Shown here: piece by piece, positions 1 to 64,000 of the stretch
How positions within the stretch are numbered: the first letter of the stretch is position 1
How the letters are laid out: every line of letters begins with the position of its first letter
DNA from: Flavobacterium aquiphilum
GTDB lineage: Bacteria; Bacteroidota; Bacteroidia; Flavobacteriales; Flavobacteriaceae
Assembly: GCF_027111335.1 (NCBI RefSeq)
Contig: NZ_CP114288.1
Coordinates: forward strand, 2,480,001 to 2,544,000
DNA length: 64,000 bases
Direction of reading: 5' to 3'
Translations under genes and position numbers: made by a program
Notes under the pieces: model-generated
Databases searched by the model: none
Seen by the model: only the letters and a program-made list of their open reading frames with translations
Told to the model about the DNA's origin: nothing

Positions 1-1872
1 CGATTATCCGGCTGGGACTTATGCAGGTTATAGAATTAATTCTGGCGGATTATTGGATGTAAATTTGCTTGGGGGAATAACAATCAAAACGTATTTGAAT
101 GGCACTTTTAGAGAATCAGTTACCGCTGCTTCTCTCTTGAGTTTAGGATTGCTTAAATTTACAGGTAGTGATTATGTTGTGGGGTTCAATACAAAAATGG
201 GTTTTGATGCTATTGAAATTTCCGTAGGTGGTTTGGTGGGTTTGTTAACTAGTGTGAACGTCTATTATCCTGTAATAAGAAGTTATTGTCAAGGCCCTGC
301 ATTGACTTGTAATACGGCAACAGCAATGAACCTGCCGACTTATCCGGTTTATATAAATGGTGATCATACAGGGATTAGTGCTGTGGCATGTGTTAATTGT
401 TCAGTGGATAATGCTGAAAATGCAATTAGCTCAGACGCAAATGATTTTGCTCAAATTAATTTAACTGCTGGGATAGCTGCATTGGGAAGGCTTTCAGTTA
501 AAGACCAATTTACTGATTACCCAGCGGGGACATATGCCGGTTTTGAAATTGAAAACACCAATTTGCTAACTGTTTCAGCTTTAGCAAATGTAACAGTAAC
601 CACTTACCTTAATGGAGTTCTTAAAGAAACAATTTCCGGAAATAATTTAGTAGCCGGGACTAATTTATTAAACACTTCAGGTCGAAACAAAATTGGTTTT
701 GTTTCAACTACTGACTTTGATGAAGTTCAAATTTCATTAAATCAAATATTAGGAGTGACTTTAGGGACTACAAAAGTGTATAATGCTGTTTTCGAAAAAT
801 TTTGTGCAGGACCAGCTTTGGCATGTAACACACAAACTGAGATGGTGGCTCCAACTTATCCTGTTTACATTAATGGTGAAAATACAGGTATTGGAGGAGC
901 AGTCTGTGCCTTATGTTCTGTGAAAAATACTGAAAAGTTAATCGATAATGATGCATCTACTTATGCAGAAATTGATTTAACTACAGGAGTATTAGCATCA
1001 GGAAGTATTTCGGTAAAAGATCAAATAACAGATTATCCTTCAGGTTCATTTGTAGGTTTTACTGTTGAAAATCCTTCATTGCTGAATGTTAATGCTTTGG
1101 ATGCAATTGCAATAACAACTTACCTTAATGGGGTTCTTCAGGAGAGTAAATCTGGGAATACAGCTTTGGCTATAGTTGGAACCAATCTTCTGTTAGGAAG
1201 TAGTAAACAGACTATTGGGTTTGTTACTTCACAACCATTTGATGAAGCCCGTATTACAGTACAGAACACGGCAACAGTAAATTTGGGGCTGGTAAAAGTG
1301 TATAATGCTGTTTTTGAGAATTTGTGTCCTGTAACATTACTATGTAATACAACTTATTCCTGGACAAATCCAACTTTTCCTGTTGTTGTAGATAATAGTA
1401 AAACGGGTGTAGATGGAGTGGCCTGTGTTTCCTGTGCGGTTGATGATACGAATAATGTATTGACAGCGAGTACGACTGATTATGCCAGAATTAGGGTTGC
1501 AGCTGGAGTAATAGCTCCGTCATCCATTGCAGTTCTAGATCAATTATCGACTTATCCGAAAGGCACTTTTGCAGGGTTTACAATAAGAGACAGAAATAGT
1601 TTAGTTCAGCTGGATTTATTCAGTGCTTTGACTGTTTCTACTTATTTGGATGGTGTTTTTCAGGAATCAAGAAATGCCGGGAACTTATTAAATCTATCTT
1701 TATTGACACCTTATGGTTCCGGTTCCGGAATATATAACGTGGGTTTCAGGGCGACTAAATCTTTTGACGAAATTAGGATTACAGTTGGGTCACTTGCCAG
1801 TGTAATAAATGATATTGATGTGTTTGGGGCATTTGTTAATACATCAGGTACTAGCGGAGGAACATTGTTTTG
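1..1872 (+). repeat. Tandem ~515-bp coding repeats, one partial and three full
   Basis: Units begin near 310, 826 and 1345, with a partial unit before 310. Each encodes a ~170-residue module with a Cys-rich start and DYPAGTYAGF/DYPSGSFVGF-like and TYLNGVLQES-like motifs. They are diverged at DNA level, so this is old duplication within the surface protein gene. Confidence 0.8.
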
Positions 1873-4800
1873 TGCTGTTATAGATGCGGTAAATGATAAT
1901 TTTCCTCAAATTTCAGGACTTACAGGAAATTCTAATGTAGCGAATGTATTGACAAATGATACTTTAAGTGGAAATCCGGTAGCAATTAGTGATGTAGATT
2001 TAACAGTAACGAGTCCGGCTACCCCTAAATCTTCAGGTGCGCCTGTGCCTTCTATAGATTCTGTCACTGGTATAGTAAGTGTTCCTGCGAATACTCCGGC
2101 AGGGGCTTATTCAATAACTTATCAAATTTGCTATAAGTTAAACGCTTTGACTTGCGATAGCGCAACGGTAACAGTAACGGTAACGGCAGCAGCCATTGAT
2201 GCCGTAGCGGATAATAGTACAATAAAAGGATTAACCGGGGGGGATGCAGGAATCAATGTTTTTGGAAACGATAAATTAAACGGAGTAGCGGTTAATCCAT
2301 CAGACGTAAATTTTAGTTCTACACCAAGCGGGCCATTAACGGTAAATGCCGACGGTACGGTTACGGTATCTCCAAATACCCCAGCCGGAATTTATACGGT
2401 AGATTATACCATTTGTGAAAAATTGAACCCGACAAACTGTGATACAGCCACTGTAACGATAACGGTAACTTCAGCTGTGATTGATGCCGTAGATGATAAT
2501 GGTACAATAAACGGTGTAATTGGAGGAGATATAGGAATCAATGTATTTGGAAACGATAAATTAAACGGAGTTGCGGTAAATCCGTCAGCTATTAATTTTA
2601 GTTCTACACCAAACGGGCCACTAACGGTAAATGCCGACGGTACAGTTACGGTATTGCCAACTACTCCCGCAGGAACTTATACAGTAGACTATACCATTTG
2701 TGAAAAATTGAATCCAGGCAATTGCGATACGGCTACAGTTACGGTTGCAGTTACAGCTCCTGTAATTTTGGCCAATGATGATACGGCAACTATTAATGGC
2801 TACACAGGTGGTGTTCCTCCAGTAAATGTCCTTACAAACGATACCCTAAACGGAACACCAGTTACCCCATCAGAAATAACTTTGACTTCTACACCAAACG
2901 GGCCATTGACTGTAAATACAGACGGTAGTATAACGGTGGCACCTAATACTCCTGCCGGAACTTATACTGTTACGTATCAAATCTGTGAAAAATTAAATCA
3001 AGGTAATTGTGATACTGCTACAGTAACAGTAACAGTAACTGCCGCTGTAATTTTGGCTAATGATGATGTTGGAGATACTGTTGGTACTGTAGCTGGAGGT
3101 ACTGCATTACAAAATGTTTTAGGAAATGACACTTTGAATGGATTTTTGGTTAACTCATCACAAGTTAACATCACATTTGTGAGTTCTACCAATCCGGGAA
3201 TTAGTCTATCAGGAACTGATGTGGTAGTTGCAGCAGGAACTCCAGTAGGCAATTACACATTGACATACCAAATTTGCGAAAAATTGAATCCTGCGAATTG
3301 TGATTTGGCAGTTGTAAATGTAGTTGTAGCATCTACAGCACCTACTATCTTGGCAAATAATGATACGGGAACACCTGTTAATGGTTATTTAGGAGGTACT
3401 GCATTTACAAATGTTCTAGTAAATGACACTCTAAATGGAGCTCCAGCAACCACTTCCAACGTTGATATTTCATTTGTAGGTTCAACTGATCCCAGAATCA
3501 CTTTATCCGGTACCGATGTAATAGTTGCGGCGGGAACTCCTGCAGGAGCCTATTCATTGGATTATAAGATTTGTGATAAATCAGACTCAACAAATTGTGA
3601 TGGTGCGAGAGTAACCATAACGGTTATTCCAGCTGTAATTTTAGCCAATGACGATACAGGAACAAATATTGAAGGCCATTTAGGAGGTACCGCTTTTTCA
3701 AATATTTTAACAAATGATACTTTGAATGGCGCAGCAGTTGCTTCATCACAAGTTAATACAACATTCGTTAGTTCTACTAATCCAGGAATCACTTTATCGG
3801 GTACGGATGTGATAGTTTTAGCGGGAACTCAAGCAGGAAGTTACTCTTTAACCTATCAAATCTGCGAGAAATTAAATCCATCAAATTGTGACACGGCTAC
3901 TGTAACGGTTACAGTTACAGCTCCTGTTATTTTGGCTAATAACGACGCTACTTCCATTAATGGTTACACTGGTGGTATAGCTCCTGTAAATGTTTTGACA
4001 AACGACACCCTAAATGGAAATCCTGTAAATCCATCTGAAGTAACACTTATCTCTACACCAAACGGACCATTGACAGTAAATACAGGAGGAACCATAACTG
4101 TGGCACCAAATACGGCAGCAGGAGACTATACGGTTAACTATCAAATCTGCGAGAAATTAAACCCATCTAATTGCAGTACGGCTACTGTAACGGTTACAGT
4201 TACAGCAGCCATAATTTTAGCCAATGACGATACTACATCTATTAATGGTTACACAGGTGGTACTCCTTCTATAAATGTCTTGACAAACGACACCCTAAAT
4301 GGAACTCAGGTAATCCCATCGGAAGTAACGTTGACATCTACACCAAATGGGCCATTGACTGTAAATGCTGACGGAAGTATAACTGTGGCACCAAATACGG
4401 CAGCAGGAAACCATATGGTTACCTATCAAATCTGTGAAAAATTGAACCCAACAAATTGTGATACTGCTACAGTAAGCGTAACAGTAACTGCTGCAGCAAT
4501 TGATGCGGTAGACGATAGTTTGCCATCAACATTAGGTTTAGTTGGTAATTCAAATATTGGAAATGTATTGACAAACGATACTCTGAATGGAAGTCCGGTT
4601 GTAATCGGTGATGTTAATTTGACCGTATCAACTCCAGCGACACCTGCATTTGTTGGTGCCCCGGTTCCGTCTGTAGATCTTGCTACTGGAGTAGTTGGTG
4701 TTCCTTCTGGGACTCCTGCTGGAAATTACACTATCACGTACCAAATATGTGAAAAATTGAACCCAACAAATTGTGATTCTGCAACCGTAACAATAACAGT

Positions 4801-7528
4801 ATCGGCAGCAGTAATTGATGCGGTGGCTGATGCCAATACTGCACCAGTTTATGGAAACACTGGAGGTAACACCGGAATTAATGTTTTTGCAAATGATACT
4901 TTGGGAGGAAACCCTGTGAATCCAGCGGATGTTAATTTTAGTTCTACACCAAATGGGCCATTAACAATAAATACTGATGGTAGTGTGGTAGTAGCACCAA
5001 ATACCCCTGCTGGAACTTATACAGTAGCTTATACCATTTGCGAAAAATTGAACCCAACCAATTGTGATTCTGCGACCGTAACAATAACGGTATCTGCAGC
5101 AGTAATTGATGCGGTGGCTGATGCCAATATAGTACCTGTTTATGGAAATACTGGAGGTAACACCGGAATCAATGTTTTTGCAAATGATACTTTAGGAGGA
5201 AACCCTGTAAATCCAGCGGATGTTAATTTTAGTTCTACACCAAATGGTCCATTAACGGTAAATACAGATGGAAGCGTAACGGTAGCTCCAAATACTCCAG
5301 CAGGAACTTATACAGTGGCTTACACCATTTGTGAAAAATTAAATCCAACCAATTGTGACACTGCTACAGTAACCGTAGTGGTATCCTTCTCAAGTATTGC
5401 TGTTGTAAAAACAGGAGTAGTAGGAGGAATAGGGAAAGTAGGTGATTTGATTACTTATACTTTCACAGTAACCAACACAGGGAACACTACTTTGAATAAT
5501 GTCGTTATTAACGATGTTTTAACCAATAGTGTAAATCTGGCAGTAAACCCGAATGTTTTAGCCCCTAATGCTATTGGAACAGCAACGGTAACTTATACAA
5601 TTAAGCAATCGGATATTGATGCTGGAAAAGTAACGAACAGCGCTACGGTAACGGGAACCACACCAACAGGCGGTACAGTGACCGACACATCAGGAACTAC
5701 TATTACGAATGATACACCTACGGTAACTACATTGAGTTCAAGCTCTGGAATAGCTGTTGTTAAAACCGGAGTTGTAGGAGGAACTATAAAAATGGGTGAT
5801 TTGATTACTTATACTTTCACGGTAACTAACACAGGGAACACTACTTTAAATAATATCGTCATTAATGATGCTTTGACCAATAGCGTGAATTTGGCTGTAA
5901 GCCCAAGTACTTTAACTCCAAATGCAATTGGAACAGCAACGGTAACTTATGCAATTAAACAATTTGATATTGATGCAGGTAAAGTAACGAACAGTGCCAC
6001 TGTAACAGGAACTACACCAACTGGCAGTACAGTGACCGACACATCGGGGACAACGATTGCCAATAACACTCCTACGGTAACTACCTTGAATTCAAATCCT
6101 GGTATAGCGGTAGTGAAAACAGGGGTTGTTGGTGGAACTGTAAAAGTGGGTGATTTGATTACTTATACTTTCACGGTAACTAACACCGGAAATATTACGT
6201 TGAGCAATATTGTAATAAACGATGCTTTGACCAATAGCGTGAATTTGACTGTAAGCCCAAGTGCTTTAGCTCCAAATGCGATTGGAGCAGCAACAGTAAC
6301 TTATGCAATTAAACAATCGGATATTGATGCCGGAAAAGTAACCAACAGTGCTACAGTAACAGGAACTATTCCAACAGGCGGTACAGTGACCGACACATCG
6401 GGTACTGCGATTAACAATGACAATCCGACAGTAACAACATTAAATTCGACTTCGGGAATTTCAATTATGAAAGAAGGAACTTATGAAGACAAAAATAAAG
6501 ATGGTATTGCTAATGTAGGGGACGTCATTAATTATTCATTTACAGTAACCAATACAGGTAATGTTTCTTTAAGCAATATTGCAATTCAGGACAACAATGT
6601 ACCTGCCATAAAAGGGACTTTGAATTCTTTGGCTGGAGGTGCTTCAGATAGCGTTACTTTCACAGCGGTGTATCCGATTACCAATGCTGATATAGCGTTA
6701 GGATATGCTTACAATTCGGCTTTAATATCGGCAATCACTTCTACAAATAACTCGGTTACGGCTGTATCGGTTGATCCGACTCCTTGTACTCAATGTCCAA
6801 TATTATCTAGTTGTTTGACATGTACCATAACTGCAATACCTCAATCACCTTCTATTGCTATTGTGAAAAAAGGAATTTTCAAAGACGAAAATGGAGATGG
6901 TTATGCAGAGATTGGAGAAACAATTGATTATTCCTTCACAGTGATGAATACAGGAAATTTACCGCTTACCAATGTTACTCTTACGGACGCTTTACTTGGA
7001 ATTGTTATTTCAGGCGGACCAATAAACTTGGCGGTAGGAGCCACTGATGGTACATCATTTAAAGGGACTTATCACATAACTCAGCAAGATATCGTAAAGG
7101 GATCTGTAACCAACCAAGCTAAGATAAAAGGAATAACTCCAACAGGAGCAGAAGTGACTGATATGTCTGACGATGATAGTCCATTGCAAGACGATCCAAC
7201 AGTTTTGGGAATTGAAGGCTGTAGTTTGGAAGTCTTTAATGCCGTATCTCCTGATGGAGACGGATTGAACGATATTTTCCGTATCAGGGGAATAGAGTGT
7301 TATCCAAAAAATACTGTTCAGGTATTTAATCGTTGGGGTGTTAAGGTGTATGAAGCTGATGGATATAATAATGATACAGTTGCTTTTAAAGGGGTTTCCG
7401 AAGGCAGGGTAACAGTGAATAAATCAGAAGGATTACCTAGCGGAACCTATTTTTATGTTATTAAATACGAAGATTTTAGCGGTACCGGAATTGATAAATC
7501 GGGTTATTTGAATATAAGCAGGGATTAA
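1..7528 (+). CDS. Giant repeat-built cell-surface protein with type IX secretion C-terminal domain (5' end outside window)
   Basis: The reading frame is open from base 2, so the true start and signal peptide lie left of the window and about 2508 residues are visible. In order: the end of one and then three full copies of a ~170-residue repeat (each with a CNT...PTYPVYING-like start and CxxC pairs); twelve ~95-residue Ig-like repeats from about residue 625 to 1797 (hallmarks NDTLNG, TYQICEKLNP, NCDTATVTVTV); five DUF11/DUF7507-like repeats (VKTGVVGG, DLITYTFTVTNTGN) to about residue 2400; then a CHU_C/gliding-motility type C-terminal domain (SPDGDGLNDIF, FNRWGVKVYE). Such domains send proteins through the type IX system to the cell surface, and SprB-like adhesins share this build. 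A PorP/SprF gene and an OmpA-like gene follow within 60 bases, as is usual for type B substrates. A TTG at base 53 is not the start, because the repeat continues upstream of it. Ligand unknown. Confidence 0.93.
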   Translation, partial: DYPAGTYAGYRINSGGLLDVNLLGGITIKTYLNGTFRESVTAASLLSLGLLKFTGSDYVVGFNTKMGFDAIEISVGGLVGLLTSVNVYYPVIRSYCQGPALTCNTATAMNLPTYPVYINGDHTGISAVACVNCSVDNAENAISSDANDFAQINLTAGIAALGRLSVKDQFTDYPAGTYAGFEIENTNLLTVSALANVTVTTYLNGVLKETISGNNLVAGTNLLNTSGRNKIGFVSTTDFDEVQISLNQILGVTLGTTKVYNAVFEKFCAGPALACNTQTEMVAPTYPVYINGENTGIGGAVCALCSVKNTEKLIDNDASTYAEIDLTTGVLASGSISVKDQITDYPSGSFVGFTVENPSLLNVNALDAIAITTYLNGVLQESKSGNTALAIVGTNLLLGSSKQTIGFVTSQPFDEARITVQNTATVNLGLVKVYNAVFENLCPVTLLCNTTYSWTNPTFPVVVDNSKTGVDGVACVSCAVDDTNNVLTASTTDYARIRVAAGVIAPSSIAVLDQLSTYPKGTFAGFTIRDRNSLVQLDLFSALTVSTYLDGVFQESRNAGNLLNLSLLTPYGSGSGIYNVGFRATKSFDEIRITVGSLASVINDIDVFGAFVNTSGTSGGTLFCAVIDAVNDNFPQISGLTGNSNVANVLTNDTLSGNPVAISDVDLTVTSPATPKSSGAPVPSIDSVTGIVSVPANTPAGAYSITYQICYKLNALTCDSATVTVTVTAAAIDAVADNSTIKGLTGGDAGINVFGNDKLNGVAVNPSDVNFSSTPSGPLTVNADGTVTVSPNTPAGIYTVDYTICEKLNPTNCDTATVTITVTSAVIDAVDDNGTINGVIGGDIGINVFGNDKLNGVAVNPSAINFSSTPNGPLTVNADGTVTVLPTTPAGTYTVDYTICEKLNPGNCDTATVTVAVTAPVILANDDTATINGYTGGVPPVNVLTNDTLNGTPVTPSEITLTSTPNGPLTVNTDGSITVAPNTPAGTYTVTYQICEKLNQGNCDTATVTVTVTAAVILANDDVGDTVGTVAGGTALQNVLGNDTLNGFLVNSSQVNITFVSSTNPGISLSGTDVVVAAGTPVGNYTLTYQICEKLNPANCDLAVVNVVVASTAPTILANNDTGTPVNGYLGGTAFTNVLVNDTLNGAPATTSNVDISFVGSTDPRITLSGTDVIVAAGTPAGAYSLDYKICDKSDSTNCDGARVTITVIPAVILANDDTGTNIEGHLGGTAFSNILTNDTLNGAAVASSQVNTTFVSSTNPGITLSGTDVIVLAGTQAGSYSLTYQICEKLNPSNCDTATVTVTVTAPVILANNDATSINGYTGGIAPVNVLTNDTLNGNPVNPSEVTLISTPNGPLTVNTGGTITVAPNTAAGDYTVNYQICEKLNPSNCSTATVTVTVTAAIILANDDTTSINGYTGGTPSINVLTNDTLNGTQVIPSEVTLTSTPNGPLTVNADGSITVAPNTAAGNHMVTYQICEKLNPTNCDTATVSVTVTAAAIDAVDDSLPSTLGLVGNSNIGNVLTNDTLNGSPVVIGDVNLTVSTPATPAFVGAPVPSVDLATGVVGVPSGTPAGNYTITYQICEKLNPTNCDSATVTITVSAAVIDAVADANTAPVYGNTGGNTGINVFANDTLGGNPVNPADVNFSSTPNGPLTINTDGSVVVAPNTPAGTYTVAYTICEKLNPTNCDSATVTITVSAAVIDAVADANIVPVYGNTGGNTGINVFANDTLGGNPVNPADVNFSSTPNGPLTVNTDGSVTVAPNTPAGTYTVAYTICEKLNPTNCDTATVTVVVSFSSIAVVKTGVVGGIGKVGDLITYTFTVTNTGNTTLNNVVINDVLTNSVNLAVNPNVLAPNAIGTATVTYTIKQSDIDAGKVTNSATVTGTTPTGGTVTDTSGTTITNDTPTVTTLSSSSGIAVVKTGVVGGTIKMGDLITYTFTVTNTGNTTLNNIVINDALTNSVNLAVSPSTLTPNAIGTATVTYAIKQFDIDAGKVTNSATVTGTTPTGSTVTDTSGTTIANNTPTVTTLNSNPGIAVVKTGVVGGTVKVGDLITYTFTVTNTGNITLSNIVINDALTNSVNLTVSPSALAPNAIGAATVTYAIKQSDIDAGKVTNSATVTGTIPTGGTVTDTSGTAINNDNPTVTTLNSTSGISIMKEGTYEDKNKDGIANVGDVINYSFTVTNTGNVSLSNIAIQDNNVPAIKGTLNSLAGGASDSVTFTAVYPITNADIALGYAYNSALISAITSTNNSVTAVSVDPTPCTQCPILSSCLTCTITAIPQSPSIAIVKKGIFKDENGDGYAEIGETIDYSFTVMNTGNLPLTNVTLTDALLGIVISGGPINLAVGATDGTSFKGTYHITQQDIVKGSVTNQAKIKGITPTGAEVTDMSDDDSPLQDDPTVLGIEGCSLEVFNAVSPDGDGLNDIFRIRGIECYPKNTVQVFNRWGVKVYEADGYNNDTVAFKGVSEGRVTVNKSEGLPSGTYFYVIKYEDFSGTGIDKSGYLNISRD
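1876..5391 (+). repeat. Twelve tandem Ig-like coding repeats (~285-315 bp each)
   Basis: Each unit opens with an IDAV-D or ILANDD motif, holds NDTLNG and closes with ICEKLNP..NCDTATVTVTV. The last two units (about 4800-5090 and 5090-5380) are nearly identical in DNA, which points to recent duplication. The others differ more, and units 5-7 use a variant with STNPGITLSGTDV. Confidence 0.85.
5392..7200 (+). repeat. Five tandem DUF11/DUF7507-like coding repeats (~355-390 bp each)
   Basis: Units start near 5395, 5750, 6103, 6461 and 6855. The first three are close copies (VKTGVVGG...KVGDLITYTF). The last two are diverged and carry an inserted D/N-rich stretch (KNKDGIANVGD, DENGDGYAEIGE) that resembles a calcium-binding loop. 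Confidence 0.8.
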
Positions 7529-7583
7529 TTTAAAAGATTTCGAGCGAACATTATTATTTCTTCTGAATAAAAAAATAAAGAAT

Positions 7584-8492
7584 ATGAAAAACCTACTAAT
7601 TGTTTTATTGTTAGTGAATCTATCAATATATGCGCAACAAGATGCTCAATATACCAATTATATGTACAATACAATCAACATTAATCCGGCTTATGCGGGT
7701 TCCCGCGGAGTTGCCAGTATTTTTGGATTGTATAGGACCCAATGGGTAGGACTGGATGGAGCACCAGTTACGAGTTCGGCTTCTTTTAATAGTCCAATTG
7801 AAAATTCAAATTTAGGTATAGGACTTTCTTTTGTAAATGACCGGATAGGAGCCTCAAATGAGACTGCAATTTCTGCTGACGTATCATATACGATTCGAAC
7901 TTCCGATACTTATAAATTATCCTTCGGAGTAAAAGGAACCGCTAATTTATTGGATGTCGATTACTCAAAATTGAATCGATATGATATAATCGATCCTAAA
8001 TTTCAGAATAATATCAATAGTGAGTTTTCACCCAATATTGGTGCCGGGCTCTATTTTTATTCGGACAAACTTTATCTCGGTTTATCCGTCCCAAATATTT
8101 TGGAAGCAGATCAATACAATGATAATGATGTAGCTACTTCTTTGGAACGAATGCACTTTTATTTGATTGGAGGTTATGTTTTTGATTTAAGTCCAAGTCT
8201 TCAATTTAAACCCGCTGTCATGTGCAAAACGGTGGTGGGATCTCCAATGCAGGTTGATTTATCCGCTAATTTTATGTTCAATGAAAAATTTGTTCTCGGT
8301 GCGGCTTGGAGATGGGATGCAGCAGCGAGTTTTATGGCAGGATTTCAAGTAAGCCAAGGCTTGTATATTGGATATGGTTATGATTTAGAAACTACCCAAC
8401 TGGCCAATTATAACTCGGGATCGCACGAAATATTTTTGCGATTTGAGTTGTTCAAAAAACACGAGAGAGTTGTATCACCTAGATTCTTCTAA
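7584..8492 (+). CDS. PorP/SprF family outer-membrane protein
   Basis: A 302-residue protein with a signal peptide (MKNLLIVLLLVNLSIYAQ) followed by the family's N-terminal pattern QDAQYTNYMYNTININPAYAGSRG, here split across residues 19-42. The rest reads as an outer-membrane beta-barrel with alternating hydrophobic strands and many Tyr/Gly. PorP/SprF proteins work with type IX secretion; a SprF-type partner is needed for export or surface anchoring of a neighbouring SprB-type substrate that carries a type B C-terminal domain. It starts 55 bases after the giant surface protein and is followed 14 bases later by the OmpA-like gene, so the three are probably one operon. The specific pairing with the upstream protein is inferred from position. 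Confidence 0.92.
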   Translation: MKNLLIVLLLVNLSIYAQQDAQYTNYMYNTININPAYAGSRGVASIFGLYRTQWVGLDGAPVTSSASFNSPIENSNLGIGLSFVNDRIGASNETAISADVSYTIRTSDTYKLSFGVKGTANLLDVDYSKLNRYDIIDPKFQNNINSEFSPNIGAGLYFYSDKLYLGLSVPNILEADQYNDNDVATSLERMHFYLIGGYVFDLSPSLQFKPAVMCKTVVGSPMQVDLSANFMFNEKFVLGAAWRWDAAASFMAGFQVSQGLYIGYGYDLETTQLANYNSGSHEIFLRFELFKKHERVVSPRFF

Positions 8493-8506
8493 ACAAAGCG
8501 ACAATC

Positions 8507-10444
8507 ATGAAAAAAACTACCTATATTTTTGTATTTATCATTAGTGTGATGAATATCTATTCGCAAAAATCGAGTTTGGCTAAAGGAGATAAAGAATATG
8601 GTCAATATGCCTATGTTGATGCCATAAAAACATATGAAAGAGTATTTGAAAGAGGATTCAAATCACCCGAAATGCTCGAAAAACTAGCAAACTCTTATTA
8701 TTTTAAAGCTGATCTACCGAATGCAGCTAAGTGGTACGGCGAACTATATGCTGCTAATCCGAATTTAACTTCTGAAAACTTTTATCGTTATGCTCAGTCT
8801 TTAAAAGCAATTAAGGACTATGAAAAGGCCGATCAAATGATGGCAAAATTCACTCAAATGAATGCTAATGACCGAAGAGGAAAATTGGCCGGTGATCAAA
8901 AGGATTATTTGGCACTTATAAAGAAGAATTCGGGAAGGTATATCATAGAAAACCTTGGGATTAATACCGAGTATTCAGATTTTGGAAGTTCTTTTTTCGG
9001 AGATAAAATAGTTTTTACTTCTGGAAAAACCAACGGAAGGATCCATGAAAGAATTTGTCCTTGGACAGGTGAAGCCTATACAAATCTTTATATGGCTAAC
9101 AAAAGTGCAGACGGAACGCTATCAGCAGTTGAAACAGTTTCTTCTACTATTAATTCAAAATACAATGAATCGACAGCAGTTTTTACAAAAGACGGTGAAA
9201 CGGTTTATTTTACCAGAAATAATTTTTTGGAGAAAAAAGGAAAAGACAGAGATGGGAGCATCTTACTGAAAATATACAGAGCAAAATTTAAAAAAGGAGT
9301 TTGGAGTGATGTAACAGAATTACCGTTTAACAGTGATAGTTACAATGTAGCGCATCCGGCTTTGAGTCCCGATGAGAAATACCTCTATTTTGCATCTGAT
9401 ATGCCTGGGACATTAGGGCAATCGGATATTTTTAAAGTGGCTATTAATTTTGACGGTAGTTTTGGATCGCCTGAAAATCTGGGAGATGTTATAAATACTG
9501 AAGGAAGGGAAACATTTCCGTTTGTTAGTGATGACAATGAACTTTATTTCTCTTCAGATGGACATCCGGGTTTAGGCGGTTTAGATGTATTTGTTTGTAA
9601 AATTGAAAAAGACAAATGGTACAAAAAAGTTTTAAATGTAGGCGAAACATTAAACAGCTCCAAAGACGATTTTGGTTTCCTGATTAATTCGGGTACAAAG
9701 CTTGGTTATTTTACGTCGAATAGGGATGGTGGAGCAGGAAAAGATGATATTTATAAATTTAAAGAGGTAAAAAAAATCCAGTATCCTTGTGATCAATCGC
9801 TGGCTGGAAAAGTTACTGATAAAGCTACAGGAGTATCGCTTGCCGGATCAAAAGTCTCTTTGTCTGATAGCGAATATAAAATGCTAAAAGTGGTTATTGC
9901 GGATAAAGATGGTAAATTCGATTTTGGAGTAATTGGATGTAATGCTAAATACCACATTAGAACTGAAAAAGAGGAATACATAACTACTGAAGTACCCGTG
10001 GCAATTCCTGATGAATCCGGATCAACATTCGTTCCATTACTATTGGAGAAAGCAATAAAAGAGATGAAAGTGGGTGATGACTTAGCCAAAGTATTGGAAT
10101 TAAAAACTATTTTGTTTGATTTGGATAAATCCTATATCCGTCCTGATGCGGCTTTAGAGTTGGCTAAAGTTTTTGATGTGATGCAGCAAAATCCAAACAT
10201 GAAAGTCGATATCCGATCTCATACTGACAGCAGAAACAGTGCCGATTATAATAGAAAACTTTCCGATAGAAGAGCGAAATCAACAATGAACTGGCTGATA
10301 AAAAATGGAATTGACAAAAGTCGTTTAACAGCAAAAGGATATGGGGAATCCCAATTGCTGAATAAATGTTCAGATGGTGTAAAATGTTCGGAAGCGGAAC
10401 ATCAGGTGAATAGAAGAAGTGAATTTATTATTGTGAAGCAATAG
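8507..10444 (+). CDS. OmpA-family protein with TPR, PD40 propeller and carboxypeptidase-regulatory-like domains
   Basis: A 645-residue exported protein. After a signal peptide (residues 1-19) come TPR-like helices (about 20-130), WD40-like/PD40 propeller blades (about 200-420; motifs such as HPALSPDEKYLYFASD and FPFVSDDNELYFSSDG), a carboxypeptidase-regulatory-like beta-sandwich (about 425-510) and an OmpA C-terminal peptidoglycan-binding domain (about 535-645, with NRKLSDRRAKS). This layout is that of the PorE/SprE-neighbour type OmpA proteins that link type IX partners to the cell wall. It is the last gene of the surface-protein operon and a strong terminator follows 18 bases after its stop. 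Confidence 0.92.
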   Translation: MKKTTYIFVFIISVMNIYSQKSSLAKGDKEYGQYAYVDAIKTYERVFERGFKSPEMLEKLANSYYFKADLPNAAKWYGELYAANPNLTSENFYRYAQSLKAIKDYEKADQMMAKFTQMNANDRRGKLAGDQKDYLALIKKNSGRYIIENLGINTEYSDFGSSFFGDKIVFTSGKTNGRIHERICPWTGEAYTNLYMANKSADGTLSAVETVSSTINSKYNESTAVFTKDGETVYFTRNNFLEKKGKDRDGSILLKIYRAKFKKGVWSDVTELPFNSDSYNVAHPALSPDEKYLYFASDMPGTLGQSDIFKVAINFDGSFGSPENLGDVINTEGRETFPFVSDDNELYFSSDGHPGLGGLDVFVCKIEKDKWYKKVLNVGETLNSSKDDFGFLINSGTKLGYFTSNRDGGAGKDDIYKFKEVKKIQYPCDQSLAGKVTDKATGVSLAGSKVSLSDSEYKMLKVVIADKDGKFDFGVIGCNAKYHIRTEKEEYITTEVPVAIPDESGSTFVPLLLEKAIKEMKVGDDLAKVLELKTILFDLDKSYIRPDAALELAKVFDVMQQNPNMKVDIRSHTDSRNSADYNRKLSDRRAKSTMNWLIKNGIDKSRLTAKGYGESQLLNKCSDGVKCSEAEHQVNRRSEFIIVKQ

Positions 10445-10461
10445 ATTTGATTGTCATTTTT

Positions 10462-10507
10462 ACAAAAAGTTTGTTTTCAAATTATAATTATAAAACAAAC
10501 TTTTTGT
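10462..10507 (+). terminator. Perfect 16-bp inverted repeat terminator
   Basis: acaaaaagtttgtttt at 10462-10477 pairs perfectly with aaaacaaactttttgt at 10492-10507 around a 14-base loop. It closes the surface-protein operon and separates it from the histidine kinase. Confidence 0.85.
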
Positions 10508-10547
10508 AAATATCCTCATCATATTTTTTAAAATTTAAGTTAAAAAT

Positions 10548-11981
10548 ATGCCACAAATTGTTTTTTTAAAGAAGCTTCTGTCTTACAATCTTCTTAAACT
10601 TTTGCTAATAGTGTTTCTGTCTTGCGGTTTGCTCATTTTTATTAATCTTTTTACAATCAAAATTTTATCGGCAAGCAGAGCTTATGTCAATGGAGAATCG
10701 CATTATTCAAAGGCTCAAAAAGATGCATTTAGGCATCTTATTACTTATATGTATACCCAAGATGTAAGAGAGTGGAAACTGTTTAATGAAGAATTAAAAG
10801 TTCCTTTAGGAGATGGTGCTGCCCGAATTGCTCTTTTGGCCGAAGATGTTGACGAGGAGATAATTAAAGATGGATTTAGGGCAGGACGAAATAGTGAGTA
10901 TGACTTAGATAATCTCATTTGGTTGTTCAGAAATTTTAAGGATGTACCTTTTTTTACAAAAGCCATTAAAGAATGGGAAGAAGGGGATAAAATGATTCAG
11001 CAATTGCAGCGGTTTGGAAATAACATTCACCGTGATGTTGAAACTTCAAATTTGGATTCCGAAGTCAGAAAAAAAATCCTTTGGCAGCTTGGTGTTATCA
11101 GTAATAAGTTAACGATCAATGAACGTAAATTTTCCAATACAATTGGAGAAGGAACGAGGAAGATTAAAGATTTATTACTGCTTGTAAATGTCCTTTTTAT
11201 TTTGATTATAATCAGCAGTGTGAGCTATTATTATTCATTAATGGTTAAAAGGCTTATCGATTCCAAAAAAGAAATTGAGATTAAAAATGGAAACTTGTCA
11301 ATGCTTAACCATGAACTTGACAATTTTGTGTACAGTGTTTCGCATGATTTAAGGTCTCCAATTACTTCCCTTAAGGGATTGATAGAATTGATAAAATTGG
11401 AAGACGATTTAGAAAAGATTAATTATTATCTGATGTTGATGACTCAAAGTCTGAACAGGCAAGATCAGTTCATAAAGGATATTATTGATTATTCAAAAAA
11501 CAAGCGAATTGAAACAAGTATAAAAACCGTGAGTTTAAGCATGTTGATTGATGAATCAATTAGCTTGCACAGCCATAATAAAAGTGCTGATAAAATTACG
11601 ATCACAAAAGATCTATTAATTGATGAGGTTCAAAGTGACAGCTTAAGACTTAAAATTATAGTGAATAATTTGATTTCAAATGCTATAAAATATGTGGATG
11701 AGGAAAAAAATGAAAATACAATAGCAATCAGAACTTATAATTCGGGAGTTTTTCATAAAATCGAAATTGAAGATAACGGTATTGGGATTCAGGAGGAACA
11801 TAAAGAGAATATCTTCGATATGTTTTTTGTGATCAATAGCAATAAAGGATCCGGTTTAGGACTTTATATAGTCAAAGAAACATTGAATAAGCTAAATGGT
11901 AGTATTTCAGTATCTTCAAAAAAAAATGAAGGAAGTAAATTTACTGTAACAATACCAAATCTGTATCTAAATGGAAATTAA
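10548..11981 (+). CDS. Membrane sensor histidine kinase
   Basis: A 477-residue protein with a transmembrane helix near residues 15-37, a ~170-residue extracytoplasmic sensing region without a recognised domain, and a second helix near 207-231. The cytoplasmic kinase core has the phospho-acceptor H266 in SVSHDLRSP, an N box (NNLISNAIKY), a G1 box (DNGIGI) and a G2 box (GSGLGLYIVKE). The response regulator gene overlaps its end by 11 bases, so the two are translationally coupled. The signal is unknown and the response regulator has no DNA-binding domain, so the output is probably through protein contacts. Confidence 0.92.
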   Translation: MPQIVFLKKLLSYNLLKLLLIVFLSCGLLIFINLFTIKILSASRAYVNGESHYSKAQKDAFRHLITYMYTQDVREWKLFNEELKVPLGDGAARIALLAEDVDEEIIKDGFRAGRNSEYDLDNLIWLFRNFKDVPFFTKAIKEWEEGDKMIQQLQRFGNNIHRDVETSNLDSEVRKKILWQLGVISNKLTINERKFSNTIGEGTRKIKDLLLLVNVLFILIIISSVSYYYSLMVKRLIDSKKEIEIKNGNLSMLNHELDNFVYSVSHDLRSPITSLKGLIELIKLEDDLEKINYYLMLMTQSLNRQDQFIKDIIDYSKNKRIETSIKTVSLSMLIDESISLHSHNKSADKITITKDLLIDEVQSDSLRLKIIVNNLISNAIKYVDEEKNENTIAIRTYNSGVFHKIEIEDNGIGIQEEHKENIFDMFFVINSNKGSGLGLYIVKETLNKLNGSISVSSKKNEGSKFTVTIPNLYLNGN

Positions 11982-12369
11982 ATATGATTTTTTATTGATT
12001 GAAGACAATCACATTGATCAGTTCGTTATGACACAATTGTTTAAAAAAGTGTTTAATGTGACAGAGGTCAATATTGCTAATAATGGGAGGGAGGGGATTG
12101 ATTGGATTTATGAGAACAGAAGAAAAATTAGTAACCCTTTGGTTATTTTGTTGGATATCCAAATGCCAATTATGAATGGATTGCAATTCTTATTTGAGTA
12201 CGAGTGTTTAGAGGAAGAATTAAGAAAGGAGACACAGATTTTTATGCTTTCCTCATCATTAGATATTGATGAAATTCAGTTTCTTAAAGATAATAAATAT
12301 GTTACCGACTTTTTGAGTAAACCAATTTCGATAGATAGATTTAGGGAGAGATTAAATACTTGTCTTTAG
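11971..12369 (+). CDS. Single-domain response regulator
   Basis: A 132-residue receiver domain alone: acidic pocket in IEDNHID near the N-terminus, phospho-acceptor D62 in VILLDIQMPIMNG, conserved K117 in SKPI. It overlaps the 3' end of the histidine kinase gene by 11 bases (ATG at 11971, kinase stop at 11981), which makes the two partners. Without an output domain it resembles the Rcp/CheY-like receivers common beside Bacteroidota sensor kinases. Confidence 0.92.
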   Translation: MEIKYDFLLIEDNHIDQFVMTQLFKKVFNVTEVNIANNGREGIDWIYENRRKISNPLVILLDIQMPIMNGLQFLFEYECLEEELRKETQIFMLSSSLDIDEIQFLKDNKYVTDFLSKPISIDRFRERLNTCL

Positions 12370-12521
12370 TAATACGTTAGTTTTATAATGTATCGGTTAT
12401 CAATTTGCATTGCTCAATTAAGATCAGAATTAGATGCTCAGTCACACCGTTTTTTGCAATAAGTCCTGCATCTGTTCAGACAGAGGACTTACTATTGTAA
12501 TTATATAAAAGAATTGGATAT

Positions 12522-12722
12522 TTACAAAAAGCCTTCATCCGCAAAGGAGTAATAGGATTCCGGAGTAATAATTAGTGAATCTAAAAGTGTGATATCTAGC
12601 AGTTTTCCGGCTTCTTTAACTTTTTGAGTAATTTGTCGATCTGCTTCAGAGGCAATTAGCTGTCCGGAAGGATGGTTGTGGACATCTACAAAACCAAAAT
12701 TAAAGCCTCTCAAAGACCTCAA
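12522..12722 (-). pseudogene. radC: C-terminal half of a RadC/JAB-domain protein (mobile-element type)
   Basis: Sixty-six residues from the C-terminal end of a RadC-like protein, with the JAMM metal-site motif HNHPSG followed by SEADRQITQKVKEAG and LLDITLLDSLIITPES. The family's natural C-terminal end (YYSFADEGFL) is present. The first ~12 residues do not match the family, and the N-terminal half is missing here but occurs on the opposite strand from 12,715. RadC-like JAB genes of this type are common in Bacteroidota conjugative elements. Non-functional as it stands. Confidence 0.75.
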
Positions 12723-12925
12723 ATCAAATCCTCCAGAGAGGCTTATAAACTGATATTATCGACTTGGGATTTCAACAAAATAGAATTCTAGAACAATTTA
12801 AAGTAGTATTCTTAAACCAGGCCAACAGAGCCCTCGGAATCATTGAACTTTCCTCCGGAGGAATTAGTGGTACTATAGTAGATGTCCGCTTAGTGTTCTC
12901 AGCTGCTCTCAAAGCCAAAGCATCA
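12715..12925 (+). pseudogene. radC: N-terminal JAB half of a RadC-like protein, frameshifted and inverted relative to its C-terminal half
   Basis: Translating from about 12,726 gives SREAYKLILSTWDFNKIEF, then a stop. A one-base shift near 12,783-12,790 continues as LEQFKVVFLNQANRALG and SSGGISGTIVDVRLVFSAAL, up to KASAII near 12,925. At that point RadC proteins normally continue into HNHPSG. Instead the sequence runs into unrelated DNA, and the HNHPSG half lies just to the left on the minus strand. So the remnant carries a frameshift plus an inversion or a recombined second copy. Confidence 0.7.
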
Positions 12926-13077
12926 GCTATAATAGATGAGTTCGATTTCCGATACGGCTTGCCAGTTTTGATTTTGAGTTTCCATGATTTTTGATGTTTA
13001 AGATTAATTATGGAACCCAATCCGGGCATTGATGAGCGAGCGCAAAAAGCAACGCAATAAAGCTGACGCTTAGTCTG

Positions 13078-13242
13078 CATTTATGGGGGAATTTTTTGTA
13101 GCGAACCGATAAGATGCCCGAACTTTGTGATGGAATTAGGCGCCAATTTTCTGAAAGGATTACTAATTCTAAAAAGGTTAATTGTCTAAGGGTGTCTGGT
13201 CGGGGCAAAAAATAGCCGAATCCATGTATAAAACGAAAGAGG
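13078..13242. repeat. Dispersed ~160-bp non-coding repeat, copy 1
   Basis: Begins catttatggggg, runs through aagatgcccgaactttg and ggaattaggcgccaatt, and ends near tccatgtataaaac. A second copy in the same orientation lies at 19,889-20,053, with roughly 85 percent match by eye. The two copies bracket the hypothetical gene and the RND efflux operon. Short minus-strand frames in both copies carry the shared string WRLIPSQSSGILSV, but neither looks like a real gene. Confidence 0.85.
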
Positions 13243-13245
13243 CTG

Positions 13246-13518
13246 TCCTTACTTTTAGACTGCCCCCAAAAAGTTAGAAGAGAGAATCTTGATTAAAATA
13301 TCAATTCATTATTTAATTGCTTTTAGGCTAAAGAAACAATGATTTTCTTGATAAATAAAAACAGCTCTTATTAAACTTTAATTTTTGCACCTTACATTAT
13401 TTATTAAACCCATTGATATCAAAAATCATAAATTTGTGAGGAGAAAAAATGATATTTTGAATTATAGATGCAAAAAAATATAATATAATAAATTTTAAAA
13501 GAATGTATTTTTTTTGCA
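13246..13518. other. Intergenic AT-rich stretch, no gene seen
   Basis: Between repeat copy 1 and the promoter of the following gene I see only AT-rich DNA with many stops in all frames. Confidence 0.5.
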
Positions 13519-13548
13519 TTGCATTAGAGAATCTTTTCTTTAAATTTG
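13519..13548 (+). promoter_or_regulatory. Candidate Bacteroidota promoter before the efflux operon
   Basis: TAAATTTG at 13,541-13,548 matches the -7 consensus TAnnTTTG exactly, with a TTG 19 bases upstream (13,519-13,521). It ends only 7 bases before the ATG at 13,556, so the transcript would start at or inside that start codon. Confidence 0.4.
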
Positions 13549-13555
13549 TCGCCTT

Positions 13556-13948
13556 ATGAAAAATTGGTGCACTAAACTTTTACTTTCAGTTGTCATTTTC
13601 TTAAATGGTTATGGCAATGGTTATGCACATTTAAATACTTTTTCGAATAATAAATTTTCTTTTATAACTGAATTTAAGACCAATTTTACAAATGAACACA
13701 ACATAACCAGAGGACGTTCATTTGCAACTTTTAAAAGAAAAATTTGCCTTTTTGATAATGAAGAAAACGAAGAGAATTTTTCTTCTGTTCAAAAACAACT
13801 TGTAAAAAATAATTACTTTTTAATTTTTCAAAGCAATAATCGTTTTGTCGTTTCTGCGACTACTTTTACCCAAAAAGTAAATGATTGCAAAATTTTCAGT
13901 TTACTTTATAATAAAGTATATCTGTTATTTCAGGTTTTTAGAATTTGA
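13556..13948 (+). CDS. Hypothetical secreted protein upstream of RND efflux genes
   Basis: A 130-residue frame of unrecognised family. It starts with a signal-peptide-like segment (MKNWCTKLLLSVVIFL, then YGNGYA), followed by an Asn/Phe/Lys-rich region with no motif I can name. It sits 154 bases before the start chosen for the efflux adaptor gene and reads the same way, so it may be the first gene of that operon or a leader reading frame. A -7 box ends only 7 bases before its ATG, which weakens the case for normal translation from this start. Whether it is a real gene is uncertain. Confidence 0.4.
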   Translation: MKNWCTKLLLSVVIFLNGYGNGYAHLNTFSNNKFSFITEFKTNFTNEHNITRGRSFATFKRKICLFDNEENEENFSSVQKQLVKNNYFLIFQSNNRFVVSATTFTQKVNDCKIFSLLYNKVYLLFQVFRI

Positions 13949-14102
13949 TTTTTAATGCTGTTGTAGCAAACAGCTGATTTCTTTATTGTTTTATCCTCTG
14001 TATTCTGACTTTCAGAAAATAGACGGATATAAACTTCTATGGTCTATTCTCAAAGACCTTTACTTAAAAGTCAAAAATAAACTACATTTTAATGCTGAAA
14101 TA

Positions 14103-15188
14103 ATGATGAAAAGAATTTTCATGATGGCGAGTTTGTGCGCCTTAGTTTTTACAAGCTGTAACTCCAAAAAAGAAGAAGGAAAAGAGGAAAAAACCAAATT
14201 TCTGGTTACCAACCCAATAGAAAAAGATACTACAATAACCAAAGATTACGTGTCGCAGATACATTCCATTCAGCATATTGAAATAAGAGCTCAGGAGCGC
14301 GGTTATTTGGAAAAAATTTATGTTGACGAAGGGCAAATGGTTAAAAAAGGCCAGCTGTTATTTAAAATAATGCCTGCACTTTATGAAGCAGAGTTAAAAA
14401 AATCTAAAGCAGAAGTAAGTTTTAGTACCATTGAATATCAAAATGCTAAAAAACTGACCGATGAAAAAGTGGTTTCTCCAAACGAACTGGCTATGGCAAA
14501 AGCCAAACTGGAAAAAGCAGATGCCGAAATGGCTTTGAGCAAAGTTCATCTTCAGTTTACGGAAATCAGAGCACCTTTTGATGGTATTATTGATAAGTTT
14601 CATGTTCGCCAGGGAAGTTTAGTTGATGAAGGAGAATTGCTGACAGAACTGGCAGACAATAGTTCAATGTGGGTGTATTATAATGTTCCGGAATCTGAAT
14701 ATTTGGATTATCAGGAAAAGGCTGGAAAAAGCGGCAAAATGAAAGTCAATCTTTTAATGCCAAACAACAAAAGATTTCAATATTCAGGGGTTGTAGAAAC
14801 CATTGAAGCCGATTTTGACAGCGAAACTGGAAACATACCTTTCAGAGCTACATTTCCCAATCCGAAAAGATTATTAAGGCACGGAGAAACAGGAACCATC
14901 CAAATGCCGATAGATTTGAAAAACGCCATGCTGATACCTCAGAAAGCGACTTTTGAAGTTTTGGATAAAAAATATGTGTATGTGATCGACAAAAACAATG
15001 CTGTAAAATCCAGAGAGGTTGTTATTGCTGCCGAAATGCCGCATTTATTTGTAATTAAAGAAGGTTTATCTCTTGATGATAAAATACTTTTAGAGGGGCT
15101 TCGTCTTGTTAAAGAAAATGATAAAATCAACTACGAAGTGGTAAAACCCCAATCGGTTCTGTCCAATTTAGAACTATACGCAGAATAA
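14103..15188 (+). CDS. RND efflux periplasmic adaptor (membrane fusion) lipoprotein
   Basis: About 361 residues from ATG 14,103 (a second ATG follows at 14,106). A further in-frame extension to a TTG at 13,986 is unlikely, because the lipoprotein signal MKRIFMMASLCALVFTSC (lipobox LVFTSC) begins at 14,106. The protein has the HlyD/MFP layout: a biotinyl-lipoyl half (QERGYLEKIYVDEGQMVKKGQLLF), a helical hairpin rich in Lys/Ala/Glu, the second lipoyl half (IRAPFDGIIDKFHVRQGSLV), then beta-barrel and membrane-proximal domains (LRHGETGTIQMPID). It bridges the inner-membrane pump (next gene, 21 bases later) and the TolC-type channel. Substrate unknown; drugs, bile-like compounds or plant phenolics are all possible. 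Confidence 0.93.
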   Translation: MMKRIFMMASLCALVFTSCNSKKEEGKEEKTKFLVTNPIEKDTTITKDYVSQIHSIQHIEIRAQERGYLEKIYVDEGQMVKKGQLLFKIMPALYEAELKKSKAEVSFSTIEYQNAKKLTDEKVVSPNELAMAKAKLEKADAEMALSKVHLQFTEIRAPFDGIIDKFHVRQGSLVDEGELLTELADNSSMWVYYNVPESEYLDYQEKAGKSGKMKVNLLMPNNKRFQYSGVVETIEADFDSETGNIPFRATFPNPKRLLRHGETGTIQMPIDLKNAMLIPQKATFEVLDKKYVYVIDKNNAVKSREVVIAAEMPHLFVIKEGLSLDDKILLEGLRLVKENDKINYEVVKPQSVLSNLELYAE

Positions 15189-15209
15189 CCGAATCTAAAA
15201 AAAGAACAC

Positions 15210-18200
15210 ATGTTTAATAAATTTATACACAGACCCGTTTTTGCAATTATAATCTCGATTATAATTGTCTTTTTAGGTACGCTGTCTATCAAGCAGCTTC
15301 CTATATCACAATTCCCCCAAATTGCGCCCACAACAGTCAATATCTTTATTGCATATCCGGGAGCAAGTGCCGATGTGTTGGTAAAATCAACTTTAATCAC
15401 CTTAGAGAATTCTCTTAACGGTACACAAGGTGTTCGTTATATGGCAACCGATGCCACGAGTGCGGGAGAAGCAACACTTAGAATTATATTTGAACCAGGA
15501 ACCGATCCTAATGAAGCTGTAATCAGAGTTAAAACAAGGGTAGATCAGGTAATGCCATTATTACCTGAACTGGTTCAGCGTGAAGGAGTTGTTATAACTC
15601 CTATCCAGCCCAGTATGTTGATGTATGTCAACCTTTATTCAAAAAGCAAAAGCATGGATGAGAAATTCCTCTACAACTATGCCGATGTAAAAATGATTCC
15701 CGAAATCAGCCGTGTAAAAGGTGTGGCAAGAACCCAGATTTTAGGAAGCCGTAAATACGCTATGCGTGTATGGCTGAATCCAGACCGAATGAGAGCCTAT
15801 AAAATTTCTGTTGAAGAGGTTATGGAAGCGCTTCAGGAACAAAGTATTATTGGTCGTCCGGGAAGATTAGGACAAAGTTCCGGGATTGCCGCACAGTCTT
15901 TGGAATATGTACTGACTTATAAAGGAAGATATAACGAACCTAAAGAATATGAGAATGTAATTGTACGTGCTAATTCTGAAGGAGAAAGTATTCGCTTAAA
16001 AGATATTGCAAAAGTAGAACTGGGAAGTGAATTTTTTGATATTTACTCCAATCTTGACGGACATCCTTCTGCTGCAATTGTATTAAAACAAAATTACGGC
16101 AGTAACGCCAGCGACGTAATTAACGATGTGAAAGCGAAACTGGAAGAAATGAAAGCCAATTTTCCTCCCGGAATGGATTATAAAATCAGTTATGACGTTT
16201 CGCAGTTCTTAGATGCTTCTATCGATCAGGTGGTGCATACTTTAAGAGATGCCTTTATATTGGTGGCTTTAGTTGTATTTATCTTTTTAGGAGACTGGCG
16301 TTCGACTTTAATTCCGATTATTGCCGTTCCTGTTTCTTTGGTTGGTGCTTTCTTTGTAATTCAGATGTTTGGAATGTCCATCAATCTGGTGACTTTATTT
16401 TCTTTGGTATTAGCCATCGGAATTGTGGTAGATAATGCCATTGTCGTCGTCGAGGCCGTCCATGCCAAGTTTGAAGAGTTTCCCCATATTACGCCTTATA
16501 ATGCAGTTAAATTGGTGTTGGGTGAAATTGGAGGAGCTATTATTGCGATTACCGCCGTTATGGTTTCTGTATTTATTCCGGTTTCATTTATGTCGGGACC
16601 TGTGGGAACGTTCTATAGACAATTCTCGGTTACGATGTCAAGTTCAATTATCATTTCAGCAATTGTAGCCTTGACTCTTACTCCTGTTCTTTGTGCTATT
16701 CTTTTGAAAAACAATCATGGAAAAGAGAAAAAAGGAAATATACTGACGAAATCACTTGATGCCTTTAACCGCTGGTTTGAAAGACTTACCGGCAGATATG
16801 TGACCGTTTTAAAAACAATCGTAAGCAGAAGAGTTTTAACTTTTGGAATACTAATTGCTTTCTGTGCATTTATTTTTATTGAAAATCAAGTACTGCCTTC
16901 CGGATTTATTCCAAGTGAAGATCAGGGAACTATTTACGGAATCATTCAGACACCGCCTGGAGCTACTTTAGAAAGAACCAATCAAGTGGCTCAAAAGCTT
17001 CAGAAAATCTGTGAAAAGGTTGAAGGAGTTGAATCAGTTTCTTCATTGGCGGGTTACGAAATTATGACAGAAGGACGTGGTTCTAATGCCGGAACGTGTT
17101 TGATTAACTTAAAATCATGGTCTGACAGGAAACATTCTGTGAGAGAAATCATGGAAGAGTTAGAAAAGAAATCTAAAGATCTGGGAGCTGTTGTAGAGTT
17201 TTTTGAACCGCCCGCAATTCCTGGTTTCGGTTCATCAGGAGGTTTTTCTATGCGTTTATTAGATAAAACAACCAGCACAAATTATCAGGAATTTGATAAA
17301 ATCAACAAACAGTTTATGGCTGAATTAGGCAAACGTAAAGAGCTTTCCGGTTTGTTTACTTTCTTCGCTGCCAATTATCCACAATACGAATTAGAAATTA
17401 ATAATGATCTTGCCATGCAGAAAGGCGTTTCTATTGGTAAAGCCATGGAAAACCTTAATATCTTAATCGGAAGTACGTACGAACAGGGATTCATTAAATT
17501 TGGACGTTTCTTTAAAGTGTACGTGCAGTCTGATCCAAAATTCAGAAGACTTCCGTCAGATGTACTAAATCTCTTTGTGAAAAACGATCACGGAGAAATG
17601 GTTCCCTACTCAGCTTTTATGACACTTAAAAAAACACAGGGACCGAATGAAATTACGCGTTACAATATGTACAATTCTGCCGCAATTCAGGGACAACCTG
17701 CCAGCGGATATACAACAGCAGATGCCATTAAAGCGGTTCAGGAAACGGCTCTTAAAACACTTCCGAAAGGATATGATATTGCTTGGGAAGGTCTTTCTTA
17801 TGATGAAGCCGGCCGAGGAAACGAATCTATCTATATTTTTCTAATCGTATTGGCTTTCGTGTATTTTGTATTAGCAGCGCAATACGAGAGTTTTATTATT
17901 CCGCTTTCTGTTATTTTATCTATTCCTGTGGGAATCTTAGGTTCTTTTGTAATACTTCAATTGATGGGATTGCAAAACGATATCTACGCACAAATTGGAT
18001 TGATCATGCTCGTTGGACTGCTTGGTAAAAATGCCGTACTGATAGTCGAATTTGCTGTCCTCAAACATCAGCAAGGCGCGACAATATTAGAAGCTGCAAT
18101 TGAAGGTGCAAAAGCACGTTTTAGACCAATCTTAATGACTTCATTTGCCTTTATTGCCGGTTTAATTCCGTTGATTTTTGCTTCCGGAGCTGGTGCAATC

Positions 18201-18416
18201 GGAAACCGAACTATTGGTGGATCTGCACTTGGAGGAATGCTTTTCGGAACTATTTTCGGAGTAATTATAGTTCCTGGACTATACTACATTTTTGGTTCGA
18301 TGGCAGAAGGTCGAAAACTAATTAAAGGAGAAGAAGAAAGTTCATTATCTGATGATTTTATGCATCATGTAGATGATTTTTCAACAAACAATCAAACGGA
18401 GGAAAATGAAGAATAA
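15210..18416 (+). CDS. RND efflux pump permease, HAE1 (AcrB/MexB) family
   Basis: A 1068-residue inner-membrane proton antiporter, full length for the family. It begins with the typical MFNKFIHRPVFAIIISIIIV and KQLPISQFPQIAPTTV. It has two large periplasmic loops and twelve transmembrane segments, including the TM4 stretch AIGIVVDNAIVVVEAV with the Asp proposed to relay protons, and the second-half counterparts GLLGKNAVLIVEFAV and ARFRPILMTSFAFIAGLIPL. Middle gene of a three-gene cassette: adaptor 21 bases before, outer-membrane channel overlapping by 11 bases. No regulator gene is adjacent. Confidence 0.96.
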   Translation: MFNKFIHRPVFAIIISIIIVFLGTLSIKQLPISQFPQIAPTTVNIFIAYPGASADVLVKSTLITLENSLNGTQGVRYMATDATSAGEATLRIIFEPGTDPNEAVIRVKTRVDQVMPLLPELVQREGVVITPIQPSMLMYVNLYSKSKSMDEKFLYNYADVKMIPEISRVKGVARTQILGSRKYAMRVWLNPDRMRAYKISVEEVMEALQEQSIIGRPGRLGQSSGIAAQSLEYVLTYKGRYNEPKEYENVIVRANSEGESIRLKDIAKVELGSEFFDIYSNLDGHPSAAIVLKQNYGSNASDVINDVKAKLEEMKANFPPGMDYKISYDVSQFLDASIDQVVHTLRDAFILVALVVFIFLGDWRSTLIPIIAVPVSLVGAFFVIQMFGMSINLVTLFSLVLAIGIVVDNAIVVVEAVHAKFEEFPHITPYNAVKLVLGEIGGAIIAITAVMVSVFIPVSFMSGPVGTFYRQFSVTMSSSIIISAIVALTLTPVLCAILLKNNHGKEKKGNILTKSLDAFNRWFERLTGRYVTVLKTIVSRRVLTFGILIAFCAFIFIENQVLPSGFIPSEDQGTIYGIIQTPPGATLERTNQVAQKLQKICEKVEGVESVSSLAGYEIMTEGRGSNAGTCLINLKSWSDRKHSVREIMEELEKKSKDLGAVVEFFEPPAIPGFGSSGGFSMRLLDKTTSTNYQEFDKINKQFMAELGKRKELSGLFTFFAANYPQYELEINNDLAMQKGVSIGKAMENLNILIGSTYEQGFIKFGRFFKVYVQSDPKFRRLPSDVLNLFVKNDHGEMVPYSAFMTLKKTQGPNEITRYNMYNSAAIQGQPASGYTTADAIKAVQETALKTLPKGYDIAWEGLSYDEAGRGNESIYIFLIVLAFVYFVLAAQYESFIIPLSVILSIPVGILGSFVILQLMGLQNDIYAQIGLIMLVGLLGKNAVLIVEFAVLKHQQGATILEAAIEGAKARFRPILMTSFAFIAGLIPLIFASGAGAIGNRTIGGSALGGMLFGTIFGVIIVPGLYYIFGSMAEGRKLIKGEEESSLSDDFMHHVDDFSTNNQTEENEE

Positions 18417-19842
18417 CAGAAATATAAAATACGCAGGTCTTGCCTGCGTATTACTCACTATAGCAGGCTGTAAAACGACTTCTGTTGTAGAAAAAACAGA
18501 AAACAAAACAGTACCTGAAAACTATGCCGATAATGGTTTAGATACTCTCAATACAGGAAAAGTAAAATGGAGAAGTTATTTTACGGATGAAAATTTAGAA
18601 AACCTGATTGATATCGCATTAAAAAATAATCAGGAATTGAATATCACACGTCAGGAAATTGAAATTGCGAAAAGCGAAGTAAAAGCGCGAAAAGGAGAAT
18701 ACCTGCCTTTTGTTGGTTTTAATGCCGGAGCTGATCTTACCAAATCAGGAAGATATACAAGTACTGGTTCCGGAGAAGCAACAACCGAAATTATGCCCGG
18801 AAGAGAAACTCCAGATCCGCTTCCTAATTTTCGTTTTGCATTGACATCAAGTTGGGAAATAGACATTTGGAATAAACTTCATAATGCTAAAAAAGCGGCT
18901 TTAAATCGTTATTTAGGTTCTATTGAAGGAAAGAATTTTGTAATCACTAATCTGATTGCTGAAATAGCTGATTCGTATTACGAACTTTTAGCATTGGATA
19001 ATCAATTAGAAATTATTTTACAAAATATTGATATTCAAACTAATGCTTTAAAGATTGTGAAAATACAAAAAGAAGCAGCAAGGGTTAACGAACTGGCTGT
19101 ACGTAGATTTGAAGCACAAATTTTAAGTACGCAGAGCCTGCAGTTTGATATTCAGCAGCAGATTACGGAAACTGAAAATAAAATTAATTTCTTATTGGGG
19201 CGTTTTCCTCAAAAAATTGCTAGAAACAGCAAAACTTTTAGCACGATAACTCCTGTAGATGTCCATGCGGGAATACCATCTCAGCTCCTTGAAAATCGTC
19301 CAGACATTAAAAAAGCAGAAATGGAATTAGTTGCTGCCAAACTTGATATTAAAGCTGCTAAAGCTAAATTTTATCCTTCGCTTGGCATTTCTGCAGGAAT
19401 CGGATACGAAGCTTTTAACACAAAGTATCTGCTGACTTCTCCAGAATCATTATTGTATTCTATTGCAGGCGATTTAGTAGCTCCTTTGATTAACAGAAAT
19501 GCTATTAAAGCGAGTTATCTTACTGCAAATGCCAAACAAATTCAGGCTGTTTATCATTATGAAAAAACATTAGTAAATGCTTATGTAGAAGTTGCCAACC
19601 AGTTGTCTAAAATCAAAAACACAGCTCAAAGTTATGATTTGAAGTCCAAACAGGTTCAGGCATTAAACGAATCTGTTCAAATATCAAACAACCTTTTTAG
19701 TTCAGCCAGAGCCGATTATATGGAAGTTCTTTTGACACAAAAAGATGCCTTAGAGTCTAAGTTCGAACTAATTGAAACTAAAAAGCAGCAAATGAATGCT
19801 TTCGTAAACGTTTATAGAGCGTTGGGAGGAGGTTGGAATTGA
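18406..19842 (+). CDS. TolC/OprM-type outer-membrane efflux lipoprotein (NodT family)
   Basis: About 478 residues. I chose ATG 18,406 because it gives a lipoprotein signal (MKNNRNIKYAG, then VLLTIAGC) and has a cggagg ribosome-binding-like sequence just before it. An in-frame ATG at 18,373 would place extra charged residues before the signal. Two OEP repeats are visible, with the conserved SWEIDIWNKLHNAKKAAL and the second-half LLENRPDIKKAEMELVAAK and ARADYMEVLLTQKDALESK. It forms the outer-membrane channel for the RND pump encoded just upstream and overlaps that gene by 11 bases. Confidence 0.95.
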   Translation: MKNNRNIKYAGLACVLLTIAGCKTTSVVEKTENKTVPENYADNGLDTLNTGKVKWRSYFTDENLENLIDIALKNNQELNITRQEIEIAKSEVKARKGEYLPFVGFNAGADLTKSGRYTSTGSGEATTEIMPGRETPDPLPNFRFALTSSWEIDIWNKLHNAKKAALNRYLGSIEGKNFVITNLIAEIADSYYELLALDNQLEIILQNIDIQTNALKIVKIQKEAARVNELAVRRFEAQILSTQSLQFDIQQQITETENKINFLLGRFPQKIARNSKTFSTITPVDVHAGIPSQLLENRPDIKKAEMELVAAKLDIKAAKAKFYPSLGISAGIGYEAFNTKYLLTSPESLLYSIAGDLVAPLINRNAIKASYLTANAKQIQAVYHYEKTLVNAYVEVANQLSKIKNTAQSYDLKSKQVQALNESVQISNNLFSSARADYMEVLLTQKDALESKFELIETKKQQMNAFVNVYRALGGGWN

Positions 19843-19888
19843 TTTTTTATTATTTAGTGAAAGGAAGGTAGTCTACAAAGGACAGCTT

Positions 19889-20053
19889 CATTTATGGGGA
19901 ATTTTTTGTGGTGAACTGATAAGATGCCCGAACTTTGCGATGGAATTAGGCGCCAATTTCCCAAGAGAATTACTAATTCTAAAAAGGGTAATTGCCTAGG
20001 GATGTCTGCTCGGAGCAAAAAGATAGTTGAATCCATGTATAAAACAAGAGGGG
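19889..20053. repeat. Dispersed ~160-bp non-coding repeat, copy 2
   Basis: Same orientation and sequence family as 13,078-13,242: catttatgggg, aagatgcccgaactttg, ggaattaggcgccaatt and atccatgtataaaac are shared. It begins 47 bases after the efflux operon and abuts the terminator of the pcfJ-like gene that comes from the other side. Confidence 0.85.
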
Positions 20054-20078
20054 CTTTTCACTAGGAAAAGCCCCTCTT
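20046..20078 (-). terminator. Perfect hairpin terminator after the pcfJ-like gene
   Basis: aagaggggcttttc at 20,046-20,059 pairs perfectly with gaaaagcccctctt at 20,065-20,078. It sits directly after the minus-strand pcfJ-like stop (20,081) and may act in both directions, also ending the efflux transcript. Confidence 0.8.
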
Positions 20079-20080
20079 TG

Positions 20081-21270
20081 CTAAAGGCTTTCGGGATTTT
20101 GTTGTTTGAGGCGGGAGCGGATTTGATAGAGGTTTTGTTCCATAAGGGCAAGGATACTTTTATGGTATTTTGAGGGTTTGTTTTTAAAGCCCCTGCACTG
20201 GATGATTTTCATTTTGGAAAGGGAGAGTTCAAGGGTTTCTATGGGGCGGTCGTCCAATTGGGCAGAGAATAGGAGCGAATCTTTTTTGGTGTAATATTCA
20301 TTGGTAAAAATGCAGTGGGAGAGTAAATCCCCTTCCTCCATAAAATCCCGAATGTTTTCCAGTACGGACAGGCTCAAGTTATCTTGAGAAAAGCGAAGCC
20401 CGAAAAATGGCTCTTTTTCTTGGGTATATAAAACCTGTGCTTTTTGGATTTCAGAGCGGATTTGGAGCAGGTATTTTTTGCGCTGAACCGCCCTTTTTTT
20501 ACTAACTAGCCTATCATGAGCCTCATTGAGATTGTCAGGGCAGACAAAAGCGGAACAACTGAGGTCTTTTTTGAACCAGTGAAGCAGGGAAATATAATCT
20601 TCCCATGTTTTAAAATCTTCAATTTTGTAGTTGTTTTTAAGACAGGTTTTGACCGCCTCGGGGCGATGTTGTAAAAGCCAGTTTTAAACCCGTTTCTTTT
20701 CAGCACAGGCAGTACTTTCTTATTGGGGAACACCCTGTAGGGATTGATTCGGTATTTGGGGGAGTTTTGGAAATTTTTTGGGCGAATTTCAAGGGAGGAG
20801 GAGTATTGCCACTGGTCATAGGTATGGGAAAACATATTGGTGCTGATACTCATACTGCGGACTTCCCCTTGGGCGTTTATCCAGTGCTGCATGACTTCTT
20901 TGTGAAAGTAGGAGGGCAGGCAATTCTTTTTCATGTGTTTGTGCGAACAGATGATGCGCACCACCTGATAGCCTGCGTATACGTCCAAAACGGCGGAATA
21001 TTCAATTTCTTTGAAATACACCCGATTGCAGTCCTGCATTTTGAGTTTTCCTGCACAGGCTGTACATTTTATAAATTTTGTGCAGGCTTCGTTTGCATAG
21101 TCAGGCTTCCAAGAGTGGTTGCATTCCAGGCAATAAAATTTTCCTCGGGAGAGCACTCCCCATTTAAGGAAAACTGTTTTTTCTGCCCAGGCGTGTACCT
21201 TTGACGGGATTGGGGCAAGTGAAGTGCTGAGCCGTGTTATTTCTTTCTCGGTGTGGGTTTTCGGTGTCAT
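20081..21270 (-). pseudogene. PcfJ-like mobile-element protein, split by a frameshift
   Basis: The N-terminal part (21,270 down to about 20,690) has a Cys-rich metal-binding-like region (CLECNHSW, CTACAGKL), RIICSHKHMKKNC and YRVFPNKKVLPVLKRNGFK. Near 20,660-20,690 the frame changes: in the next frame the protein continues as WLLQHRPEAVKTCLKNNYKI, runs on through DLSCSAFVCPDNLNEAHDR and ends with the PcfJ C-terminal core (ENIRDFMEEG, LSHCIFTNEYY, DRPIETLELSLSKMKIIQCRG) at 20,081. Some residues usual at this junction also seem to be missing, so it may be a small deletion. PcfJ-like proteins are accessory genes of Bacteroidota conjugative elements with unclear biochemical function. It overlaps the PcfK-like gene by ATGA. 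A sequencing error cannot be excluded. Confidence 0.8.
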
Positions 21271-21650
21271 AAGTCAAAAAGGGTTAAGGCGGTTTGCACG
21301 GTTTTAGGAATTTCTTTTACAGGAGTTTTGTCTACCACCTTTTGGGCGGTTTCAAACGGGGTGGAGAATAAATCCGCCAGTGGGGGCTTATTTACAGTTA
21401 TATCGCATTTAATTTCTGCGGGTGAGGTGATTGTATCATCAATATAATATTGGACAGCTATATCAAAAATCTCGTTGTCGGCAAAGACATTTAGCCCTGT
21501 TTTTTTGACTTCGCTTATAATGTGTTTGATGCACTGCTCTAAATTTTTAGAGGGCTTTGCAAAAGCGAGGGAGAAAGCGGTATCATTTACCGCTTTCTCT
21601 TTGAGAAAATTCTCGATTATATTTTTAAAGGTTTCGGAAGCGTCCATCAC
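21267..21650 (-). CDS. PcfK-like mobile-element protein
   Basis: A 127-residue protein matching PcfK-like proteins of Bacteroidota conjugative transposons: FKNIIENFLKEKAVND, SLAFAKPSKNLEQCIKHI, EVKKTG and DNEIFDIAVQYYIDD. Two Met codons are possible at the start (21,650 and 21,647). Its stop overlaps the pcfJ-like start by ATGA, so the two are co-translated. The molecular role is not established. It lies in a minus-strand block with a small Cys-rich protein and ssb. Confidence 0.85.
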   Translation of the reverse strand: MMDASETFKNIIENFLKEKAVNDTAFSLAFAKPSKNLEQCIKHIISEVKKTGLNVFADNEIFDIAVQYYIDDTITSPAEIKCDITVNKPPLADLFSTPFETAQKVVDKTPVKEIPKTVQTALTLFDL

Positions 21651-21677
21651 TCAAAAGATTTAAAATGTTAAAAGGTG

Positions 21678-22037
21678 TTATTCAAAACTGTTTCTGTAGA
21701 TGTCGTAGCAGTATTCTTCTAAACAAAGCCAGCACATAAAGGTGTAGTGGGGAAGCCCATAGCGGTTGGCAATCGGTTCTCCGAGTGATTCTTCGAGTTC
21801 GGTTTTGATGTTTTCCAAATCCTCCAAATGTTCGATGTAAAAGGCTTTGCAGTCGGTGTGGTAGATAAATTCGCCTATCATTCCGCTAATGCACCCGCTA
21901 TGTTGCAGATCAAGCAAAAAGGATTTGAGTTTTTCTTTTTTGGTTCCGTCATAGGATTCCATATTGTTGCGGATTATCGCATTGAATGTGCGACTTACAT
22001 CATAGTCACTGAACATTGATTTTGTCAAGGCTTTCAT
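21678..22037 (-). CDS. Small conserved mobile-element protein (DUF7222-like, tentative)
   Basis: A 119-residue acidic protein, Tyr- and Cys-rich near the C-terminus (LPHYTFMCWLCLEEYCYDIYRNSFE, split here at residues 95-119). I recognise it as the small conserved protein that accompanies ssb and pcfK/pcfJ in Bacteroidota integrative elements; the family name DUF7222 is from memory. It lies 27 bases upstream of the pcfK-like gene. Function unknown. Confidence 0.75.
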   Translation of the reverse strand: MKALTKSMFSDYDVSRTFNAIIRNNMESYDGTKKEKLKSFLLDLQHSGCISGMIGEFIYHTDCKAFYIEHLEDLENIKTELEESLGEPIANRYGLPHYTFMCWLCLEEYCYDIYRNSFE

Positions 22038-22075
22038 AATTCATTTCTTTAGGCTTATACATCTTTTGCGAGCTG

Positions 22076-22462
22076 TTAAAAAGGCAGATCATCGGGGTCT
22101 TTGTCGGACTGGGTTTCCATCGTCGTATTGTCCTGTGATCCTTTTGGAAATGAGAGGATTTTAACATGACTGGTGTGAAAGGTAAGGCTGCCGTGTGCTT
22201 GGGCATCACTTCCGATATAGGCATTGCACCCAATGCGCCCGAAGAGTTCCACGAGTGTCCCTTTCTTGAGCCCCTGTGCTATTTTGGAACTGAGCCAATA
22301 GGAGCATTCGATATAGGTCACTATCTTTTTAAATTCGGATGCCCCTTTGGGTTTATAGCTGTCGTTAATCGCTATACTGAAATTAACGACTTCGCGGTCT
22401 CCGTTTACTTTACAAACGGTGGCGTCTTTTGTAATTCTTCCTGTAATTTCCATGACATACAA
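22076..22462 (-). CDS. ssb: Single-stranded DNA-binding protein (mobile-element copy)
   Basis: A 128-residue SSB with the OB-fold pattern MEITGRITKDATV, REVVNFSIAINDSY, YIECSYWLSSKIAQGLKKGTLVELFGRIG and the acidic C-terminal tip DPDDLPF that recruits partner proteins. It is more divergent than a housekeeping SSB and heads a minus-strand block (ssb, small protein, pcfK, pcfJ), an arrangement typical of Bacteroidota integrative conjugative elements. Confidence 0.92.
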   Translation of the reverse strand: MYVMEITGRITKDATVCKVNGDREVVNFSIAINDSYKPKGASEFKKIVTYIECSYWLSSKIAQGLKKGTLVELFGRIGCNAYIGSDAQAHGSLTFHTSHVKILSFPKGSQDNTTMETQSDKDPDDLPF

Positions 22463-22970
22463 TTTTAAAGGTTACTGTTGTTTTGATTTTTTCCCAGTCC
22501 CCGAAATGAATTTTTTCAAAAGAAAACGGGAAAAAAGAAAGCACAAGTAGAGTGTCCGAATTGGAAGCCGGAGTGCTATAAGTCCCGAAGGGTGGTGGAG
22601 CGGGAGCGGAGCCATTATGCGCATGCAGGCGAGGGAGGACACTACTTTAGCTGCCCTTTTAACCCGTTTTGAATGAAAATCATGTCCTAAATGATAGAAG
22701 CTATTTGGATTTGTACAGAAACATGTGCTGCAGAAACGTTATTTAGGCAAAGGAAAGTTTGTGATTTCAGTGGGGGAGTTTCTGAAAACGATGACTGCAA
22801 CAGTTAAAGGTAAGCCCAGAATGAATATTCCTTTGGCTTTAAAATAGAAAGGCATAGGAGAGAGAAGAAGGTTTTTTTATGGTATTGAAGGGCTGTTATG
22901 ATATTGAACAGGCGAAGAAAAAAGAGAAAAAGGGAAAATCCATAACCATCGATTAGGTAGGGAGAGAATT
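22463..22970. other. Non-coding stretch around the GC-rich element
   Basis: Apart from the GC-rich inverted-repeat element at 22,545-22,647 I see no gene here. The part from 22,660 to 22,970 looks like decayed mobile-element DNA. Confidence 0.4.
22545..22647 (-). promoter_or_regulatory. GC-rich structured leader upstream of ssb
   Basis: In otherwise AT-rich DNA a ~100-bp GC-rich stretch is bracketed by an imperfect inverted repeat: aagtagagtgtcc at 22,545-22,557 and ggacactactt at 22,637-22,647, which pair with a 2-base bulge. The interior contains ggtggtggagcgggagcgga. It lies 83 bases upstream of the ssb start and could be a structured leader, a small RNA or a processing site. Role unknown. 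Confidence 0.4.
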
Positions 22971-23127
22971 TCCAAACAGAACTGTCTTCATGGGGTGGCA
23001 TTGAATCCCCCTCAACAGGAAAGCTCCTGTCTTTTTCGGATCCTAAAAAGGACAAAGAAATATGTTGCAGATTTTCAGTATATTCCGGATCGGCATAGCC
23101 ATTCAAATAACCAGCCTTTACTTTTTA
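22971..23127 (-). pseudogene. Fragment of an XRE/S24 (LexA-like) repressor
   Basis: About 50 residues (KVKAGYLNGYADPEY, LQHISLSFLGSEK, FPVEGDSMPPHED) match the junction and catalytic-serine region of S24-family repressors of Bacteroidota mobile elements, with the Ser in GDSM. A stop codon precedes the fragment, and the sequence after the motif no longer matches the family, so both ends are lost. A remnant of an element regulator. Confidence 0.7.
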
Positions 23128-23155
23128 GGTCACCACTCCAATATAATTCATTAAA

Positions 23156-23590
23156 TTATTTTTTCTTAATAACCAAATGTGATTGTGTAGGGGCATCGAG
23201 TAAGCGCTCCATTTCAGAATTGACTATATCCTGAATTTCCTGTTTAATTTGTAGGTAATTCCGTTGGATGATTGAATGGTCAAGTTTTCGTACGTGAGGA
23301 ATTTCGGTATAATTGGCTTCTTCTTTTAGGAGTGCCTGATGGTCGTTTATGATTTTTGAGTGGAAGGTTTTGAGTTCGATTTTGCAGTCGGGGTTATCGG
23401 CAACCATCCCTACAAATTCGCCTGAACTTAATGTGGCTATTTTGGAAGGAGGTACGGCAGCTTCGAGTTGTTTGGAACGACTAATGGAGGTATCGTCGCT
23501 ATTAATCGAAAGGCTTTCCCTGTCTTGCATGATTTTACCGATGCGTTCCGAGAGGTGTTTTTTATGTGAATTTGTTGGAGGGATCTTTAT
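23156..23590 (-). pseudogene. 3' fragment of a MobC/TraG-type conjugative coupling protein, copy 1
   Basis: About 140 C-terminal residues of a type IV coupling protein: LSERIGKIMQDRESLSIN, SISRSKQLEAAVPPSKIA, SSGEFVGMVAD, CKIELKTFHS, and the natural end SHLVIKKK. The sequence to the right of LSERIGKIM (on the minus strand, upstream) is unrelated, so the ATPase part is lost. A second, diverged copy lies at 30,919-31,560. Such proteins couple relaxosome DNA to the mating channel, but this fragment cannot. Confidence 0.82.
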
Positions 23591-23953
23591 TTGGAAGTGA
23601 GGCATTATATGGCTATCGTCTGGACACAAATATATAATTATGCAATAATGAACTACGGATGGCACCGATAATATAGATTTAAAAAGATTAAGATTAGTAA
23701 AATCCGTGTCATCCGTATGCTATTTTAGAGGTGTCCATGCGGTAGCTTATAAGGTATTGTTCTTTTAGTGTGCTACGATTTTTAATTTTCGTATAATTAA
23801 TAAAAAGTGTAATTTTTTACATGATATAATTTTTATTTAACTATTTGTTTTTTAGTTGTTTATTGGTTTTTTTATGCTTTTTATTTTGTAAATTTATAGG
23901 TCACATTTAGATGAAATCCAGATTTTAAAAAAACTTTAAAATCAGTTGAAAAA

Positions 23954-24364
23954 ATGGCAATAGCTAGACAACGTTCAGAAGTAGAGGCCGAAATCATTGA
24001 GGTTTTAGGCGTCGTTCCGGGATTCATGAAAGGGATACCCGATGCGTTTTTGGATTTTGAATGGGAATTATTCAAAGGGCTTCAACTCGGAGAAACCCTT
24101 ATTCCCAATAAATACAAAGAATTAATGGGAGTTGCATTACATTCAGAAACAAAATGCAGATACTGTACTTTGTTTCACACAGAGACCGCAAAGCTCTTTG
24201 GTGCAACAGATGCGGAAATACAGGAAGCGGTTCATTATGCTAAAATGTCGCTTGGCTGGAGTGCTTATCTCAACGGAATGCAAACTGATTATGACGAGTT
24301 TGCAGAAGAGTTGCAACAGATAGGTAATTATGTAAAAGAAAATATGGCACAACATGCACATTGA
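23954..24364 (+). CDS. Carboxymuconolactone decarboxylase family (AhpD-like) protein
   Basis: A 136-residue CMD-fold protein with the redox motif C68-x-x-C71 and H75 in TKCRYCTLFHTETAKLFG. These features mark AhpD-like members that act as thiol-dependent peroxidase partners or oxidoreductases rather than true decarboxylases. It overlaps the next small gene by 11 bases, so they are co-translated. It sits just right of the first mobC fragment, so it may be cargo of the former element. Confidence 0.88.
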   Translation: MAIARQRSEVEAEIIEVLGVVPGFMKGIPDAFLDFEWELFKGLQLGETLIPNKYKELMGVALHSETKCRYCTLFHTETAKLFGATDAEIQEAVHYAKMSLGWSAYLNGMQTDYDEFAEELQQIGNYVKENMAQHAH

Positions 24365-24554
24365 AAAAAAGAATAATCTGGTATTTCACCTGACGCTTAG
24401 CGGCTATGAACTAGCTACTTTAATTTCGTCCGCGCGCTGGGTGGCAGAAGGAGCTCAAGGCGAGCTTACCCCCGAAGCCATTGAACAGTTGAAACTGGTT
24501 GTTTCCAATTATGATCGGGCAGCTGCTTCGCTTAACGAACGTGAATCGAAATAA
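24354..24554 (+). CDS. Small hypothetical protein co-translated with the CMD-family gene
   Basis: A 66-residue protein (MHIEKKNNLVFHLTLSGYEL, later RWVAEGAQGELTPEAIEQLK) without signal peptide or membrane segment. Its ATG lies 11 bases inside the end of the CMD-family gene, and a strong terminator begins at its stop codon, which supports it as a genuine last gene of a two-gene operon. Family not recognised. Confidence 0.65.
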   Translation: MHIEKKNNLVFHLTLSGYELATLISSARWVAEGAQGELTPEAIEQLKLVVSNYDRAAASLNERESK

Positions 24555-24590
24555 AATATAGTATCAAATCTTTGGTACTATATTTTTTTT
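24553..24590 (+). terminator. Hairpin terminator after the CMD operon
   Basis: aaaatatagtatcaaa at 24,553 pairs with tttggtactatatttt (one G-T wobble), followed by a run of T. It overlaps the stop codon of the 66-residue protein gene. Confidence 0.8.
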
Positions 24591-25048
24591 GTCCATTATC
24601 CAAGTGGCTCTGGAATTAAGGCCTCAATGGCAAAGAATAAAAATCCCACATTAACGCTGAACTAGGAATTACAGTTGCGCATTACAAACCCGCCGATTAG
24701 TTTTTCGTGTATCATTTTCTAGCTCGGTATCTTTCCATTTCTTCACCAATTTTAAATAAAACAAACCAGAGAGAAAGTGGTATGGAGTAGATTTTAAAAG
24801 CTATGAGAATTTGTGACCCAATGCTAATCCTTGTAGCGCTCACTACTTTTGATAGTTGATAAATAAAAAAAAAATGAAATTTAAAATACTAATTCTTAAA
24901 AAATATAGCGTCAAAAAGCGAATATGGCATAAATTATATTATTATCATATAAATCGATGTAATTAAGTGTAAAGTTTCTTAAATTAGCCTAGATGCTGAT
25001 ATATTTATAATCAAATATAGCTTTTTATTAATTTTTTAATAATTACAG
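24591..25048. other. Intergenic region before the ATP-grasp operon
   Basis: No gene, RNA or repeat recognised. The right half is very AT-rich and should hold the promoter of the following three-gene operon; TATATTTA near 24,998 is a weak -7 candidate. Confidence 0.4.
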
Positions 25049-26485
25049 ATGGTAAATTTTACACCTAAATTAAGTCCCAAAGGATGGGATGAAATGTTTT
25101 CCAAGGATGGAGTAAGAGATGCTTACAAACAAGTGTTGCAAACATTGGAGAGTTTAAATCTGGACAAACTTAATGTAAAACAGAAACAGGCATCGGATAT
25201 TTTTATGAATCAGGGGATTACATTTACTGTTTATAGTGATGATAATCAAGGAATAGAACGGATCTTTCCCTTTGATATTATTCCCAGAATAATCACAAAA
25301 AACGAATGGATTGAAGTTGAAACTGGAATTGCACAAAGATTAAAAGCGTTAAACTTATTTCTTGAAGACATTTACAATGAACAGTTAATTGTAAAAGACG
25401 GTATTATGCCAGCTTCATTAATAGCATCTTGTCCGCATTATCTACCGGAGGTACATGGTATCAAAGTGCCTCATGACATACACGTTCATATCGCTGGAAT
25501 AGATTTGATAAGGGGAGAAAAAGGGGAGTTTTATGTGCTGGAGGACAATCTACGATGTCCCAGTGGGGTGAGTTATATGCTGGAGAACAGGGAAATCACC
25601 AAAAGGATTTTCCCGGAAATGTTTCAGGCAAATAATGTGAGTATGGTGGCCAACTATCCCATGATTTTTCATAATATTTTAGTTTCCCTTTCGCCAAGAA
25701 GCATCTCTAAACCCAATGTTGTTTTGTTAACTCCGGGAGTTTATAATTCGGCTTATTACGAACATACTTTCCTGGCGAGACAAATGGGAATTCCGCTTGT
25801 AGAAGGTCGGGATCTAGTGGTGAACGACCATAAAGTATATATGAAAACCACTTCGGGTTTGCAGCAGGTAGATGTAATTTACCGCCGTTTGGACGATGAA
25901 TATCTCGATCCATTAGTCTTTAAACCTGACAGTGCACTTGGTGTTCCGGGCTTGATTAGCGCATATAAAATGGGTAATGTGGCTTTGGTAAATGCCGTTG
26001 GAAATGGTGTTGCCGATGATAAAGCCATTTATGCTTATGTGACACAAATGATTAAATATTATCTAAACGAAGAACCTATTTTGAAGAACGTTCCAACCTA
26101 TCAAATGGAAAATCAGGAAGAACGCGAACTGGTTTTTGCAAATATGGAAAATATGGTTATAAAAGAAACCAATCAAAGTGGCGGCTATGGCATGGTTATG
26201 GGAAATAAAGCTACTGAAGAAGAACTGGAAGCGGCTAAAATGGCTATATTGGGTAATCCAAGAAACTTTATAGCACAACCTATCATTCAGTTGAGCACTG
26301 TTCCCTGTTACATTGACGGTGAATTAAAACTGCGTCATGTGGATTTACGACCTTATGCTTTATGTGGCCCCAATGGTGTGAAAATTGTTCCTGGCGGACT
26401 CACCAGAGTTGCGCTGACCGAAGGTTCTCTAGTGGTGAATTCTTCACAAGGAGGAGGAAGTAAAGATACCTGGATTATGAAATAA
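25049..26485 (+). CDS. Circularly permuted type 2 ATP-grasp protein (DUF404/DUF407)
   Basis: A 478-residue cytoplasmic protein with the family's marks: GWDEMFSKDGVRDAYKQVL at the N-terminus, IFPFDIIPRII, VHIAGIDLIRGEKGEFYVLEDNLRCPSGVSY, VIYRRLDDEYLDP, and ETNQSGGYGMVMG with DLRPYALCG near the C-terminus. ATP-grasp enzymes of this type are predicted to form amide or peptide-like bonds. It is the first gene of a conserved trio with an alpha-E protein (41 bases later) and a transglutaminase-like protein, a cassette thought to make or modify a peptide. Substrate unknown. Confidence 0.93.
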   Translation: MVNFTPKLSPKGWDEMFSKDGVRDAYKQVLQTLESLNLDKLNVKQKQASDIFMNQGITFTVYSDDNQGIERIFPFDIIPRIITKNEWIEVETGIAQRLKALNLFLEDIYNEQLIVKDGIMPASLIASCPHYLPEVHGIKVPHDIHVHIAGIDLIRGEKGEFYVLEDNLRCPSGVSYMLENREITKRIFPEMFQANNVSMVANYPMIFHNILVSLSPRSISKPNVVLLTPGVYNSAYYEHTFLARQMGIPLVEGRDLVVNDHKVYMKTTSGLQQVDVIYRRLDDEYLDPLVFKPDSALGVPGLISAYKMGNVALVNAVGNGVADDKAIYAYVTQMIKYYLNEEPILKNVPTYQMENQEERELVFANMENMVIKETNQSGGYGMVMGNKATEEELEAAKMAILGNPRNFIAQPIIQLSTVPCYIDGELKLRHVDLRPYALCGPNGVKIVPGGLTRVALTEGSLVVNSSQGGGSKDTWIMK

Positions 26486-26526
26486 ATAAAGATAAGATTG
26501 TTTTTTTAACTAGTAAAGAAGTTGCT

Positions 26527-27480
26527 ATGGAAGTAAATATGCTCAGTCGTGTTGCCGACGGAATGTTCTGGCTTAACCGATACATGGAAAGAACCGATGG
26601 ATTGCTGCTTGCCCTCAATACCCTTTATATCATGTCATTTGATCAGGAAACAAATGATTATCAAGGATACAGACCGCTGTTAAAATATTATACTGATTTG
26701 ACTCCAGAATACATAGCCGAATTCCAGTATGACACTAATTTTGTATTGAAATTTGTCATTTGTGACACCAAAAACATTAACTCTGTTCGTAACCTGATTA
26801 CCAAAGCCAGGGAAAATGCGAGAGGTTCTCAGGATAAAATCACCAAAGAACTTTGGGAACACATCAATTCGATGTATCATTATATCAATTCGCCCGATTT
26901 ACCCAAAAGATTAGAAACACCGGAAGCTATTACTATTTTGGCGAAGCTCAATAAAGATTTTTTGCTCTATAACGGTATTTTTCAGGTTACGATGCCCCGG
27001 GGATTAGGCTGGTGTTTTTCCAGCATCGGTAAACATATCGAAAGGTGTTTACAAACCATTTCGATGACACAATCGTATTATGCTCCCATTGAATACAATT
27101 TAGATGGTAAGGAAGATTTACTGTATTGGCGAAAATTATTATTGTCGTTATGTGGTTATGAATTATACCTCAAAAGTTACAGTAACATTCCACATAATCG
27201 AAAAGTAATCCAACATGTGATTTTTAATCCTGATTTTGCCCACTCAGTGATTTTTACTTTGGGATTGATTCAAACGTATTTAGAATGTATTTTCAAAAAC
27301 AATAACTTAATAGAAGCACGTAGCATGCGTAACCAATTTGGACGATTGAAAAGTTATATTGAATATACCGATTATCACAATCTTAGCAACTTGCAATTAG
27401 AGCAAGTACTCAAGAACACCAAAGATCAGTTAAATGAATTTTCGATGGATTTCTCCAAATTATTCTTTTCATACACCTAA
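26527..27480 (+). CDS. Alpha-E domain protein (DUF403)
   Basis: A 317-residue all-helical protein with the family signature MLSRVADGMFWLNRYMERTDG and, in the middle, RGLGWCFSSIGKHIERCLQT. The alpha-E family accompanies circularly permuted ATP-grasp enzymes in most genomes that have them, and its own chemistry is unknown. It follows the ATP-grasp gene by 41 bases, and the transglutaminase-like gene starts 4 bases after it. Confidence 0.92.
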   Translation: MEVNMLSRVADGMFWLNRYMERTDGLLLALNTLYIMSFDQETNDYQGYRPLLKYYTDLTPEYIAEFQYDTNFVLKFVICDTKNINSVRNLITKARENARGSQDKITKELWEHINSMYHYINSPDLPKRLETPEAITILAKLNKDFLLYNGIFQVTMPRGLGWCFSSIGKHIERCLQTISMTQSYYAPIEYNLDGKEDLLYWRKLLLSLCGYELYLKSYSNIPHNRKVIQHVIFNPDFAHSVIFTLGLIQTYLECIFKNNNLIEARSMRNQFGRLKSYIEYTDYHNLSNLQLEQVLKNTKDQLNEFSMDFSKLFFSYT

Positions 27481-27484
27481 AGCA

Positions 27485-28417
27485 ATGGCAGTTTTCAACA
27501 TAATTCACATTACAAAATACCAATACAACTTAGCAATCAAAGAAAGTATTAACGAAATTCGCTTGTTTCCCCATAACTTTGAAAATCAGGATGTATTGCA
27601 ATTCCAACTTTCAATTACACAAAATCCAAATGTAGCGATCAGCACGGATTATCATGGAAATAGAGTAGGAAGTTTTAACATATTGGAAGCCCATACAGAA
27701 ATGATTATTGAATCACGAATGCAAGTTCGCGTAATTCATTCGCTTAAAATTCCTGAAATTGATGCTACTAAGGTCAGTGATTTAAATTTAGACAATAACA
27801 TCTATTTGTTACGCCTTTGTTATCCCGAAACAATTAAAAAGCAAGATGAAATTTGTGCAATCCTAAACGAAATTGACTGCAAAAACAAATCGATTATTGA
27901 GATCGCTTTTAATTGTAGCCAATATATTTACAACAACTTTAACTATACCAAAGGAATCACAAACATTGAAACTACCGTTGATGAAATCTTAGGGCATCGA
28001 AAAGGCGTTTGCCAGGATTTTGCCAATGTGTTGCTGCAATTGTTACGAACCGCCGGGATTCCTTCCCGATATGTAAGCGGTTATATTTGTCCAAACGAAA
28101 GTGGTCTTAGAGGCGAAGGTGCTACCCATGCATGGGTTGAGATTTATACTCCCAAACAAGGCTGGCTTGGTATTGATCCAACCAATAATATCTGGACAAT
28201 GGACAACCATGTAAAACTTGCCGTAGGACATCACTTTGTAGATTGTACTCCGGTAAAAGGTACTTTTAAAGGTGTTTCGAAGCAAACCCTTTCTGTTTGT
28301 GTTTCCATTGGTTATGAAGACGGAAGGCATTTTGAAGAAATCAACAATGTTGAGTTAGAAAAAAATTCAATTGAATTTCAGCAACAATTGGATTATGCCG
28401 AACAGCAACAACAGTAA
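27485..28417 (+). CDS. Transglutaminase-like cysteine peptidase family protein
   Basis: About 310 residues from ATG 27,485. An upstream ATG at 27,434 lies inside the alpha-E gene and adds residues foreign to the family. The N-terminal beta domain (FNIIHITKYQYNLAIKES, NEIRLFPHN) is followed by the catalytic core: Cys in HRKGVCQDFANVLLQLLRTAGIP, His in GATHAWVEIY, Asp in GWLGIDPTNN. Third gene of the ATP-grasp/alpha-E/transglutaminase cassette. It may cleave or transfer the peptide made by the ATP-grasp partner; that is inference. Confidence 0.93.
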   Translation: MAVFNIIHITKYQYNLAIKESINEIRLFPHNFENQDVLQFQLSITQNPNVAISTDYHGNRVGSFNILEAHTEMIIESRMQVRVIHSLKIPEIDATKVSDLNLDNNIYLLRLCYPETIKKQDEICAILNEIDCKNKSIIEIAFNCSQYIYNNFNYTKGITNIETTVDEILGHRKGVCQDFANVLLQLLRTAGIPSRYVSGYICPNESGLRGEGATHAWVEIYTPKQGWLGIDPTNNIWTMDNHVKLAVGHHFVDCTPVKGTFKGVSKQTLSVCVSIGYEDGRHFEEINNVELEKNSIEFQQQLDYAEQQQQ

Positions 28418-28436
28418 TCCGAAAAAGAAAGAAACA

Positions 28437-28636
28437 GGTATTTCAACCCAAGAATATATTCAGACCAAAGTTATTGACCTGCCAAAAGAAAGAGTATTCA
28501 ATCCTAACAAGTCAATTAGTGAAATAAGTTATGAACTGGGGTTTAAATATCCACAACATTTTACAAGATCCTGTTTAAGCAAAAAACAGGATTAACACCT
28601 AATGAGTATAGAAATTTAAATTATAGTTTTAGCTAG
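28437..28636 (+). pseudogene. C-terminal remnant of an AraC-type regulator, frameshifted
   Basis: Only the end of the HTH domain remains: EYIQTKVIDLPKERVFNPN, SISEISYELGFKYPQHFTR. Then a frameshift near 28,570 is needed to reach LFKQKTGLTPNEYRNLN and a stop at 28,634-28,636. There is no N-terminal domain; the frame to the left runs from within the end of the transglutaminase-like gene. Its stop overlaps the stop of the minus-strand AlkB remnant through a shared CTAG. Confidence 0.75.
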
Positions 28637-29145
28637 ATGATGTTGGGGGGCTTGTTTACCTGTCTGAAAGTAAGGTTAATTCTAGGGAGTACCTCCCTTG
28701 CCGTTTTAGGAACCTGATGTTGCCAAAAACTATTTGTTGTGCCCGCCATAAGCAGGAACGAACCATGATGCAGTGGAATCTCCACCTGCGGAATCTCTTT
28801 GTTGAACTTGTGTCTTAAACGGAATAAGCGGGTTTCCCCAAAAGTCACCGAAGCGATGATGGGGTTGATGCCGGATTTGTCCGTTTTGTCGCTGTGCCAG
28901 GCTACGCTGTCTTGTCCGTTTCGATATAAGTTCAGTAGTACAGCATTGAATTTTACATGGATTTCGGCTTCCACCCGCTGGCGGATATTGCGCAGATCTT
29001 TAGTAAGTTCTTGAGTATTGGAACCGGCTTCGATATTATTTTTGTCTTCAAACCATGAAACCATTCTCGGAGCCGTAACCACTTTGTCGTACATAGGTAT
29101 TTCATACTCGTACCAATGCGTATCAGCTAAGAAATGCTTTTTGAA
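28633..29145 (-). pseudogene. AlkB-like 2-oxoglutarate/Fe(II) dioxygenase, N-terminally truncated
   Basis: About 170 residues of an AlkB-family DNA/RNA dealkylation protein: WYEYEIPMYDKVVTAPRMV, FNAVLLNLYRNGQDSVAWHSDK with the HxD iron ligands, ASVTFGETRLFRLRHK, the distal ligand His in SFWQHQVPK, and PRINLTFR with the 2-oxoglutarate-binding Arg. The family is usually ~200 residues. Homology stops abruptly at about 29,145 next to the terminator of the neighbouring gene, and no normal start is present there. An ATG at 29,094 could still allow a 153-residue product with all catalytic residues, so loss of function is likely but not certain. Confidence 0.72.
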
Positions 29146-29159
29146 GATTATTAAAAGTA

Positions 29160-29197
29160 AAAGAGGCTATCCGAAATTACTTTCGGACAGCCTCTTT
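29160..29197 (-). terminator. Hairpin terminator after the DsbA-like gene
   Basis: Arms 29,160-29,176 (aaagaggctatccgaaa) and 29,181-29,197 (tttcggacagcctcttt) pair with one wobble around a 4-base loop. It lies 75 bases past the DsbA-like stop on the minus strand and marks the point where AlkB homology ends. Confidence 0.75.
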
Positions 29198-29271
29198 GTA
29201 ATCCCTGCTATCTATTAGAAACAACAGTATACTAAAAGCAGTGTTATGAGACAATTATATAAAGACTCCTA

Positions 29272-30267
29272 TCAGCGATTTGTGTCTTTTCTTGTCCAAA
29301 TGGAACCGTTTTTGGTTGTCAGCTTATCCAAATTCCCTTTTGTGACCAATTCATCTAATTGTTGTTCCGTTTCCATTCTTGGTGTATCTGAAAGTTCCGA
29401 ATATTCTCTGGCTGTAAGTGAATTATACTTGGAAAAAAGTGCCTTCCAGTTTTTTTCATAAGTAGTTTTGGTAGCCTTTTGATAAAGTTTTAACACAGCA
29501 TTTTCATAAGAGACATAAGGCTTTGAACCATATATCATTTCTGTAGTTTTAAAATTATCCACAAAATAGATAGTTGGAAATCCCCTTACTCCCATTGATT
29601 TTGCCATCTTCAGATCTTCTTCAAAAAGTATTTTTGCAGTACTGCTACAATCAGTTTTAAACTGTTCAACATTTAATCCGGCTTTTTTGGCAGCTGCTTT
29701 TAAGTTTTCCCATCGGGTAATATTCTTTTTTTTCAGAAAAACCATTTCCCGGATTTCTCTCAGAAACAAGAGCGCTTTTTCATTGTCCTGTATTTGTGCA
29801 GCTTTGAATGCAATTGAAGGGGGATAGGATGATTGCAAGGGATCTTCTAACCAGATATCACCGTCAATAGGCATATCGTAATAGGCACTCACTTCATCCC
29901 AATGATGCGCTACATCTGAGGGTTTGCTTATACCGCCACTGTTATAATTCCAATCGGGTAAGAGCCCGACCATTCGATACTCAATTTCTAAAATAGTACC
30001 ATATTCTAGTTTTAGTTTTCGCAATTGCGGTTCTATACCCCAGCAGGAAGAACAGATCGGATCGGTAAAGTAAATAACTTTAACCGGTTTCTCCGTATTT
30101 TGTAAGATAACTGTTTGTGAAGTTGAATGATCTGCTATTTCACAAATACCTTCAGCAGGATCACATAATAGAGGGTTGCTTTTATTTTCCATTTTTTTAT
30201 TGGTTTGCGCATGAAAACTACAATTGCCAAGCATTATAAGTAGTGTTGTTAGTGTTTTCAGATTCAT
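29272..30267 (-). CDS. DsbA-family thioredoxin-like protein (FrnE/SpxH-like)
   Basis: A 331-residue protein with an N-terminal hydrophobic segment (residues 1-20, probable signal for export) and a DsbA-type thioredoxin fold. The active site is C72-S-S-C75 in TDPICSSCWGIEPQLRKLK, there is a large helical insertion, and the cis-Pro loop is GVRGFPTIYFV. This pattern is that of the FrnE/SpxH branch. It is transcribed away from the HxlR regulator gene, with 239 bases between the start codons, an arrangement in which the HxlR protein often controls the neighbour. Likely a redox-stress-related oxidoreductase; substrate unknown. Confidence 0.88.
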   Translation of the reverse strand: MNLKTLTTLLIMLGNCSFHAQTNKKMENKSNPLLCDPAEGICEIADHSTSQTVILQNTEKPVKVIYFTDPICSSCWGIEPQLRKLKLEYGTILEIEYRMVGLLPDWNYNSGGISKPSDVAHHWDEVSAYYDMPIDGDIWLEDPLQSSYPPSIAFKAAQIQDNEKALLFLREIREMVFLKKKNITRWENLKAAAKKAGLNVEQFKTDCSSTAKILFEEDLKMAKSMGVRGFPTIYFVDNFKTTEMIYGSKPYVSYENAVLKLYQKATKTTYEKNWKALFSKYNSLTAREYSELSDTPRMETEQQLDELVTKGNLDKLTTKNGSIWTRKDTNR

Positions 30268-30506
30268 TCATTGGGTGTTGATGAATTTTAGTATTGGTAA
30301 ATAATGCCGGTTATACAACTATTATTAAAAGATTTTAACCGCGCAAGTGCATTGTTTTTAGACAATATAAATCCTAAGTAATGCTGCAAATTTATTGCGC
30401 ATCAAATGTATATTTGCTATGGGTTTCCTTTTAGAAAGTACTTTCCTCTTGGGAACTATCTGATATTTTTTAACTTTATACAGATCATCAACATCAATTG
30501 AAAGCA

Positions 30507-30881
30507 ATGAAAAAAAAAGCATTAGTAAACGATACCCCTGTTTGTCAAGTTAGAATGCAGGCCATTGGCGATGCTATGAGTCTGTTATCGGGAAAATGGA
30601 AATTCTATATACTGGGTACACTTATAGAGGGTAATACCCTTGGTTTTATGGATTTATTGCGGGAAATAAATGGTATTGGAACCAAAATGCTTTCGAAAGA
30701 ACTACAGGATTTAGAAATGAATAATCTGGTAAGCCGAAAAGTAATGAACACCAAGCCAATAACGGTCAAATATTCTATAACCGAATATGGAAAAACACTT
30801 TCTCCCTTAATTGATGAATTGGCTAAATGGGGAATCAATTATAGAAATTCTGTCCACGGAAAAAAGGAGAAAGAGAGCTGA
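30507..30881 (+). CDS. HxlR-family transcriptional regulator
   Basis: A 124-residue winged-helix regulator starting at ATG 30,507; an in-frame TTG nine bases earlier is less likely. It has the Cys near the start typical of redox-sensing HxlR proteins (CQVRMQAIGDAMSLLSGKWKFYILGTL), the recognition region GIGTKMLSKELQDLEMNNLVSR, and the wing KPITVKYSITEYGKTLSPLI. It is divergent from the DsbA-like gene and probably controls it; the single Cys fits oxidant sensing. Confidence 0.9.
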   Translation: MKKKALVNDTPVCQVRMQAIGDAMSLLSGKWKFYILGTLIEGNTLGFMDLLREINGIGTKMLSKELQDLEMNNLVSRKVMNTKPITVKYSITEYGKTLSPLIDELAKWGINYRNSVHGKKEKES

Positions 30882-30918
30882 AAAGACGTAAAACTTTATA
30901 AGTAAATGTAATTGGATG

Positions 30919-31560
30919 TCATTTTTTTATAACCAGATGACTTTGTGATGGATCGTTCAATAAGCGTTTCATTTCAGAATTGACAATATCGAGGATGTCT
31001 TGTTTGATCTGCAGGTAGTTTCGTCGGACAATGGAATGGTCAAGTTTGCGCACAGGAGGGATTTCCATATACTTTTCCTCTTCTTTTTGGAGTGCCTGAT
31101 GATCGTTTATAATTTCAGAATGAAATGTTTTGAGTTCGATTTTACAGTCGGGGTCATCGGCTACCATCCCTACAAATTCGCCTGAACTTAGTGTGGCTAT
31201 TTTGGAAGGGGGCACGGCAGCTTCGAGCTGTTTGGAACGGCTAATGGAGGTATCTCCGCTGTTGATTGAAAGGCTTTCACGATCCTGCATGATTTTACCA
31301 ATGCGTTCCGATAGCTGTTTGGAAGTGCCCCCGGTTACCTGCCCGCTAATGATATTGCCGGTTATGTTCATAATCACATCGGCCTGTTCACGTCCATAAT
31401 CTTTGCCCAATTGGCTAAAGTTCTGTATCCCCAAGCAGGTGGCTACTTTATTGCTTCGGGCGGTGACAATTAAACTGTCCATATTATTGAGGTAAATGGT
31501 GGGGAATTCATCAAAGATCAGGCTGGATTTCATTTTTCCTTTTTTGTTGACAGAATCCAA
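30919..31560 (-). pseudogene. 3' fragment of a MobC/TraG-type conjugative coupling protein, copy 2
   Basis: About 213 C-terminal residues. The fragment begins directly after a stop, within the Walker B region (KSSLIFDEFPTIYLNNMDSL), and continues ARSNKVATCLGIQNFSQLGKDYG, IISGQVTGGTSKQLSERIGK and the same tail as copy 1 (KTFHSEIINDHQAL, SQSHLVIKK). The N-terminal ATPase part is missing. The DNA matches copy 1 (23,156-23,590) at about 90 percent over the shared part by eye, in the same orientation. Confidence 0.85.
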
Positions 31561-32013
31561 TTAATTACGAGTATTCGCAATAATATGAAAAACAGTTTGA
31601 GAGAAAAAGTGATGAAAATTTACTTCCCAAGCGTTCAATAATCGAAATCGTTTATGATAACTTATTGCGGGAATAATTACATGATTTTTTACCTGAAAAC
31701 CTTCTTTAAAATATAAAACATTTAAAACTAATCAATTGTAGGTCTTTAATTAATCAAGTAAGGTTTGGAGTTTCCCCGTCATAAGAGTTGTCTGATAATA
31801 GAAAATTTTGGTGCTATTGCATTTCTTTAATAGAATAGAACCTCTCAAAAGAAAGAGATATAATGGAATATACTTTTCATTATGGTAATTAGGTGTGGTA
31901 ATCTCCAGGGGCTAATTTTAAGTTAAAACTATATATTCGTTAATGTTTGTTGCGATTATTTGCCAAATTTAGTTCTGATTTTGTTAATATGCGGAATATT
32001 AGGTAAAACCGGA
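31561..32013. other. Intergenic stretch between mobile remnants and the susC promoter
   Basis: No gene seen in either strand. It marks the transition from the mobile-element patchwork to the glycoprotein utilization locus. Confidence 0.45.
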
Positions 32014-32076
32014 TAATATAGTCTTAGTTTCTGATAATATAAACATTTTCGTTAGTTCTAGTTTAACATAATTTTA
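32014..32076 (+). promoter_or_regulatory. AraC-type operator plus -7 box upstream of susC (site A)
   Basis: TAATATAGTCTT at 32,014-32,025, second half-site TAATATAAACAT at 32,035-32,046 (21-bp offset), and a -7-like box TAATTTTA at 32,069-32,076 (34 bp after the second half-site). The spacing is identical to that of sites B (39,520) and C (46,201). It would place the transcript start about 60 bases before the chosen susC start codon. Confidence 0.75.
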
Positions 32077-32142
32077 CAAGTGTAAAAATAACACTAACCA
32101 AAATATTGAACTATGAGACTAACTAATCATTGCTCTGGAATT

Positions 32143-35100
32143 ATGAAAAATCTTTTTTTTAGAAAAAAGGTTTTCCATACGTTTTTCTTTCTATTTGTGT
32201 TTTGTATTTCGTTTGCCCAACATAAAATAAAGGGAATAATCAAAGATAATAATAATGTGCCGATATCCGGAGTGACAGTCTTGGAAAAAGAAACCAGTAA
32301 TTCTGTAGTAACCGATTTCGATGGAAATTATGAAATTACAACCAAAGGAGGGAATCCTACTTTAATTTTTTCCTTTATGGGGTTTGTGACCAAGGAAGTA
32401 AAAGTGGATGGAAGAGGGACTATTAATTTGTCACTTCAATCGATGGTAAACGATTTGTCGGAAGTTGTGGTAGTAGGATACGGAACTCAAAAGAAAGCCA
32501 GGGTTACCAGTGCTATTGCCAGTATAAAGGAAAAGGATTTTACCAAAGGAGCAACTAGAGATGCTTCCGATCTTATTAGAGGTAAAGTGGCAGGTCTAAC
32601 CATTAGTAATGGTTCAGGGGATCCATCTGCAGAACCTACCATTTTATTGCGAGGCATATCTTCTTTGAAAGGCTCAAATGCTCCCTTGGTTTTAATTAAT
32701 GGCGTACCAGGAGGCATAAATACTGTTTCTCCCAACGATATTGCTTCCATAGATGTGTTAAAAGATGCATCGGCAGCTGCAATTTATGGGACTAGAGGTG
32801 CTAATGGAGTAATTCTCATTACCACAAAAACAGTTAACAAAGAAATGGCTCCAACTCTGACGTACTCTACTTATGCCTCGATATCTAATTTTTACAATAA
32901 GGCAGACTTTTTGAATGCGGGTCAATATAGAAACCTGCTTTCCCAAGGTACAAAATTGCCTTTTACAGATGGAGGCACCTCTACAGACTGGCTGGATGAA
33001 ATATCGGGAAGCGGATTCACTCAAAGCCATAATCTTGATATAAAAGGAGGGACTGGAAGAACAAATTATGCGGTGAATCTTAATTATATGGATCAAGGTG
33101 GTATCTTTAACGGGACATCTAATAAGGAATATAGATTTTCATTTGATGTAAACCATAAAATGTTCAATGATAAATTAAAAATTAATCTGAACCTTCTTAA
33201 TGGAACACAAAAAATGGGTATTTCTGAAGGCACTGCAGGATATGCCTACAGACAAGCTATGATAAGAAATCCTACTGCTCCGGTATATAATGCAGATGGG
33301 ACTTATAATGAAGATATAAACAAGTTTCAATATTATAATCCTGTTGCAATAATGAATGAAACAAAGGAGGATAGAGATAATACCTGGCAAAGATTTACGG
33401 CTAATTTAACTCTTGATTTACTGCCTGGCTGGGATGCAGGGTTAATGCTTGCCAAGAATAAAAATTCAGCTTTGAACGGCTATTCAGAAACCAAAAAACA
33501 TTATTCTAATACATTAAACGGAAGAAATGGTGTTGCTTCAAGAAACACTGGTGATACAGATAGAGATTTTCTGGAATTTACTTCCAAATACAACAAAAAA
33601 ATTGCTAAGCATGAATTTACGGTATTAGGGGGCTACAGTTATCAGTATACCGTTAATCAGGGATTTTCAGCCTATAATTTTGATTTTCCTACGGATGCTT
33701 TTTCCTATAATAACTTAGGGGCTGGTAATGCCTTATCTGACGGAAAAGCTTCAATGGGCAGTTATAAAAATGATGATAAGCTGATAGGATTCTTTGGTAG
33801 AGCCAACTATAATTTTGACAGTAAATATGATTTTTTGTTCAGTATTAGAAGAGAGGGCTCATCTAAGTTTGGAGAAAATCATAAATGGGGTAATTTCCCG
33901 GCAGTCTCTGCTGGATGGAGTATGCACAAAGAGTCATTCCTTAAAGATGCTTCCTATGTAAATAATTTAAAATTAAGAGCAGGTTACGGTATTACAGGTG
34001 TAATTCCCGGAGCTTCATATATGTCTCAAACACTGTACAATTATAATGGCTATTTTTTTAATGATGGAAAATGGGTGAAGGGGTTAGTTCCAGCAAGTAA
34101 TCCTAATCCTGATCTGCGCTGGGAAAAAACAGCTGAGGTAAATATTGGTGTTGATTTTGGATTTTTAGAAAATAGAATCAGCGGAAGTGTTGATTTTTAC
34201 AGTAAAAAAACAAGTGATATGCTTTGGGATTATAATGTGCCAACTCCTCCATATTTGTATTCTAGCATTACTGCCAATGTTGGAAAAATGGAAAATAAGG
34301 GATTTGAAATTCTTCTTAATACAGTCCCTGTTAAAAGCAAAAACTTTATATGGAACTCTTCAATGACTTTTTCACATAATGAGAACAAGCTGACAAGCCT
34401 TTCTAATGATTTATACGCAATAGATAAAAACTTTATTAATACAGGAAATACTGGAGATCCAATTTCATTTTCAACTCACAGATTAGAAGTAGGACAGTCA
34501 ATAGGTAATTTCTGGGGATTAAAATCAGTAGATATTACAACTGACGGAAAATGGATCATTGAAACAGCAGACGGTACCAGAAAAACACTAACTCCTGCTT
34601 TATATAATGATGAAAATAAACAATACTTAGGAAATGGTATTCCAAAATATTATGCCGGCTGGACCAATACTTTTACTTATAAAAACTTTGATTTGAGCAT
34701 GGTGCTGACAGGAGCATTTGATTTTAAAATACTGAATTCTCAGCGCATGTTCTATGAGAATCCTACTATTAGTTACAATATGTTATCTTCTGCATTTGAC
34801 AAAGTATATGATAAAGCAGTATTGAACTATAACCAGACTTATGTTAGCTATTATCTTGAAAAAGGAGATTACGTAAAGGTTGATAACATTACGCTGTCTT
34901 ATAATTTCGATGTTAAACCATTCAAGATTATAAACGCAATGAGATTGTATATGTCAGGAAATAATTTAGCCACATTTACAAAATACAAAGGCTTGGATCC
35001 AGAAATAAAAAGAGAAGATCCTTTGTCACAAGGAATGGATAATAGAGATAAATATCCATCTACAACATCTTTTACTTTAGGATTAAATGTAACTTTTTAA
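32143..35100 (+). CDS. SusC/RagA-family TonB-dependent outer-membrane transporter
   Basis: About 985 residues from ATG 32,143, which gives a clean signal peptide ending FCISFAQ; an in-frame ATG at 32,113 would add ten unhelpful residues. A carboxypeptidase-regulatory-like domain (KIKGIIKDNNNVPISGVTVL, DFDGNYEITTK) leads into the plug (VVVGYGTQKKARVTSAI, IDVLKDASAAAIYGTRGANG) and a 22-strand barrel with SusC-type ends (LRWEKTAEVNIGVDFGFLEN, NVTF). It imports large oligomers across the outer membrane with the SusD-like lipoprotein encoded 12 bases downstream. The ligand is inferred from the locus: glycosylated Hyp/Pro-rich peptides or arabino-oligosaccharides. Site A upstream suggests AraC control. 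Confidence 0.95.
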   Translation: MKNLFFRKKVFHTFFFLFVFCISFAQHKIKGIIKDNNNVPISGVTVLEKETSNSVVTDFDGNYEITTKGGNPTLIFSFMGFVTKEVKVDGRGTINLSLQSMVNDLSEVVVVGYGTQKKARVTSAIASIKEKDFTKGATRDASDLIRGKVAGLTISNGSGDPSAEPTILLRGISSLKGSNAPLVLINGVPGGINTVSPNDIASIDVLKDASAAAIYGTRGANGVILITTKTVNKEMAPTLTYSTYASISNFYNKADFLNAGQYRNLLSQGTKLPFTDGGTSTDWLDEISGSGFTQSHNLDIKGGTGRTNYAVNLNYMDQGGIFNGTSNKEYRFSFDVNHKMFNDKLKINLNLLNGTQKMGISEGTAGYAYRQAMIRNPTAPVYNADGTYNEDINKFQYYNPVAIMNETKEDRDNTWQRFTANLTLDLLPGWDAGLMLAKNKNSALNGYSETKKHYSNTLNGRNGVASRNTGDTDRDFLEFTSKYNKKIAKHEFTVLGGYSYQYTVNQGFSAYNFDFPTDAFSYNNLGAGNALSDGKASMGSYKNDDKLIGFFGRANYNFDSKYDFLFSIRREGSSKFGENHKWGNFPAVSAGWSMHKESFLKDASYVNNLKLRAGYGITGVIPGASYMSQTLYNYNGYFFNDGKWVKGLVPASNPNPDLRWEKTAEVNIGVDFGFLENRISGSVDFYSKKTSDMLWDYNVPTPPYLYSSITANVGKMENKGFEILLNTVPVKSKNFIWNSSMTFSHNENKLTSLSNDLYAIDKNFINTGNTGDPISFSTHRLEVGQSIGNFWGLKSVDITTDGKWIIETADGTRKTLTPALYNDENKQYLGNGIPKYYAGWTNTFTYKNFDLSMVLTGAFDFKILNSQRMFYENPTISYNMLSSAFDKVYDKAVLNYNQTYVSYYLEKGDYVKVDNITLSYNFDVKPFKIINAMRLYMSGNNLATFTKYKGLDPEIKREDPLSQGMDNRDKYPSTTSFTLGLNVTF

Positions 35101-35112
35101 AAAAAAATTAAG

Positions 35113-36714
35113 ATGAAAAATCGTAATATAGTATCTAAAATCCTTGTTTCAAGCTTACTTCTTTTAGGAACAGGATGTACAAATTTGGATGAGACAGTCT
35201 ATGATACAATAACTGCTGAGAGTACCAAACTTACAGCTGAAGATTTAACGAGTATTATTGCGCCGGCATATACTTCATTCAGGGATATTTTTTGGGGCTG
35301 GGATGCTGCATTCTGTCTGTATGAAGAATCATCGGATCTGATTGTAACACCACAAAGGAACGGTATTGGCTGGGGAGATTATTATATAACAATGCATCAG
35401 CATACATGGGGATCTACACTGCCTCATGCTGAGGGTAATTGGTACTATCTATATACCGGTGTAAATAGTGTAAACAGAGCTATTTATCAAATTGAACAGA
35501 TTGATGGTATTGAAAATAAAGAAAAAGTTATTCAGGAACTAAAGGCCTTAAGAGCTATTTATTACTATTTGCTTTTGGATAATTTTAGAAATGTTCCAAT
35601 TGTAACTTCTTATGTTAATCCTCCAGGATATCTGCCTGTTCAGAATACAGGGAAAGAAGTATATGATTTCGTTGAAAAGGAATTAAAAACTGCGTTGCCT
35701 TTTTTAAGTGATCAAAATAATACTGAAACATATGGCAAGGTTACAAAATGGGCTGTCAAAATGACTTTGGCAAAATTATATCTCAACGCTGGAGTGTATT
35801 TAGGAACACCTAAATGGAACGAAGCTTTAGCTGAGGTTAATGATATTATAAGCAGCGGTAAGTTTAGTATGACCAGTAACTATTTGGATAACTTCAAAAT
35901 TAAAAATGAAGGTTCTTCAGAAGAAATATTGTCTATTCCTTTTGATCAGATTAAAACAGGCGGAAGTTATTGGCCATATAAAACTTTGGCAGCTCAAAGC
36001 CAGGCAACTTATGAATTGAGCGGAGGGCCTTGGAATGGTTCGGGAGGTATTCCTCAATTTATAGATACTTACGACCCAGATGATCAAAGATTAAAAGATT
36101 CCTGGCTGGGAGGCAAACAGTTTACCAGTAAAGGAGAGCCAATAATGGTAAACGGTAAACAATTTGAATATATTAATTATTTGACTAATGTAAATGGATG
36201 CGAGCCTAACGAAGGATTCAGAATGGTTAAATATGAGATTGGAACTGGCGATATAGGGCAGACAAGTAATGATGTCCCATTCTACAGATATACGGATGCT
36301 TTGATGATCAAAGCGGAATGTTTACTAAGAACGGGTGATGCAAATGGAGCTGCTGTCATCGTTTCTCAGGTTAGACAACGTGATTTTAAAAATACCAATC
36401 CTGCTAAAGCAACAGTTACAGGAGCAAAACTTTTAGGGGGAAGTGTTTATAAATACGGAACATATGAGGCTGGAGTAATCACGAAATATGAAGGCGGAGC
36501 TGATATCCAATATGGCGGTTTCCTGGATGAACTGGCATGGGAATTTATTGGTGAAGCTCATAGAAAACAAGACTTAATACGATTTGGAGTGTATTCTACA
36601 AAATCTTGGTTTTCTAAGGAAAAAAATCCTGGTGCAGCTTTTAGAGCTATTCTTCCAATACCACAGTCGGAAATAGATAAAAACAGTAATTTAAAACAAA
36701 ACCCAGGATACTAA
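35113..36714 (+). CDS. SusD/RagB-family nutrient-binding outer-membrane lipoprotein
   Basis: A 533-residue lipoprotein (lipobox LLGTGC, mature Cys at 22) with SusD landmarks: EGNWYYLYTGVNSVNRAIYQ, ALRAIYYYLLLDNFRNVPIVT, VTKWAVKMTLAKLYLNAGVY, YRYTDALMIKAECLLRTGD, and WEFIGEAHRKQDLIRFG near the end. It caps the SusC transporter and binds substrate at the cell surface. A terminator lies 115 bases after its stop, so susC-susD probably form their own transcript. Confidence 0.95.
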   Translation: MKNRNIVSKILVSSLLLLGTGCTNLDETVYDTITAESTKLTAEDLTSIIAPAYTSFRDIFWGWDAAFCLYEESSDLIVTPQRNGIGWGDYYITMHQHTWGSTLPHAEGNWYYLYTGVNSVNRAIYQIEQIDGIENKEKVIQELKALRAIYYYLLLDNFRNVPIVTSYVNPPGYLPVQNTGKEVYDFVEKELKTALPFLSDQNNTETYGKVTKWAVKMTLAKLYLNAGVYLGTPKWNEALAEVNDIISSGKFSMTSNYLDNFKIKNEGSSEEILSIPFDQIKTGGSYWPYKTLAAQSQATYELSGGPWNGSGGIPQFIDTYDPDDQRLKDSWLGGKQFTSKGEPIMVNGKQFEYINYLTNVNGCEPNEGFRMVKYEIGTGDIGQTSNDVPFYRYTDALMIKAECLLRTGDANGAAVIVSQVRQRDFKNTNPAKATVTGAKLLGGSVYKYGTYEAGVITKYEGGADIQYGGFLDELAWEFIGEAHRKQDLIRFGVYSTKSWFSKEKNPGAAFRAILPIPQSEIDKNSNLKQNPGY

Positions 36715-36829
36715 TCAGAACGACTTATTGATTGTTTTTTTTAGACTGCCATAAAACGGTTTTAAATGAGTTTTAATCTTAAAAAAAGTATGAAAATTTT
36801 ACAAGCTGGTTACTTGTAAGTGTATGGAC

Positions 36830-36866
36830 AGCCATTCCTGTAGTATTGGGGATGGCTTTCTTTTTT
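36830..36866 (+). terminator. Terminator after susC-susD
   Basis: agccattcc at 36,830-36,838 pairs with gggatggct at 36,849-36,857 (one wobble), followed by ttcttttttt. Confidence 0.7.
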
Positions 36867-36886
36867 TAGAATTTTAAAAAAAATAT

Positions 36887-36915
36887 TTTGAATGGTACTT
36901 ACCTGCTTACTTTTA
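36887..36915 (+). promoter_or_regulatory. Candidate promoter of the M61 peptidase gene
   Basis: TTTG at 36,887-36,890 and a -7-like TACTTTTA at 36,908-36,915 with 17 bases between. It follows the susC-susD terminator and precedes the start codon by 40 bases. No copy of the TAATATAGTCTT operator is seen here. Confidence 0.35.
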
Positions 36916-36955
36916 GTTAGGGTCTGCAGGTAAGTTGTTTTAAAAAGAAAGAGTT

Positions 36956-38542
36956 ATGATGAAGAAATTAGAATTTAGATGTAGTTTTTTTGCATGTCTG
37001 CTGGCATTTTTATTCTTCGGTGTAAGTAAGGCGGAGACAGTTTCAGTAAAGCCAATTAAATTGAATTATACTGTTTCAATGGAAGCTCCAGAGTTACATT
37101 ATCTGGATATTCGTTTGGAATGCGAAGGACTGAGAGATACTCAAACCAGTTTTATGCTTCCAGTTTGGTCGCCGGGTTATTACATGATTTTGGACACGCC
37201 AAGACATATCGTAGACTTTGATGTAATGGATAGCAGCGGAAATAAATTATTTTGGCATAAAAAATCCAAAAACAACTGGGTTGTCGATAACGGTAAGCAA
37301 AGAAAGATTATAATCACGTATCGTTTTTTTGCCAATCGAAAATCGGTTGCAGAATCTTATATTGATAGTGAAAAAGCTTTCATCATGCCTAACAATGTTT
37401 TCATGCACATCGAAAATCAGATTAATAATCCTGTGCAGGTAACTTTTGAGCCGTATAAAAAATGGACTAAAATTTCAACTGGATTGAACAGGGTAAAAGA
37501 AGGAACAAACACTTTTTCAGCCAATAATTTTGACACATTGTATGACAGTCCGGTTTATCTGGGCAATCAGTTGACTATTGATTTTAAACATGAAGGAAAG
37601 TCATATTCTTTGGGAATTGCCACTCCCGAAGGACTCAATCAAGGGAAATTTATTGCAGACCTCAAAAAGATCATGAGTGCTACAACGGCTATTATGAAAA
37701 AAGTGCCTTATGACCATTATAGTTACATCATGATGGAAGCCGGTGGCGGAGGTCTGGAACATTGGAATTCCCAAGCCATATTTACCAATGGCACTTTTGA
37801 TTTTAAATCAATTGAAGCGTATACGGATTTTTTGAATTTTGTAACCCATGAATATTTTCATCTTTACAATGTAAAAGCAATCCGCCCGATAGAATTAGGA
37901 CCATTTGATTATAACAAAGAAAATTACACGTCGATGTTATGGGTTTCTGAAGGTTTTACTGTTTATTATGAATACATCATCATGATGAGAGCCGGCCTGC
38001 TTGAAAGCAAAGAGGCCTATAAATACATCACTGAATCCATAAAGAGGTATGAAAATATTGACGGAAGCAGGCATATGTCTTTGTCCCGCTCCAGCTTTGA
38101 TATCTGGCTCAATTTTTTCAATAATGAAGGCAATGCTAAGCAGACAACCATATCGTATTACAACAAAGGACCGGTAATTGCGCTTTTATTGGATTTGGAA
38201 ATCAGAAATAATACCCATAACAAAAAATCTTTGGATGATGTAATGCGTTTTTTGTACAACGAATTTTATGAAAAAAAGGGAAGGGGTTTTACTGAAGCTG
38301 AATTTTGGCAGGTTTCTGAACAGACTGCCGGAAAACCTCTGGACGAAATAAAAACGTATGTAAATACCGTAAAGGCAGTTGATTATCAGAAATATTTAAA
38401 GTATGCAGGACTTCAGATAGATTTAAGTCCGATGAAATCTGTCACTGAAAATGATACTTTGATTGAAAGAAGTTTTGAAATAAAAGAATTATCAGAAACT
38501 TCGCCATTGCAGATGGAAATCAGAAAGTCAATTTTTAAATAA
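36956..38542 (+). CDS. Exported M61-family (glycyl aminopeptidase-like) metallopeptidase
   Basis: A 528-residue protein with a signal peptide (residues about 1-24), the M61 N-terminal beta domain (LNYTVSMEAPELHYLDIRLE, LPVWSPGYYMILDTPRHI), and a thermolysin-like core. The core has the zinc motif H298-E-Y-F-H302 and the downstream Glu in WVSEGFTVYYE; GGGGLEHWNS precedes it as usual. The family normally ends with a PDZ domain, and only a short C-terminal stretch is present here, so the PDZ appears reduced. M61 enzymes trim N-terminal Gly/Ala and other residues from peptides, which fits peptide processing in the periplasm. Confidence 0.9.
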   Translation: MMKKLEFRCSFFACLLAFLFFGVSKAETVSVKPIKLNYTVSMEAPELHYLDIRLECEGLRDTQTSFMLPVWSPGYYMILDTPRHIVDFDVMDSSGNKLFWHKKSKNNWVVDNGKQRKIIITYRFFANRKSVAESYIDSEKAFIMPNNVFMHIENQINNPVQVTFEPYKKWTKISTGLNRVKEGTNTFSANNFDTLYDSPVYLGNQLTIDFKHEGKSYSLGIATPEGLNQGKFIADLKKIMSATTAIMKKVPYDHYSYIMMEAGGGGLEHWNSQAIFTNGTFDFKSIEAYTDFLNFVTHEYFHLYNVKAIRPIELGPFDYNKENYTSMLWVSEGFTVYYEYIIMMRAGLLESKEAYKYITESIKRYENIDGSRHMSLSRSSFDIWLNFFNNEGNAKQTTISYYNKGPVIALLLDLEIRNNTHNKKSLDDVMRFLYNEFYEKKGRGFTEAEFWQVSEQTAGKPLDEIKTYVNTVKAVDYQKYLKYAGLQIDLSPMKSVTENDTLIERSFEIKELSETSPLQMEIRKSIFK

Positions 38543-38553
38543 AGACAATAAGT

Positions 38554-38602
38554 AATAGGCTGACTGGACAGTTATATTTTGAAACTTGTGTTGCAGCCTA
38601 TT
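38554..38602. terminator. Possible shared terminator between converging genes
   Basis: aataggctg at 38,554 pairs with cagcctatt ending at 38,602, with a long loop. It lies between the ends of the M61 gene (+) and the AraC gene (-). Weak because of the loop length. Confidence 0.35.
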
Positions 38603-38616
38603 GCATTTGCAAATAA

Positions 38617-39459
38617 TTAAAACTGCCCGCGATATTGCGAAGGCGAAATCCCTTTTAATTCTTTAAATTTTCTGTTGAAATTAGCAATATCCTGAAATCC
38701 GCAGAGTTCCGATATGGAGGCAATCGAAAGATCTTTTTTATTATGTAGCAGCTTACATGCATTTTCAATTCTGATTTCAATCAAAAACTGAAAAAATGTT
38801 TTGTTGGTACGCTTTTTAAAGTACCTGCAAAAAGCATTCTTACTCATATTGGCTTTTTCTGCCGCTTCTTCTAAAGTGATATTTTGATGGAAAGACTCTA
38901 TGGCATATTCAAAAACAGCACTCATGCGCCTTCCTTCATCGTCAGTATATTTCTTTTTATAGATGAATGAAGAAAGAGGCGTTTTTTTTGAGTTAATAAT
39001 GATGTTGATGATTTTTAAAAAGGTAGCAATACGCTGAATTTTATTTTGCTTTTTTAATTTATCAAAATGATGGATAATTTTGTTTTGATTGGACAAAATT
39101 TTAATTCCATGCTCTGAATCTTTAAAAAACTCATCAACGCTGCTCAAGTCATTAAGACTGAAAAAGTCTTTCCCGAAAGAAGTCTTTGTGAAAAACAACG
39201 TATACATTATCGATTCCGAAGAGGTTTCGGTATCACTTCTAAAAACATGAGGTATGTTCTCACCAATCACTAAAATATCTTTTTCTTTATAATCGTTTAT
39301 CGAATCTCCGACGATCAAGGTACCGCATCCCTTTACGATATAACTGATTTGTATTTCTTCGTGCTGGTGAAGGTGGTTGTAAAAAACATGTTCAATATCC
39401 TCTTGATAAATAAGTGCTTCTCTTTCTGTTTTTGGTATTTTAAAAGGTAGAATTTTCAA
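38617..39459 (-). CDS. AraC-family regulator of the hydroxyproline/glycoprotein locus
   Basis: A 280-residue protein with an N-terminal cupin sensing domain (FYNHLHQHEEIQISYIVKGCG, GDSINDYKEKDILVIGENIPH) and a C-terminal double HTH domain (ITLEEAAEKANMSKNAFCRYFKK, LSIASISELCGFQDIANFNRKFKEL, GISPSQYRGQF). It is transcribed away from the DapA-like gene, and the shared 224-base gap contains operator B. Three copies of a two-half-site operator with 21-bp spacing precede the three main transcripts. Such spacing is typical of AraC-type activators, so this is the probable local activator, with hydroxyproline or a derived sugar as possible inducer (inference). A decayed copy of its 3' end lies at 63,248. 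Confidence 0.93.
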   Translation of the reverse strand: MKILPFKIPKTEREALIYQEDIEHVFYNHLHQHEEIQISYIVKGCGTLIVGDSINDYKEKDILVIGENIPHVFRSDTETSSESIMYTLFFTKTSFGKDFFSLNDLSSVDEFFKDSEHGIKILSNQNKIIHHFDKLKKQNKIQRIATFLKIINIIINSKKTPLSSFIYKKKYTDDEGRRMSAVFEYAIESFHQNITLEEAAEKANMSKNAFCRYFKKRTNKTFFQFLIEIRIENACKLLHNKKDLSIASISELCGFQDIANFNRKFKELKGISPSQYRGQF

Positions 39460-39519
39460 TGTATTGGTTTTTGGTTATGTAAATATTATCAAAAAAATGC
39501 TATTGTGCAATAGATGGGG

Positions 39520-39582
39520 TAATATAGTCTTGATAAAGGCTAATAATGACAAATCCGGCACTGAGTATAAGTTTTATTTTTG
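39520..39582 (+). promoter_or_regulatory. AraC-type operator plus -7 box upstream of the hydroxyproline operon (site B)
   Basis: TAATATAGTCTT at 39,520-39,531, second half-site TAATAATGACAA at 39,541-39,552, and a perfect -7 box TATTTTTG at 39,575-39,582. It lies between the divergent AraC gene and the DapA-like gene and has the same 21/34-bp geometry as sites A and C. The second half-site falls where the -33 element would be, as expected for an activator that replaces it. Confidence 0.8.
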
Positions 39583-39683
39583 ATAAAAAATGTTATGATA
39601 GTGAGCATAGCTGCAAATTGGCATCAAATACCGATACGGGTATGTGAATTACATCGTACAGATAAAACAATAAATAATAACTT

Positions 39684-40598
39684 ATGGAAATAAAATGGGA
39701 AGGCGTAATGCCAGCTGTAACGACAAAGTTTACAGAAGAGGGTCAATTGGATCTTCTAATGTTCGAAAAGAATATCAAGGCACAAATCGATGCCGGTGTT
39801 AGTGGAATTATACTCGGAGGAACACTCGGAGAGGCAAGTACATTAACCAAAGAGGAAAAGGAAGTTTTAATCAATGTCTCTTTGAAAATAGCGGAAGGAA
39901 AGATTCCCGTTATCGTAAATATTGCCGAACAGGCAACAAGTGAGGCCGTTGCTTTAGCGAAACGTGCTGAGGAATTAGGTGTCAATGGATTGATGCTGTT
40001 GCCTCCAATGAGGTATAAAGCAACGGATCATGAAACAGTAGTTTATTTCAAAGAAATTGCCCAAAGTACCTCACTGCCGATTATGATTTATAATAATCCA
40101 ATAGATTATAAAATCGAGGTTACTTTAGAGATGTTTGATGAGTTGGTAAAACTTGAAAATATTCAGGCAGTGAAAGAATCAACAAGAGATATCAGTAATG
40201 TAACACGTATCAAAAACCGTTTTGGAGACCGATTGAAAGTGCTTTGCGGGGTAGATACCCTGGCCCTTGAAAGTTTGGTTACCGGAGGAGACGGTTGGGT
40301 AGCAGGTCTGGTCGTAGCATATCCAGCTGAAACGGTAGCTATTTATAAATTGGTCAAAGCCGGAAGAATAGATGAAGCTGTAGCCATTTACAGATGGTTT
40401 ATGCCCCTGCTAGAATTGGATATTTCACCACAGCTTGTGCAAAATATTAAATTGGCAGAAGTAGCTACAGGTCTTGGGACTGAAAATGTACGTCTGCCAA
40501 GACTACCGTTGCAGGGAGTTGAAAGGGAGCGCGTTTTGTCCATTATTGATGTTGCAATGAAAAGCAGACCTATTTTGCCTGACTATAAAAATATATAA
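39684..40598 (+). CDS. DapA-family deaminase/aldolase, probable pyrroline-4-hydroxy-2-carboxylate deaminase
   Basis: A 304-residue TIM barrel of the dihydrodipicolinate synthase superfamily: substrate loop GGTLGEAS, MIYNNPIDYKIEV with the catalytic Tyr region, and Schiff-base K164 in AVKEST. In bacterial trans-4-hydroxy-L-proline catabolism such an enzyme converts pyrroline-4-hydroxy-2-carboxylate to 2-oxoglutarate semialdehyde and ammonia. The very next genes encode the semialdehyde dehydrogenase, 4-hydroxyproline epimerase and a DadA-like dehydrogenase, which makes this role far more likely than lysine synthesis. First gene of the operon, behind operator B. Confidence 0.88.
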   Translation: MEIKWEGVMPAVTTKFTEEGQLDLLMFEKNIKAQIDAGVSGIILGGTLGEASTLTKEEKEVLINVSLKIAEGKIPVIVNIAEQATSEAVALAKRAEELGVNGLMLLPPMRYKATDHETVVYFKEIAQSTSLPIMIYNNPIDYKIEVTLEMFDELVKLENIQAVKESTRDISNVTRIKNRFGDRLKVLCGVDTLALESLVTGGDGWVAGLVVAYPAETVAIYKLVKAGRIDEAVAIYRWFMPLLELDISPQLVQNIKLAEVATGLGTENVRLPRLPLQGVERERVLSIIDVAMKSRPILPDYKNI

Positions 40599-40619
40599 CG
40601 ATCAGTTTAAAAGCAAGCC

Positions 40620-42188
40620 ATGATAACAGGGAAAAATTACATTGGAGATATGCTTTCCGCCAAAGGAGATGCGACTTATAAAACAATCAATCCAGAATTG
40701 AATCTGGAGAATGAAACTGTTTTTTATGAAGCTACTGAAGACGAAATTTCTCAGGCAGCTGCATTGGCAGAAATGGCTTTTCAGAGCTATAGGGCGATTG
40801 AAGATAACAAGAGGGCGCATTTTTTAGAAGCCATCGCCGAGGAAATTGAAGCTTTGGGAGAGGAATTGTTGTCAACATATGTTCAGGAATCAGGCCTCCC
40901 GATGGGAAGAGCCAATGGTGAACGTGCTAGGACAACAGGACAATTGCGCGCCTTTGCAGCCATGCTCAGAGAAGGTTCTTGGGTGGAAGCAATTATCAAT
41001 AAAACAGAAGGCAAACCAGACATTAGGAGAATGCAGATTCCAATTGGGCCTGTTGTAGTTTTTGGAGCCAGTAATTTCCCCCTTGCTTTCTCCACTGCCG
41101 GAGGTGATACGGCAAGTGCTTTGGCAGCTGGCTGTCCTGTTATCGTAAAATCGCATCCGCTTCATGCAGGAACGGGAGAGCTGGTCGCTTCGGCAGTCAT
41201 TAAAGCAGCTAAAAGAACAGGAATGCCAAACGGAGTTTTTTCGAATATCAATAGTAGTGGCACTGTTGTTGGAAAAATACTGGTAGAACATCCTTTGGTA
41301 AAAGCGGTAGGTTTTACCGGTAGTATTAAGGCAGGAACGGCATTATATAAAATTGCGGCAAACAGGGTTGTTCCTATTCCTGTTTATGCTGAGATGGGAA
41401 GTATAAATCCGGTATTGGTGCTGCCATCTGCCTTAAAAACCGATACTGAAAAATGGGCAAAAAATTATGCGGCATCTATTACTGCAGGTACAGGTCAGTT
41501 TTGCACCAATCCGGGCCTTATTTTAGGGATAAAGAGCAAAGAATTAGAAAGTTTTATTGCTATTTTAGCTTTAGAGATTGATAAACTTGAACCAGCCTGT
41601 ATGTTAAACCCTGCCATTAAGAGACAATATGAAAATTTAAAATCAGAAGTTCTTGGACAAGAAGGGTATACGCAGCAGACTCATTTGGATAAAGAGACAA
41701 AACCAAATTATGCACTGCAGAATATAATATCGGTTGATGGCGGTACTTTTTTAAAAAACAAAACATTTCATAAAGAAGTTTTCGGACCTTTTTCAGTTGT
41801 TGTAAAATGTGATGATGTGAATCAGCTGAATGAAATTATGCATGATTTGGAAGGACAGCTGACAGGAACGATAATAAATTCTGATTTAAAAGAATTGGAT
41901 GAATTCAGGGAAGTAATCGAAAACCTTAAAAATAAAGTAGGAAGGTTAGTTTTTAATAATGTTCCTACGGGAGTTGAGGTTTGTTCCGGAATGACACACG
42001 GAGGACCATTTCCTGCGAGTTCAGACAGTAAATTTACGTCAGTGGGATTAACTGCTGTAAAAAGATGGGTTCGCCCGGTAACTTATCAAGATTGGCCGGA
42101 TGCATTGCTGCCAACAGCTCTGCAGGATAAAAATCTGCTGAATATCACTAGAACCATAAATGATATACTAACAAAGAATCCAATATAA
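40620..42188 (+). CDS. 2-Oxoglutarate semialdehyde dehydrogenase (NADP-type aldehyde dehydrogenase)
   Basis: A 522-residue aldehyde dehydrogenase of the long KGSADH type: FGASNFPLAFSTAGGDTASA, cofactor-site VIVKSHPLHAGTGELV, GFTGSIKAGTALY, the Glu-containing AEMGSINPVLVLPS and catalytic C295 in AGTGQFCTNPGL. It oxidises 2-oxoglutarate semialdehyde to 2-oxoglutarate, the last step of hydroxyproline breakdown. It begins 21 bases after the DapA-like gene and ends 3 bases before the epimerase gene. Confidence 0.92.
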   Translation: MITGKNYIGDMLSAKGDATYKTINPELNLENETVFYEATEDEISQAAALAEMAFQSYRAIEDNKRAHFLEAIAEEIEALGEELLSTYVQESGLPMGRANGERARTTGQLRAFAAMLREGSWVEAIINKTEGKPDIRRMQIPIGPVVVFGASNFPLAFSTAGGDTASALAAGCPVIVKSHPLHAGTGELVASAVIKAAKRTGMPNGVFSNINSSGTVVGKILVEHPLVKAVGFTGSIKAGTALYKIAANRVVPIPVYAEMGSINPVLVLPSALKTDTEKWAKNYAASITAGTGQFCTNPGLILGIKSKELESFIAILALEIDKLEPACMLNPAIKRQYENLKSEVLGQEGYTQQTHLDKETKPNYALQNIISVDGGTFLKNKTFHKEVFGPFSVVVKCDDVNQLNEIMHDLEGQLTGTIINSDLKELDEFREVIENLKNKVGRLVFNNVPTGVEVCSGMTHGGPFPASSDSKFTSVGLTAVKRWVRPVTYQDWPDALLPTALQDKNLLNITRTINDILTKNPI

Positions 42189-42191
42189 TTT

Positions 42192-43202
42192 ATGCCAAGA
42201 AAAACATTTTTTTGTGTAGATGCGCATACTTGCGGTAATCCAGTAAGAGTAGTTGCCGGCGGAGGCCCAAATCTTGTTGGAAACAACATGAGCGAAAAAA
42301 GGCAACACTTTTTAAAAGAATACGATTGGATCCGTAAAGGATTGATGTTTGAACCCAGAGGTCATGACATGATGAGCGGCAGTATTCTGTATCCGCCCAG
42401 TGATCCGGAAAATGATTTTGGAATTTTATTTATCGAGACTTCAGGCTGTCTGCCCATGTGTGGCCACGGAACCATCGGAACAATAACCATTGCCGTCGAA
42501 GAAGGATTGATTACACCAAAAATTCCAGGAAAAATAAAGATGGAAGCTCCTGCCGGTCTGGTTCAGATTGAATACCAGCAAACCGGGAAAAAGGTAGATT
42601 GGGTACGTTTGACAAATGTAAAATCCTATTTGGCAGCCGAAGGTCTTACGGTTGATTGTCCGGAATTGGGTGAGATTGTCTTTGATGTGGCTTATGGTGG
42701 AAATTATTACGCCATTGTGGATCCGCAAAAGAATTTTTCAGGCATTCAGGATTTTACGGCTGGAAAAATTGTGCAGTACAGTCAGGAAGTGAGAAAACGG
42801 ATCAATGAAAAATATCCAAATCTTTTTATTCATCCGGAAAATGACACGATTCGTGACGTAAGCCATATGCTGTGGACAGGAGACCCGATAGACCCTGCGT
42901 CATCTGGCAGAAATGCTGTTTTTTATGGAGATAAAGCCATAGATCGTTCTCCTTGCGGTACAGGAACTTCGGCTAGAATAGCACAACTTCATGCTAAAGG
43001 AAAATTGAAAAAGGGAGAAGATTATGTTCATGAAAGTTTTATCGGAAGCAAATTTATCGGAAGGGTTGAAGAAGAAACATCCATAGGAGATATTAGTGCT
43101 ATTGTACCAAGCATTCAAGGCTGGGCAAAAGTATATGGTTACAATACGATTATTATCGATGAAGATGATGATCCGTATGCTTTTGGTTTTCAGGTAATTT
43201 AA
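42192..43202 (+). CDS. 4-Hydroxyproline 2-epimerase (proline racemase family)
   Basis: A 336-residue protein with both catalytic cysteines of the racemase/epimerase branch: C90 in PMCGHGTIG and C255 in SPCGTGTSAR. Trans-3-hydroxyproline dehydratases have Thr or Ser in place of a Cys, so they are excluded. The N-terminus (VDAHTCGNPVRVV) and DPASSGRNAVFYGD are usual. It turns trans-4-hydroxy-L-proline into cis-4-hydroxy-D-proline. Proline racemase activity cannot be ruled out by sequence alone, but the neighbours encode the rest of the hydroxyproline pathway. Confidence 0.93.
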   Translation: MPRKTFFCVDAHTCGNPVRVVAGGGPNLVGNNMSEKRQHFLKEYDWIRKGLMFEPRGHDMMSGSILYPPSDPENDFGILFIETSGCLPMCGHGTIGTITIAVEEGLITPKIPGKIKMEAPAGLVQIEYQQTGKKVDWVRLTNVKSYLAAEGLTVDCPELGEIVFDVAYGGNYYAIVDPQKNFSGIQDFTAGKIVQYSQEVRKRINEKYPNLFIHPENDTIRDVSHMLWTGDPIDPASSGRNAVFYGDKAIDRSPCGTGTSARIAQLHAKGKLKKGEDYVHESFIGSKFIGRVEEETSIGDISAIVPSIQGWAKVYGYNTIIIDEDDDPYAFGFQVI

Positions 43203-43274
43203 GTAAATAGTAATAAGAAATAATTGGTTTACGGATAAGTATCACTGCCAATGTTTTTTTAATTTATGTGAATA

Positions 43275-44510
43275 ATGAAAAAAGTAAGTATAATAGGCGG
43301 AGGAATAATAGGCTTGTGTTCAGCTTATTATTTAGCCAAAGAGGGGTTTGAAGTAGCTGTTTTTGATAAATCTGATATGACAGACGGCTGTTCTTACGGG
43401 AATGCGGGAATGATTGTGCCATCCCATATAATTCCGCTTGCGCAGCCAGGAATGATTGCCCAAGGGATAAAATGGATGTTTGACAGTCAAAGTCCTTTCT
43501 ATGTGAAACCCAGATTAAATCTGGATTTGATGAAATGGGGATTACAGTTTTATAAACATGCCAATTTACAGCATGTTGAGAAAGCAATGCCGGCACTTTG
43601 TGATCTATCGCTTTTGAGCAAAGAATTGTATCAGGATTTGGCCAAAGAGAACCATTCTTTTTTTTATGAGGAAAAAGGACTTTTAATGCTTTATAAAACT
43701 GATAAAACTGCTGAAGACATGCATCACGAAGGAAAATTGGCTCAAGCATTAGGGCTGAAAGTTGATTTTCTTTCGAAAGAGGAGGTTTCAAAATTAGAAA
43801 ATGGAACAGTAACAAGTGTGATTGGAGGTGTTCATTATAAAAGTGATGCACATATTTATCCGCAAAAATTCATGCAGTTTATAAAAGAGGAATTATACAG
43901 GCTGGATGTGAAGATTCATCTTCAGACAACCGTGGTTGATTTTGTTTTAAAGAATGACACAATTACTGAAATTGTAACTGACAATGGTCCTTTTGCAGTA
44001 GATGAGGTTGTTTTGGCATCAGGTTCATGGAGTCCTGAAATTGCTAAAAAACTGAATGTCAATATTTCAATTTTGCCGGGAAAAGGATATAGTTTTACTC
44101 TAAATGATCAAAGTCACAAACCTTCAATTCCATCAATTTTATGTGAAGGAAAAGTTGCCGTAACACCTATGAATAATGATATTCGGTTTGGGGGAACAAT
44201 GGAAATTACCCATACTAATGATATCAAAATTAACCAGAATAGAGTACAGGGAATCGTAAATTCAATTAATGATTTTTATCCTGATTTAAAAATTGAAATG
44301 CCCAAGGCGGAAGAAACTTGGTTTGGATTCAGACCCTGCACTCCTTCGGGTATGCCGATAATTGCCAGGGACAAAAAACTTAAGAATCTAACATTGGTAA
44401 CAGGACATGCTATGATGGGGCTAAGTCTGGCTCCAGGAACCGGAAAAATAGTCTCGGAAATTATTTCTGGAAAACGAACGTCTGTTGGCACTGAAATGTT
44501 TCAACTATAA
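43275..44510 (+). CDS. DadA-like FAD oxidoreductase, probable cis-4-hydroxy-D-proline dehydrogenase
   Basis: A 411-residue FAD protein of the D-amino-acid dehydrogenase family: dinucleotide fold VSIIGGGIIGLCSAYYLAKEG, DGCSYGNAGMIVPSHIIPLA, VDEVVLASGSWSPEIAKKL, and C-terminal GFRPCTPSGMPIIAR with TGHAMMGLSLAPGTGKI. In hydroxyproline clusters this enzyme oxidises cis-4-hydroxy-D-proline to pyrroline-4-hydroxy-2-carboxylate, feeding the DapA-like deaminase. Last gene of the operon; a strong terminator follows. Confidence 0.9.
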   Translation: MKKVSIIGGGIIGLCSAYYLAKEGFEVAVFDKSDMTDGCSYGNAGMIVPSHIIPLAQPGMIAQGIKWMFDSQSPFYVKPRLNLDLMKWGLQFYKHANLQHVEKAMPALCDLSLLSKELYQDLAKENHSFFYEEKGLLMLYKTDKTAEDMHHEGKLAQALGLKVDFLSKEEVSKLENGTVTSVIGGVHYKSDAHIYPQKFMQFIKEELYRLDVKIHLQTTVVDFVLKNDTITEIVTDNGPFAVDEVVLASGSWSPEIAKKLNVNISILPGKGYSFTLNDQSHKPSIPSILCEGKVAVTPMNNDIRFGGTMEITHTNDIKINQNRVQGIVNSINDFYPDLKIEMPKAEETWFGFRPCTPSGMPIIARDKKLKNLTLVTGHAMMGLSLAPGTGKIVSEIISGKRTSVGTEMFQL

Positions 44511-44516
44511 AAATTC

Positions 44517-44553
44517 AGCTTCATTTTTGATTTAAAAATGAAGCTATTTTTTT
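44517..44553 (+). terminator. Terminator of the hydroxyproline operon
   Basis: agcttcattttt at 44,517-44,528 pairs perfectly with aaaaatgaagct at 44,534-44,545, followed by attttttttat. Confidence 0.88.
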
Positions 44554-44700
44554 TATAACTAATCACAGAGCAGTTACATTTTTTTTAAAATAATGCTATT
44601 GCAATTTTGAATTATTTTATTCAAACTAAATTCTAAATGCTGACCATATTTGGAATCTGAAATAGATCTTTAAAATTTAACTAAACAAACCAACTACATA

Positions 44701-46134
44701 ATGACAAAAGACAATCAAAAAGAATTTAAGAAAGAACTAGGACTTCTCGATGGAACCATGCTTGTAGTGGGATCCATGATTGGTTCAGGCATATTTATCG
44801 TGAGTGCCGATATTGCAAGGCAGGTAGGTTCTACAGGCTGGCTGATTTTAATCTGGCTGATTTCCGGAATAATTACCATGATTGCGGCAGTAAGCTATGG
44901 CGAATTAAGCGCTATGTTTCCCAATGCAGGCGGACAATATGTTTATTTAAAAGAAGCCTATAATAAGCTAGTGGCCTTTTTGTATGGCTGGAGTTTTTTT
45001 GCAGTGATCCAAACCGGAACCATTGCGGCTGTGGGGGTGGCCTTTTCCAAATTTACGGCCTATTTAATCCCAATTGTCAGCGACGAAAATATTTTGTTAG
45101 AAGTAGGAAGTTTTAAAGTTAATACGGCACAAATAGTTTCTATAATAATAATCGTTTTCCTTACTTATTTGAATACCCATGGGGTAAAAAAAAGTAAAAC
45201 TTTGCAAACTATTTTGACCCTTATCAAAATCCTGTCCATTTCAGGATTGATTATCTTCGGATTTACTTTAGCGGCTAAAGCATCCGTTTGGGAAGCGAAT
45301 TGGACCAATGCATGGAAACCGCATTCTTTTAATAGCGAAAAGGGAACCTGGTTTCCTATAGGCACAACAGCTTTACTCTCGGGAATTTCAGCAGCTATGG
45401 TTGGCACCTTGTTTTCCAGTGATTCCTGGACCGGAGTAACTTTCATTGCAGGAGAAATTAAAAATCCCAAGCGCAATGTAGGTTTGAGCATGTTTTTGGG
45501 AACTTTTATCGTTACCATAATTTATGTGCTGACCAATTTAATGTATGTGGCGGTAATTCCGCTTAGTGAAATTGCCGGGGCAAAATCGGATAGGGTAGCG
45601 GTTGTGGCATCTCAGTATATTTTCTGGGGCGTTGGAACCTATATCATCGCCCTGATGATTATGATTTCGACTTTTGCCTGTAACAACGGACTAATTATGG
45701 CAGGGGCAAGGGTTTATTATACAATGGCAAATGATGGCCTTTTTTTTAAAAAAGCAGCTAAACTTAATGAAGCCAGTGTTCCCGAATGGGCCCTTTGGGT
45801 ACAGTGTTTATGGGCGTCTGTGTTATGCCTTACAGGTAAATATGGAGATTTATTGGACTTTGTAATTATCATAGTCCTTATTTTTTACATCCTGACTATT
45901 TACGGGATTATCATTCTGCGTAAAAAACAGCCGGATCTTGCACGCCCTTATAAAGCAATAGGTTATCCTTTTTTACCATGGATCTATATCCTAATTGCTT
46001 CCGCTGTTTCAATTTCCCTATTGTTTACAAAAATGACGACCTGCGGATGGGGGGTTATGATTATGTTGATTGGGATTCCAATTTATTATTTGATAAAAGA
46101 AGAAGAGACAAAACCCTTTTTTCCTTTGCAATAG
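44701..46134 (+). CDS. APC-family amino acid permease
   Basis: A 477-residue inner-membrane transporter with about twelve transmembrane helices and the APC hallmarks GTMLVVGSMIGSGIFIVSAD in TM1 and SGIITMIAAVSYGELSAMFP in TM2-3. The helix-breaking GSG motif in TM1 binds the amino-acid backbone. It stands alone between the terminator of the hydroxyproline operon and operator C, so it is probably a single-gene transcript. From position it is the likely importer of hydroxyproline, proline or small Hyp peptides released in the periplasm (inference). Confidence 0.9.
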   Translation: MTKDNQKEFKKELGLLDGTMLVVGSMIGSGIFIVSADIARQVGSTGWLILIWLISGIITMIAAVSYGELSAMFPNAGGQYVYLKEAYNKLVAFLYGWSFFAVIQTGTIAAVGVAFSKFTAYLIPIVSDENILLEVGSFKVNTAQIVSIIIIVFLTYLNTHGVKKSKTLQTILTLIKILSISGLIIFGFTLAAKASVWEANWTNAWKPHSFNSEKGTWFPIGTTALLSGISAAMVGTLFSSDSWTGVTFIAGEIKNPKRNVGLSMFLGTFIVTIIYVLTNLMYVAVIPLSEIAGAKSDRVAVVASQYIFWGVGTYIIALMIMISTFACNNGLIMAGARVYYTMANDGLFFKKAAKLNEASVPEWALWVQCLWASVLCLTGKYGDLLDFVIIIVLIFYILTIYGIIILRKKQPDLARPYKAIGYPFLPWIYILIASAVSISLLFTKMTTCGWGVMIMLIGIPIYYLIKEEETKPFFPLQ

Positions 46135-46200
46135 GAAAAGTACTATTCTGGGGTAGGTAATGAGTTGTCTCATTTTCTTGATTACATTACTCTTTATGGG

Positions 46201-46263
46201 TAATATAGTCTTAGTATGTGTTAATATTGTCCAATAGGGCGAGATAGATTAGAATTATTTTTA
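46201..46263 (+). promoter_or_regulatory. AraC-type operator plus -7 box upstream of the S9 peptidase operon (site C)
   Basis: TAATATAGTCTT at 46,201-46,212, second half-site TAATATTGTCCA at 46,222-46,233, and a -7-like box TATTTTTA at 46,256-46,263. Geometry is identical to sites A and B. It lies just before the 17-kb operon; the -7 box ends 14 bases before the first start codon. Confidence 0.77.
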
Positions 46264-46277
46264 TTAATAATAAAATT

Positions 46278-48533
46278 ATGGGAAGAACTAGTAAAAAAAT
46301 AAGTGTAATTTTAACACTTTCGTGGTGTTTAACTGTACTCAGTCAAGGAACACTGAAAGAATATAAACGTGCAAATGCGGTAGATTCTTTATTCAAAAAT
46401 AAGGTGTTTAATACTCCCAAAGAATTTCATTGGATGGAAAACGGCAGCCTATGGTACATTAACAACAATGTAAAAGGGAAAGAGTTTATCTGGGCTGATT
46501 CAAAAGAGCAAAAACAATTTCCGGCTTTTGACCATAATCAATTGGCAGTTTCTTTATCAAAAAGTTTAGGCAGAGAAGTCAGTCTGAAAGATCTTCCCAT
46601 CGAGAATTTGGAATTTGGCAAAAACCGGGAAACACTGCTTTTTACCACAGACACTGTAAAATTTTCGTGTGATTTGAATACGTACCAGTTGAGCAGAATA
46701 AAGGGGGGATATAAAAAAACTTTAAAAAAGGATGAATACTGGGGAGATAATTTTAATGAATTAGGAAATAAGCCGGTAGGTTCCCCGGATTCGCTGAATA
46801 TTGCTTTTATAAAAAATTATAATCTGTATGTCAGAAACAAAAAAACAAATGCAGAAATTCAGCTGAGTTATGACGGGTCGAAAGGGTTTTATTATTCCTC
46901 ATACATGCAGTGGTCACCGGACAGCCGTAAAATAATGGCTTATAAAGTAAGACCTGGTGAAGAACATAAAATCTATTTTGTAGAATCGAGTCCAAAAGAT
47001 CAGTTGCAGCCAAAACTGCAGACCCGTGATTATTTAAAACCGGGTGATCAATTACCTTTTAAAAGTCCTCAGGTATTTGAACTGGCTTCAAAAAAACAAA
47101 TTAGTGTTGCCACTGATTTGTTTCAGCAGCAATATGATATTTCAGGAATCGAATGGTATGATGACAACAGCGGTTTTACTTTTGAATACAATCAGCGCGG
47201 GCATCAGGTTTATCGTGTTCTGGAAGTAAACGCTGCAACCGGAAAAGTAAAGGTAATTATAGAAGAAACCAGTCCTACTTTTGTGGAATACAGCGGAAAA
47301 AGATACCGATATAACGTCAAAAAAAGCAATGAAATTATCTGGGCTTCAGAACGTGACGGATGGAATCACCTGTATCTGTACGACGCTGTTACCGGAAAGG
47401 TGAAAAATCAGATTACAAAGGGGAATTGGCCCGTTAGGGAAATCATTAAAGTAGATGAAGAAAAGAGACAAATCTATTTTGCCGCCAGTGGATTGGATGG
47501 TAGTCAGGATCCCTACTTACTGCATTTCTGTCGAATTGATTTTGACGGAAAAAACTTTGTAAGATTTACTTCAGAAAATGGAAATCATAAAGTCATATTT
47601 TCACCTGATTATAAATATTATGTAGATCAGTATTCCAGAGTTGATTTTCCTGCTGTGACTCTTTTAAAAAGTACTGATTCTCAAAAGACAGTTTTAGAAA
47701 TGCAGCAGGCAGATATTTCTGCATTGAAGCAGACCGGGTGGATCGCTCCGGAAGTTTTTACGGCCAAAGGGAGGGATGCTAAAACAGATATTTGGGGAAT
47801 TATAGTGCGGCCCACTACATTTGACCCAAACCGCAAATATCCAATTATCGAATATATCTATGCAGGTCCACAGGATTCATTTGTTCCAAAGAATTTTCAG
47901 CCTTATTATTGGGCAATGTCATCTTTGGCAGAATTGGGATTTATTGTAGTTCAGATCGACGGAATGGGGACTTCAAACCGTTCCAAAGCTTTTCAGGATG
48001 TCTGCTGGAAAAATTTAAAAGACGGCGGTTTCCCTGATAGAAAACTTTGGATGAAAGCAGCGGCGGCCAAATATCCTTATATCAATATTGACAAAGTCGG
48101 CATTCACGGAACATCGGCAGGAGGGCAGAATGCAGCTGCCGCTTTGGTTTTTAACTCTGATTTTTATGATGTTGCTGTATCATCCTGCGGCTGTCATGAT
48201 AACAGAATGGATAAAATGTGGTGGAATGAACAATGGATGGGATATCCGATAGGACCAGAGTATGAAGCTTGCTCAAATACTGCCAACGCTGCGCAGTTAA
48301 AAGGAAATCTTATGCTGATTGTGGGCGAATTGGACGACAATGTTGATCCTGCTTCGACGATGCAGTTTGCAAATGCTTTAATAAAAGCCAACAAGAATTT
48401 TGAACTGGTTACTGTTCCCGGAATGGGGCATTCAGCTGGAGGAGATTTTGGAGAACGAAAACGAAGAGATTATTTTGTACAGCATTTATTGGGAGTTACA
48501 CCTCCTTCCTGGGATGAAATTTATAAAAAGTAA
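46278..48533 (+). CDS. Exported dipeptidyl peptidase IV-like S9 peptidase
   Basis: A 751-residue protein with a signal peptide (residues about 1-22), an N-terminal DPP-IV-type beta-propeller (blades such as WSPDSRKIMAYKVRPGEEHK and GIEWYDDNSGFTFEYNQRG) and a C-terminal alpha/beta hydrolase. The hydrolase has nucleophile S613 in HGTSAGGQNAA, Asp in VGELDDNVDPAST and His in PGMGHSAGG. Family enzymes remove X-Pro or X-Ala dipeptides from N-termini, and X-Hyp is a plausible target here. The nucleophile elbow is GTSAG rather than the GWSYG of classical DPP-IV. First gene of an eight-gene operon behind operator C. Confidence 0.9.
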   Translation: MGRTSKKISVILTLSWCLTVLSQGTLKEYKRANAVDSLFKNKVFNTPKEFHWMENGSLWYINNNVKGKEFIWADSKEQKQFPAFDHNQLAVSLSKSLGREVSLKDLPIENLEFGKNRETLLFTTDTVKFSCDLNTYQLSRIKGGYKKTLKKDEYWGDNFNELGNKPVGSPDSLNIAFIKNYNLYVRNKKTNAEIQLSYDGSKGFYYSSYMQWSPDSRKIMAYKVRPGEEHKIYFVESSPKDQLQPKLQTRDYLKPGDQLPFKSPQVFELASKKQISVATDLFQQQYDISGIEWYDDNSGFTFEYNQRGHQVYRVLEVNAATGKVKVIIEETSPTFVEYSGKRYRYNVKKSNEIIWASERDGWNHLYLYDAVTGKVKNQITKGNWPVREIIKVDEEKRQIYFAASGLDGSQDPYLLHFCRIDFDGKNFVRFTSENGNHKVIFSPDYKYYVDQYSRVDFPAVTLLKSTDSQKTVLEMQQADISALKQTGWIAPEVFTAKGRDAKTDIWGIIVRPTTFDPNRKYPIIEYIYAGPQDSFVPKNFQPYYWAMSSLAELGFIVVQIDGMGTSNRSKAFQDVCWKNLKDGGFPDRKLWMKAAAAKYPYINIDKVGIHGTSAGGQNAAAALVFNSDFYDVAVSSCGCHDNRMDKMWWNEQWMGYPIGPEYEACSNTANAAQLKGNLMLIVGELDDNVDPASTMQFANALIKANKNFELVTVPGMGHSAGGDFGERKRRDYFVQHLLGVTPPSWDEIYKK

Positions 48534-48585
48534 ACATTAAAAAGGGTAGGTGAAAAATGTTTTTTAATCAAGAAGAAAAGGAATT

Positions 48586-51500
48586 ATGAATAGATATAAC
48601 TTGCTTATTTGTACAGTTTTAAGTGTTTTGGTAGTAGCCACAACAAAGGTACGGGCTCAAAACGGTGATCAGATTTTGGACGGAATTGGTGAAACAGGAT
48701 TAATTTCACGATATTTATTTGATGGTGATGCAAAAGACTGGTCGAGAAATAATCTGCATGGTAAAATTGAAGATTCTAAAGCCAGGTTTGTAAATGATGA
48801 TCAGTTTGGAACGGTACTTTCTTTGCCGGCAGACAGCAAAGCTTTTGTTTCAATTCCGGGTGAAGGCTTGATCGGGGAAGAATCATTGACTGTAACAGGA
48901 TGGATTTATCTGCGTTCGGCACAGCGCGGTCAGCGTTTTTTTGATTTTGGAAAAAGTACTGATTCTCATCTTTTTGCAGCACCGGCAGGAACCCAAACCA
49001 AAGAAGATTTTCAGGCAGAAATCACAGCCGGAGCGGGAGTAAAATACAGTACAAATTCGGCAGTCATAGCAATAAATAAATGGAATCATATCGCTGTTGT
49101 GATTAATATTCCCTCAAAATCTTTCAGCACGTATGTAAATGGAGTATTGGTAAATGAAACCAAGAATGCAGAATTGAATTTAAATCAGTTGTTTGACAGT
49201 AAATCTGCAGAGAAAAGCAAGTTTTTTATAGGGAAATCATTGTCAGAAGGTGATCCTTATCTGAATGCTAAATTGCACGATTTCAGGATTTACAGAGTTC
49301 CTCTTAATGACAAACAGATTAACAGAATTTATAATAATGCTTTAAAGGAAGGACAGGAAGAAGAACAGGAAGAACCGGCTGCAGATCTTCCCCAATTTTC
49401 TAAGACTACTCCACAGCTTTATAATCAGTATCTGGCCAGCGTACCTGACATAGAAATAGAAACTGCAGTAGGATATCTTCCAAGAATACCTGCATATATA
49501 AAAGGAATTTACCGCAATGGTTTTAAAGGACCCGAAGTGCGTGTTATTTGGCCTTCGCCAAAAGATAATAGTCAGGTGCTCAAAGCCGGACAGTATACAG
49601 TGACAGGAAGGGTTTCCGGCACCGATTTAAAGCCGGTAGCTGTTATTATAGTAAAAGAGGATAAAACATTAACGGCACCGAAACGTAAACTCGAAGTTTT
49701 CAAACTTGATCAAATTTCATTGAATAATGATTTAGAGGGGCACGAAACAAAATTTATTGAGAATAGGGATAAATTCATTTCGACTCTTGCAACCACAGAT
49801 CCTGATTCTTTCCTGTATATGTTTCGCAATACTTTTGGTCAGGAGCAGCCTAAAGAAGCAGAACCGTTGGGGGTTTGGGACACTCAGGAAACCAAATTAC
49901 GGGGTCACGCGACAGGACACTATTTGACAGCAATTGCCCAGGCTTATGCAAGTACAGGTTATGATAAAGCACTGCAGGCAAATTTTGCAGATAAAATGCA
50001 GTATATGGTTAATACACTTTATCAATTGTCACAGCTTTCCGGAAATCCCAAAGAAGCCGGAGGAAAGTTTGTTTCGGATCCTGCCGCAGTGCCTTTTGGA
50101 CCGGGCAAAACTGCATACGATTCAGAATTGAGCACAGAAGGCATACGTACCGATTACTGGAATTGGGGCAAAGGTTTTATAAGTGCCTATCCTCCGGATC
50201 AGTTTATTATGCTGGAAAATGGCGCAACATACGGCGGGCAGAAAACACAAATTTGGGCTCCCTATTATACACTGCATAAAATTCTTGCCGGTTTAATGGA
50301 TGTTTATGAAGTAAGCGGTAACGAAAAAGCACTCGAAACAGCCAAAGGAATGGGAGACTGGGTATATGCCCGTTTGAAAAAACTGCCTACAGAGACACTC
50401 ATCAGTATGTGGAACAGATATATTGCAGGCGAGTTTGGAGGAATGAATGAAGCGATGGCCAGACTTTACCGAATAACCAAAAATCCACATTATTTAGAAG
50501 TTGCACAGCTGTTTGACAATATAAAAGTATTCTATGGCGACGCGCAGCATTCTCATGGATTGGCAAAAAATGTAGATACTTTCCGGGGATTGCACGCAAA
50601 CCAGCACATTCCGCAGATTATGGGTGCTCTCGAAATGTATCGTGATTCGAATGCGCCCGAATATTATCAGATTGCCGATAATTTTTGGCATAAAACAGTA
50701 AATGATTATATGTACAGCATTGGCGGAGTTGCCGGAGCACGTAATCCTGCCAATGCAGAATGCTTTATCAGCCAGCCGGCAACGATTTATGAAAATGGTT
50801 TTTCTTCCGGTGGTCAAAATGAAACCTGCGCTACGTATAACATGCTGAAATTAACGGGAGATCTTTTTCTTTATGAACAGCGTGGAGAGCTGATGGATTA
50901 TTATGAGCGCGGACTTTACAATCATATACTGGCTTCCGTGGCAAAAGACAGTCCAGCAAATACCTATCATGTTCCGTTAAGGCCAGGATCTGTAAAACAA
51001 TTTGGCAATCCGCACATGACAGGATTTACCTGCTGCAATGGAACGGCTATTGAGAGCAATACCAAATTTCAAAATTCAATTTATTTTAAAAGCGCAGAGA
51101 ACAGCGTGCTTTATGTTAATCTTTATGTGCCGTCAACATTAAAATGGACCGAAAAAAATGTAACTGTAGTACAGACAACTGATTTTCCTAAAAAAGATTT
51201 TACACGATTGACGATTAAAGGAAGTGGAAGTTTTGATATCAATGTGCGTGTGCCTTATTGGGCAGCTAGAGGATTTTTTGTGAAGATAAACGGCAAAGAG
51301 GAAAAAGTAAAAGCCCAGCCGGGAAGCTATCTTACTTTGAGCCGCAAATGGAAAGACGGAGACACAATCGAGCTTCGCATGCCGTTTGAGTTTCATCTGG
51401 AACCAGTTATGGATCAGCAGAATATTGCCAGTTTGTTTTATGGTCCGGTATTGCTTGCAGCACAGGAAACTGAACCAATAAAAGATTGGCACAAAATAAC

Positions 51501-51639
51501 TTTGGATAGTAAAAACATTGGTAAAACAATAAAAGGGGATACTGAAAAATTAGAATTTAATATAGACGGAGTTCTTTTTAAACCTTTTTATGAAACCTAC
51601 GGCCGTCATTCGGTTTATCTCGATGTTACGCTGAAATAA
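48586..51639 (+). CDS. GH127 beta-L-arabinofuranosidase with N-terminal LamG-like domain
   Basis: A 1017-residue exported enzyme. After the signal peptide (about 1-24) comes a LamG/concanavalin-like domain (about 35-255), an acidic linker (EEEQEEPAADLP), a small Ig-like domain, then the GH127 catalytic (alpha/alpha)6 barrel from about 375 (LRGHATGHYLTAIAQAYAST) and beta domains. The zinc-cysteine active site known from GH127 is intact: E746 and C748 in QNETCATYNM, and C816-C817 in GFTCCNGTAIES. GH127 enzymes of this kind release beta-L-arabinofuranose, including from hydroxyproline-linked chains of extensin. Second gene of the operon. Confidence 0.9.
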   Translation: MNRYNLLICTVLSVLVVATTKVRAQNGDQILDGIGETGLISRYLFDGDAKDWSRNNLHGKIEDSKARFVNDDQFGTVLSLPADSKAFVSIPGEGLIGEESLTVTGWIYLRSAQRGQRFFDFGKSTDSHLFAAPAGTQTKEDFQAEITAGAGVKYSTNSAVIAINKWNHIAVVINIPSKSFSTYVNGVLVNETKNAELNLNQLFDSKSAEKSKFFIGKSLSEGDPYLNAKLHDFRIYRVPLNDKQINRIYNNALKEGQEEEQEEPAADLPQFSKTTPQLYNQYLASVPDIEIETAVGYLPRIPAYIKGIYRNGFKGPEVRVIWPSPKDNSQVLKAGQYTVTGRVSGTDLKPVAVIIVKEDKTLTAPKRKLEVFKLDQISLNNDLEGHETKFIENRDKFISTLATTDPDSFLYMFRNTFGQEQPKEAEPLGVWDTQETKLRGHATGHYLTAIAQAYASTGYDKALQANFADKMQYMVNTLYQLSQLSGNPKEAGGKFVSDPAAVPFGPGKTAYDSELSTEGIRTDYWNWGKGFISAYPPDQFIMLENGATYGGQKTQIWAPYYTLHKILAGLMDVYEVSGNEKALETAKGMGDWVYARLKKLPTETLISMWNRYIAGEFGGMNEAMARLYRITKNPHYLEVAQLFDNIKVFYGDAQHSHGLAKNVDTFRGLHANQHIPQIMGALEMYRDSNAPEYYQIADNFWHKTVNDYMYSIGGVAGARNPANAECFISQPATIYENGFSSGGQNETCATYNMLKLTGDLFLYEQRGELMDYYERGLYNHILASVAKDSPANTYHVPLRPGSVKQFGNPHMTGFTCCNGTAIESNTKFQNSIYFKSAENSVLYVNLYVPSTLKWTEKNVTVVQTTDFPKKDFTRLTIKGSGSFDINVRVPYWAARGFFVKINGKEEKVKAQPGSYLTLSRKWKDGDTIELRMPFEFHLEPVMDQQNIASLFYGPVLLAAQETEPIKDWHKITLDSKNIGKTIKGDTEKLEFNIDGVLFKPFYETYGRHSVYLDVTLK

Positions 51640-51674
51640 TGGACTGAAACATTATAAAAGATCAAACAAAATAC

Positions 51675-53366
51675 ATGAAAAAATCAATTATAAGTCTTAT
51701 TTTATTTTTATTTATGATGATACCAGCGTTTTCGAGCGAGCTTGTGGATGTGGTAAACACTTATCAGGCTGATAAAACCGCACTGCAGAATTTTTATGCA
51801 AACAAAGAATCGGAAGAATATTATGTGCGTTTTTCCAAGTTTTATGCTGACTGGACAAAAACAGTAAAAAATATTGATTTTAAAAATTTGTCAAAAGACG
51901 GAAAAGCAGATTATCTGTTATTAAAAAACCTGATTAACAAAGAGGATTATTTTTTGCAGTTAGATTATAAAGCCTTTAAAGAAGTCGCTTCTGTTGTAGA
52001 CTTTTCAGAAGAAATTAATCTTTTTATCAAAGAAAGAAGAAGAGGAAAACGGCCGGTTTCAAGTCAGCTGGCCAAAGTGTTTGATATAACCGGAGCGGTT
52101 ATAGATAAAAAAATAGAACAGTTAAAAGGCAAACCTTTTAAAGACTGGTTTGCAGCAGATAAAGCTTCAAAAACGGTGGCTTCTTTTGAAAAATCATTGA
52201 AGGAAGCTTACGATTTCTATTACGGTTATGATCCTGATTTTACCTGGTGGATGGAAAAACCATATAAAAAGCTGTCAGAAAAGCTTAAAACGTATGAAGA
52301 ATTTCTAAAAACCAATTATCCACAAACCAGTATAAAAGATGATGGGAGCGGTATTATTGGTAAACCAATTGGAAGAGAAGCCATAATTAAGAGTCTGGCT
52401 TTTGAATACATCCCGTATTCCCCTGAAGAATTAATCGCAGCGGCTCAAAATCAGTTTGAATGGTGCAAGAAAGAAATGATCAAAGCTTCGACAGAATTGG
52501 GTTATGGAAACAATTGGAAAGCTGCACTGGAACATGTTAAGGATACGTATGTGCCGGCAGGTGAACAGCCTCAGACGATTACTGATTTATATAATCAATC
52601 GGTAAAATTTATTGAAGAAAGGGATTTAATTACTTTGCCGGATTTGACAAAAGAAACCTGGCAGATGATTATGATGACTTCCGAACGCCAAAAGGTAAAT
52701 CCATTTTTTACCGGAGGATGGGAAATCAGTATTTCGTATCCTACTGAAGACATGGATCAGAAAGACAAACTGATGAGTATGCGGGGAAATAATCCAAATT
52801 TTTCCCGTGCTACGGTGCAGCATGAATTACTGCCGGGTCATAATCTGCAGTTTTTCATGAACAGCCGTTACAAATCGTACCGTGCTCCTTTTGATACCCC
52901 TTTCTGGATGGAAGGTTGGGCTTTGTATTGGGAAATCAATCTTTGGAACAAACAGTTTCCGCAGACACCTGAGCAAAAATTAGGAATGTTATTCTGGAGA
53001 ATTCACCGCTGTGCCCGAATTATTTTTTCATTAAAATACCATTTGGGAGAAATGACACCGCAGCAATGTATTGATTTACTGGTGAATGAAGTTGGTCATG
53101 AACGGGCAAATGCCGAGGCAGAAGTAAGACGTTCTTTTGCAAGCGGAGATGCGCCTCTGTATCAGGTGGCGTATATGACAGGAGGATTGCAGTTTTATGC
53201 TTTAAGAAACGAATTACTGGCCAAGGGATGGACAGAGAAGCAGTTTCATGACCGGGTTTTGAAGGAAAATATAATGCCGGTGGAAATACTCAGGATACTG
53301 CTTGAAGATTTACCGGTTTCAGAAGATTATAAAACAAATTGGAAGTTCTCAACAGATTTTAAATAA
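51675..53366 (+). CDS. Exported DUF885-family putative zinc peptidase
   Basis: A 563-residue mostly helical protein with a signal peptide (residues about 1-20). Near the C-terminus it has H383-E-L-L-P-G-H389 in VQHELLPGHNLQ, then MEGWALYWEINLW with the likely third ligand, and EVGHERANAEAEVRRS. DUF885 proteins resemble M32/M3-like metallopeptidases, and biochemical data are scarce. It lies between the GH127 and DUF5695 genes in the operon, so a peptidase acting on the stripped Pro/Hyp-rich backbone is a reasonable guess. Confidence 0.87.
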   Translation: MKKSIISLILFLFMMIPAFSSELVDVVNTYQADKTALQNFYANKESEEYYVRFSKFYADWTKTVKNIDFKNLSKDGKADYLLLKNLINKEDYFLQLDYKAFKEVASVVDFSEEINLFIKERRRGKRPVSSQLAKVFDITGAVIDKKIEQLKGKPFKDWFAADKASKTVASFEKSLKEAYDFYYGYDPDFTWWMEKPYKKLSEKLKTYEEFLKTNYPQTSIKDDGSGIIGKPIGREAIIKSLAFEYIPYSPEELIAAAQNQFEWCKKEMIKASTELGYGNNWKAALEHVKDTYVPAGEQPQTITDLYNQSVKFIEERDLITLPDLTKETWQMIMMTSERQKVNPFFTGGWEISISYPTEDMDQKDKLMSMRGNNPNFSRATVQHELLPGHNLQFFMNSRYKSYRAPFDTPFWMEGWALYWEINLWNKQFPQTPEQKLGMLFWRIHRCARIIFSLKYHLGEMTPQQCIDLLVNEVGHERANAEAEVRRSFASGDAPLYQVAYMTGGLQFYALRNELLAKGWTEKQFHDRVLKENIMPVEILRILLEDLPVSEDYKTNWKFSTDFK

Positions 53367-53429
53367 TTTAAAAACGCTTCTTTAAGGCGATGATTATAGA
53401 CCGATAAAAAAAACTATAAATACCGAGAT

Positions 53430-56120
53430 ATGAAAAAAATAAAAATAGTAGCCTTGTCAATTTGCTGTTTAGTGGCTTCAAATAATTTGCAGGCACAAGA
53501 GTATTGGGACAGAATTAAAGAAAAAAAATCAACGCTTGAAATAGATAAGGGATTTATTAATTTGAATACAAAATCTTTTGAATTGAAATTGGTAAAATCT
53601 TCCCAGACAGTAGCTGCCTTATCTCCGGTTAGCAATAAAAGTTTCGATTTTACACCCGGAGATCGGTTGGCTATTCGTGATAAAGACGGGCTGTATCAAT
53701 TAGGCGATATTAATTTCCGGGTAAAAGCTGCAGACGGAAGCTGGAAAAGTTATTCGACTGCTGCCAAACGGTCTGCTGTTACGGCTTTGGATGTTTCCGG
53801 AAATGTTTTGGCTGGCGCAGATTTGTCCAATACCCTGCCTCAGGATATTCCTTTAACCATAAAACGTTTTTATGAAGAAAAGGACGGGAGTCTGGTAATG
53901 CGTTTTGAAATTACAAACAAATCCAATACAGCTCAGGAAATAGGTGCTTTGGGTGTTCCAATGATTTTTAATAACATACTTGAAGGAAAAACTCTGGATG
54001 AAACGCATGTTCAAAACGTGTTTTTTGATCCTTACATCGGTAAAGATGCCGGTTATCTTGAAGTAAAACGGCTGAGCGGTCACGGACCGGCATTACTGCT
54101 GCTTCCTGAAGCGAATATGCCATTTGAGGCTTACCGCCCTTTATCGGATGATGAAACACCGCGAAGCATTGTTTTTGAAGGTTTTCACGAATGGATGCCG
54201 TTAAGCAAAGCCTATGCTGAAAACGAATGGAAAACCGCCGATCAATGGAATACACCGACTTCACTGATACTTCAGCCGGGTGAGGTTAAAAATTTTTCAT
54301 TGAAGTTTGTATTGGTTGATGAAATTAAAAACATTCAGTCTTCTCTGATTAAAAATGAGCGTCCTGTAGCCGTAGGAATTCCGGGTTATGTTTTGCCTCA
54401 GGATGTTGACGGACAGCTTTTTTTGAATTATAAAAAAGCAATGAAATCCTTTAAAATAGAGCCGGAAGGAGCTTTGACAGTTGATGAAAAAACGAAAAAT
54501 AAAAATGGATATTTCCAGTATGCCGTGCACGGTAAAAAATGGGGAAGAGCCAGATTGACCGTGATTTATGAAGATGGACTGCAGCAGACAATTAATTACA
54601 AGGTGATTAAATCTGAAAAAGAAGTTGTCGCCGATTTTGGGCAATTTTTGACAACGGCACAATGGTTTGATCAAAAGAACGATCCTTTTCACAGAAACCC
54701 GTCGGTAATATCATATGATTATGAAACCAAAAAACAAGTAGTTCAGGACAGCCGTGCCTGGATTTGCGGATTAAGTGATGAAGGAGGTGCAGGCGGATGG
54801 CTTGGCGCGATGATGAAGCAGCTGATAGAACCGAATAAAGAAGAAATAAAAAAGCTGGAGCAGTTTGTGGATAAAACGTTATGGGGCGGTATTCAATACA
54901 ATACAGCAGATACTCTTAAGTATGGAGTTAAGAAAAGTGTTTTTTATTATGAACCTGCAAAGATGCCGGAAGGAACATACAGTAAAGAGATTAATTTCAA
55001 AACTTGGGCAGCTTGGGACAAAAAAGGGGCTGATGATCCGGGACGTTCCTATAATTATCCGCACGTTGCCGCCGCACATTGGACAATGTACCGTCTGGCC
55101 AGATATTACAAAGGTTTGGTTACCAACCATTCTTGGGATTGGTATTTGAAGAGCGCTTACGAAACAAGTATAGCAATGACAAAATTGGCGCCTTATTATG
55201 CGCAATTCGGGCAAATGGAAGGAACTGTCTTTTTATTGATTTTAAAAGATTTAAAAACAGAAGGCTATACAGAAATGGCTAATAATCTGGAAGCCAAGAT
55301 GAAAGTAAGAGCCGATCATTGGAGAACGCTTAATTATCCTTTTGGAAGCGAAATGCCTTGGGATTCCACAGGACAGGAAGAGGTGTATATGTGGTCGGAT
55401 TATTTTGGATACAATGATAAAGCCAAGGTTACTCTTGATGCTATTTTGGCTTATATGCCTACTATGCCGCACTGGGCTTACAATGGAAATGCCCGCAGAT
55501 ATTGGGATTTCTTATACGGAGGGAAACTTTCCAGAGTAGAGCGCCAGATTCATCACTATGGTTCGGCTTTGAACGCTATACCAGTTTTGGAGCAGTTCAA
55601 AAAAACACCTGATGATTTTCATCTGCTGAAAGTTGGTTACGGTGGATTATTGGGAGGAATTTCTAATATCACCGAAGATGGTTTTGGCCCAGCAGCTTTC
55701 CATTCCTATCCTGAAACTCTGAAAATTGATTATTTATCCGGAGATTATGGTTCCGGTTTCTTTGGCTACGCCGTAAATACTGCAACCTTTATTACAAATG
55801 AAAAGGATTACGGCTGGGTTGCTTTTGGAGGTAATTTAAAAGAAAACGGCGATGAAGTTGAAGTAGAAATTACAACGGCGGCAAAATCTAAAATATTTCT
55901 TGCGCCTAAAAAAATGTGGCTTACTTTGGATGCGGGAACATTTAAAAGTATCAGTTACAATACAAAAACCGGTGCTGTAAAAATTACTTTGGATGCTAAA
56001 ACGGAATTTACGCCCGATGCTTATTTAAGAGTTGACAAAGAGGTGAATCTGTCTTATGAGAAAGTTAGAGGTGCCTACAAAATTGCTTTGAAAAGTAAAG
56101 CCATTCAAATTAATTTATAA
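53430..56120 (+). CDS. Exported DUF5695-family protein, possible uncharacterised glycoside hydrolase
   Basis: An 896-residue protein with a signal peptide (about 1-23), an N-terminal beta-sandwich half (to about 420) and a helical C-terminal half rich in aromatic and acidic residues (SYNYPHVAAAHWTMYRLARYY, FGQMEGTVFLLILKDLK, EVYMWSDYFGYNDKAK, RQIHHYGSALNAIP), then a short beta domain. This build resembles (alpha/alpha)6-barrel glycosidases. I know the family only as DUF5695 and no catalytic residues can be assigned with confidence. The genes on either side encode peptidases, GH127 and GH43, so it probably acts on the same glycoprotein. Confidence 0.85.
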   Translation: MKKIKIVALSICCLVASNNLQAQEYWDRIKEKKSTLEIDKGFINLNTKSFELKLVKSSQTVAALSPVSNKSFDFTPGDRLAIRDKDGLYQLGDINFRVKAADGSWKSYSTAAKRSAVTALDVSGNVLAGADLSNTLPQDIPLTIKRFYEEKDGSLVMRFEITNKSNTAQEIGALGVPMIFNNILEGKTLDETHVQNVFFDPYIGKDAGYLEVKRLSGHGPALLLLPEANMPFEAYRPLSDDETPRSIVFEGFHEWMPLSKAYAENEWKTADQWNTPTSLILQPGEVKNFSLKFVLVDEIKNIQSSLIKNERPVAVGIPGYVLPQDVDGQLFLNYKKAMKSFKIEPEGALTVDEKTKNKNGYFQYAVHGKKWGRARLTVIYEDGLQQTINYKVIKSEKEVVADFGQFLTTAQWFDQKNDPFHRNPSVISYDYETKKQVVQDSRAWICGLSDEGGAGGWLGAMMKQLIEPNKEEIKKLEQFVDKTLWGGIQYNTADTLKYGVKKSVFYYEPAKMPEGTYSKEINFKTWAAWDKKGADDPGRSYNYPHVAAAHWTMYRLARYYKGLVTNHSWDWYLKSAYETSIAMTKLAPYYAQFGQMEGTVFLLILKDLKTEGYTEMANNLEAKMKVRADHWRTLNYPFGSEMPWDSTGQEEVYMWSDYFGYNDKAKVTLDAILAYMPTMPHWAYNGNARRYWDFLYGGKLSRVERQIHHYGSALNAIPVLEQFKKTPDDFHLLKVGYGGLLGGISNITEDGFGPAAFHSYPETLKIDYLSGDYGSGFFGYAVNTATFITNEKDYGWVAFGGNLKENGDEVEVEITTAAKSKIFLAPKKMWLTLDAGTFKSISYNTKTGAVKITLDAKTEFTPDAYLRVDKEVNLSYEKVRGAYKIALKSKAIQINL

Positions 56121-56126
56121 CATTTG

Positions 56127-58271
56127 ATGCTAAAAAAGAAACTAATATACAGCCTTATTGCATTTGCTTTTACGGGAATAATTTTCGCCCAAAAGGACAT
56201 TGAAATAAATACCCCTGGAGCGAAAAATCCGATTTTACCAGGCTGGTTTGCCGATCCTACCATTAAAAAGTTTGGTGATATTTATTATATCTATGCCACT
56301 ACAGATAATGAAATGCTGGCATCTGGGGCTCCCACAGTCTGGTACAGCAAAGACTTTAAAAATTGGTATAATTATGTAATGGAGATTCCTTCTTTTTCGG
56401 CAAAAGCGATTACTAATTTTTGGGCTCCCGACATAATTGAAGGGGAGGACGGTAAATATTATCTGTATTTTGGAAACTGTGAAATAGGCTGTAATATTTA
56501 TGGATATGTTTCAGATACACCTGTAGGGCCTTGGAAGAAATTAAGTGAAAATGACACACCCGTGATTTCAAATGGATTTCCAAGAGAAGGTTTCCCTTCA
56601 TTGGATGCACAGTTTTTTAAAGACACTGACGGCAAAATATACGGATATTGGGGAACCTGGGTGCATTACAACGGCGGATATGCTGTGGGGGAATTAAATA
56701 AAAAGACAATGGGTGACATGATGCATTCAGTCAATATACCATTGGAACAGACGCCGGCTCCTTTTGAAGCGGCTTATATGATGAAGAAAGGTTCGAAATA
56801 CATTTTGATGTATTCCGGCGCGTCCTGTCATGACGAAACCTACAATGTGCGGTATTCTTATTCGGATTCACCCTATGGGCCTTTTACTCCCGGAAAAAAC
56901 AATCCGATTCTTAGCACCAATGAAGATAAAACGGTGCATGGTCCTGGACATCATTCGGTTTTGAGGGAGAATGATGATTACCACATCGTGTATCATAAGC
57001 ACGATTACCCAATGACAAGAGGCGGGCTTGCGAGACAGGTCTGCATTGATAAAATGATTTTTGAAAATGATTCGACTATAAAAAAAGTGGTGCCATCGAG
57101 TAAGGGAATAGGTGATTTGTTGAAATCTGATGTCCCTGATGATATCGCTTTTATGGCAAAAACAACAGCTTCGTCATTTTATCATTTGAAATCGCTTCAG
57201 TATGATTATGAGTACAAACCTTCATTTGCCACTGATGATAACAATGCAACGATGTGGAAAGCGGCTGATAATACCACTCCTCAGCATCTGACCATCGATT
57301 TGGGTACAGCCCAAAAAATAAAAAGGATAATGACCCAATTTGAATTTGCCAGTTATTATTATCAATACAAACTGGAGTACTCTGCAGATGGAAACAAATG
57401 GAATATGTATGCTGATAAATCCAAAAACCATACAGCCGGAAGCCCAATGATTGATGATAATGACGTTACGGCACGTTATCTAAAGCTGACGGTTTTAGCC
57501 ACAGAAAAAACCGGACTTTATGCTGCTGTTTGGAACATTAAAGCATACAGTTCATTGTTTGAGATTCCGCTGCAGCTGAAAAACAGAAAATCAGACAAAG
57601 ATGCTGCGGTAAAAAGCTCAAAGAAATTATTGGTTGATCTTGATGCCAATAGAATTCAAGGAAATTCAATCGTTACCAGCATTGAAAACAAAGGGGCAAT
57701 CGGAGGGATTTTCACTAAAAGCGGAGAGGTTTCTTTGGAAAAAAAAGACGGAATTAAGGTTTTTAATTTTGTAAACGGAGCTTTGACTTTGGATAAATCA
57801 GTACCTAAAAGTCTGGCTTGGAATGGTTCTTATACCGTGGCGGTCTGGGTTAAAAATCCCGTAGTGTCAAATGAAGGGGAAATTTTGGCATCCTGGTGCG
57901 ACAGAAGGGAATTCGGTTTGGCAAATTCATACAACGCTTTGGCTTACAACAGCGGAAATTATGGTGCAGGAGTGCATTTGGATGGGCATTTTGATATGAG
58001 GTATAATAAAGTCCCGCAGGCTGATAAATGGCATCATATTGTTTTGACTTTCGATGGTGTTGTGGAGAACGTTTATGTGGATGGTGTTTTGGACAATTCG
58101 CAAAACATGCTTTTGTCATCAGCCATTGATAAAGCAAAAATCATAATTGGGGCATCAGATATCGGCGAAAATTTCTCTGGCTTTTTGGCTTCATTACGTA
58201 TGTATGATTATGCCCTTAATCAGGGAGATGTAATGAACCTCATGAAGAAAACGAAGCCTCAGATCAAATAA
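56127..58271 (+). CDS. GH43-type glycosidase with discoidin-like and LamG-like domains
   Basis: About 714 residues from ATG 56,127; a TTG three bases earlier is less likely. After the signal peptide (about 1-21) comes a five-bladed GH43 propeller with the catalytic base D43 in GWFADPTIKK, the pKa-modulating Asp in FPSLDAQFFKD and the acid Glu in PAPFEAAYMM. This is followed by an F5/8-type (CBM32-like) domain (about 355-475, DLGTAQKIKRIMTQFEF) and a C-terminal LamG-like domain (about 495-705). GH43 members are arabinofuranosidases, xylosidases or galactosidases; here arabinose or galactose side chains are likely. Six bases separate it from the DUF5695 gene. Confidence 0.9.
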   Translation: MLKKKLIYSLIAFAFTGIIFAQKDIEINTPGAKNPILPGWFADPTIKKFGDIYYIYATTDNEMLASGAPTVWYSKDFKNWYNYVMEIPSFSAKAITNFWAPDIIEGEDGKYYLYFGNCEIGCNIYGYVSDTPVGPWKKLSENDTPVISNGFPREGFPSLDAQFFKDTDGKIYGYWGTWVHYNGGYAVGELNKKTMGDMMHSVNIPLEQTPAPFEAAYMMKKGSKYILMYSGASCHDETYNVRYSYSDSPYGPFTPGKNNPILSTNEDKTVHGPGHHSVLRENDDYHIVYHKHDYPMTRGGLARQVCIDKMIFENDSTIKKVVPSSKGIGDLLKSDVPDDIAFMAKTTASSFYHLKSLQYDYEYKPSFATDDNNATMWKAADNTTPQHLTIDLGTAQKIKRIMTQFEFASYYYQYKLEYSADGNKWNMYADKSKNHTAGSPMIDDNDVTARYLKLTVLATEKTGLYAAVWNIKAYSSLFEIPLQLKNRKSDKDAAVKSSKKLLVDLDANRIQGNSIVTSIENKGAIGGIFTKSGEVSLEKKDGIKVFNFVNGALTLDKSVPKSLAWNGSYTVAVWVKNPVVSNEGEILASWCDRREFGLANSYNALAYNSGNYGAGVHLDGHFDMRYNKVPQADKWHHIVLTFDGVVENVYVDGVLDNSQNMLLSSAIDKAKIIIGASDIGENFSGFLASLRMYDYALNQGDVMNLMKKTKPQIK

Positions 58272-58327
58272 ATTATAACCAAACCATTAATCTGTTCCTG
58301 TATTAATAACTTTTTAATTTAAAAAAA

Positions 58328-59539
58328 ATGACAATAGGTGTAGGAGGTTCATCAGTGGCAATTGAATTGAAAAAAATAGAAAACAGAATTCACAATGTGA
58401 AGTCTATTCAGCTGAATGAATATTTGGAACGGATTCAAAAAGCGGTGCGGTTAATGAAAGAGCATTCTGTGAAGGTTCTTTATCTAAACGCGGGAACCAA
58501 TCTGTATTATTTTACCGGAACTCTTTGGAATGCTTCGGAGAGAATGGTGGGCGTGCTGTTGTTTGAGGATGGCTCTTTGGAATATATAGTTCCAAAATTT
58601 GAAGAAGGGACTTTCAAAAAATACATGAAAGTTCAATCGACAATTAATTGCTGGGAAGAGCATGAATCTCCTTATTTATTGATTGGTAAATTATTGGAAG
58701 ATAAAAATATTAGTGACGGCTCAATTGCCATTGATGAGTCGTCACCTTATTTTTTGGCTGATGGAATTTCAAAAGCAAATAGATCATTTGATTTTATTAA
58801 TGCCCAGCCAATTACTGCAGGCTGCAGAATGCATAAATCCAAAAATGAGATTGCAATAATTCAAAAAGCAAAAGACATTACAATGGAGGTGCAAAAAGCT
58901 GCCGCCAGGATATTAAGACCCGGAATCACCGTTGACGAAGTTGTGGATTTTATTAATAAAGCACACATTAAAGCGGGAATAGCTTCCGGTTCTTATTTTT
59001 GTATTGTTTTGTTTGGTGATGATACCCAATATCCTCATGGGGTTTCAGTTCCCCAGCCGTTAAAAGAAAATGAAGCTGTTATCATTGATACTGGCTGTAA
59101 ACTCAAAGGATATCTTTCTGATATTACAAGATCTTATGTCTATGGTGAAGCTTCTGAAGAATATAAAACCTTTTGGAACTTGGAAAAGAAAACACAGCAG
59201 TCCGCTTTTGAAGCAGCACAGATTGGCTCTTCCTGCGGATCGGTAGATGATGCTGCCCGAAAAACATTGGCTGAGGCAGGGTTAAGTCCTGACTATGATT
59301 TACCTGGATTGCCGCATAGAGTGGGTCACGGAACCGGACTTGATATTCATGAGTTTCCTTATCTCGTTCGAGGAAGTGAAATAAAACTGCTTGAAGGAAT
59401 GGTGGTAAGCAATGAACCGATGATATGTGTTCCCGGAAAATTTGGAATCCGGCATGAAGACCATTTTTACATGACTGAAAGGGAACCTAAGTGGTTTACC
59501 ACTCCCATGCAGAGTGTTGATAATCCTTTTGGGTATTAA
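58328..59539 (+). CDS. M24-family Xaa-Pro peptidase (prolidase/aminopeptidase P-like)
   Basis: A 403-residue protein without signal peptide, so cytoplasmic. The N-terminal creatinase-like domain is followed by a pita-bread core with metal ligands in AVIIDTGCKLKGYLSDITRS (two Asp), GHGTGLDIHEFPY (His), VSNEPMICVPG (Glu) and RHEDHFY (Glu). Such enzymes split Xaa-Pro bonds. In this locus it would release free Pro or Hyp from imported dipeptides, directly supplying the hydroxyproline pathway. Spacing of 56-57 bases to both neighbours keeps it within the operon. Confidence 0.92.
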   Translation: MTIGVGGSSVAIELKKIENRIHNVKSIQLNEYLERIQKAVRLMKEHSVKVLYLNAGTNLYYFTGTLWNASERMVGVLLFEDGSLEYIVPKFEEGTFKKYMKVQSTINCWEEHESPYLLIGKLLEDKNISDGSIAIDESSPYFLADGISKANRSFDFINAQPITAGCRMHKSKNEIAIIQKAKDITMEVQKAAARILRPGITVDEVVDFINKAHIKAGIASGSYFCIVLFGDDTQYPHGVSVPQPLKENEAVIIDTGCKLKGYLSDITRSYVYGEASEEYKTFWNLEKKTQQSAFEAAQIGSSCGSVDDAARKTLAEAGLSPDYDLPGLPHRVGHGTGLDIHEFPYLVRGSEIKLLEGMVVSNEPMICVPGKFGIRHEDHFYMTEREPKWFTTPMQSVDNPFGY

Positions 59540-59596
59540 TTGGTTTCTAATTTTATAAAGAACATTAACTCACTTTAGTTAATAAAACTAGCGATT

Positions 59597-60937
59597 ATGC
59601 AGCAAAATAAAACGCTGATAGAAATTTTAACTTGCTTACTTTGCTTTGCATTTTTTGTCGGTTTTCCTAAAGAAATGAAGGAGAAAGAATTATATCTTCC
59701 TAAAAAAGTCTGGATGATTCCTGATGATAATGATTATAAAAATCCAAAGAGTGATTATAATTTTGAGCACATGGTTACTTCAGAAAACATTGCGATTTTT
59801 TGGCATAAAGATTATGGGAAGAACCCAATGTCCAATCCCGAAGAATCGGAGCGTTTCAATCCTGAAAGAATGCTGAGTGAATGTGAAAGGATATACGATA
59901 TCTATGTCAATCAGCTAAAACTTGTGGAATCAGGTAATTCATTTGTAAATAAATACAAGATTTTGGTGTATGTGTTCAAAGGTGAGGAAAAGACGGCTTT
60001 TGGTGGAGGAGAGGAAGATAAAGTCGGAATTTTTTGGACACCTGCGGTTCGTGTGCATAAAGAACCTTATGGCGTTTTGGCGCATGAATTGGGACACAGT
60101 TTTCAGTATTTAAGCCACGCCGATACCGGAAAAGGCACCGATGGAGTTATTCAGGAAATGTCTGCACAATATATGCTCTGGCAGGTATATCCTGACTGGA
60201 TGACTTTTGAAAATTATCATTTGGCTGATTATTTAAAAGGAACTCATTATGGATTTCTGCATCCTTATAATATGTATCATTCTCCTTATGTAATTGAATA
60301 TTGGTCAGAGAAACGGGGAAAAGACTTTTTCGGAAAACTGATGCGGAATACCCAGGAAGGAGAAGATCCCGTATTGACATACAAACGCTTGAATGCACTC
60401 ACACAAGAACAGTTTAATGATGAAATATTTGATGCCAGCCGAAAATTTATAACTTGGGATTTGAAAAGAATTGATTCTGTTGCCAGACAATATGCCAATA
60501 AGCATTACACCAAAGTTGATAAAATGCAAAATGGCTGGTATAAGATTGATTCAATCAATTGTCCTCAAAACTATGGCTACAATGGAATTAAGCTGAATGT
60601 TCCGCAATTTGGAACTAAAATAAAATTGAATTTTCAGGGAATTGCCGGAGCAGATGGATTTTCAAAAGTGAAAGCTGATAAAGCGGGCTGGCGTTATGGT
60701 TTTGTGGCTCAATTAAAAAATGGAGACCGGGTGTATAGTGAAACTTTCAAAAAGAGTGCTGGTAAAGCTTCTTTCACAGTTCCAAAAAATGCTGAATATT
60801 TATGGCTGGTGGTTTCCGGTGCTCCTGCTGAACATTGGCCTCGGCCTAACCGATGGGGCGAGAATCCAGACAAAACACCCGATGAGCAATGGCCTTATCA
60901 GTTTCAGTTATTTGGTACGGTTCCTGAGATTAATTAG
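59597..60937 (+). CDS. Exported DUF6055-like protein with HELGH zinc-peptidase motif
   Basis: A 446-residue protein with a hydrophobic N-terminal signal (about residues 8-22). The gluzincin-like motif is H163-E-L-G-H167 in GVLAHELGHSFQYL, followed by GVIQEMSAQYMLWQ with a possible third ligand Glu. The C-terminal third looks like a beta-sandwich (KIKLNFQGIAG, FTVPKNAEYLWLVVSGAP). I relate it to DUF6055 from memory; no activity is established to my knowledge. The position between M24 and GH36 genes suggests a peptidase on the same glycoprotein. Confidence 0.82.
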   Translation: MQQNKTLIEILTCLLCFAFFVGFPKEMKEKELYLPKKVWMIPDDNDYKNPKSDYNFEHMVTSENIAIFWHKDYGKNPMSNPEESERFNPERMLSECERIYDIYVNQLKLVESGNSFVNKYKILVYVFKGEEKTAFGGGEEDKVGIFWTPAVRVHKEPYGVLAHELGHSFQYLSHADTGKGTDGVIQEMSAQYMLWQVYPDWMTFENYHLADYLKGTHYGFLHPYNMYHSPYVIEYWSEKRGKDFFGKLMRNTQEGEDPVLTYKRLNALTQEQFNDEIFDASRKFITWDLKRIDSVARQYANKHYTKVDKMQNGWYKIDSINCPQNYGYNGIKLNVPQFGTKIKLNFQGIAGADGFSKVKADKAGWRYGFVAQLKNGDRVYSETFKKSAGKASFTVPKNAEYLWLVVSGAPAEHWPRPNRWGENPDKTPDEQWPYQFQLFGTVPEIN

Positions 60938-60996
60938 AAGGAAAGCCGTTTAGTGTTTATCCAAAAAAATACAGATCTATTTTAAAAATATAAAAG

Positions 60997-63201
60997 ATGA
61001 AGCAATTATTATTCTCACTGTTAACTCTGTTGTGTTTCTCAATTCAGGCGCAAGAAATGATTCGCATTGAAACGGAAAGTTCAGCTCTTGTTTTAAAAGT
61101 AGGTAAGAACAAAAAGCTTTATCAGACTTATTTTGGAACTAAGCTCAATAACAGTTCAGAGTATGAATTCATTTCGAAAGAAAACACCAAGAAATTTGTC
61201 ATAAACGACGGCAATCCTTTAATCGATCTGCGTCATCTGGCTTACCCTGCTTTTGGCACAGATAATTTATTTGAACCCGCCATCCGGATAACGCACAACG
61301 ACGGAAATCCTTCATCGGAATTGGAATATCAAAATCACAATTCTTCAAAAATAGATGCCAATACAACGGAAACTGTCATTCGCTTAAAAGACCCTCAGTA
61401 TCCAGTATTTGTTGATCTTCACTATAAAGTTTTTTACAAGGAAAATGTAATCGAATCGTGGACAGAAATTCAGCATCAGGAAAAAAAGCCGGTGATGCTT
61501 TATAATTATGCTTCCTCAGCTTTGCATTTGGATGCCGATAAATACTGGCTGACCCAATTTTATAGTGATGTTGTCGAAGAGATGCGAATGGAAGAAAGTC
61601 AGCTTACCAGAGGAAGTAAAGTCATTGATTCAAAATTGGGAGTGCGGACCAATATGTTTGCTTCACCCAATTTTTTTCTTTCGCTTAATTCAAAGTCAAG
61701 TGAAAATACTGGCGAAGTTATTGCAGGGACTATAGCTTGGTCGGGTAACTTTAAGCATGCATTTGAGATTGATAATAATAATGAATTGCGAATCATCTCA
61801 GGCATCAATGAATTTGCTTCCGAATACAATTTGGAACCCAAAGAAATATTTAAAACACCAGCTTTTATTTATACGTTTTCCAATAATGGAAAAGGGCAGG
61901 CCAGCAGAAATCTGCACAATTGGGCAAGAAAATATGGTCTGAAAGACGGTGAAAAACCACGTCTTACTTTGCTGAATAATTGGGAGACAACTTTTTTTGA
62001 CTTTGATCAGACTAAATTGGCTAATATGTTTATCGATGCCAAAACATTGGGAGTCGATATGTTTTTACTCGATGACGGCTGGTTTGGGAACAAATACCCA
62101 AGAAGCGGTTCGACTTCGGGTTTGGGAGATTGGCAGGCGACTAAAGCAAAACTTCCCGATGGGATTGGTTTTCTATTGGAACAGGCTAAAAAAACAGATG
62201 TGAAATTTGGTATTTGGATTGAACCAGAAATGATTAATGAAAAAACCGAATTGTATGAAAAGCACCCTGACTGGGTATTGAGTCTTCCAAATAGGGAAAA
62301 GAGTCTTTATAGAACACAATTGGTTCTTGATTTATGTAATCAAAAAGTGCAGGATTTTGTGTTTAAGGTGGTCGATGACATTATGCAGACACAGTCGGGT
62401 GTGGCTTTCTTTAAATGGGACTGCAATCGAATGATGACCAGTGCGTATTCCACTTATTTAAAGAACCGGCAATCCCATTTGTTTATTGACTACACCAAGG
62501 GATTGTACAAAGTTTTGGACCGGATAAAGTCGAAATACCCGGATCTGCCAATGATGCTTTGCGCCGGAGGAGGAGGCAGGTCGGATTATGGAATGCTGAA
62601 TTATTTCACCGAGTTTTGGGCCAGTGATAACACCGATCCTTTTGACCGTATTTTTATCCAATGGGGATATTCCAATTTTTATCCGGCATTGGCCGTTTGC
62701 AATCACGTTACTTCTATGGGGAATCAATCCATAAAGTTTAGAACCGATGTGGCCATGATGGGAAAATTAGGGTTTGATATTCATGTTGGAGGGCTCAAGG
62801 AAGAGGAGCTGAAATATGCTCAGGAGGCAGTTGCCAATTACAAACGCTTAAGTCCGGTAATCTGGCAAGGCGATTTGTACCGATTGGTTTCCCCTAATGA
62901 GGACAGCAGGGCAGTATTGATGTATGTAAATGAAAATAAAACGAAATCGGTACTTTTTTCATATACCCTGCATCCATTGACAGATCCTAATTATGGTTTG
63001 GTTAGATTCGAAGGGCTTGATGCAAATAAGATGTATAAAGTAGAAGAAATCAATGTAATGCCAAAAGGGAAAAAGACTTTTGAAGAATCAGGAACTGTAT
63101 ATTCGGGTGACTTCCTGATGAAAATCGGATTGAAAGTTTCTTCTTCCCGTCAGGAAAACAGTGTAGTGCTGGAAATTACCGCTGTTGATCCTAAAGGATA
63201 A
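60997..63201 (+). CDS. GH36-family alpha-galactosidase
   Basis: A 734-residue exported enzyme (signal peptide about 1-18) with an N-terminal beta-supersandwich, a TIM barrel and a C-terminal beta domain. Catalytic features are complete: LLDDGWFGN, nucleophile D475 in FFKWDCNRMM and acid/base D544 in FWASDNTDPFDR; CAGGGGRSDYGML replaces the more common CASGGGRFD. It removes terminal alpha-galactose; in extensin that sugar is linked to Ser. Last gene of the operon behind operator C. I see no clear terminator after it. Confidence 0.92.
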   Translation: MKQLLFSLLTLLCFSIQAQEMIRIETESSALVLKVGKNKKLYQTYFGTKLNNSSEYEFISKENTKKFVINDGNPLIDLRHLAYPAFGTDNLFEPAIRITHNDGNPSSELEYQNHNSSKIDANTTETVIRLKDPQYPVFVDLHYKVFYKENVIESWTEIQHQEKKPVMLYNYASSALHLDADKYWLTQFYSDVVEEMRMEESQLTRGSKVIDSKLGVRTNMFASPNFFLSLNSKSSENTGEVIAGTIAWSGNFKHAFEIDNNNELRIISGINEFASEYNLEPKEIFKTPAFIYTFSNNGKGQASRNLHNWARKYGLKDGEKPRLTLLNNWETTFFDFDQTKLANMFIDAKTLGVDMFLLDDGWFGNKYPRSGSTSGLGDWQATKAKLPDGIGFLLEQAKKTDVKFGIWIEPEMINEKTELYEKHPDWVLSLPNREKSLYRTQLVLDLCNQKVQDFVFKVVDDIMQTQSGVAFFKWDCNRMMTSAYSTYLKNRQSHLFIDYTKGLYKVLDRIKSKYPDLPMMLCAGGGGRSDYGMLNYFTEFWASDNTDPFDRIFIQWGYSNFYPALAVCNHVTSMGNQSIKFRTDVAMMGKLGFDIHVGGLKEEELKYAQEAVANYKRLSPVIWQGDLYRLVSPNEDSRAVLMYVNENKTKSVLFSYTLHPLTDPNYGLVRFEGLDANKMYKVEEINVMPKGKKTFEESGTVYSGDFLMKIGLKVSSSRQENSVVLEITAVDPKG

Positions 63202-63247
63202 ATTGTACTATTGTTTACTCCCGGTTCTGATTTATAAGTGCTAAAAA

Positions 63248-63410
63248 TTAAAATTGAGATCGGTGCTGGGAAGGTGAAATTCCTTTTAGCTCTTTGAATT
63301 TCCGATTGAAGTTGGCAATGTCTGGGAATCCAGAAAGTTCAGCGATAGAATTGATAGAAAGGTCTTTTTCACAGTGTAGTTGGGTACGGGCTAATACGGA
63401 AACAGGATTC
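63248..63410 (-). pseudogene. Decayed 3' end of a second AraC-type regulator
   Basis: On the minus strand the sequence reads LHCEKDLSINSIAELSGFPD, then IANFNRKFKELKGISPSQHRSQF and a stop. It is nearly the same as the end of the AraC regulator at 38,617 (KKDLSIASISELCGFQD..., ending GQF). Upstream of about 63,410 similarity is lost, so only ~50 residues remain. It lies 46 bases past the end of the GH36 gene. Confidence 0.8.
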
Positions 63411-63865
63411 GTATCTTTTTCTATTTCGAATTAAGATTCACAGAACTCTATCAATAATGACTTTCTTCTTTTTAAAAATACTTGTGATGGTATTTTTAAA
63501 AAGTAAAAATTTCTTATTTCATTTATTAGCTGTAAATTTCAGTGTGTTTGCCCTCCCTTTTTTAGATCGACTATTTAGTTTTAATGTGAATTTAAATAGT
63601 AATTTGGTTTTAATAGGTTTACTAATTTGTGCTACTCAATTAAAATTGGAATTTGATGGTCAGTTATATCGTCTTTTCCAATCATATTCTAATATGAAAT
63701 GGGATATCATCTTCTGAAAAGAATGTCTAAAGTAAAATGATAAGATTATTTTGATTCTTTTTTTCAAATCTGTATTTTAAAAAATTATTGCATATCTATT
63801 AAATTAAAAAAGACATTTTGGTATTAATATTTTATTCAATATTTGTATCAAAATTATTTATAAAA
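63411..63865. other. AT-rich stretch with one doubtful small frame
   Basis: An 86-codon plus-strand frame at 63,457-63,717 encodes a hydrophobic Phe/Leu-rich peptide (MTFFFLKILVMVFLKSKNFL at its start) with no recognised family. AT-rich DNA yields such frames easily, so I do not call it a gene. Nothing else seen. Confidence 0.4.
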
Positions 63866-64000
63866 GTGAGTGGTGTTAATAGTTTACGTGAATTTATTCT
63901 TGATTACATTGAATTAAGTGATTTAGAATGGGAATATTGTTCAAAAGCATTTGAATTACAATCTATAAAAAAAAAAGAGGTTGTTCTTATGGAGGGAGCC
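63866..64000 (+). CDS. Crp/Fnr-type regulator, N-terminal part only (cut by window edge)
   Basis: An open frame runs to the window end: LREFILDYIELSDLEWEYCS, KAFELQSIKKKEVVLMEGA. This is the usual opening of Flavobacterium cyclic-nucleotide-binding (Crp/Fnr) regulators, where ~45 residues lead into the cupin domain. No ATG fits; GTG at 63,866 is the best visible start, and the frame is also open a little upstream. Only 45 residues are visible, so the assignment rests on this short match. Confidence 0.6.
   Translation, partial: MSGVNSLREFILDYIELSDLEWEYCSKAFELQSIKKKEVVLMEGA

Follow-up and report, generated by a model that had tools for sequence, protein, structure and literature searches.

A candidate utilization locus for arabinosylated hydroxyproline-rich glycoproteins in Flavobacterium aquiphilum

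A locus of 17 proteins in Flavobacterium aquiphilum is probably devoted to the utilization of arabinosylated hydroxyproline-rich glycoproteins. Judging from its genes, extensin-type chains are the favoured substrate, over arabinogalactan or algal glycoproteins. The locus spans positions 32113-63201 of the window (the whole stretch of DNA that was analysed, 64,000 nucleotides), and every claimed gene in it is intact (Table 1). Thirteen of the genes, at 39684-63201, run in the same direction and are separated by gaps of 3-190 bases. Extensins and other hydroxyproline-rich glycoproteins are abundant, cross-linked wall components, and their use by bacteria as a whole, sugar and protein together, seems to be little described. 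Among the titles and abstracts that we surveyed in the open-licence literature, we found no description of a SusCD locus joined to hydroxyproline catabolism and peptidases.

Table 1. The 17 proteins of the locus, with their positions in the window
Protein	Position	Strand	Evidence
SusC-type TonB-dependent outer-membrane importer	32113-35100	+	TIGR04056 745 bits, cut-off 368; Pfam Plug and barrel
SusD-type surface lipoprotein	35113-36714	+	PF07980 84 bits, PF14322 61 bits; Cys after signal peptide (by eye)
M61 glycyl-aminopeptidase-like	36956-38542	+	PF05299 133 bits, PF17899 158 bits; HEYFH; signal peptide by eye
AraC-type regulator	38617-39459	-	PF12833 78 bits, AraC_binding/cupin; divergent from Hyp operon
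DHDPS-family, probable pyrroline-4-hydroxy-2-carboxylate deaminase	39684-40598	+	PF00701 211 bits; function by context
Aldehyde dehydrogenase (ALDH), probable alpha-ketoglutaric semialdehyde dehydrogenase	40620-42188	+	PF00171 183 bits
4-hydroxyproline 2-epimerase (HypE)	42192-43202	+	NF010578 593 bits, curated cut-off 376
DAO-family, probable cis-4-hydroxy-D-proline dehydrogenase	43275-44510	+	PF01266 227 bits; NF001933 274 bits, below cut-off 383
APC-family amino-acid permease	44701-46134	+	PF13520 177 bits
S9 dipeptidyl-peptidase-IV-like	46278-48533	+	PF00930 178 bits, PF00326 152 bits; GTSAG serine motif
GH146-type beta-L-arabinofuranosidase, N-terminal LamG and Big_4	48586-51639	+	PF07944 243 bits
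DUF885 putative metallopeptidase	51675-53366	+	PF05960 143 bits; HELLPGH
DUF5695, PL27-like two-domain (beta-sandwich and alpha/alpha barrel), putative glycan lyase or hydrolase	53430-56120	+	
GH43 with F5/8-type C and LamG domains, probable alpha-L-arabinofuranosidase	56124-58271	+	PF04616 140 bits
M24 Xaa-Pro peptidase, probably cytoplasmic	58328-59539	+	PF00557 168 bits, PF01321 63 bits; N-terminus without visible signal peptide
DUF6055 metallopeptidase of gluzincin type (HELGH-X19-E), distantly related to Svx	59597-60937	+	
Secreted GH36 alpha-galactosidase	60997-63201	+	PF02065 332 bits; AgaB 4fnq 356 bits; signal peptide by eye

Import, hydroxyproline catabolism and peptidases

The original prediction had named a SusCD importer, a GH36 alpha-galactosidase, a GH43 enzyme, an amino acid permease and at least five peptidase-like proteins, and all of these are present, the peptidase-like proteins being S9, M24, M61, DUF885 and DUF6055 (the HELGH protein). 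SusC and SusD are encoded side by side with a gap of 12 bases, as in the SusCD pair of a polysaccharide utilization locus (PUL). The CAZymes and the AraC regulator are linked to this pair, and their co-regulation on glycan is predicted.

The pathway for trans-4-hydroxy-L-proline (Hyp), which had been called complete, was also recovered: its four steps are encoded adjacently, three of them at family level. HypE is the single match in the whole genome, with no second copy. The DHDPS, ALDH and DAO proteins were assigned by family and context, none of them reaching an NCBIfam cut-off, and the top NCBIfam model for the ALDH, under its cut-off, is 2,5-dioxovalerate dehydrogenase. The four functions of trans-4-Hyp catabolic operons (HypE, D-Hyp dehydrogenase, deaminase and alpha-KGSA dehydrogenase) are thus all represented here by family and context, but they are set inside a SusCD locus for glycan degradation. 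A plain operon, without these glycoside hydrolases, also occurs in the family.

Among the peptidase-like proteins, S9 matches the bacterial DPP-IV structure 2d5l with 182 bits. In DUF6055, residues HELGH163-167 and E187 are invariant across 47 aligned sequences, in agreement with the gluzincin pattern HEXXH-X(8-28)-E. The DUF6055 profile has no match among PDB sequences at E <= 10. Membership in Svx/AvrXca was ruled out, since the NF040510 score of 51.5 bits falls far short of the cut-off (625). Svx proteins of soft-rot bacteria, described as predicted extensin glycopeptidases, have the gluzincin motif HEXXH-X22-E where DUF6055 has HEXXH-X19-E, and the two are related by this similar motif and by the weak NF040510 match.

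Glycan-directed enzymes and the arabinogalactan alternative

In GH36, the motifs KWD473 and SDNTD543, which we take to carry the catalytic Asp, are both present, and the protein belongs to the family. The nearest solved chain to GH43 is 5msx (138 bits), named a putative endo-1,4-beta-xylanase. The arabinofuranosidase had been predicted as a GH127 enzyme with an intact Cys/Zn site. The site held, with an ETC motif at residue 746 and TCC at 815, its residues E, C and CC aligning with BT0349 and Bll3HypBA1. The family did not: the protein scores 220 bits against GH146 5opj and 140 bits against 8k7y, but only 34 bits against GH127 HypBA1, and the HypBA1-type identity was dropped for GH146. BT0349 is its nearest solved relative.

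For comparison with characterized systems, we relied on parts of published accounts (PMC10815107, PMC9266454, PMC4454575, PMC10850190, PMC6085000, PMC8377490, PMC8939339). According to these, Araf-beta-Hyp is a substrate of both Bll4HypBA1 and XeHypBA1, which have been characterized and belong to GH146, and the GH146 call therefore suits the glycoprotein idea no worse than GH127. XeHypBA1 is described as preferring Ara-Hyp, the GH43 enzyme XeHypAA as acting on Ara4-Hyp, and BT0349 as acting on arabinan-derived sugars. With the HypAA/HypBA2/HypBA1 systems of Bifidobacterium longum and Xanthomonas euvesicatoria (GH43, GH121, GH127/GH146), the Flavobacterium locus shares the arabinose-stripping GH43 and GH146/GH127 for extensin-type Hyp, whereas the peptidases, SusC/D import and Hyp catabolism, all found in our locus, go unmentioned in the consulted parts of those accounts.

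DUF5695 was passed over in the original prediction, yet its conservation with the block described below is among the best of any gene. In its structural model, the protein is closest to PL27 and has the PL27 fold; a bridge protein connects the two families. The protein has no sequence match in the PDB at E <= 1, and its profile none at E <= 10, PL27 5no8 included. Inclusion in PL27 by sequence was rejected on this account, and at the sequence level DUF5695 is a separate family with a putative activity. The modelled two-domain fold is common to DUF5695 and the PL27 of Bacteroides PULs for arabinogalactan protein (AGP; BT0263, BACCELL_00875). Those PULs work by SusCD logic, as in the Flavobacterium locus. 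By contrast, our locus has Hyp catabolism and peptidases.

These enzymes could also be read as a set in which AGP is the main substrate: type II arabinogalactan (AG) side chains would be trimmed by DUF5695 as a PL27-like lyase, by GH43 and GH146 acting on arabinose and by GH36 acting on terminal alpha-Gal, and the Hyp pathway would use the AGP backbone. We regard this as unlikely, though it is the strongest of the alternatives. The modelled proximity of DUF5695 to PL27 and the bridge protein are consistent with it. In published work, rhamnose is freed from gum arabic, which is an AGP, by PL27 enzymes, GH146 Bll3HypBA1 attacks rice AGP, and alpha-Gal-(1->3)-Ara is also present on gum arabic. 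In at least 10 Flavobacterium loci (one representative scanned), a GH42 gene separates DUF5695 from the following gene of the block, and G284, a genome of another family, carries GH35 and GH2, which like GH42 are beta-galactosidase families. The PL27-like DUF5695 and the beta-galactosidases of relatives point partly to arabinogalactan-type glycans. On the other hand, the galactanase families GH16 and GH30, as well as GH39 and GH79, are absent from the Pfam tables of the 17 locus proteins, which would leave the AG backbone unopened by this locus alone. In addition, the DUF5695 profile stops short of PL27, and GH43 starts with the ADP base motif, which is usual in GH43 and is not known from GH43_24 galactanases.

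Conservation of the gene grouping

The original prediction was to be given up if the genes were grouped in this way nowhere else. The grouping recurs in other genera, and exceeds chance. To describe it, we used 80 loci, the best among 558 relatives of the epimerase, with a stretch of at most 21 kb per locus, the loci named here being therefore a sample of near kin. GH146 (at least 60% identity) is present in 19 of these 80 loci, while 61 lack it within the stretch; L038 and L040 are counted among the 61 because their GH146 (73%) lies about 20 kb upstream of the epimerase, beyond the first stretch. S9 accompanies the epimerase in 17 of the 19 GH146-bearing loci and in 2 of the 61 others, and DUF885 in 14 of the 19 and none of the 61. 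The counts of DUF5695, GH43 and GH36 in this set are too low, since the stretches stop short of these genes. DUF5695 was found in all 17 extended loci and in 22 of 23 genomes (both among the best 80 of 558), the exception being the genome of L067. The block AraC-Hyp genes-S9-GH146-DUF885-DUF5695 is kept in at least 10 named Flavobacterium loci with mostly different outer flanks, and, with gains and losses, in at least seven loci of Allomuricauda/Flagellimonas/Muricauda, Tamlana and Confluentibacter. Wherever a GH146-bearing Hyp locus (among the best 80 of 558) has AraC, this regulator is 65-88% identical. Three families of alpha-galactosidase turn up repeatedly, namely GH36, GH27 and GH97, the last being of the retaining alpha-galactosidase type. 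Proteins with Pfam Alpha-L-AF_C/ASD1 in the loci of relatives are presumably GH51.

In a wider sample of 395 Bacteroidota genomes, 14 have DUF5695; the epimerase is found in 10 of the 14, and in eight of them within 18 kb on one contig. In the remaining DUF5695 genomes, the epimerase is far away or on another contig (G141, G158) or absent (G166, G242, G250, G305). When each genus of the family is represented by a single genome, DUF5695 occurs in 7 of 120; GH146 lies within 8 kb in all seven, which also all have the epimerase, within 17 kb in five. Of 12 genomes with a closely similar GH146, four (G284, G323, G141, G173) have it at a great distance from the epimerase or on a different contig, and two have no epimerase (G166, G305). 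Related genomes in all these counts are non-independent samples.

The Hyp genes are contiguous with an L-arabinose pathway in L056, L058, L059, L080 and L088, from Flagellimonas/Allomuricauda relatives, and likewise in G284. A general linkage of Hyp and arabinose catabolism found no support: of 35 sampled genomes with an epimerase as well as an arabinose isomerase (AraA), one has the two no more than 20 kb apart, a count from which contig breaks may hide pairs. Overall, HypE and AraA do co-occur (P 2e-8, with an AraA set of 81 including one match under the family cut-off), which may simply mirror saprotrophic genomes.

This distribution also bears on another explanation, in which the locus serves collagen, gelatin or Hyp peptides in general and the glycosidases are incidental. 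Collagen is the best-known source of Hyp, and some Hyp loci lacking GH146 have peptidases and a SusC of their own, sets that would be suited to Hyp peptides: L012 has M24/AMP_N and a SusC and SusD-like_2 pair, L029 and L031 have S9 (25-26%) and SusC (32-34%). We nevertheless find this explanation quite improbable, as the Hyp genes of three sampled families are linked with GH146 or with genes for L-arabinose, the AraC and S9 of the GH-bearing epimerase loci (best 80 of 558) are a variant particular to them, and we know of no modification of collagen by L-arabinofuranosyl-Hyp. Least credible of all is that an independent pectin/arabinan PUL and a Hyp operon are neighbours by chance: some genomes do carry GH146 and DUF5695 with no epimerase nearby, and in G446 and G489 AraC stands beside SusCD, GH146 and DUF5695 with HypE on a different contig, but the linkage is repeated over several genera and families, GH146 lies within the Hyp operon in G276, a genome of another family, and under uniform placement P is ~5e-16 for a spacing within 18 kb in 8 of 10 genomes and 4e-6 for one in 3 of 5 genera, relatedness being ignored in both.

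Proposed function

Of the dedicated extensin-like locus originally predicted, the joining of import, sugar removal, peptide cleavage and Hyp catabolism stood, and is kept across genera; extensin itself is a favoured rather than an established substrate. In the scheme that we infer, which covers substrate, order of steps, cell location and AraC regulation, arabinosylated Hyp-rich glycopeptides would pass through the outer membrane via SusC/SusD. Periplasmic exo-enzymes would then strip the sugars, GH43 taking alpha-arabinose, GH36 alpha-galactose and GH146 beta-L-arabinofuranose down to the final one on Hyp, while the PL27-like DUF5695 would act on one further sugar. The bared peptide might be cut by secreted DUF6055, S9, DUF885 and M61, the permease would import amino acids or short peptides, and cytoplasmic M24 would split Xaa-Pro/Hyp peptides. 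Trans-4-Hyp would finally be converted to alpha-ketoglutarate by the epimerase, dehydrogenase, deaminase and semialdehyde dehydrogenase, and L-arabinose would be left to a module of the same genome that is separate and outside the locus. Extensin-type chains are favoured for their short Hyp-arabinosides and Ser-linked alpha-Gal.

The conserved block provides a concrete gene set, with predicted roles for the uncharacterised families DUF5695 and DUF6055, and could serve as a marker by which degraders of this kind are recognised in the communities of soil, roots and algae. It is tempting, though clearly more speculative, to extend this to a class of glycoprotein utilization loci over several Bacteroidota families, for which a Hyp-O-arabinosylated protein would be a single nutrient. 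One cluster would combine glycopeptide import, sugar removal until Hyp is bare, proteolysis, and the catabolism of Hyp (in some lineages also of L-arabinose). Algal substrates would be included in marine lineages, DUF5695 would add a new CAZyme family to the PL27 superfamily, and DUF6055 would be a new family of dedicated glycopeptidases. In the open-licence literature, the name DUF5695 was met in one paper, on fungal regulators.

Gene content of the locus and the class of its arabinofuranosidase

The genome is a single contig of 5.05 Mb, with the window at G000:C1:2480001-2544000, and family searches assigned 17 genes to window positions 32113-63201. SusC, SusD and an M61 peptidase come first, followed by a minus-strand AraC regulator and 13 plus-strand genes (39684-63201), whose intergenic gaps of 3 to 190 bases would allow transcription as a single operon or a few. 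The epimerase of trans-4-hydroxy-L-proline (Hyp), the only match in the whole genome, scored 593 bits against an NCBIfam cut-off of 376. The other three catabolic steps rest on the DAO, DHDPS and ALDH proteins, none of which exceeded an NCBIfam equivalog cut-off. The complete Hyp pathway of the original prediction is thus secured for the epimerase and assigned by family and position for the rest. GH36 retains its KWD and SDNTD motifs; among the peptidase-like proteins, DUF6055 carries HELGH-X19-E, invariant in 47 sequences, DUF885 carries HELLPGH and M61 carries HEYFH. Inspection of N-termini by eye suggested signal peptides in SusD, M61, S9, GH146, DUF885, DUF5695, GH43 and GH36; none was seen in M24.

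The PF07944-type enzyme had been predicted to be a GH127 with an intact Cys/Zn site. The family had to be corrected to GH146, since the enzyme scored 220 bits to BT0349 (5opj) and 140 to a bifidobacterial GH146 (8k7y), versus 34 to the GH127 enzyme HypBA1. The site itself was confirmed: the Glu-x-Cys and Cys-Cys residues, zinc ligands according to PMC10850190, align with those of both GH146 structures. The enzyme may, but need not, be active on Hyp-arabinosides, because characterized GH146 members differ in substrate. In X. euvesicatoria, XeHypAA (GH43) takes alpha-1,3 arabinose off Ara4-Hyp, XeHypBA2 (GH121) takes off arabinobiose, and XeHypBA1, a GH146 member (PMC10850190), prefers Ara-Hyp, the last sugar (PMC6085000); Bll4HypBA1, also GH146, takes Araf-beta-Hyp, while the substrates of BT0349 are arabinan-derived (PMC10850190).

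Recurrence of the gene grouping

The 17 proteins were searched by tblastn against stretches of at most 21 kb around the epimerases of named genomes (best 80 of 558 relatives). GH146 (at least 60% identity) was found in 19 of these 80 loci. S9 accompanied it in 17/19, versus 2/61 of the other loci, DUF885 in 14/19 versus 0/61, and AraC (at least 60% identity) in 18/19 versus 4/61; plain Hyp genes were present in many of the 61. Three Flavobacterium loci of the latter kind were examined more closely, and each had its own SusC; L012 also had M24/AMP_N and a SusD-like_2 protein, and L029 and L031 a distant S9. These three are possibly loci for Hyp peptides of the collagen type. Extension by up to 20 kb was applied to 17 GH146-type loci, namely 16 of the 19 (without L018, L053 and L067) and L022, whose GH146 had been cut off by the first stretch. 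DUF5695 was present in 17/17 and GH43 in 13/17 (L022 and L028 have an unused frame with masked letters at its place, after a GH42 gene), while GH36 was found in 9/10 Flavobacterium loci and 0/7 others. Flanking genes mostly differ between the Flavobacterium loci, apart from a downstream flank common to L022 and L025, so the run AraC-Hyp genes-S9-GH146-DUF885-DUF5695 is the conserved unit. The grouping recurs elsewhere, as a dedicated locus would lead one to expect. A second DUF6055 protein outside this block is common to five Flavobacterium loci. An ornithine cyclodeaminase/mu-crystallin-like protein, perhaps a cyclic ketimine reductase, is joined to the block in L104 (14077-15054), with homologues in L022, L025, L070 and L109 (one copy scanned).

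Of 395 Bacteroidota genomes, 14 carry DUF5695 and 77 have an epimerase scoring over its cut-off. Both occurred in 10 of the 14, within 18 kb on one contig in eight (G000, G044, G225, G245, G366, G103, G161 and G284), far apart in G141 and on different contigs in G158. GH146 (at least 70% identity) was present in 12/395, ten of which had the epimerase, within about 21 kb in 6/10; G161 and G276 have a GH146 of lower identity (39-41%) close to their epimerase. By Fisher tests of presence, P was 2.4e-5 for DUF5695 with epimerase, 2.3e-6 for GH146 with epimerase and 2.9e-15 for GH146 with DUF5695; these values assume independent genomes, an assumption that does not hold. In a second sample of the same family (one genome per genus, n=120), DUF5695 occurred in 7 genomes; all seven had the epimerase (at most 17 kb away in 5/7) and GH146 at most 8 kb from DUF5695, with S9 and SusCD each in the same stretch in 6/7. 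Where the epimerase lies on another contig (G446, G489), an AraC homologue and SusCD still adjoin GH146 and DUF5695.

Arabinose genes, alpha-galactosidases and the likely substrate

Outside this family, a GH146-type gene (PF07944, 420 bits) sits within the Hyp operon of G276, between epimerase and DAO. A third family is represented by G284, where the Hyp genes, DUF885 and DUF5695 continue into genes for a ribulokinase-like protein, aldolase II, GH27, L-arabinose isomerase, an SSF symporter and an NrtR-type regulator. An arabinose module follows the block in five Allomuricauda/Flagellimonas/Muricauda loci (L056, L058, L059, L080, L088): a regulator of the NrtR/AraR type, GH51, a GH127-type enzyme carrying the GH127 C-terminal domain, the genes of arabinose breakdown, an aldose epimerase and a symporter (L056 copies scanned). 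The window's genome holds a syntenic module elsewhere, at G000:C1 about 212384-227200 (stretches L136, L137), 59-83% identical gene by gene: an NrtR-type regulator, two GH51-type enzymes, a GH127-type enzyme, an extra GH97-like gene (26%), ribulokinase-like, aldolase II, L-arabinose isomerase (AraA) and epimerase genes. Since the module is fused in these relatives and separate here, Hyp and L-arabinose, the products expected from Hyp-arabinosides, would be broken down by a single cluster in some lineages and by two in this genome. A general linkage was not found: epimerase and isomerase lie within 20 kb in 1/35 sampled genomes with both (G284).

The alpha-galactosidase family varies: GH36 in the window, GH27 in G284, and in L058 a GH97 of the retaining alpha-galactosidase type (475 bits to 3a24 versus 139 to SusB), with relatives in L038, L040, L059 and L109. 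GH36 also adjoins plain Hyp genes (L031, L032, L033, L035, L036). Extensins bear Ser-linked alpha-Gal, but alpha-Gal on arabinose is also found in gum arabic.

Most likely, the locus uses Hyp-rich, arabinosylated glycoproteins whole. Arabinogalactan proteins are in play as the substrate, given the PL27-like DUF5695 protein and the beta-galactosidases of related loci. Extensin fits best, because the assigned glycosidase families suit short chains and no galactanase family is among the Pfam matches of the 17 proteins. Carriers in marine genera suggest that algal Hyp-rich proteins may be further substrates.

Features in the window and in related loci
Feature	Location	Strand	Remarks
2508-aa open frame, five DUF7507 stretches and CHU_C type IX secretion signal	window 2-10444	+	
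RND-type efflux operon: HlyD-like adaptor, AcrB-family pump, outer-membrane factor	window 13986-19842	+	
2OG-Fe(II) oxygenase (AlkB-like) and DsbA-like thioredoxin-fold protein	window 28633-30267	-	
MobC coupling protein fragment, Bacteroides-type	window 30919-31560	-	C-terminal 207 residues; model positions 449-655 of 655
905-aa protein bridging DUF5695 and PL27 by sequence	L109 4395-7112	-	
GH146-type enzyme with DUF6805 inside Hyp operon of G276	L138 14519-16876		

The MobC fragment directly 5' of the locus is a remnant of a conjugative element. On the 3' side lie a Crp-like open reading frame and sugar-nucleotide genes, named by reading translations rather than by family search. The DUF7507/CHU_C frame is followed by PorP/SprF and an OmpA-domain protein.
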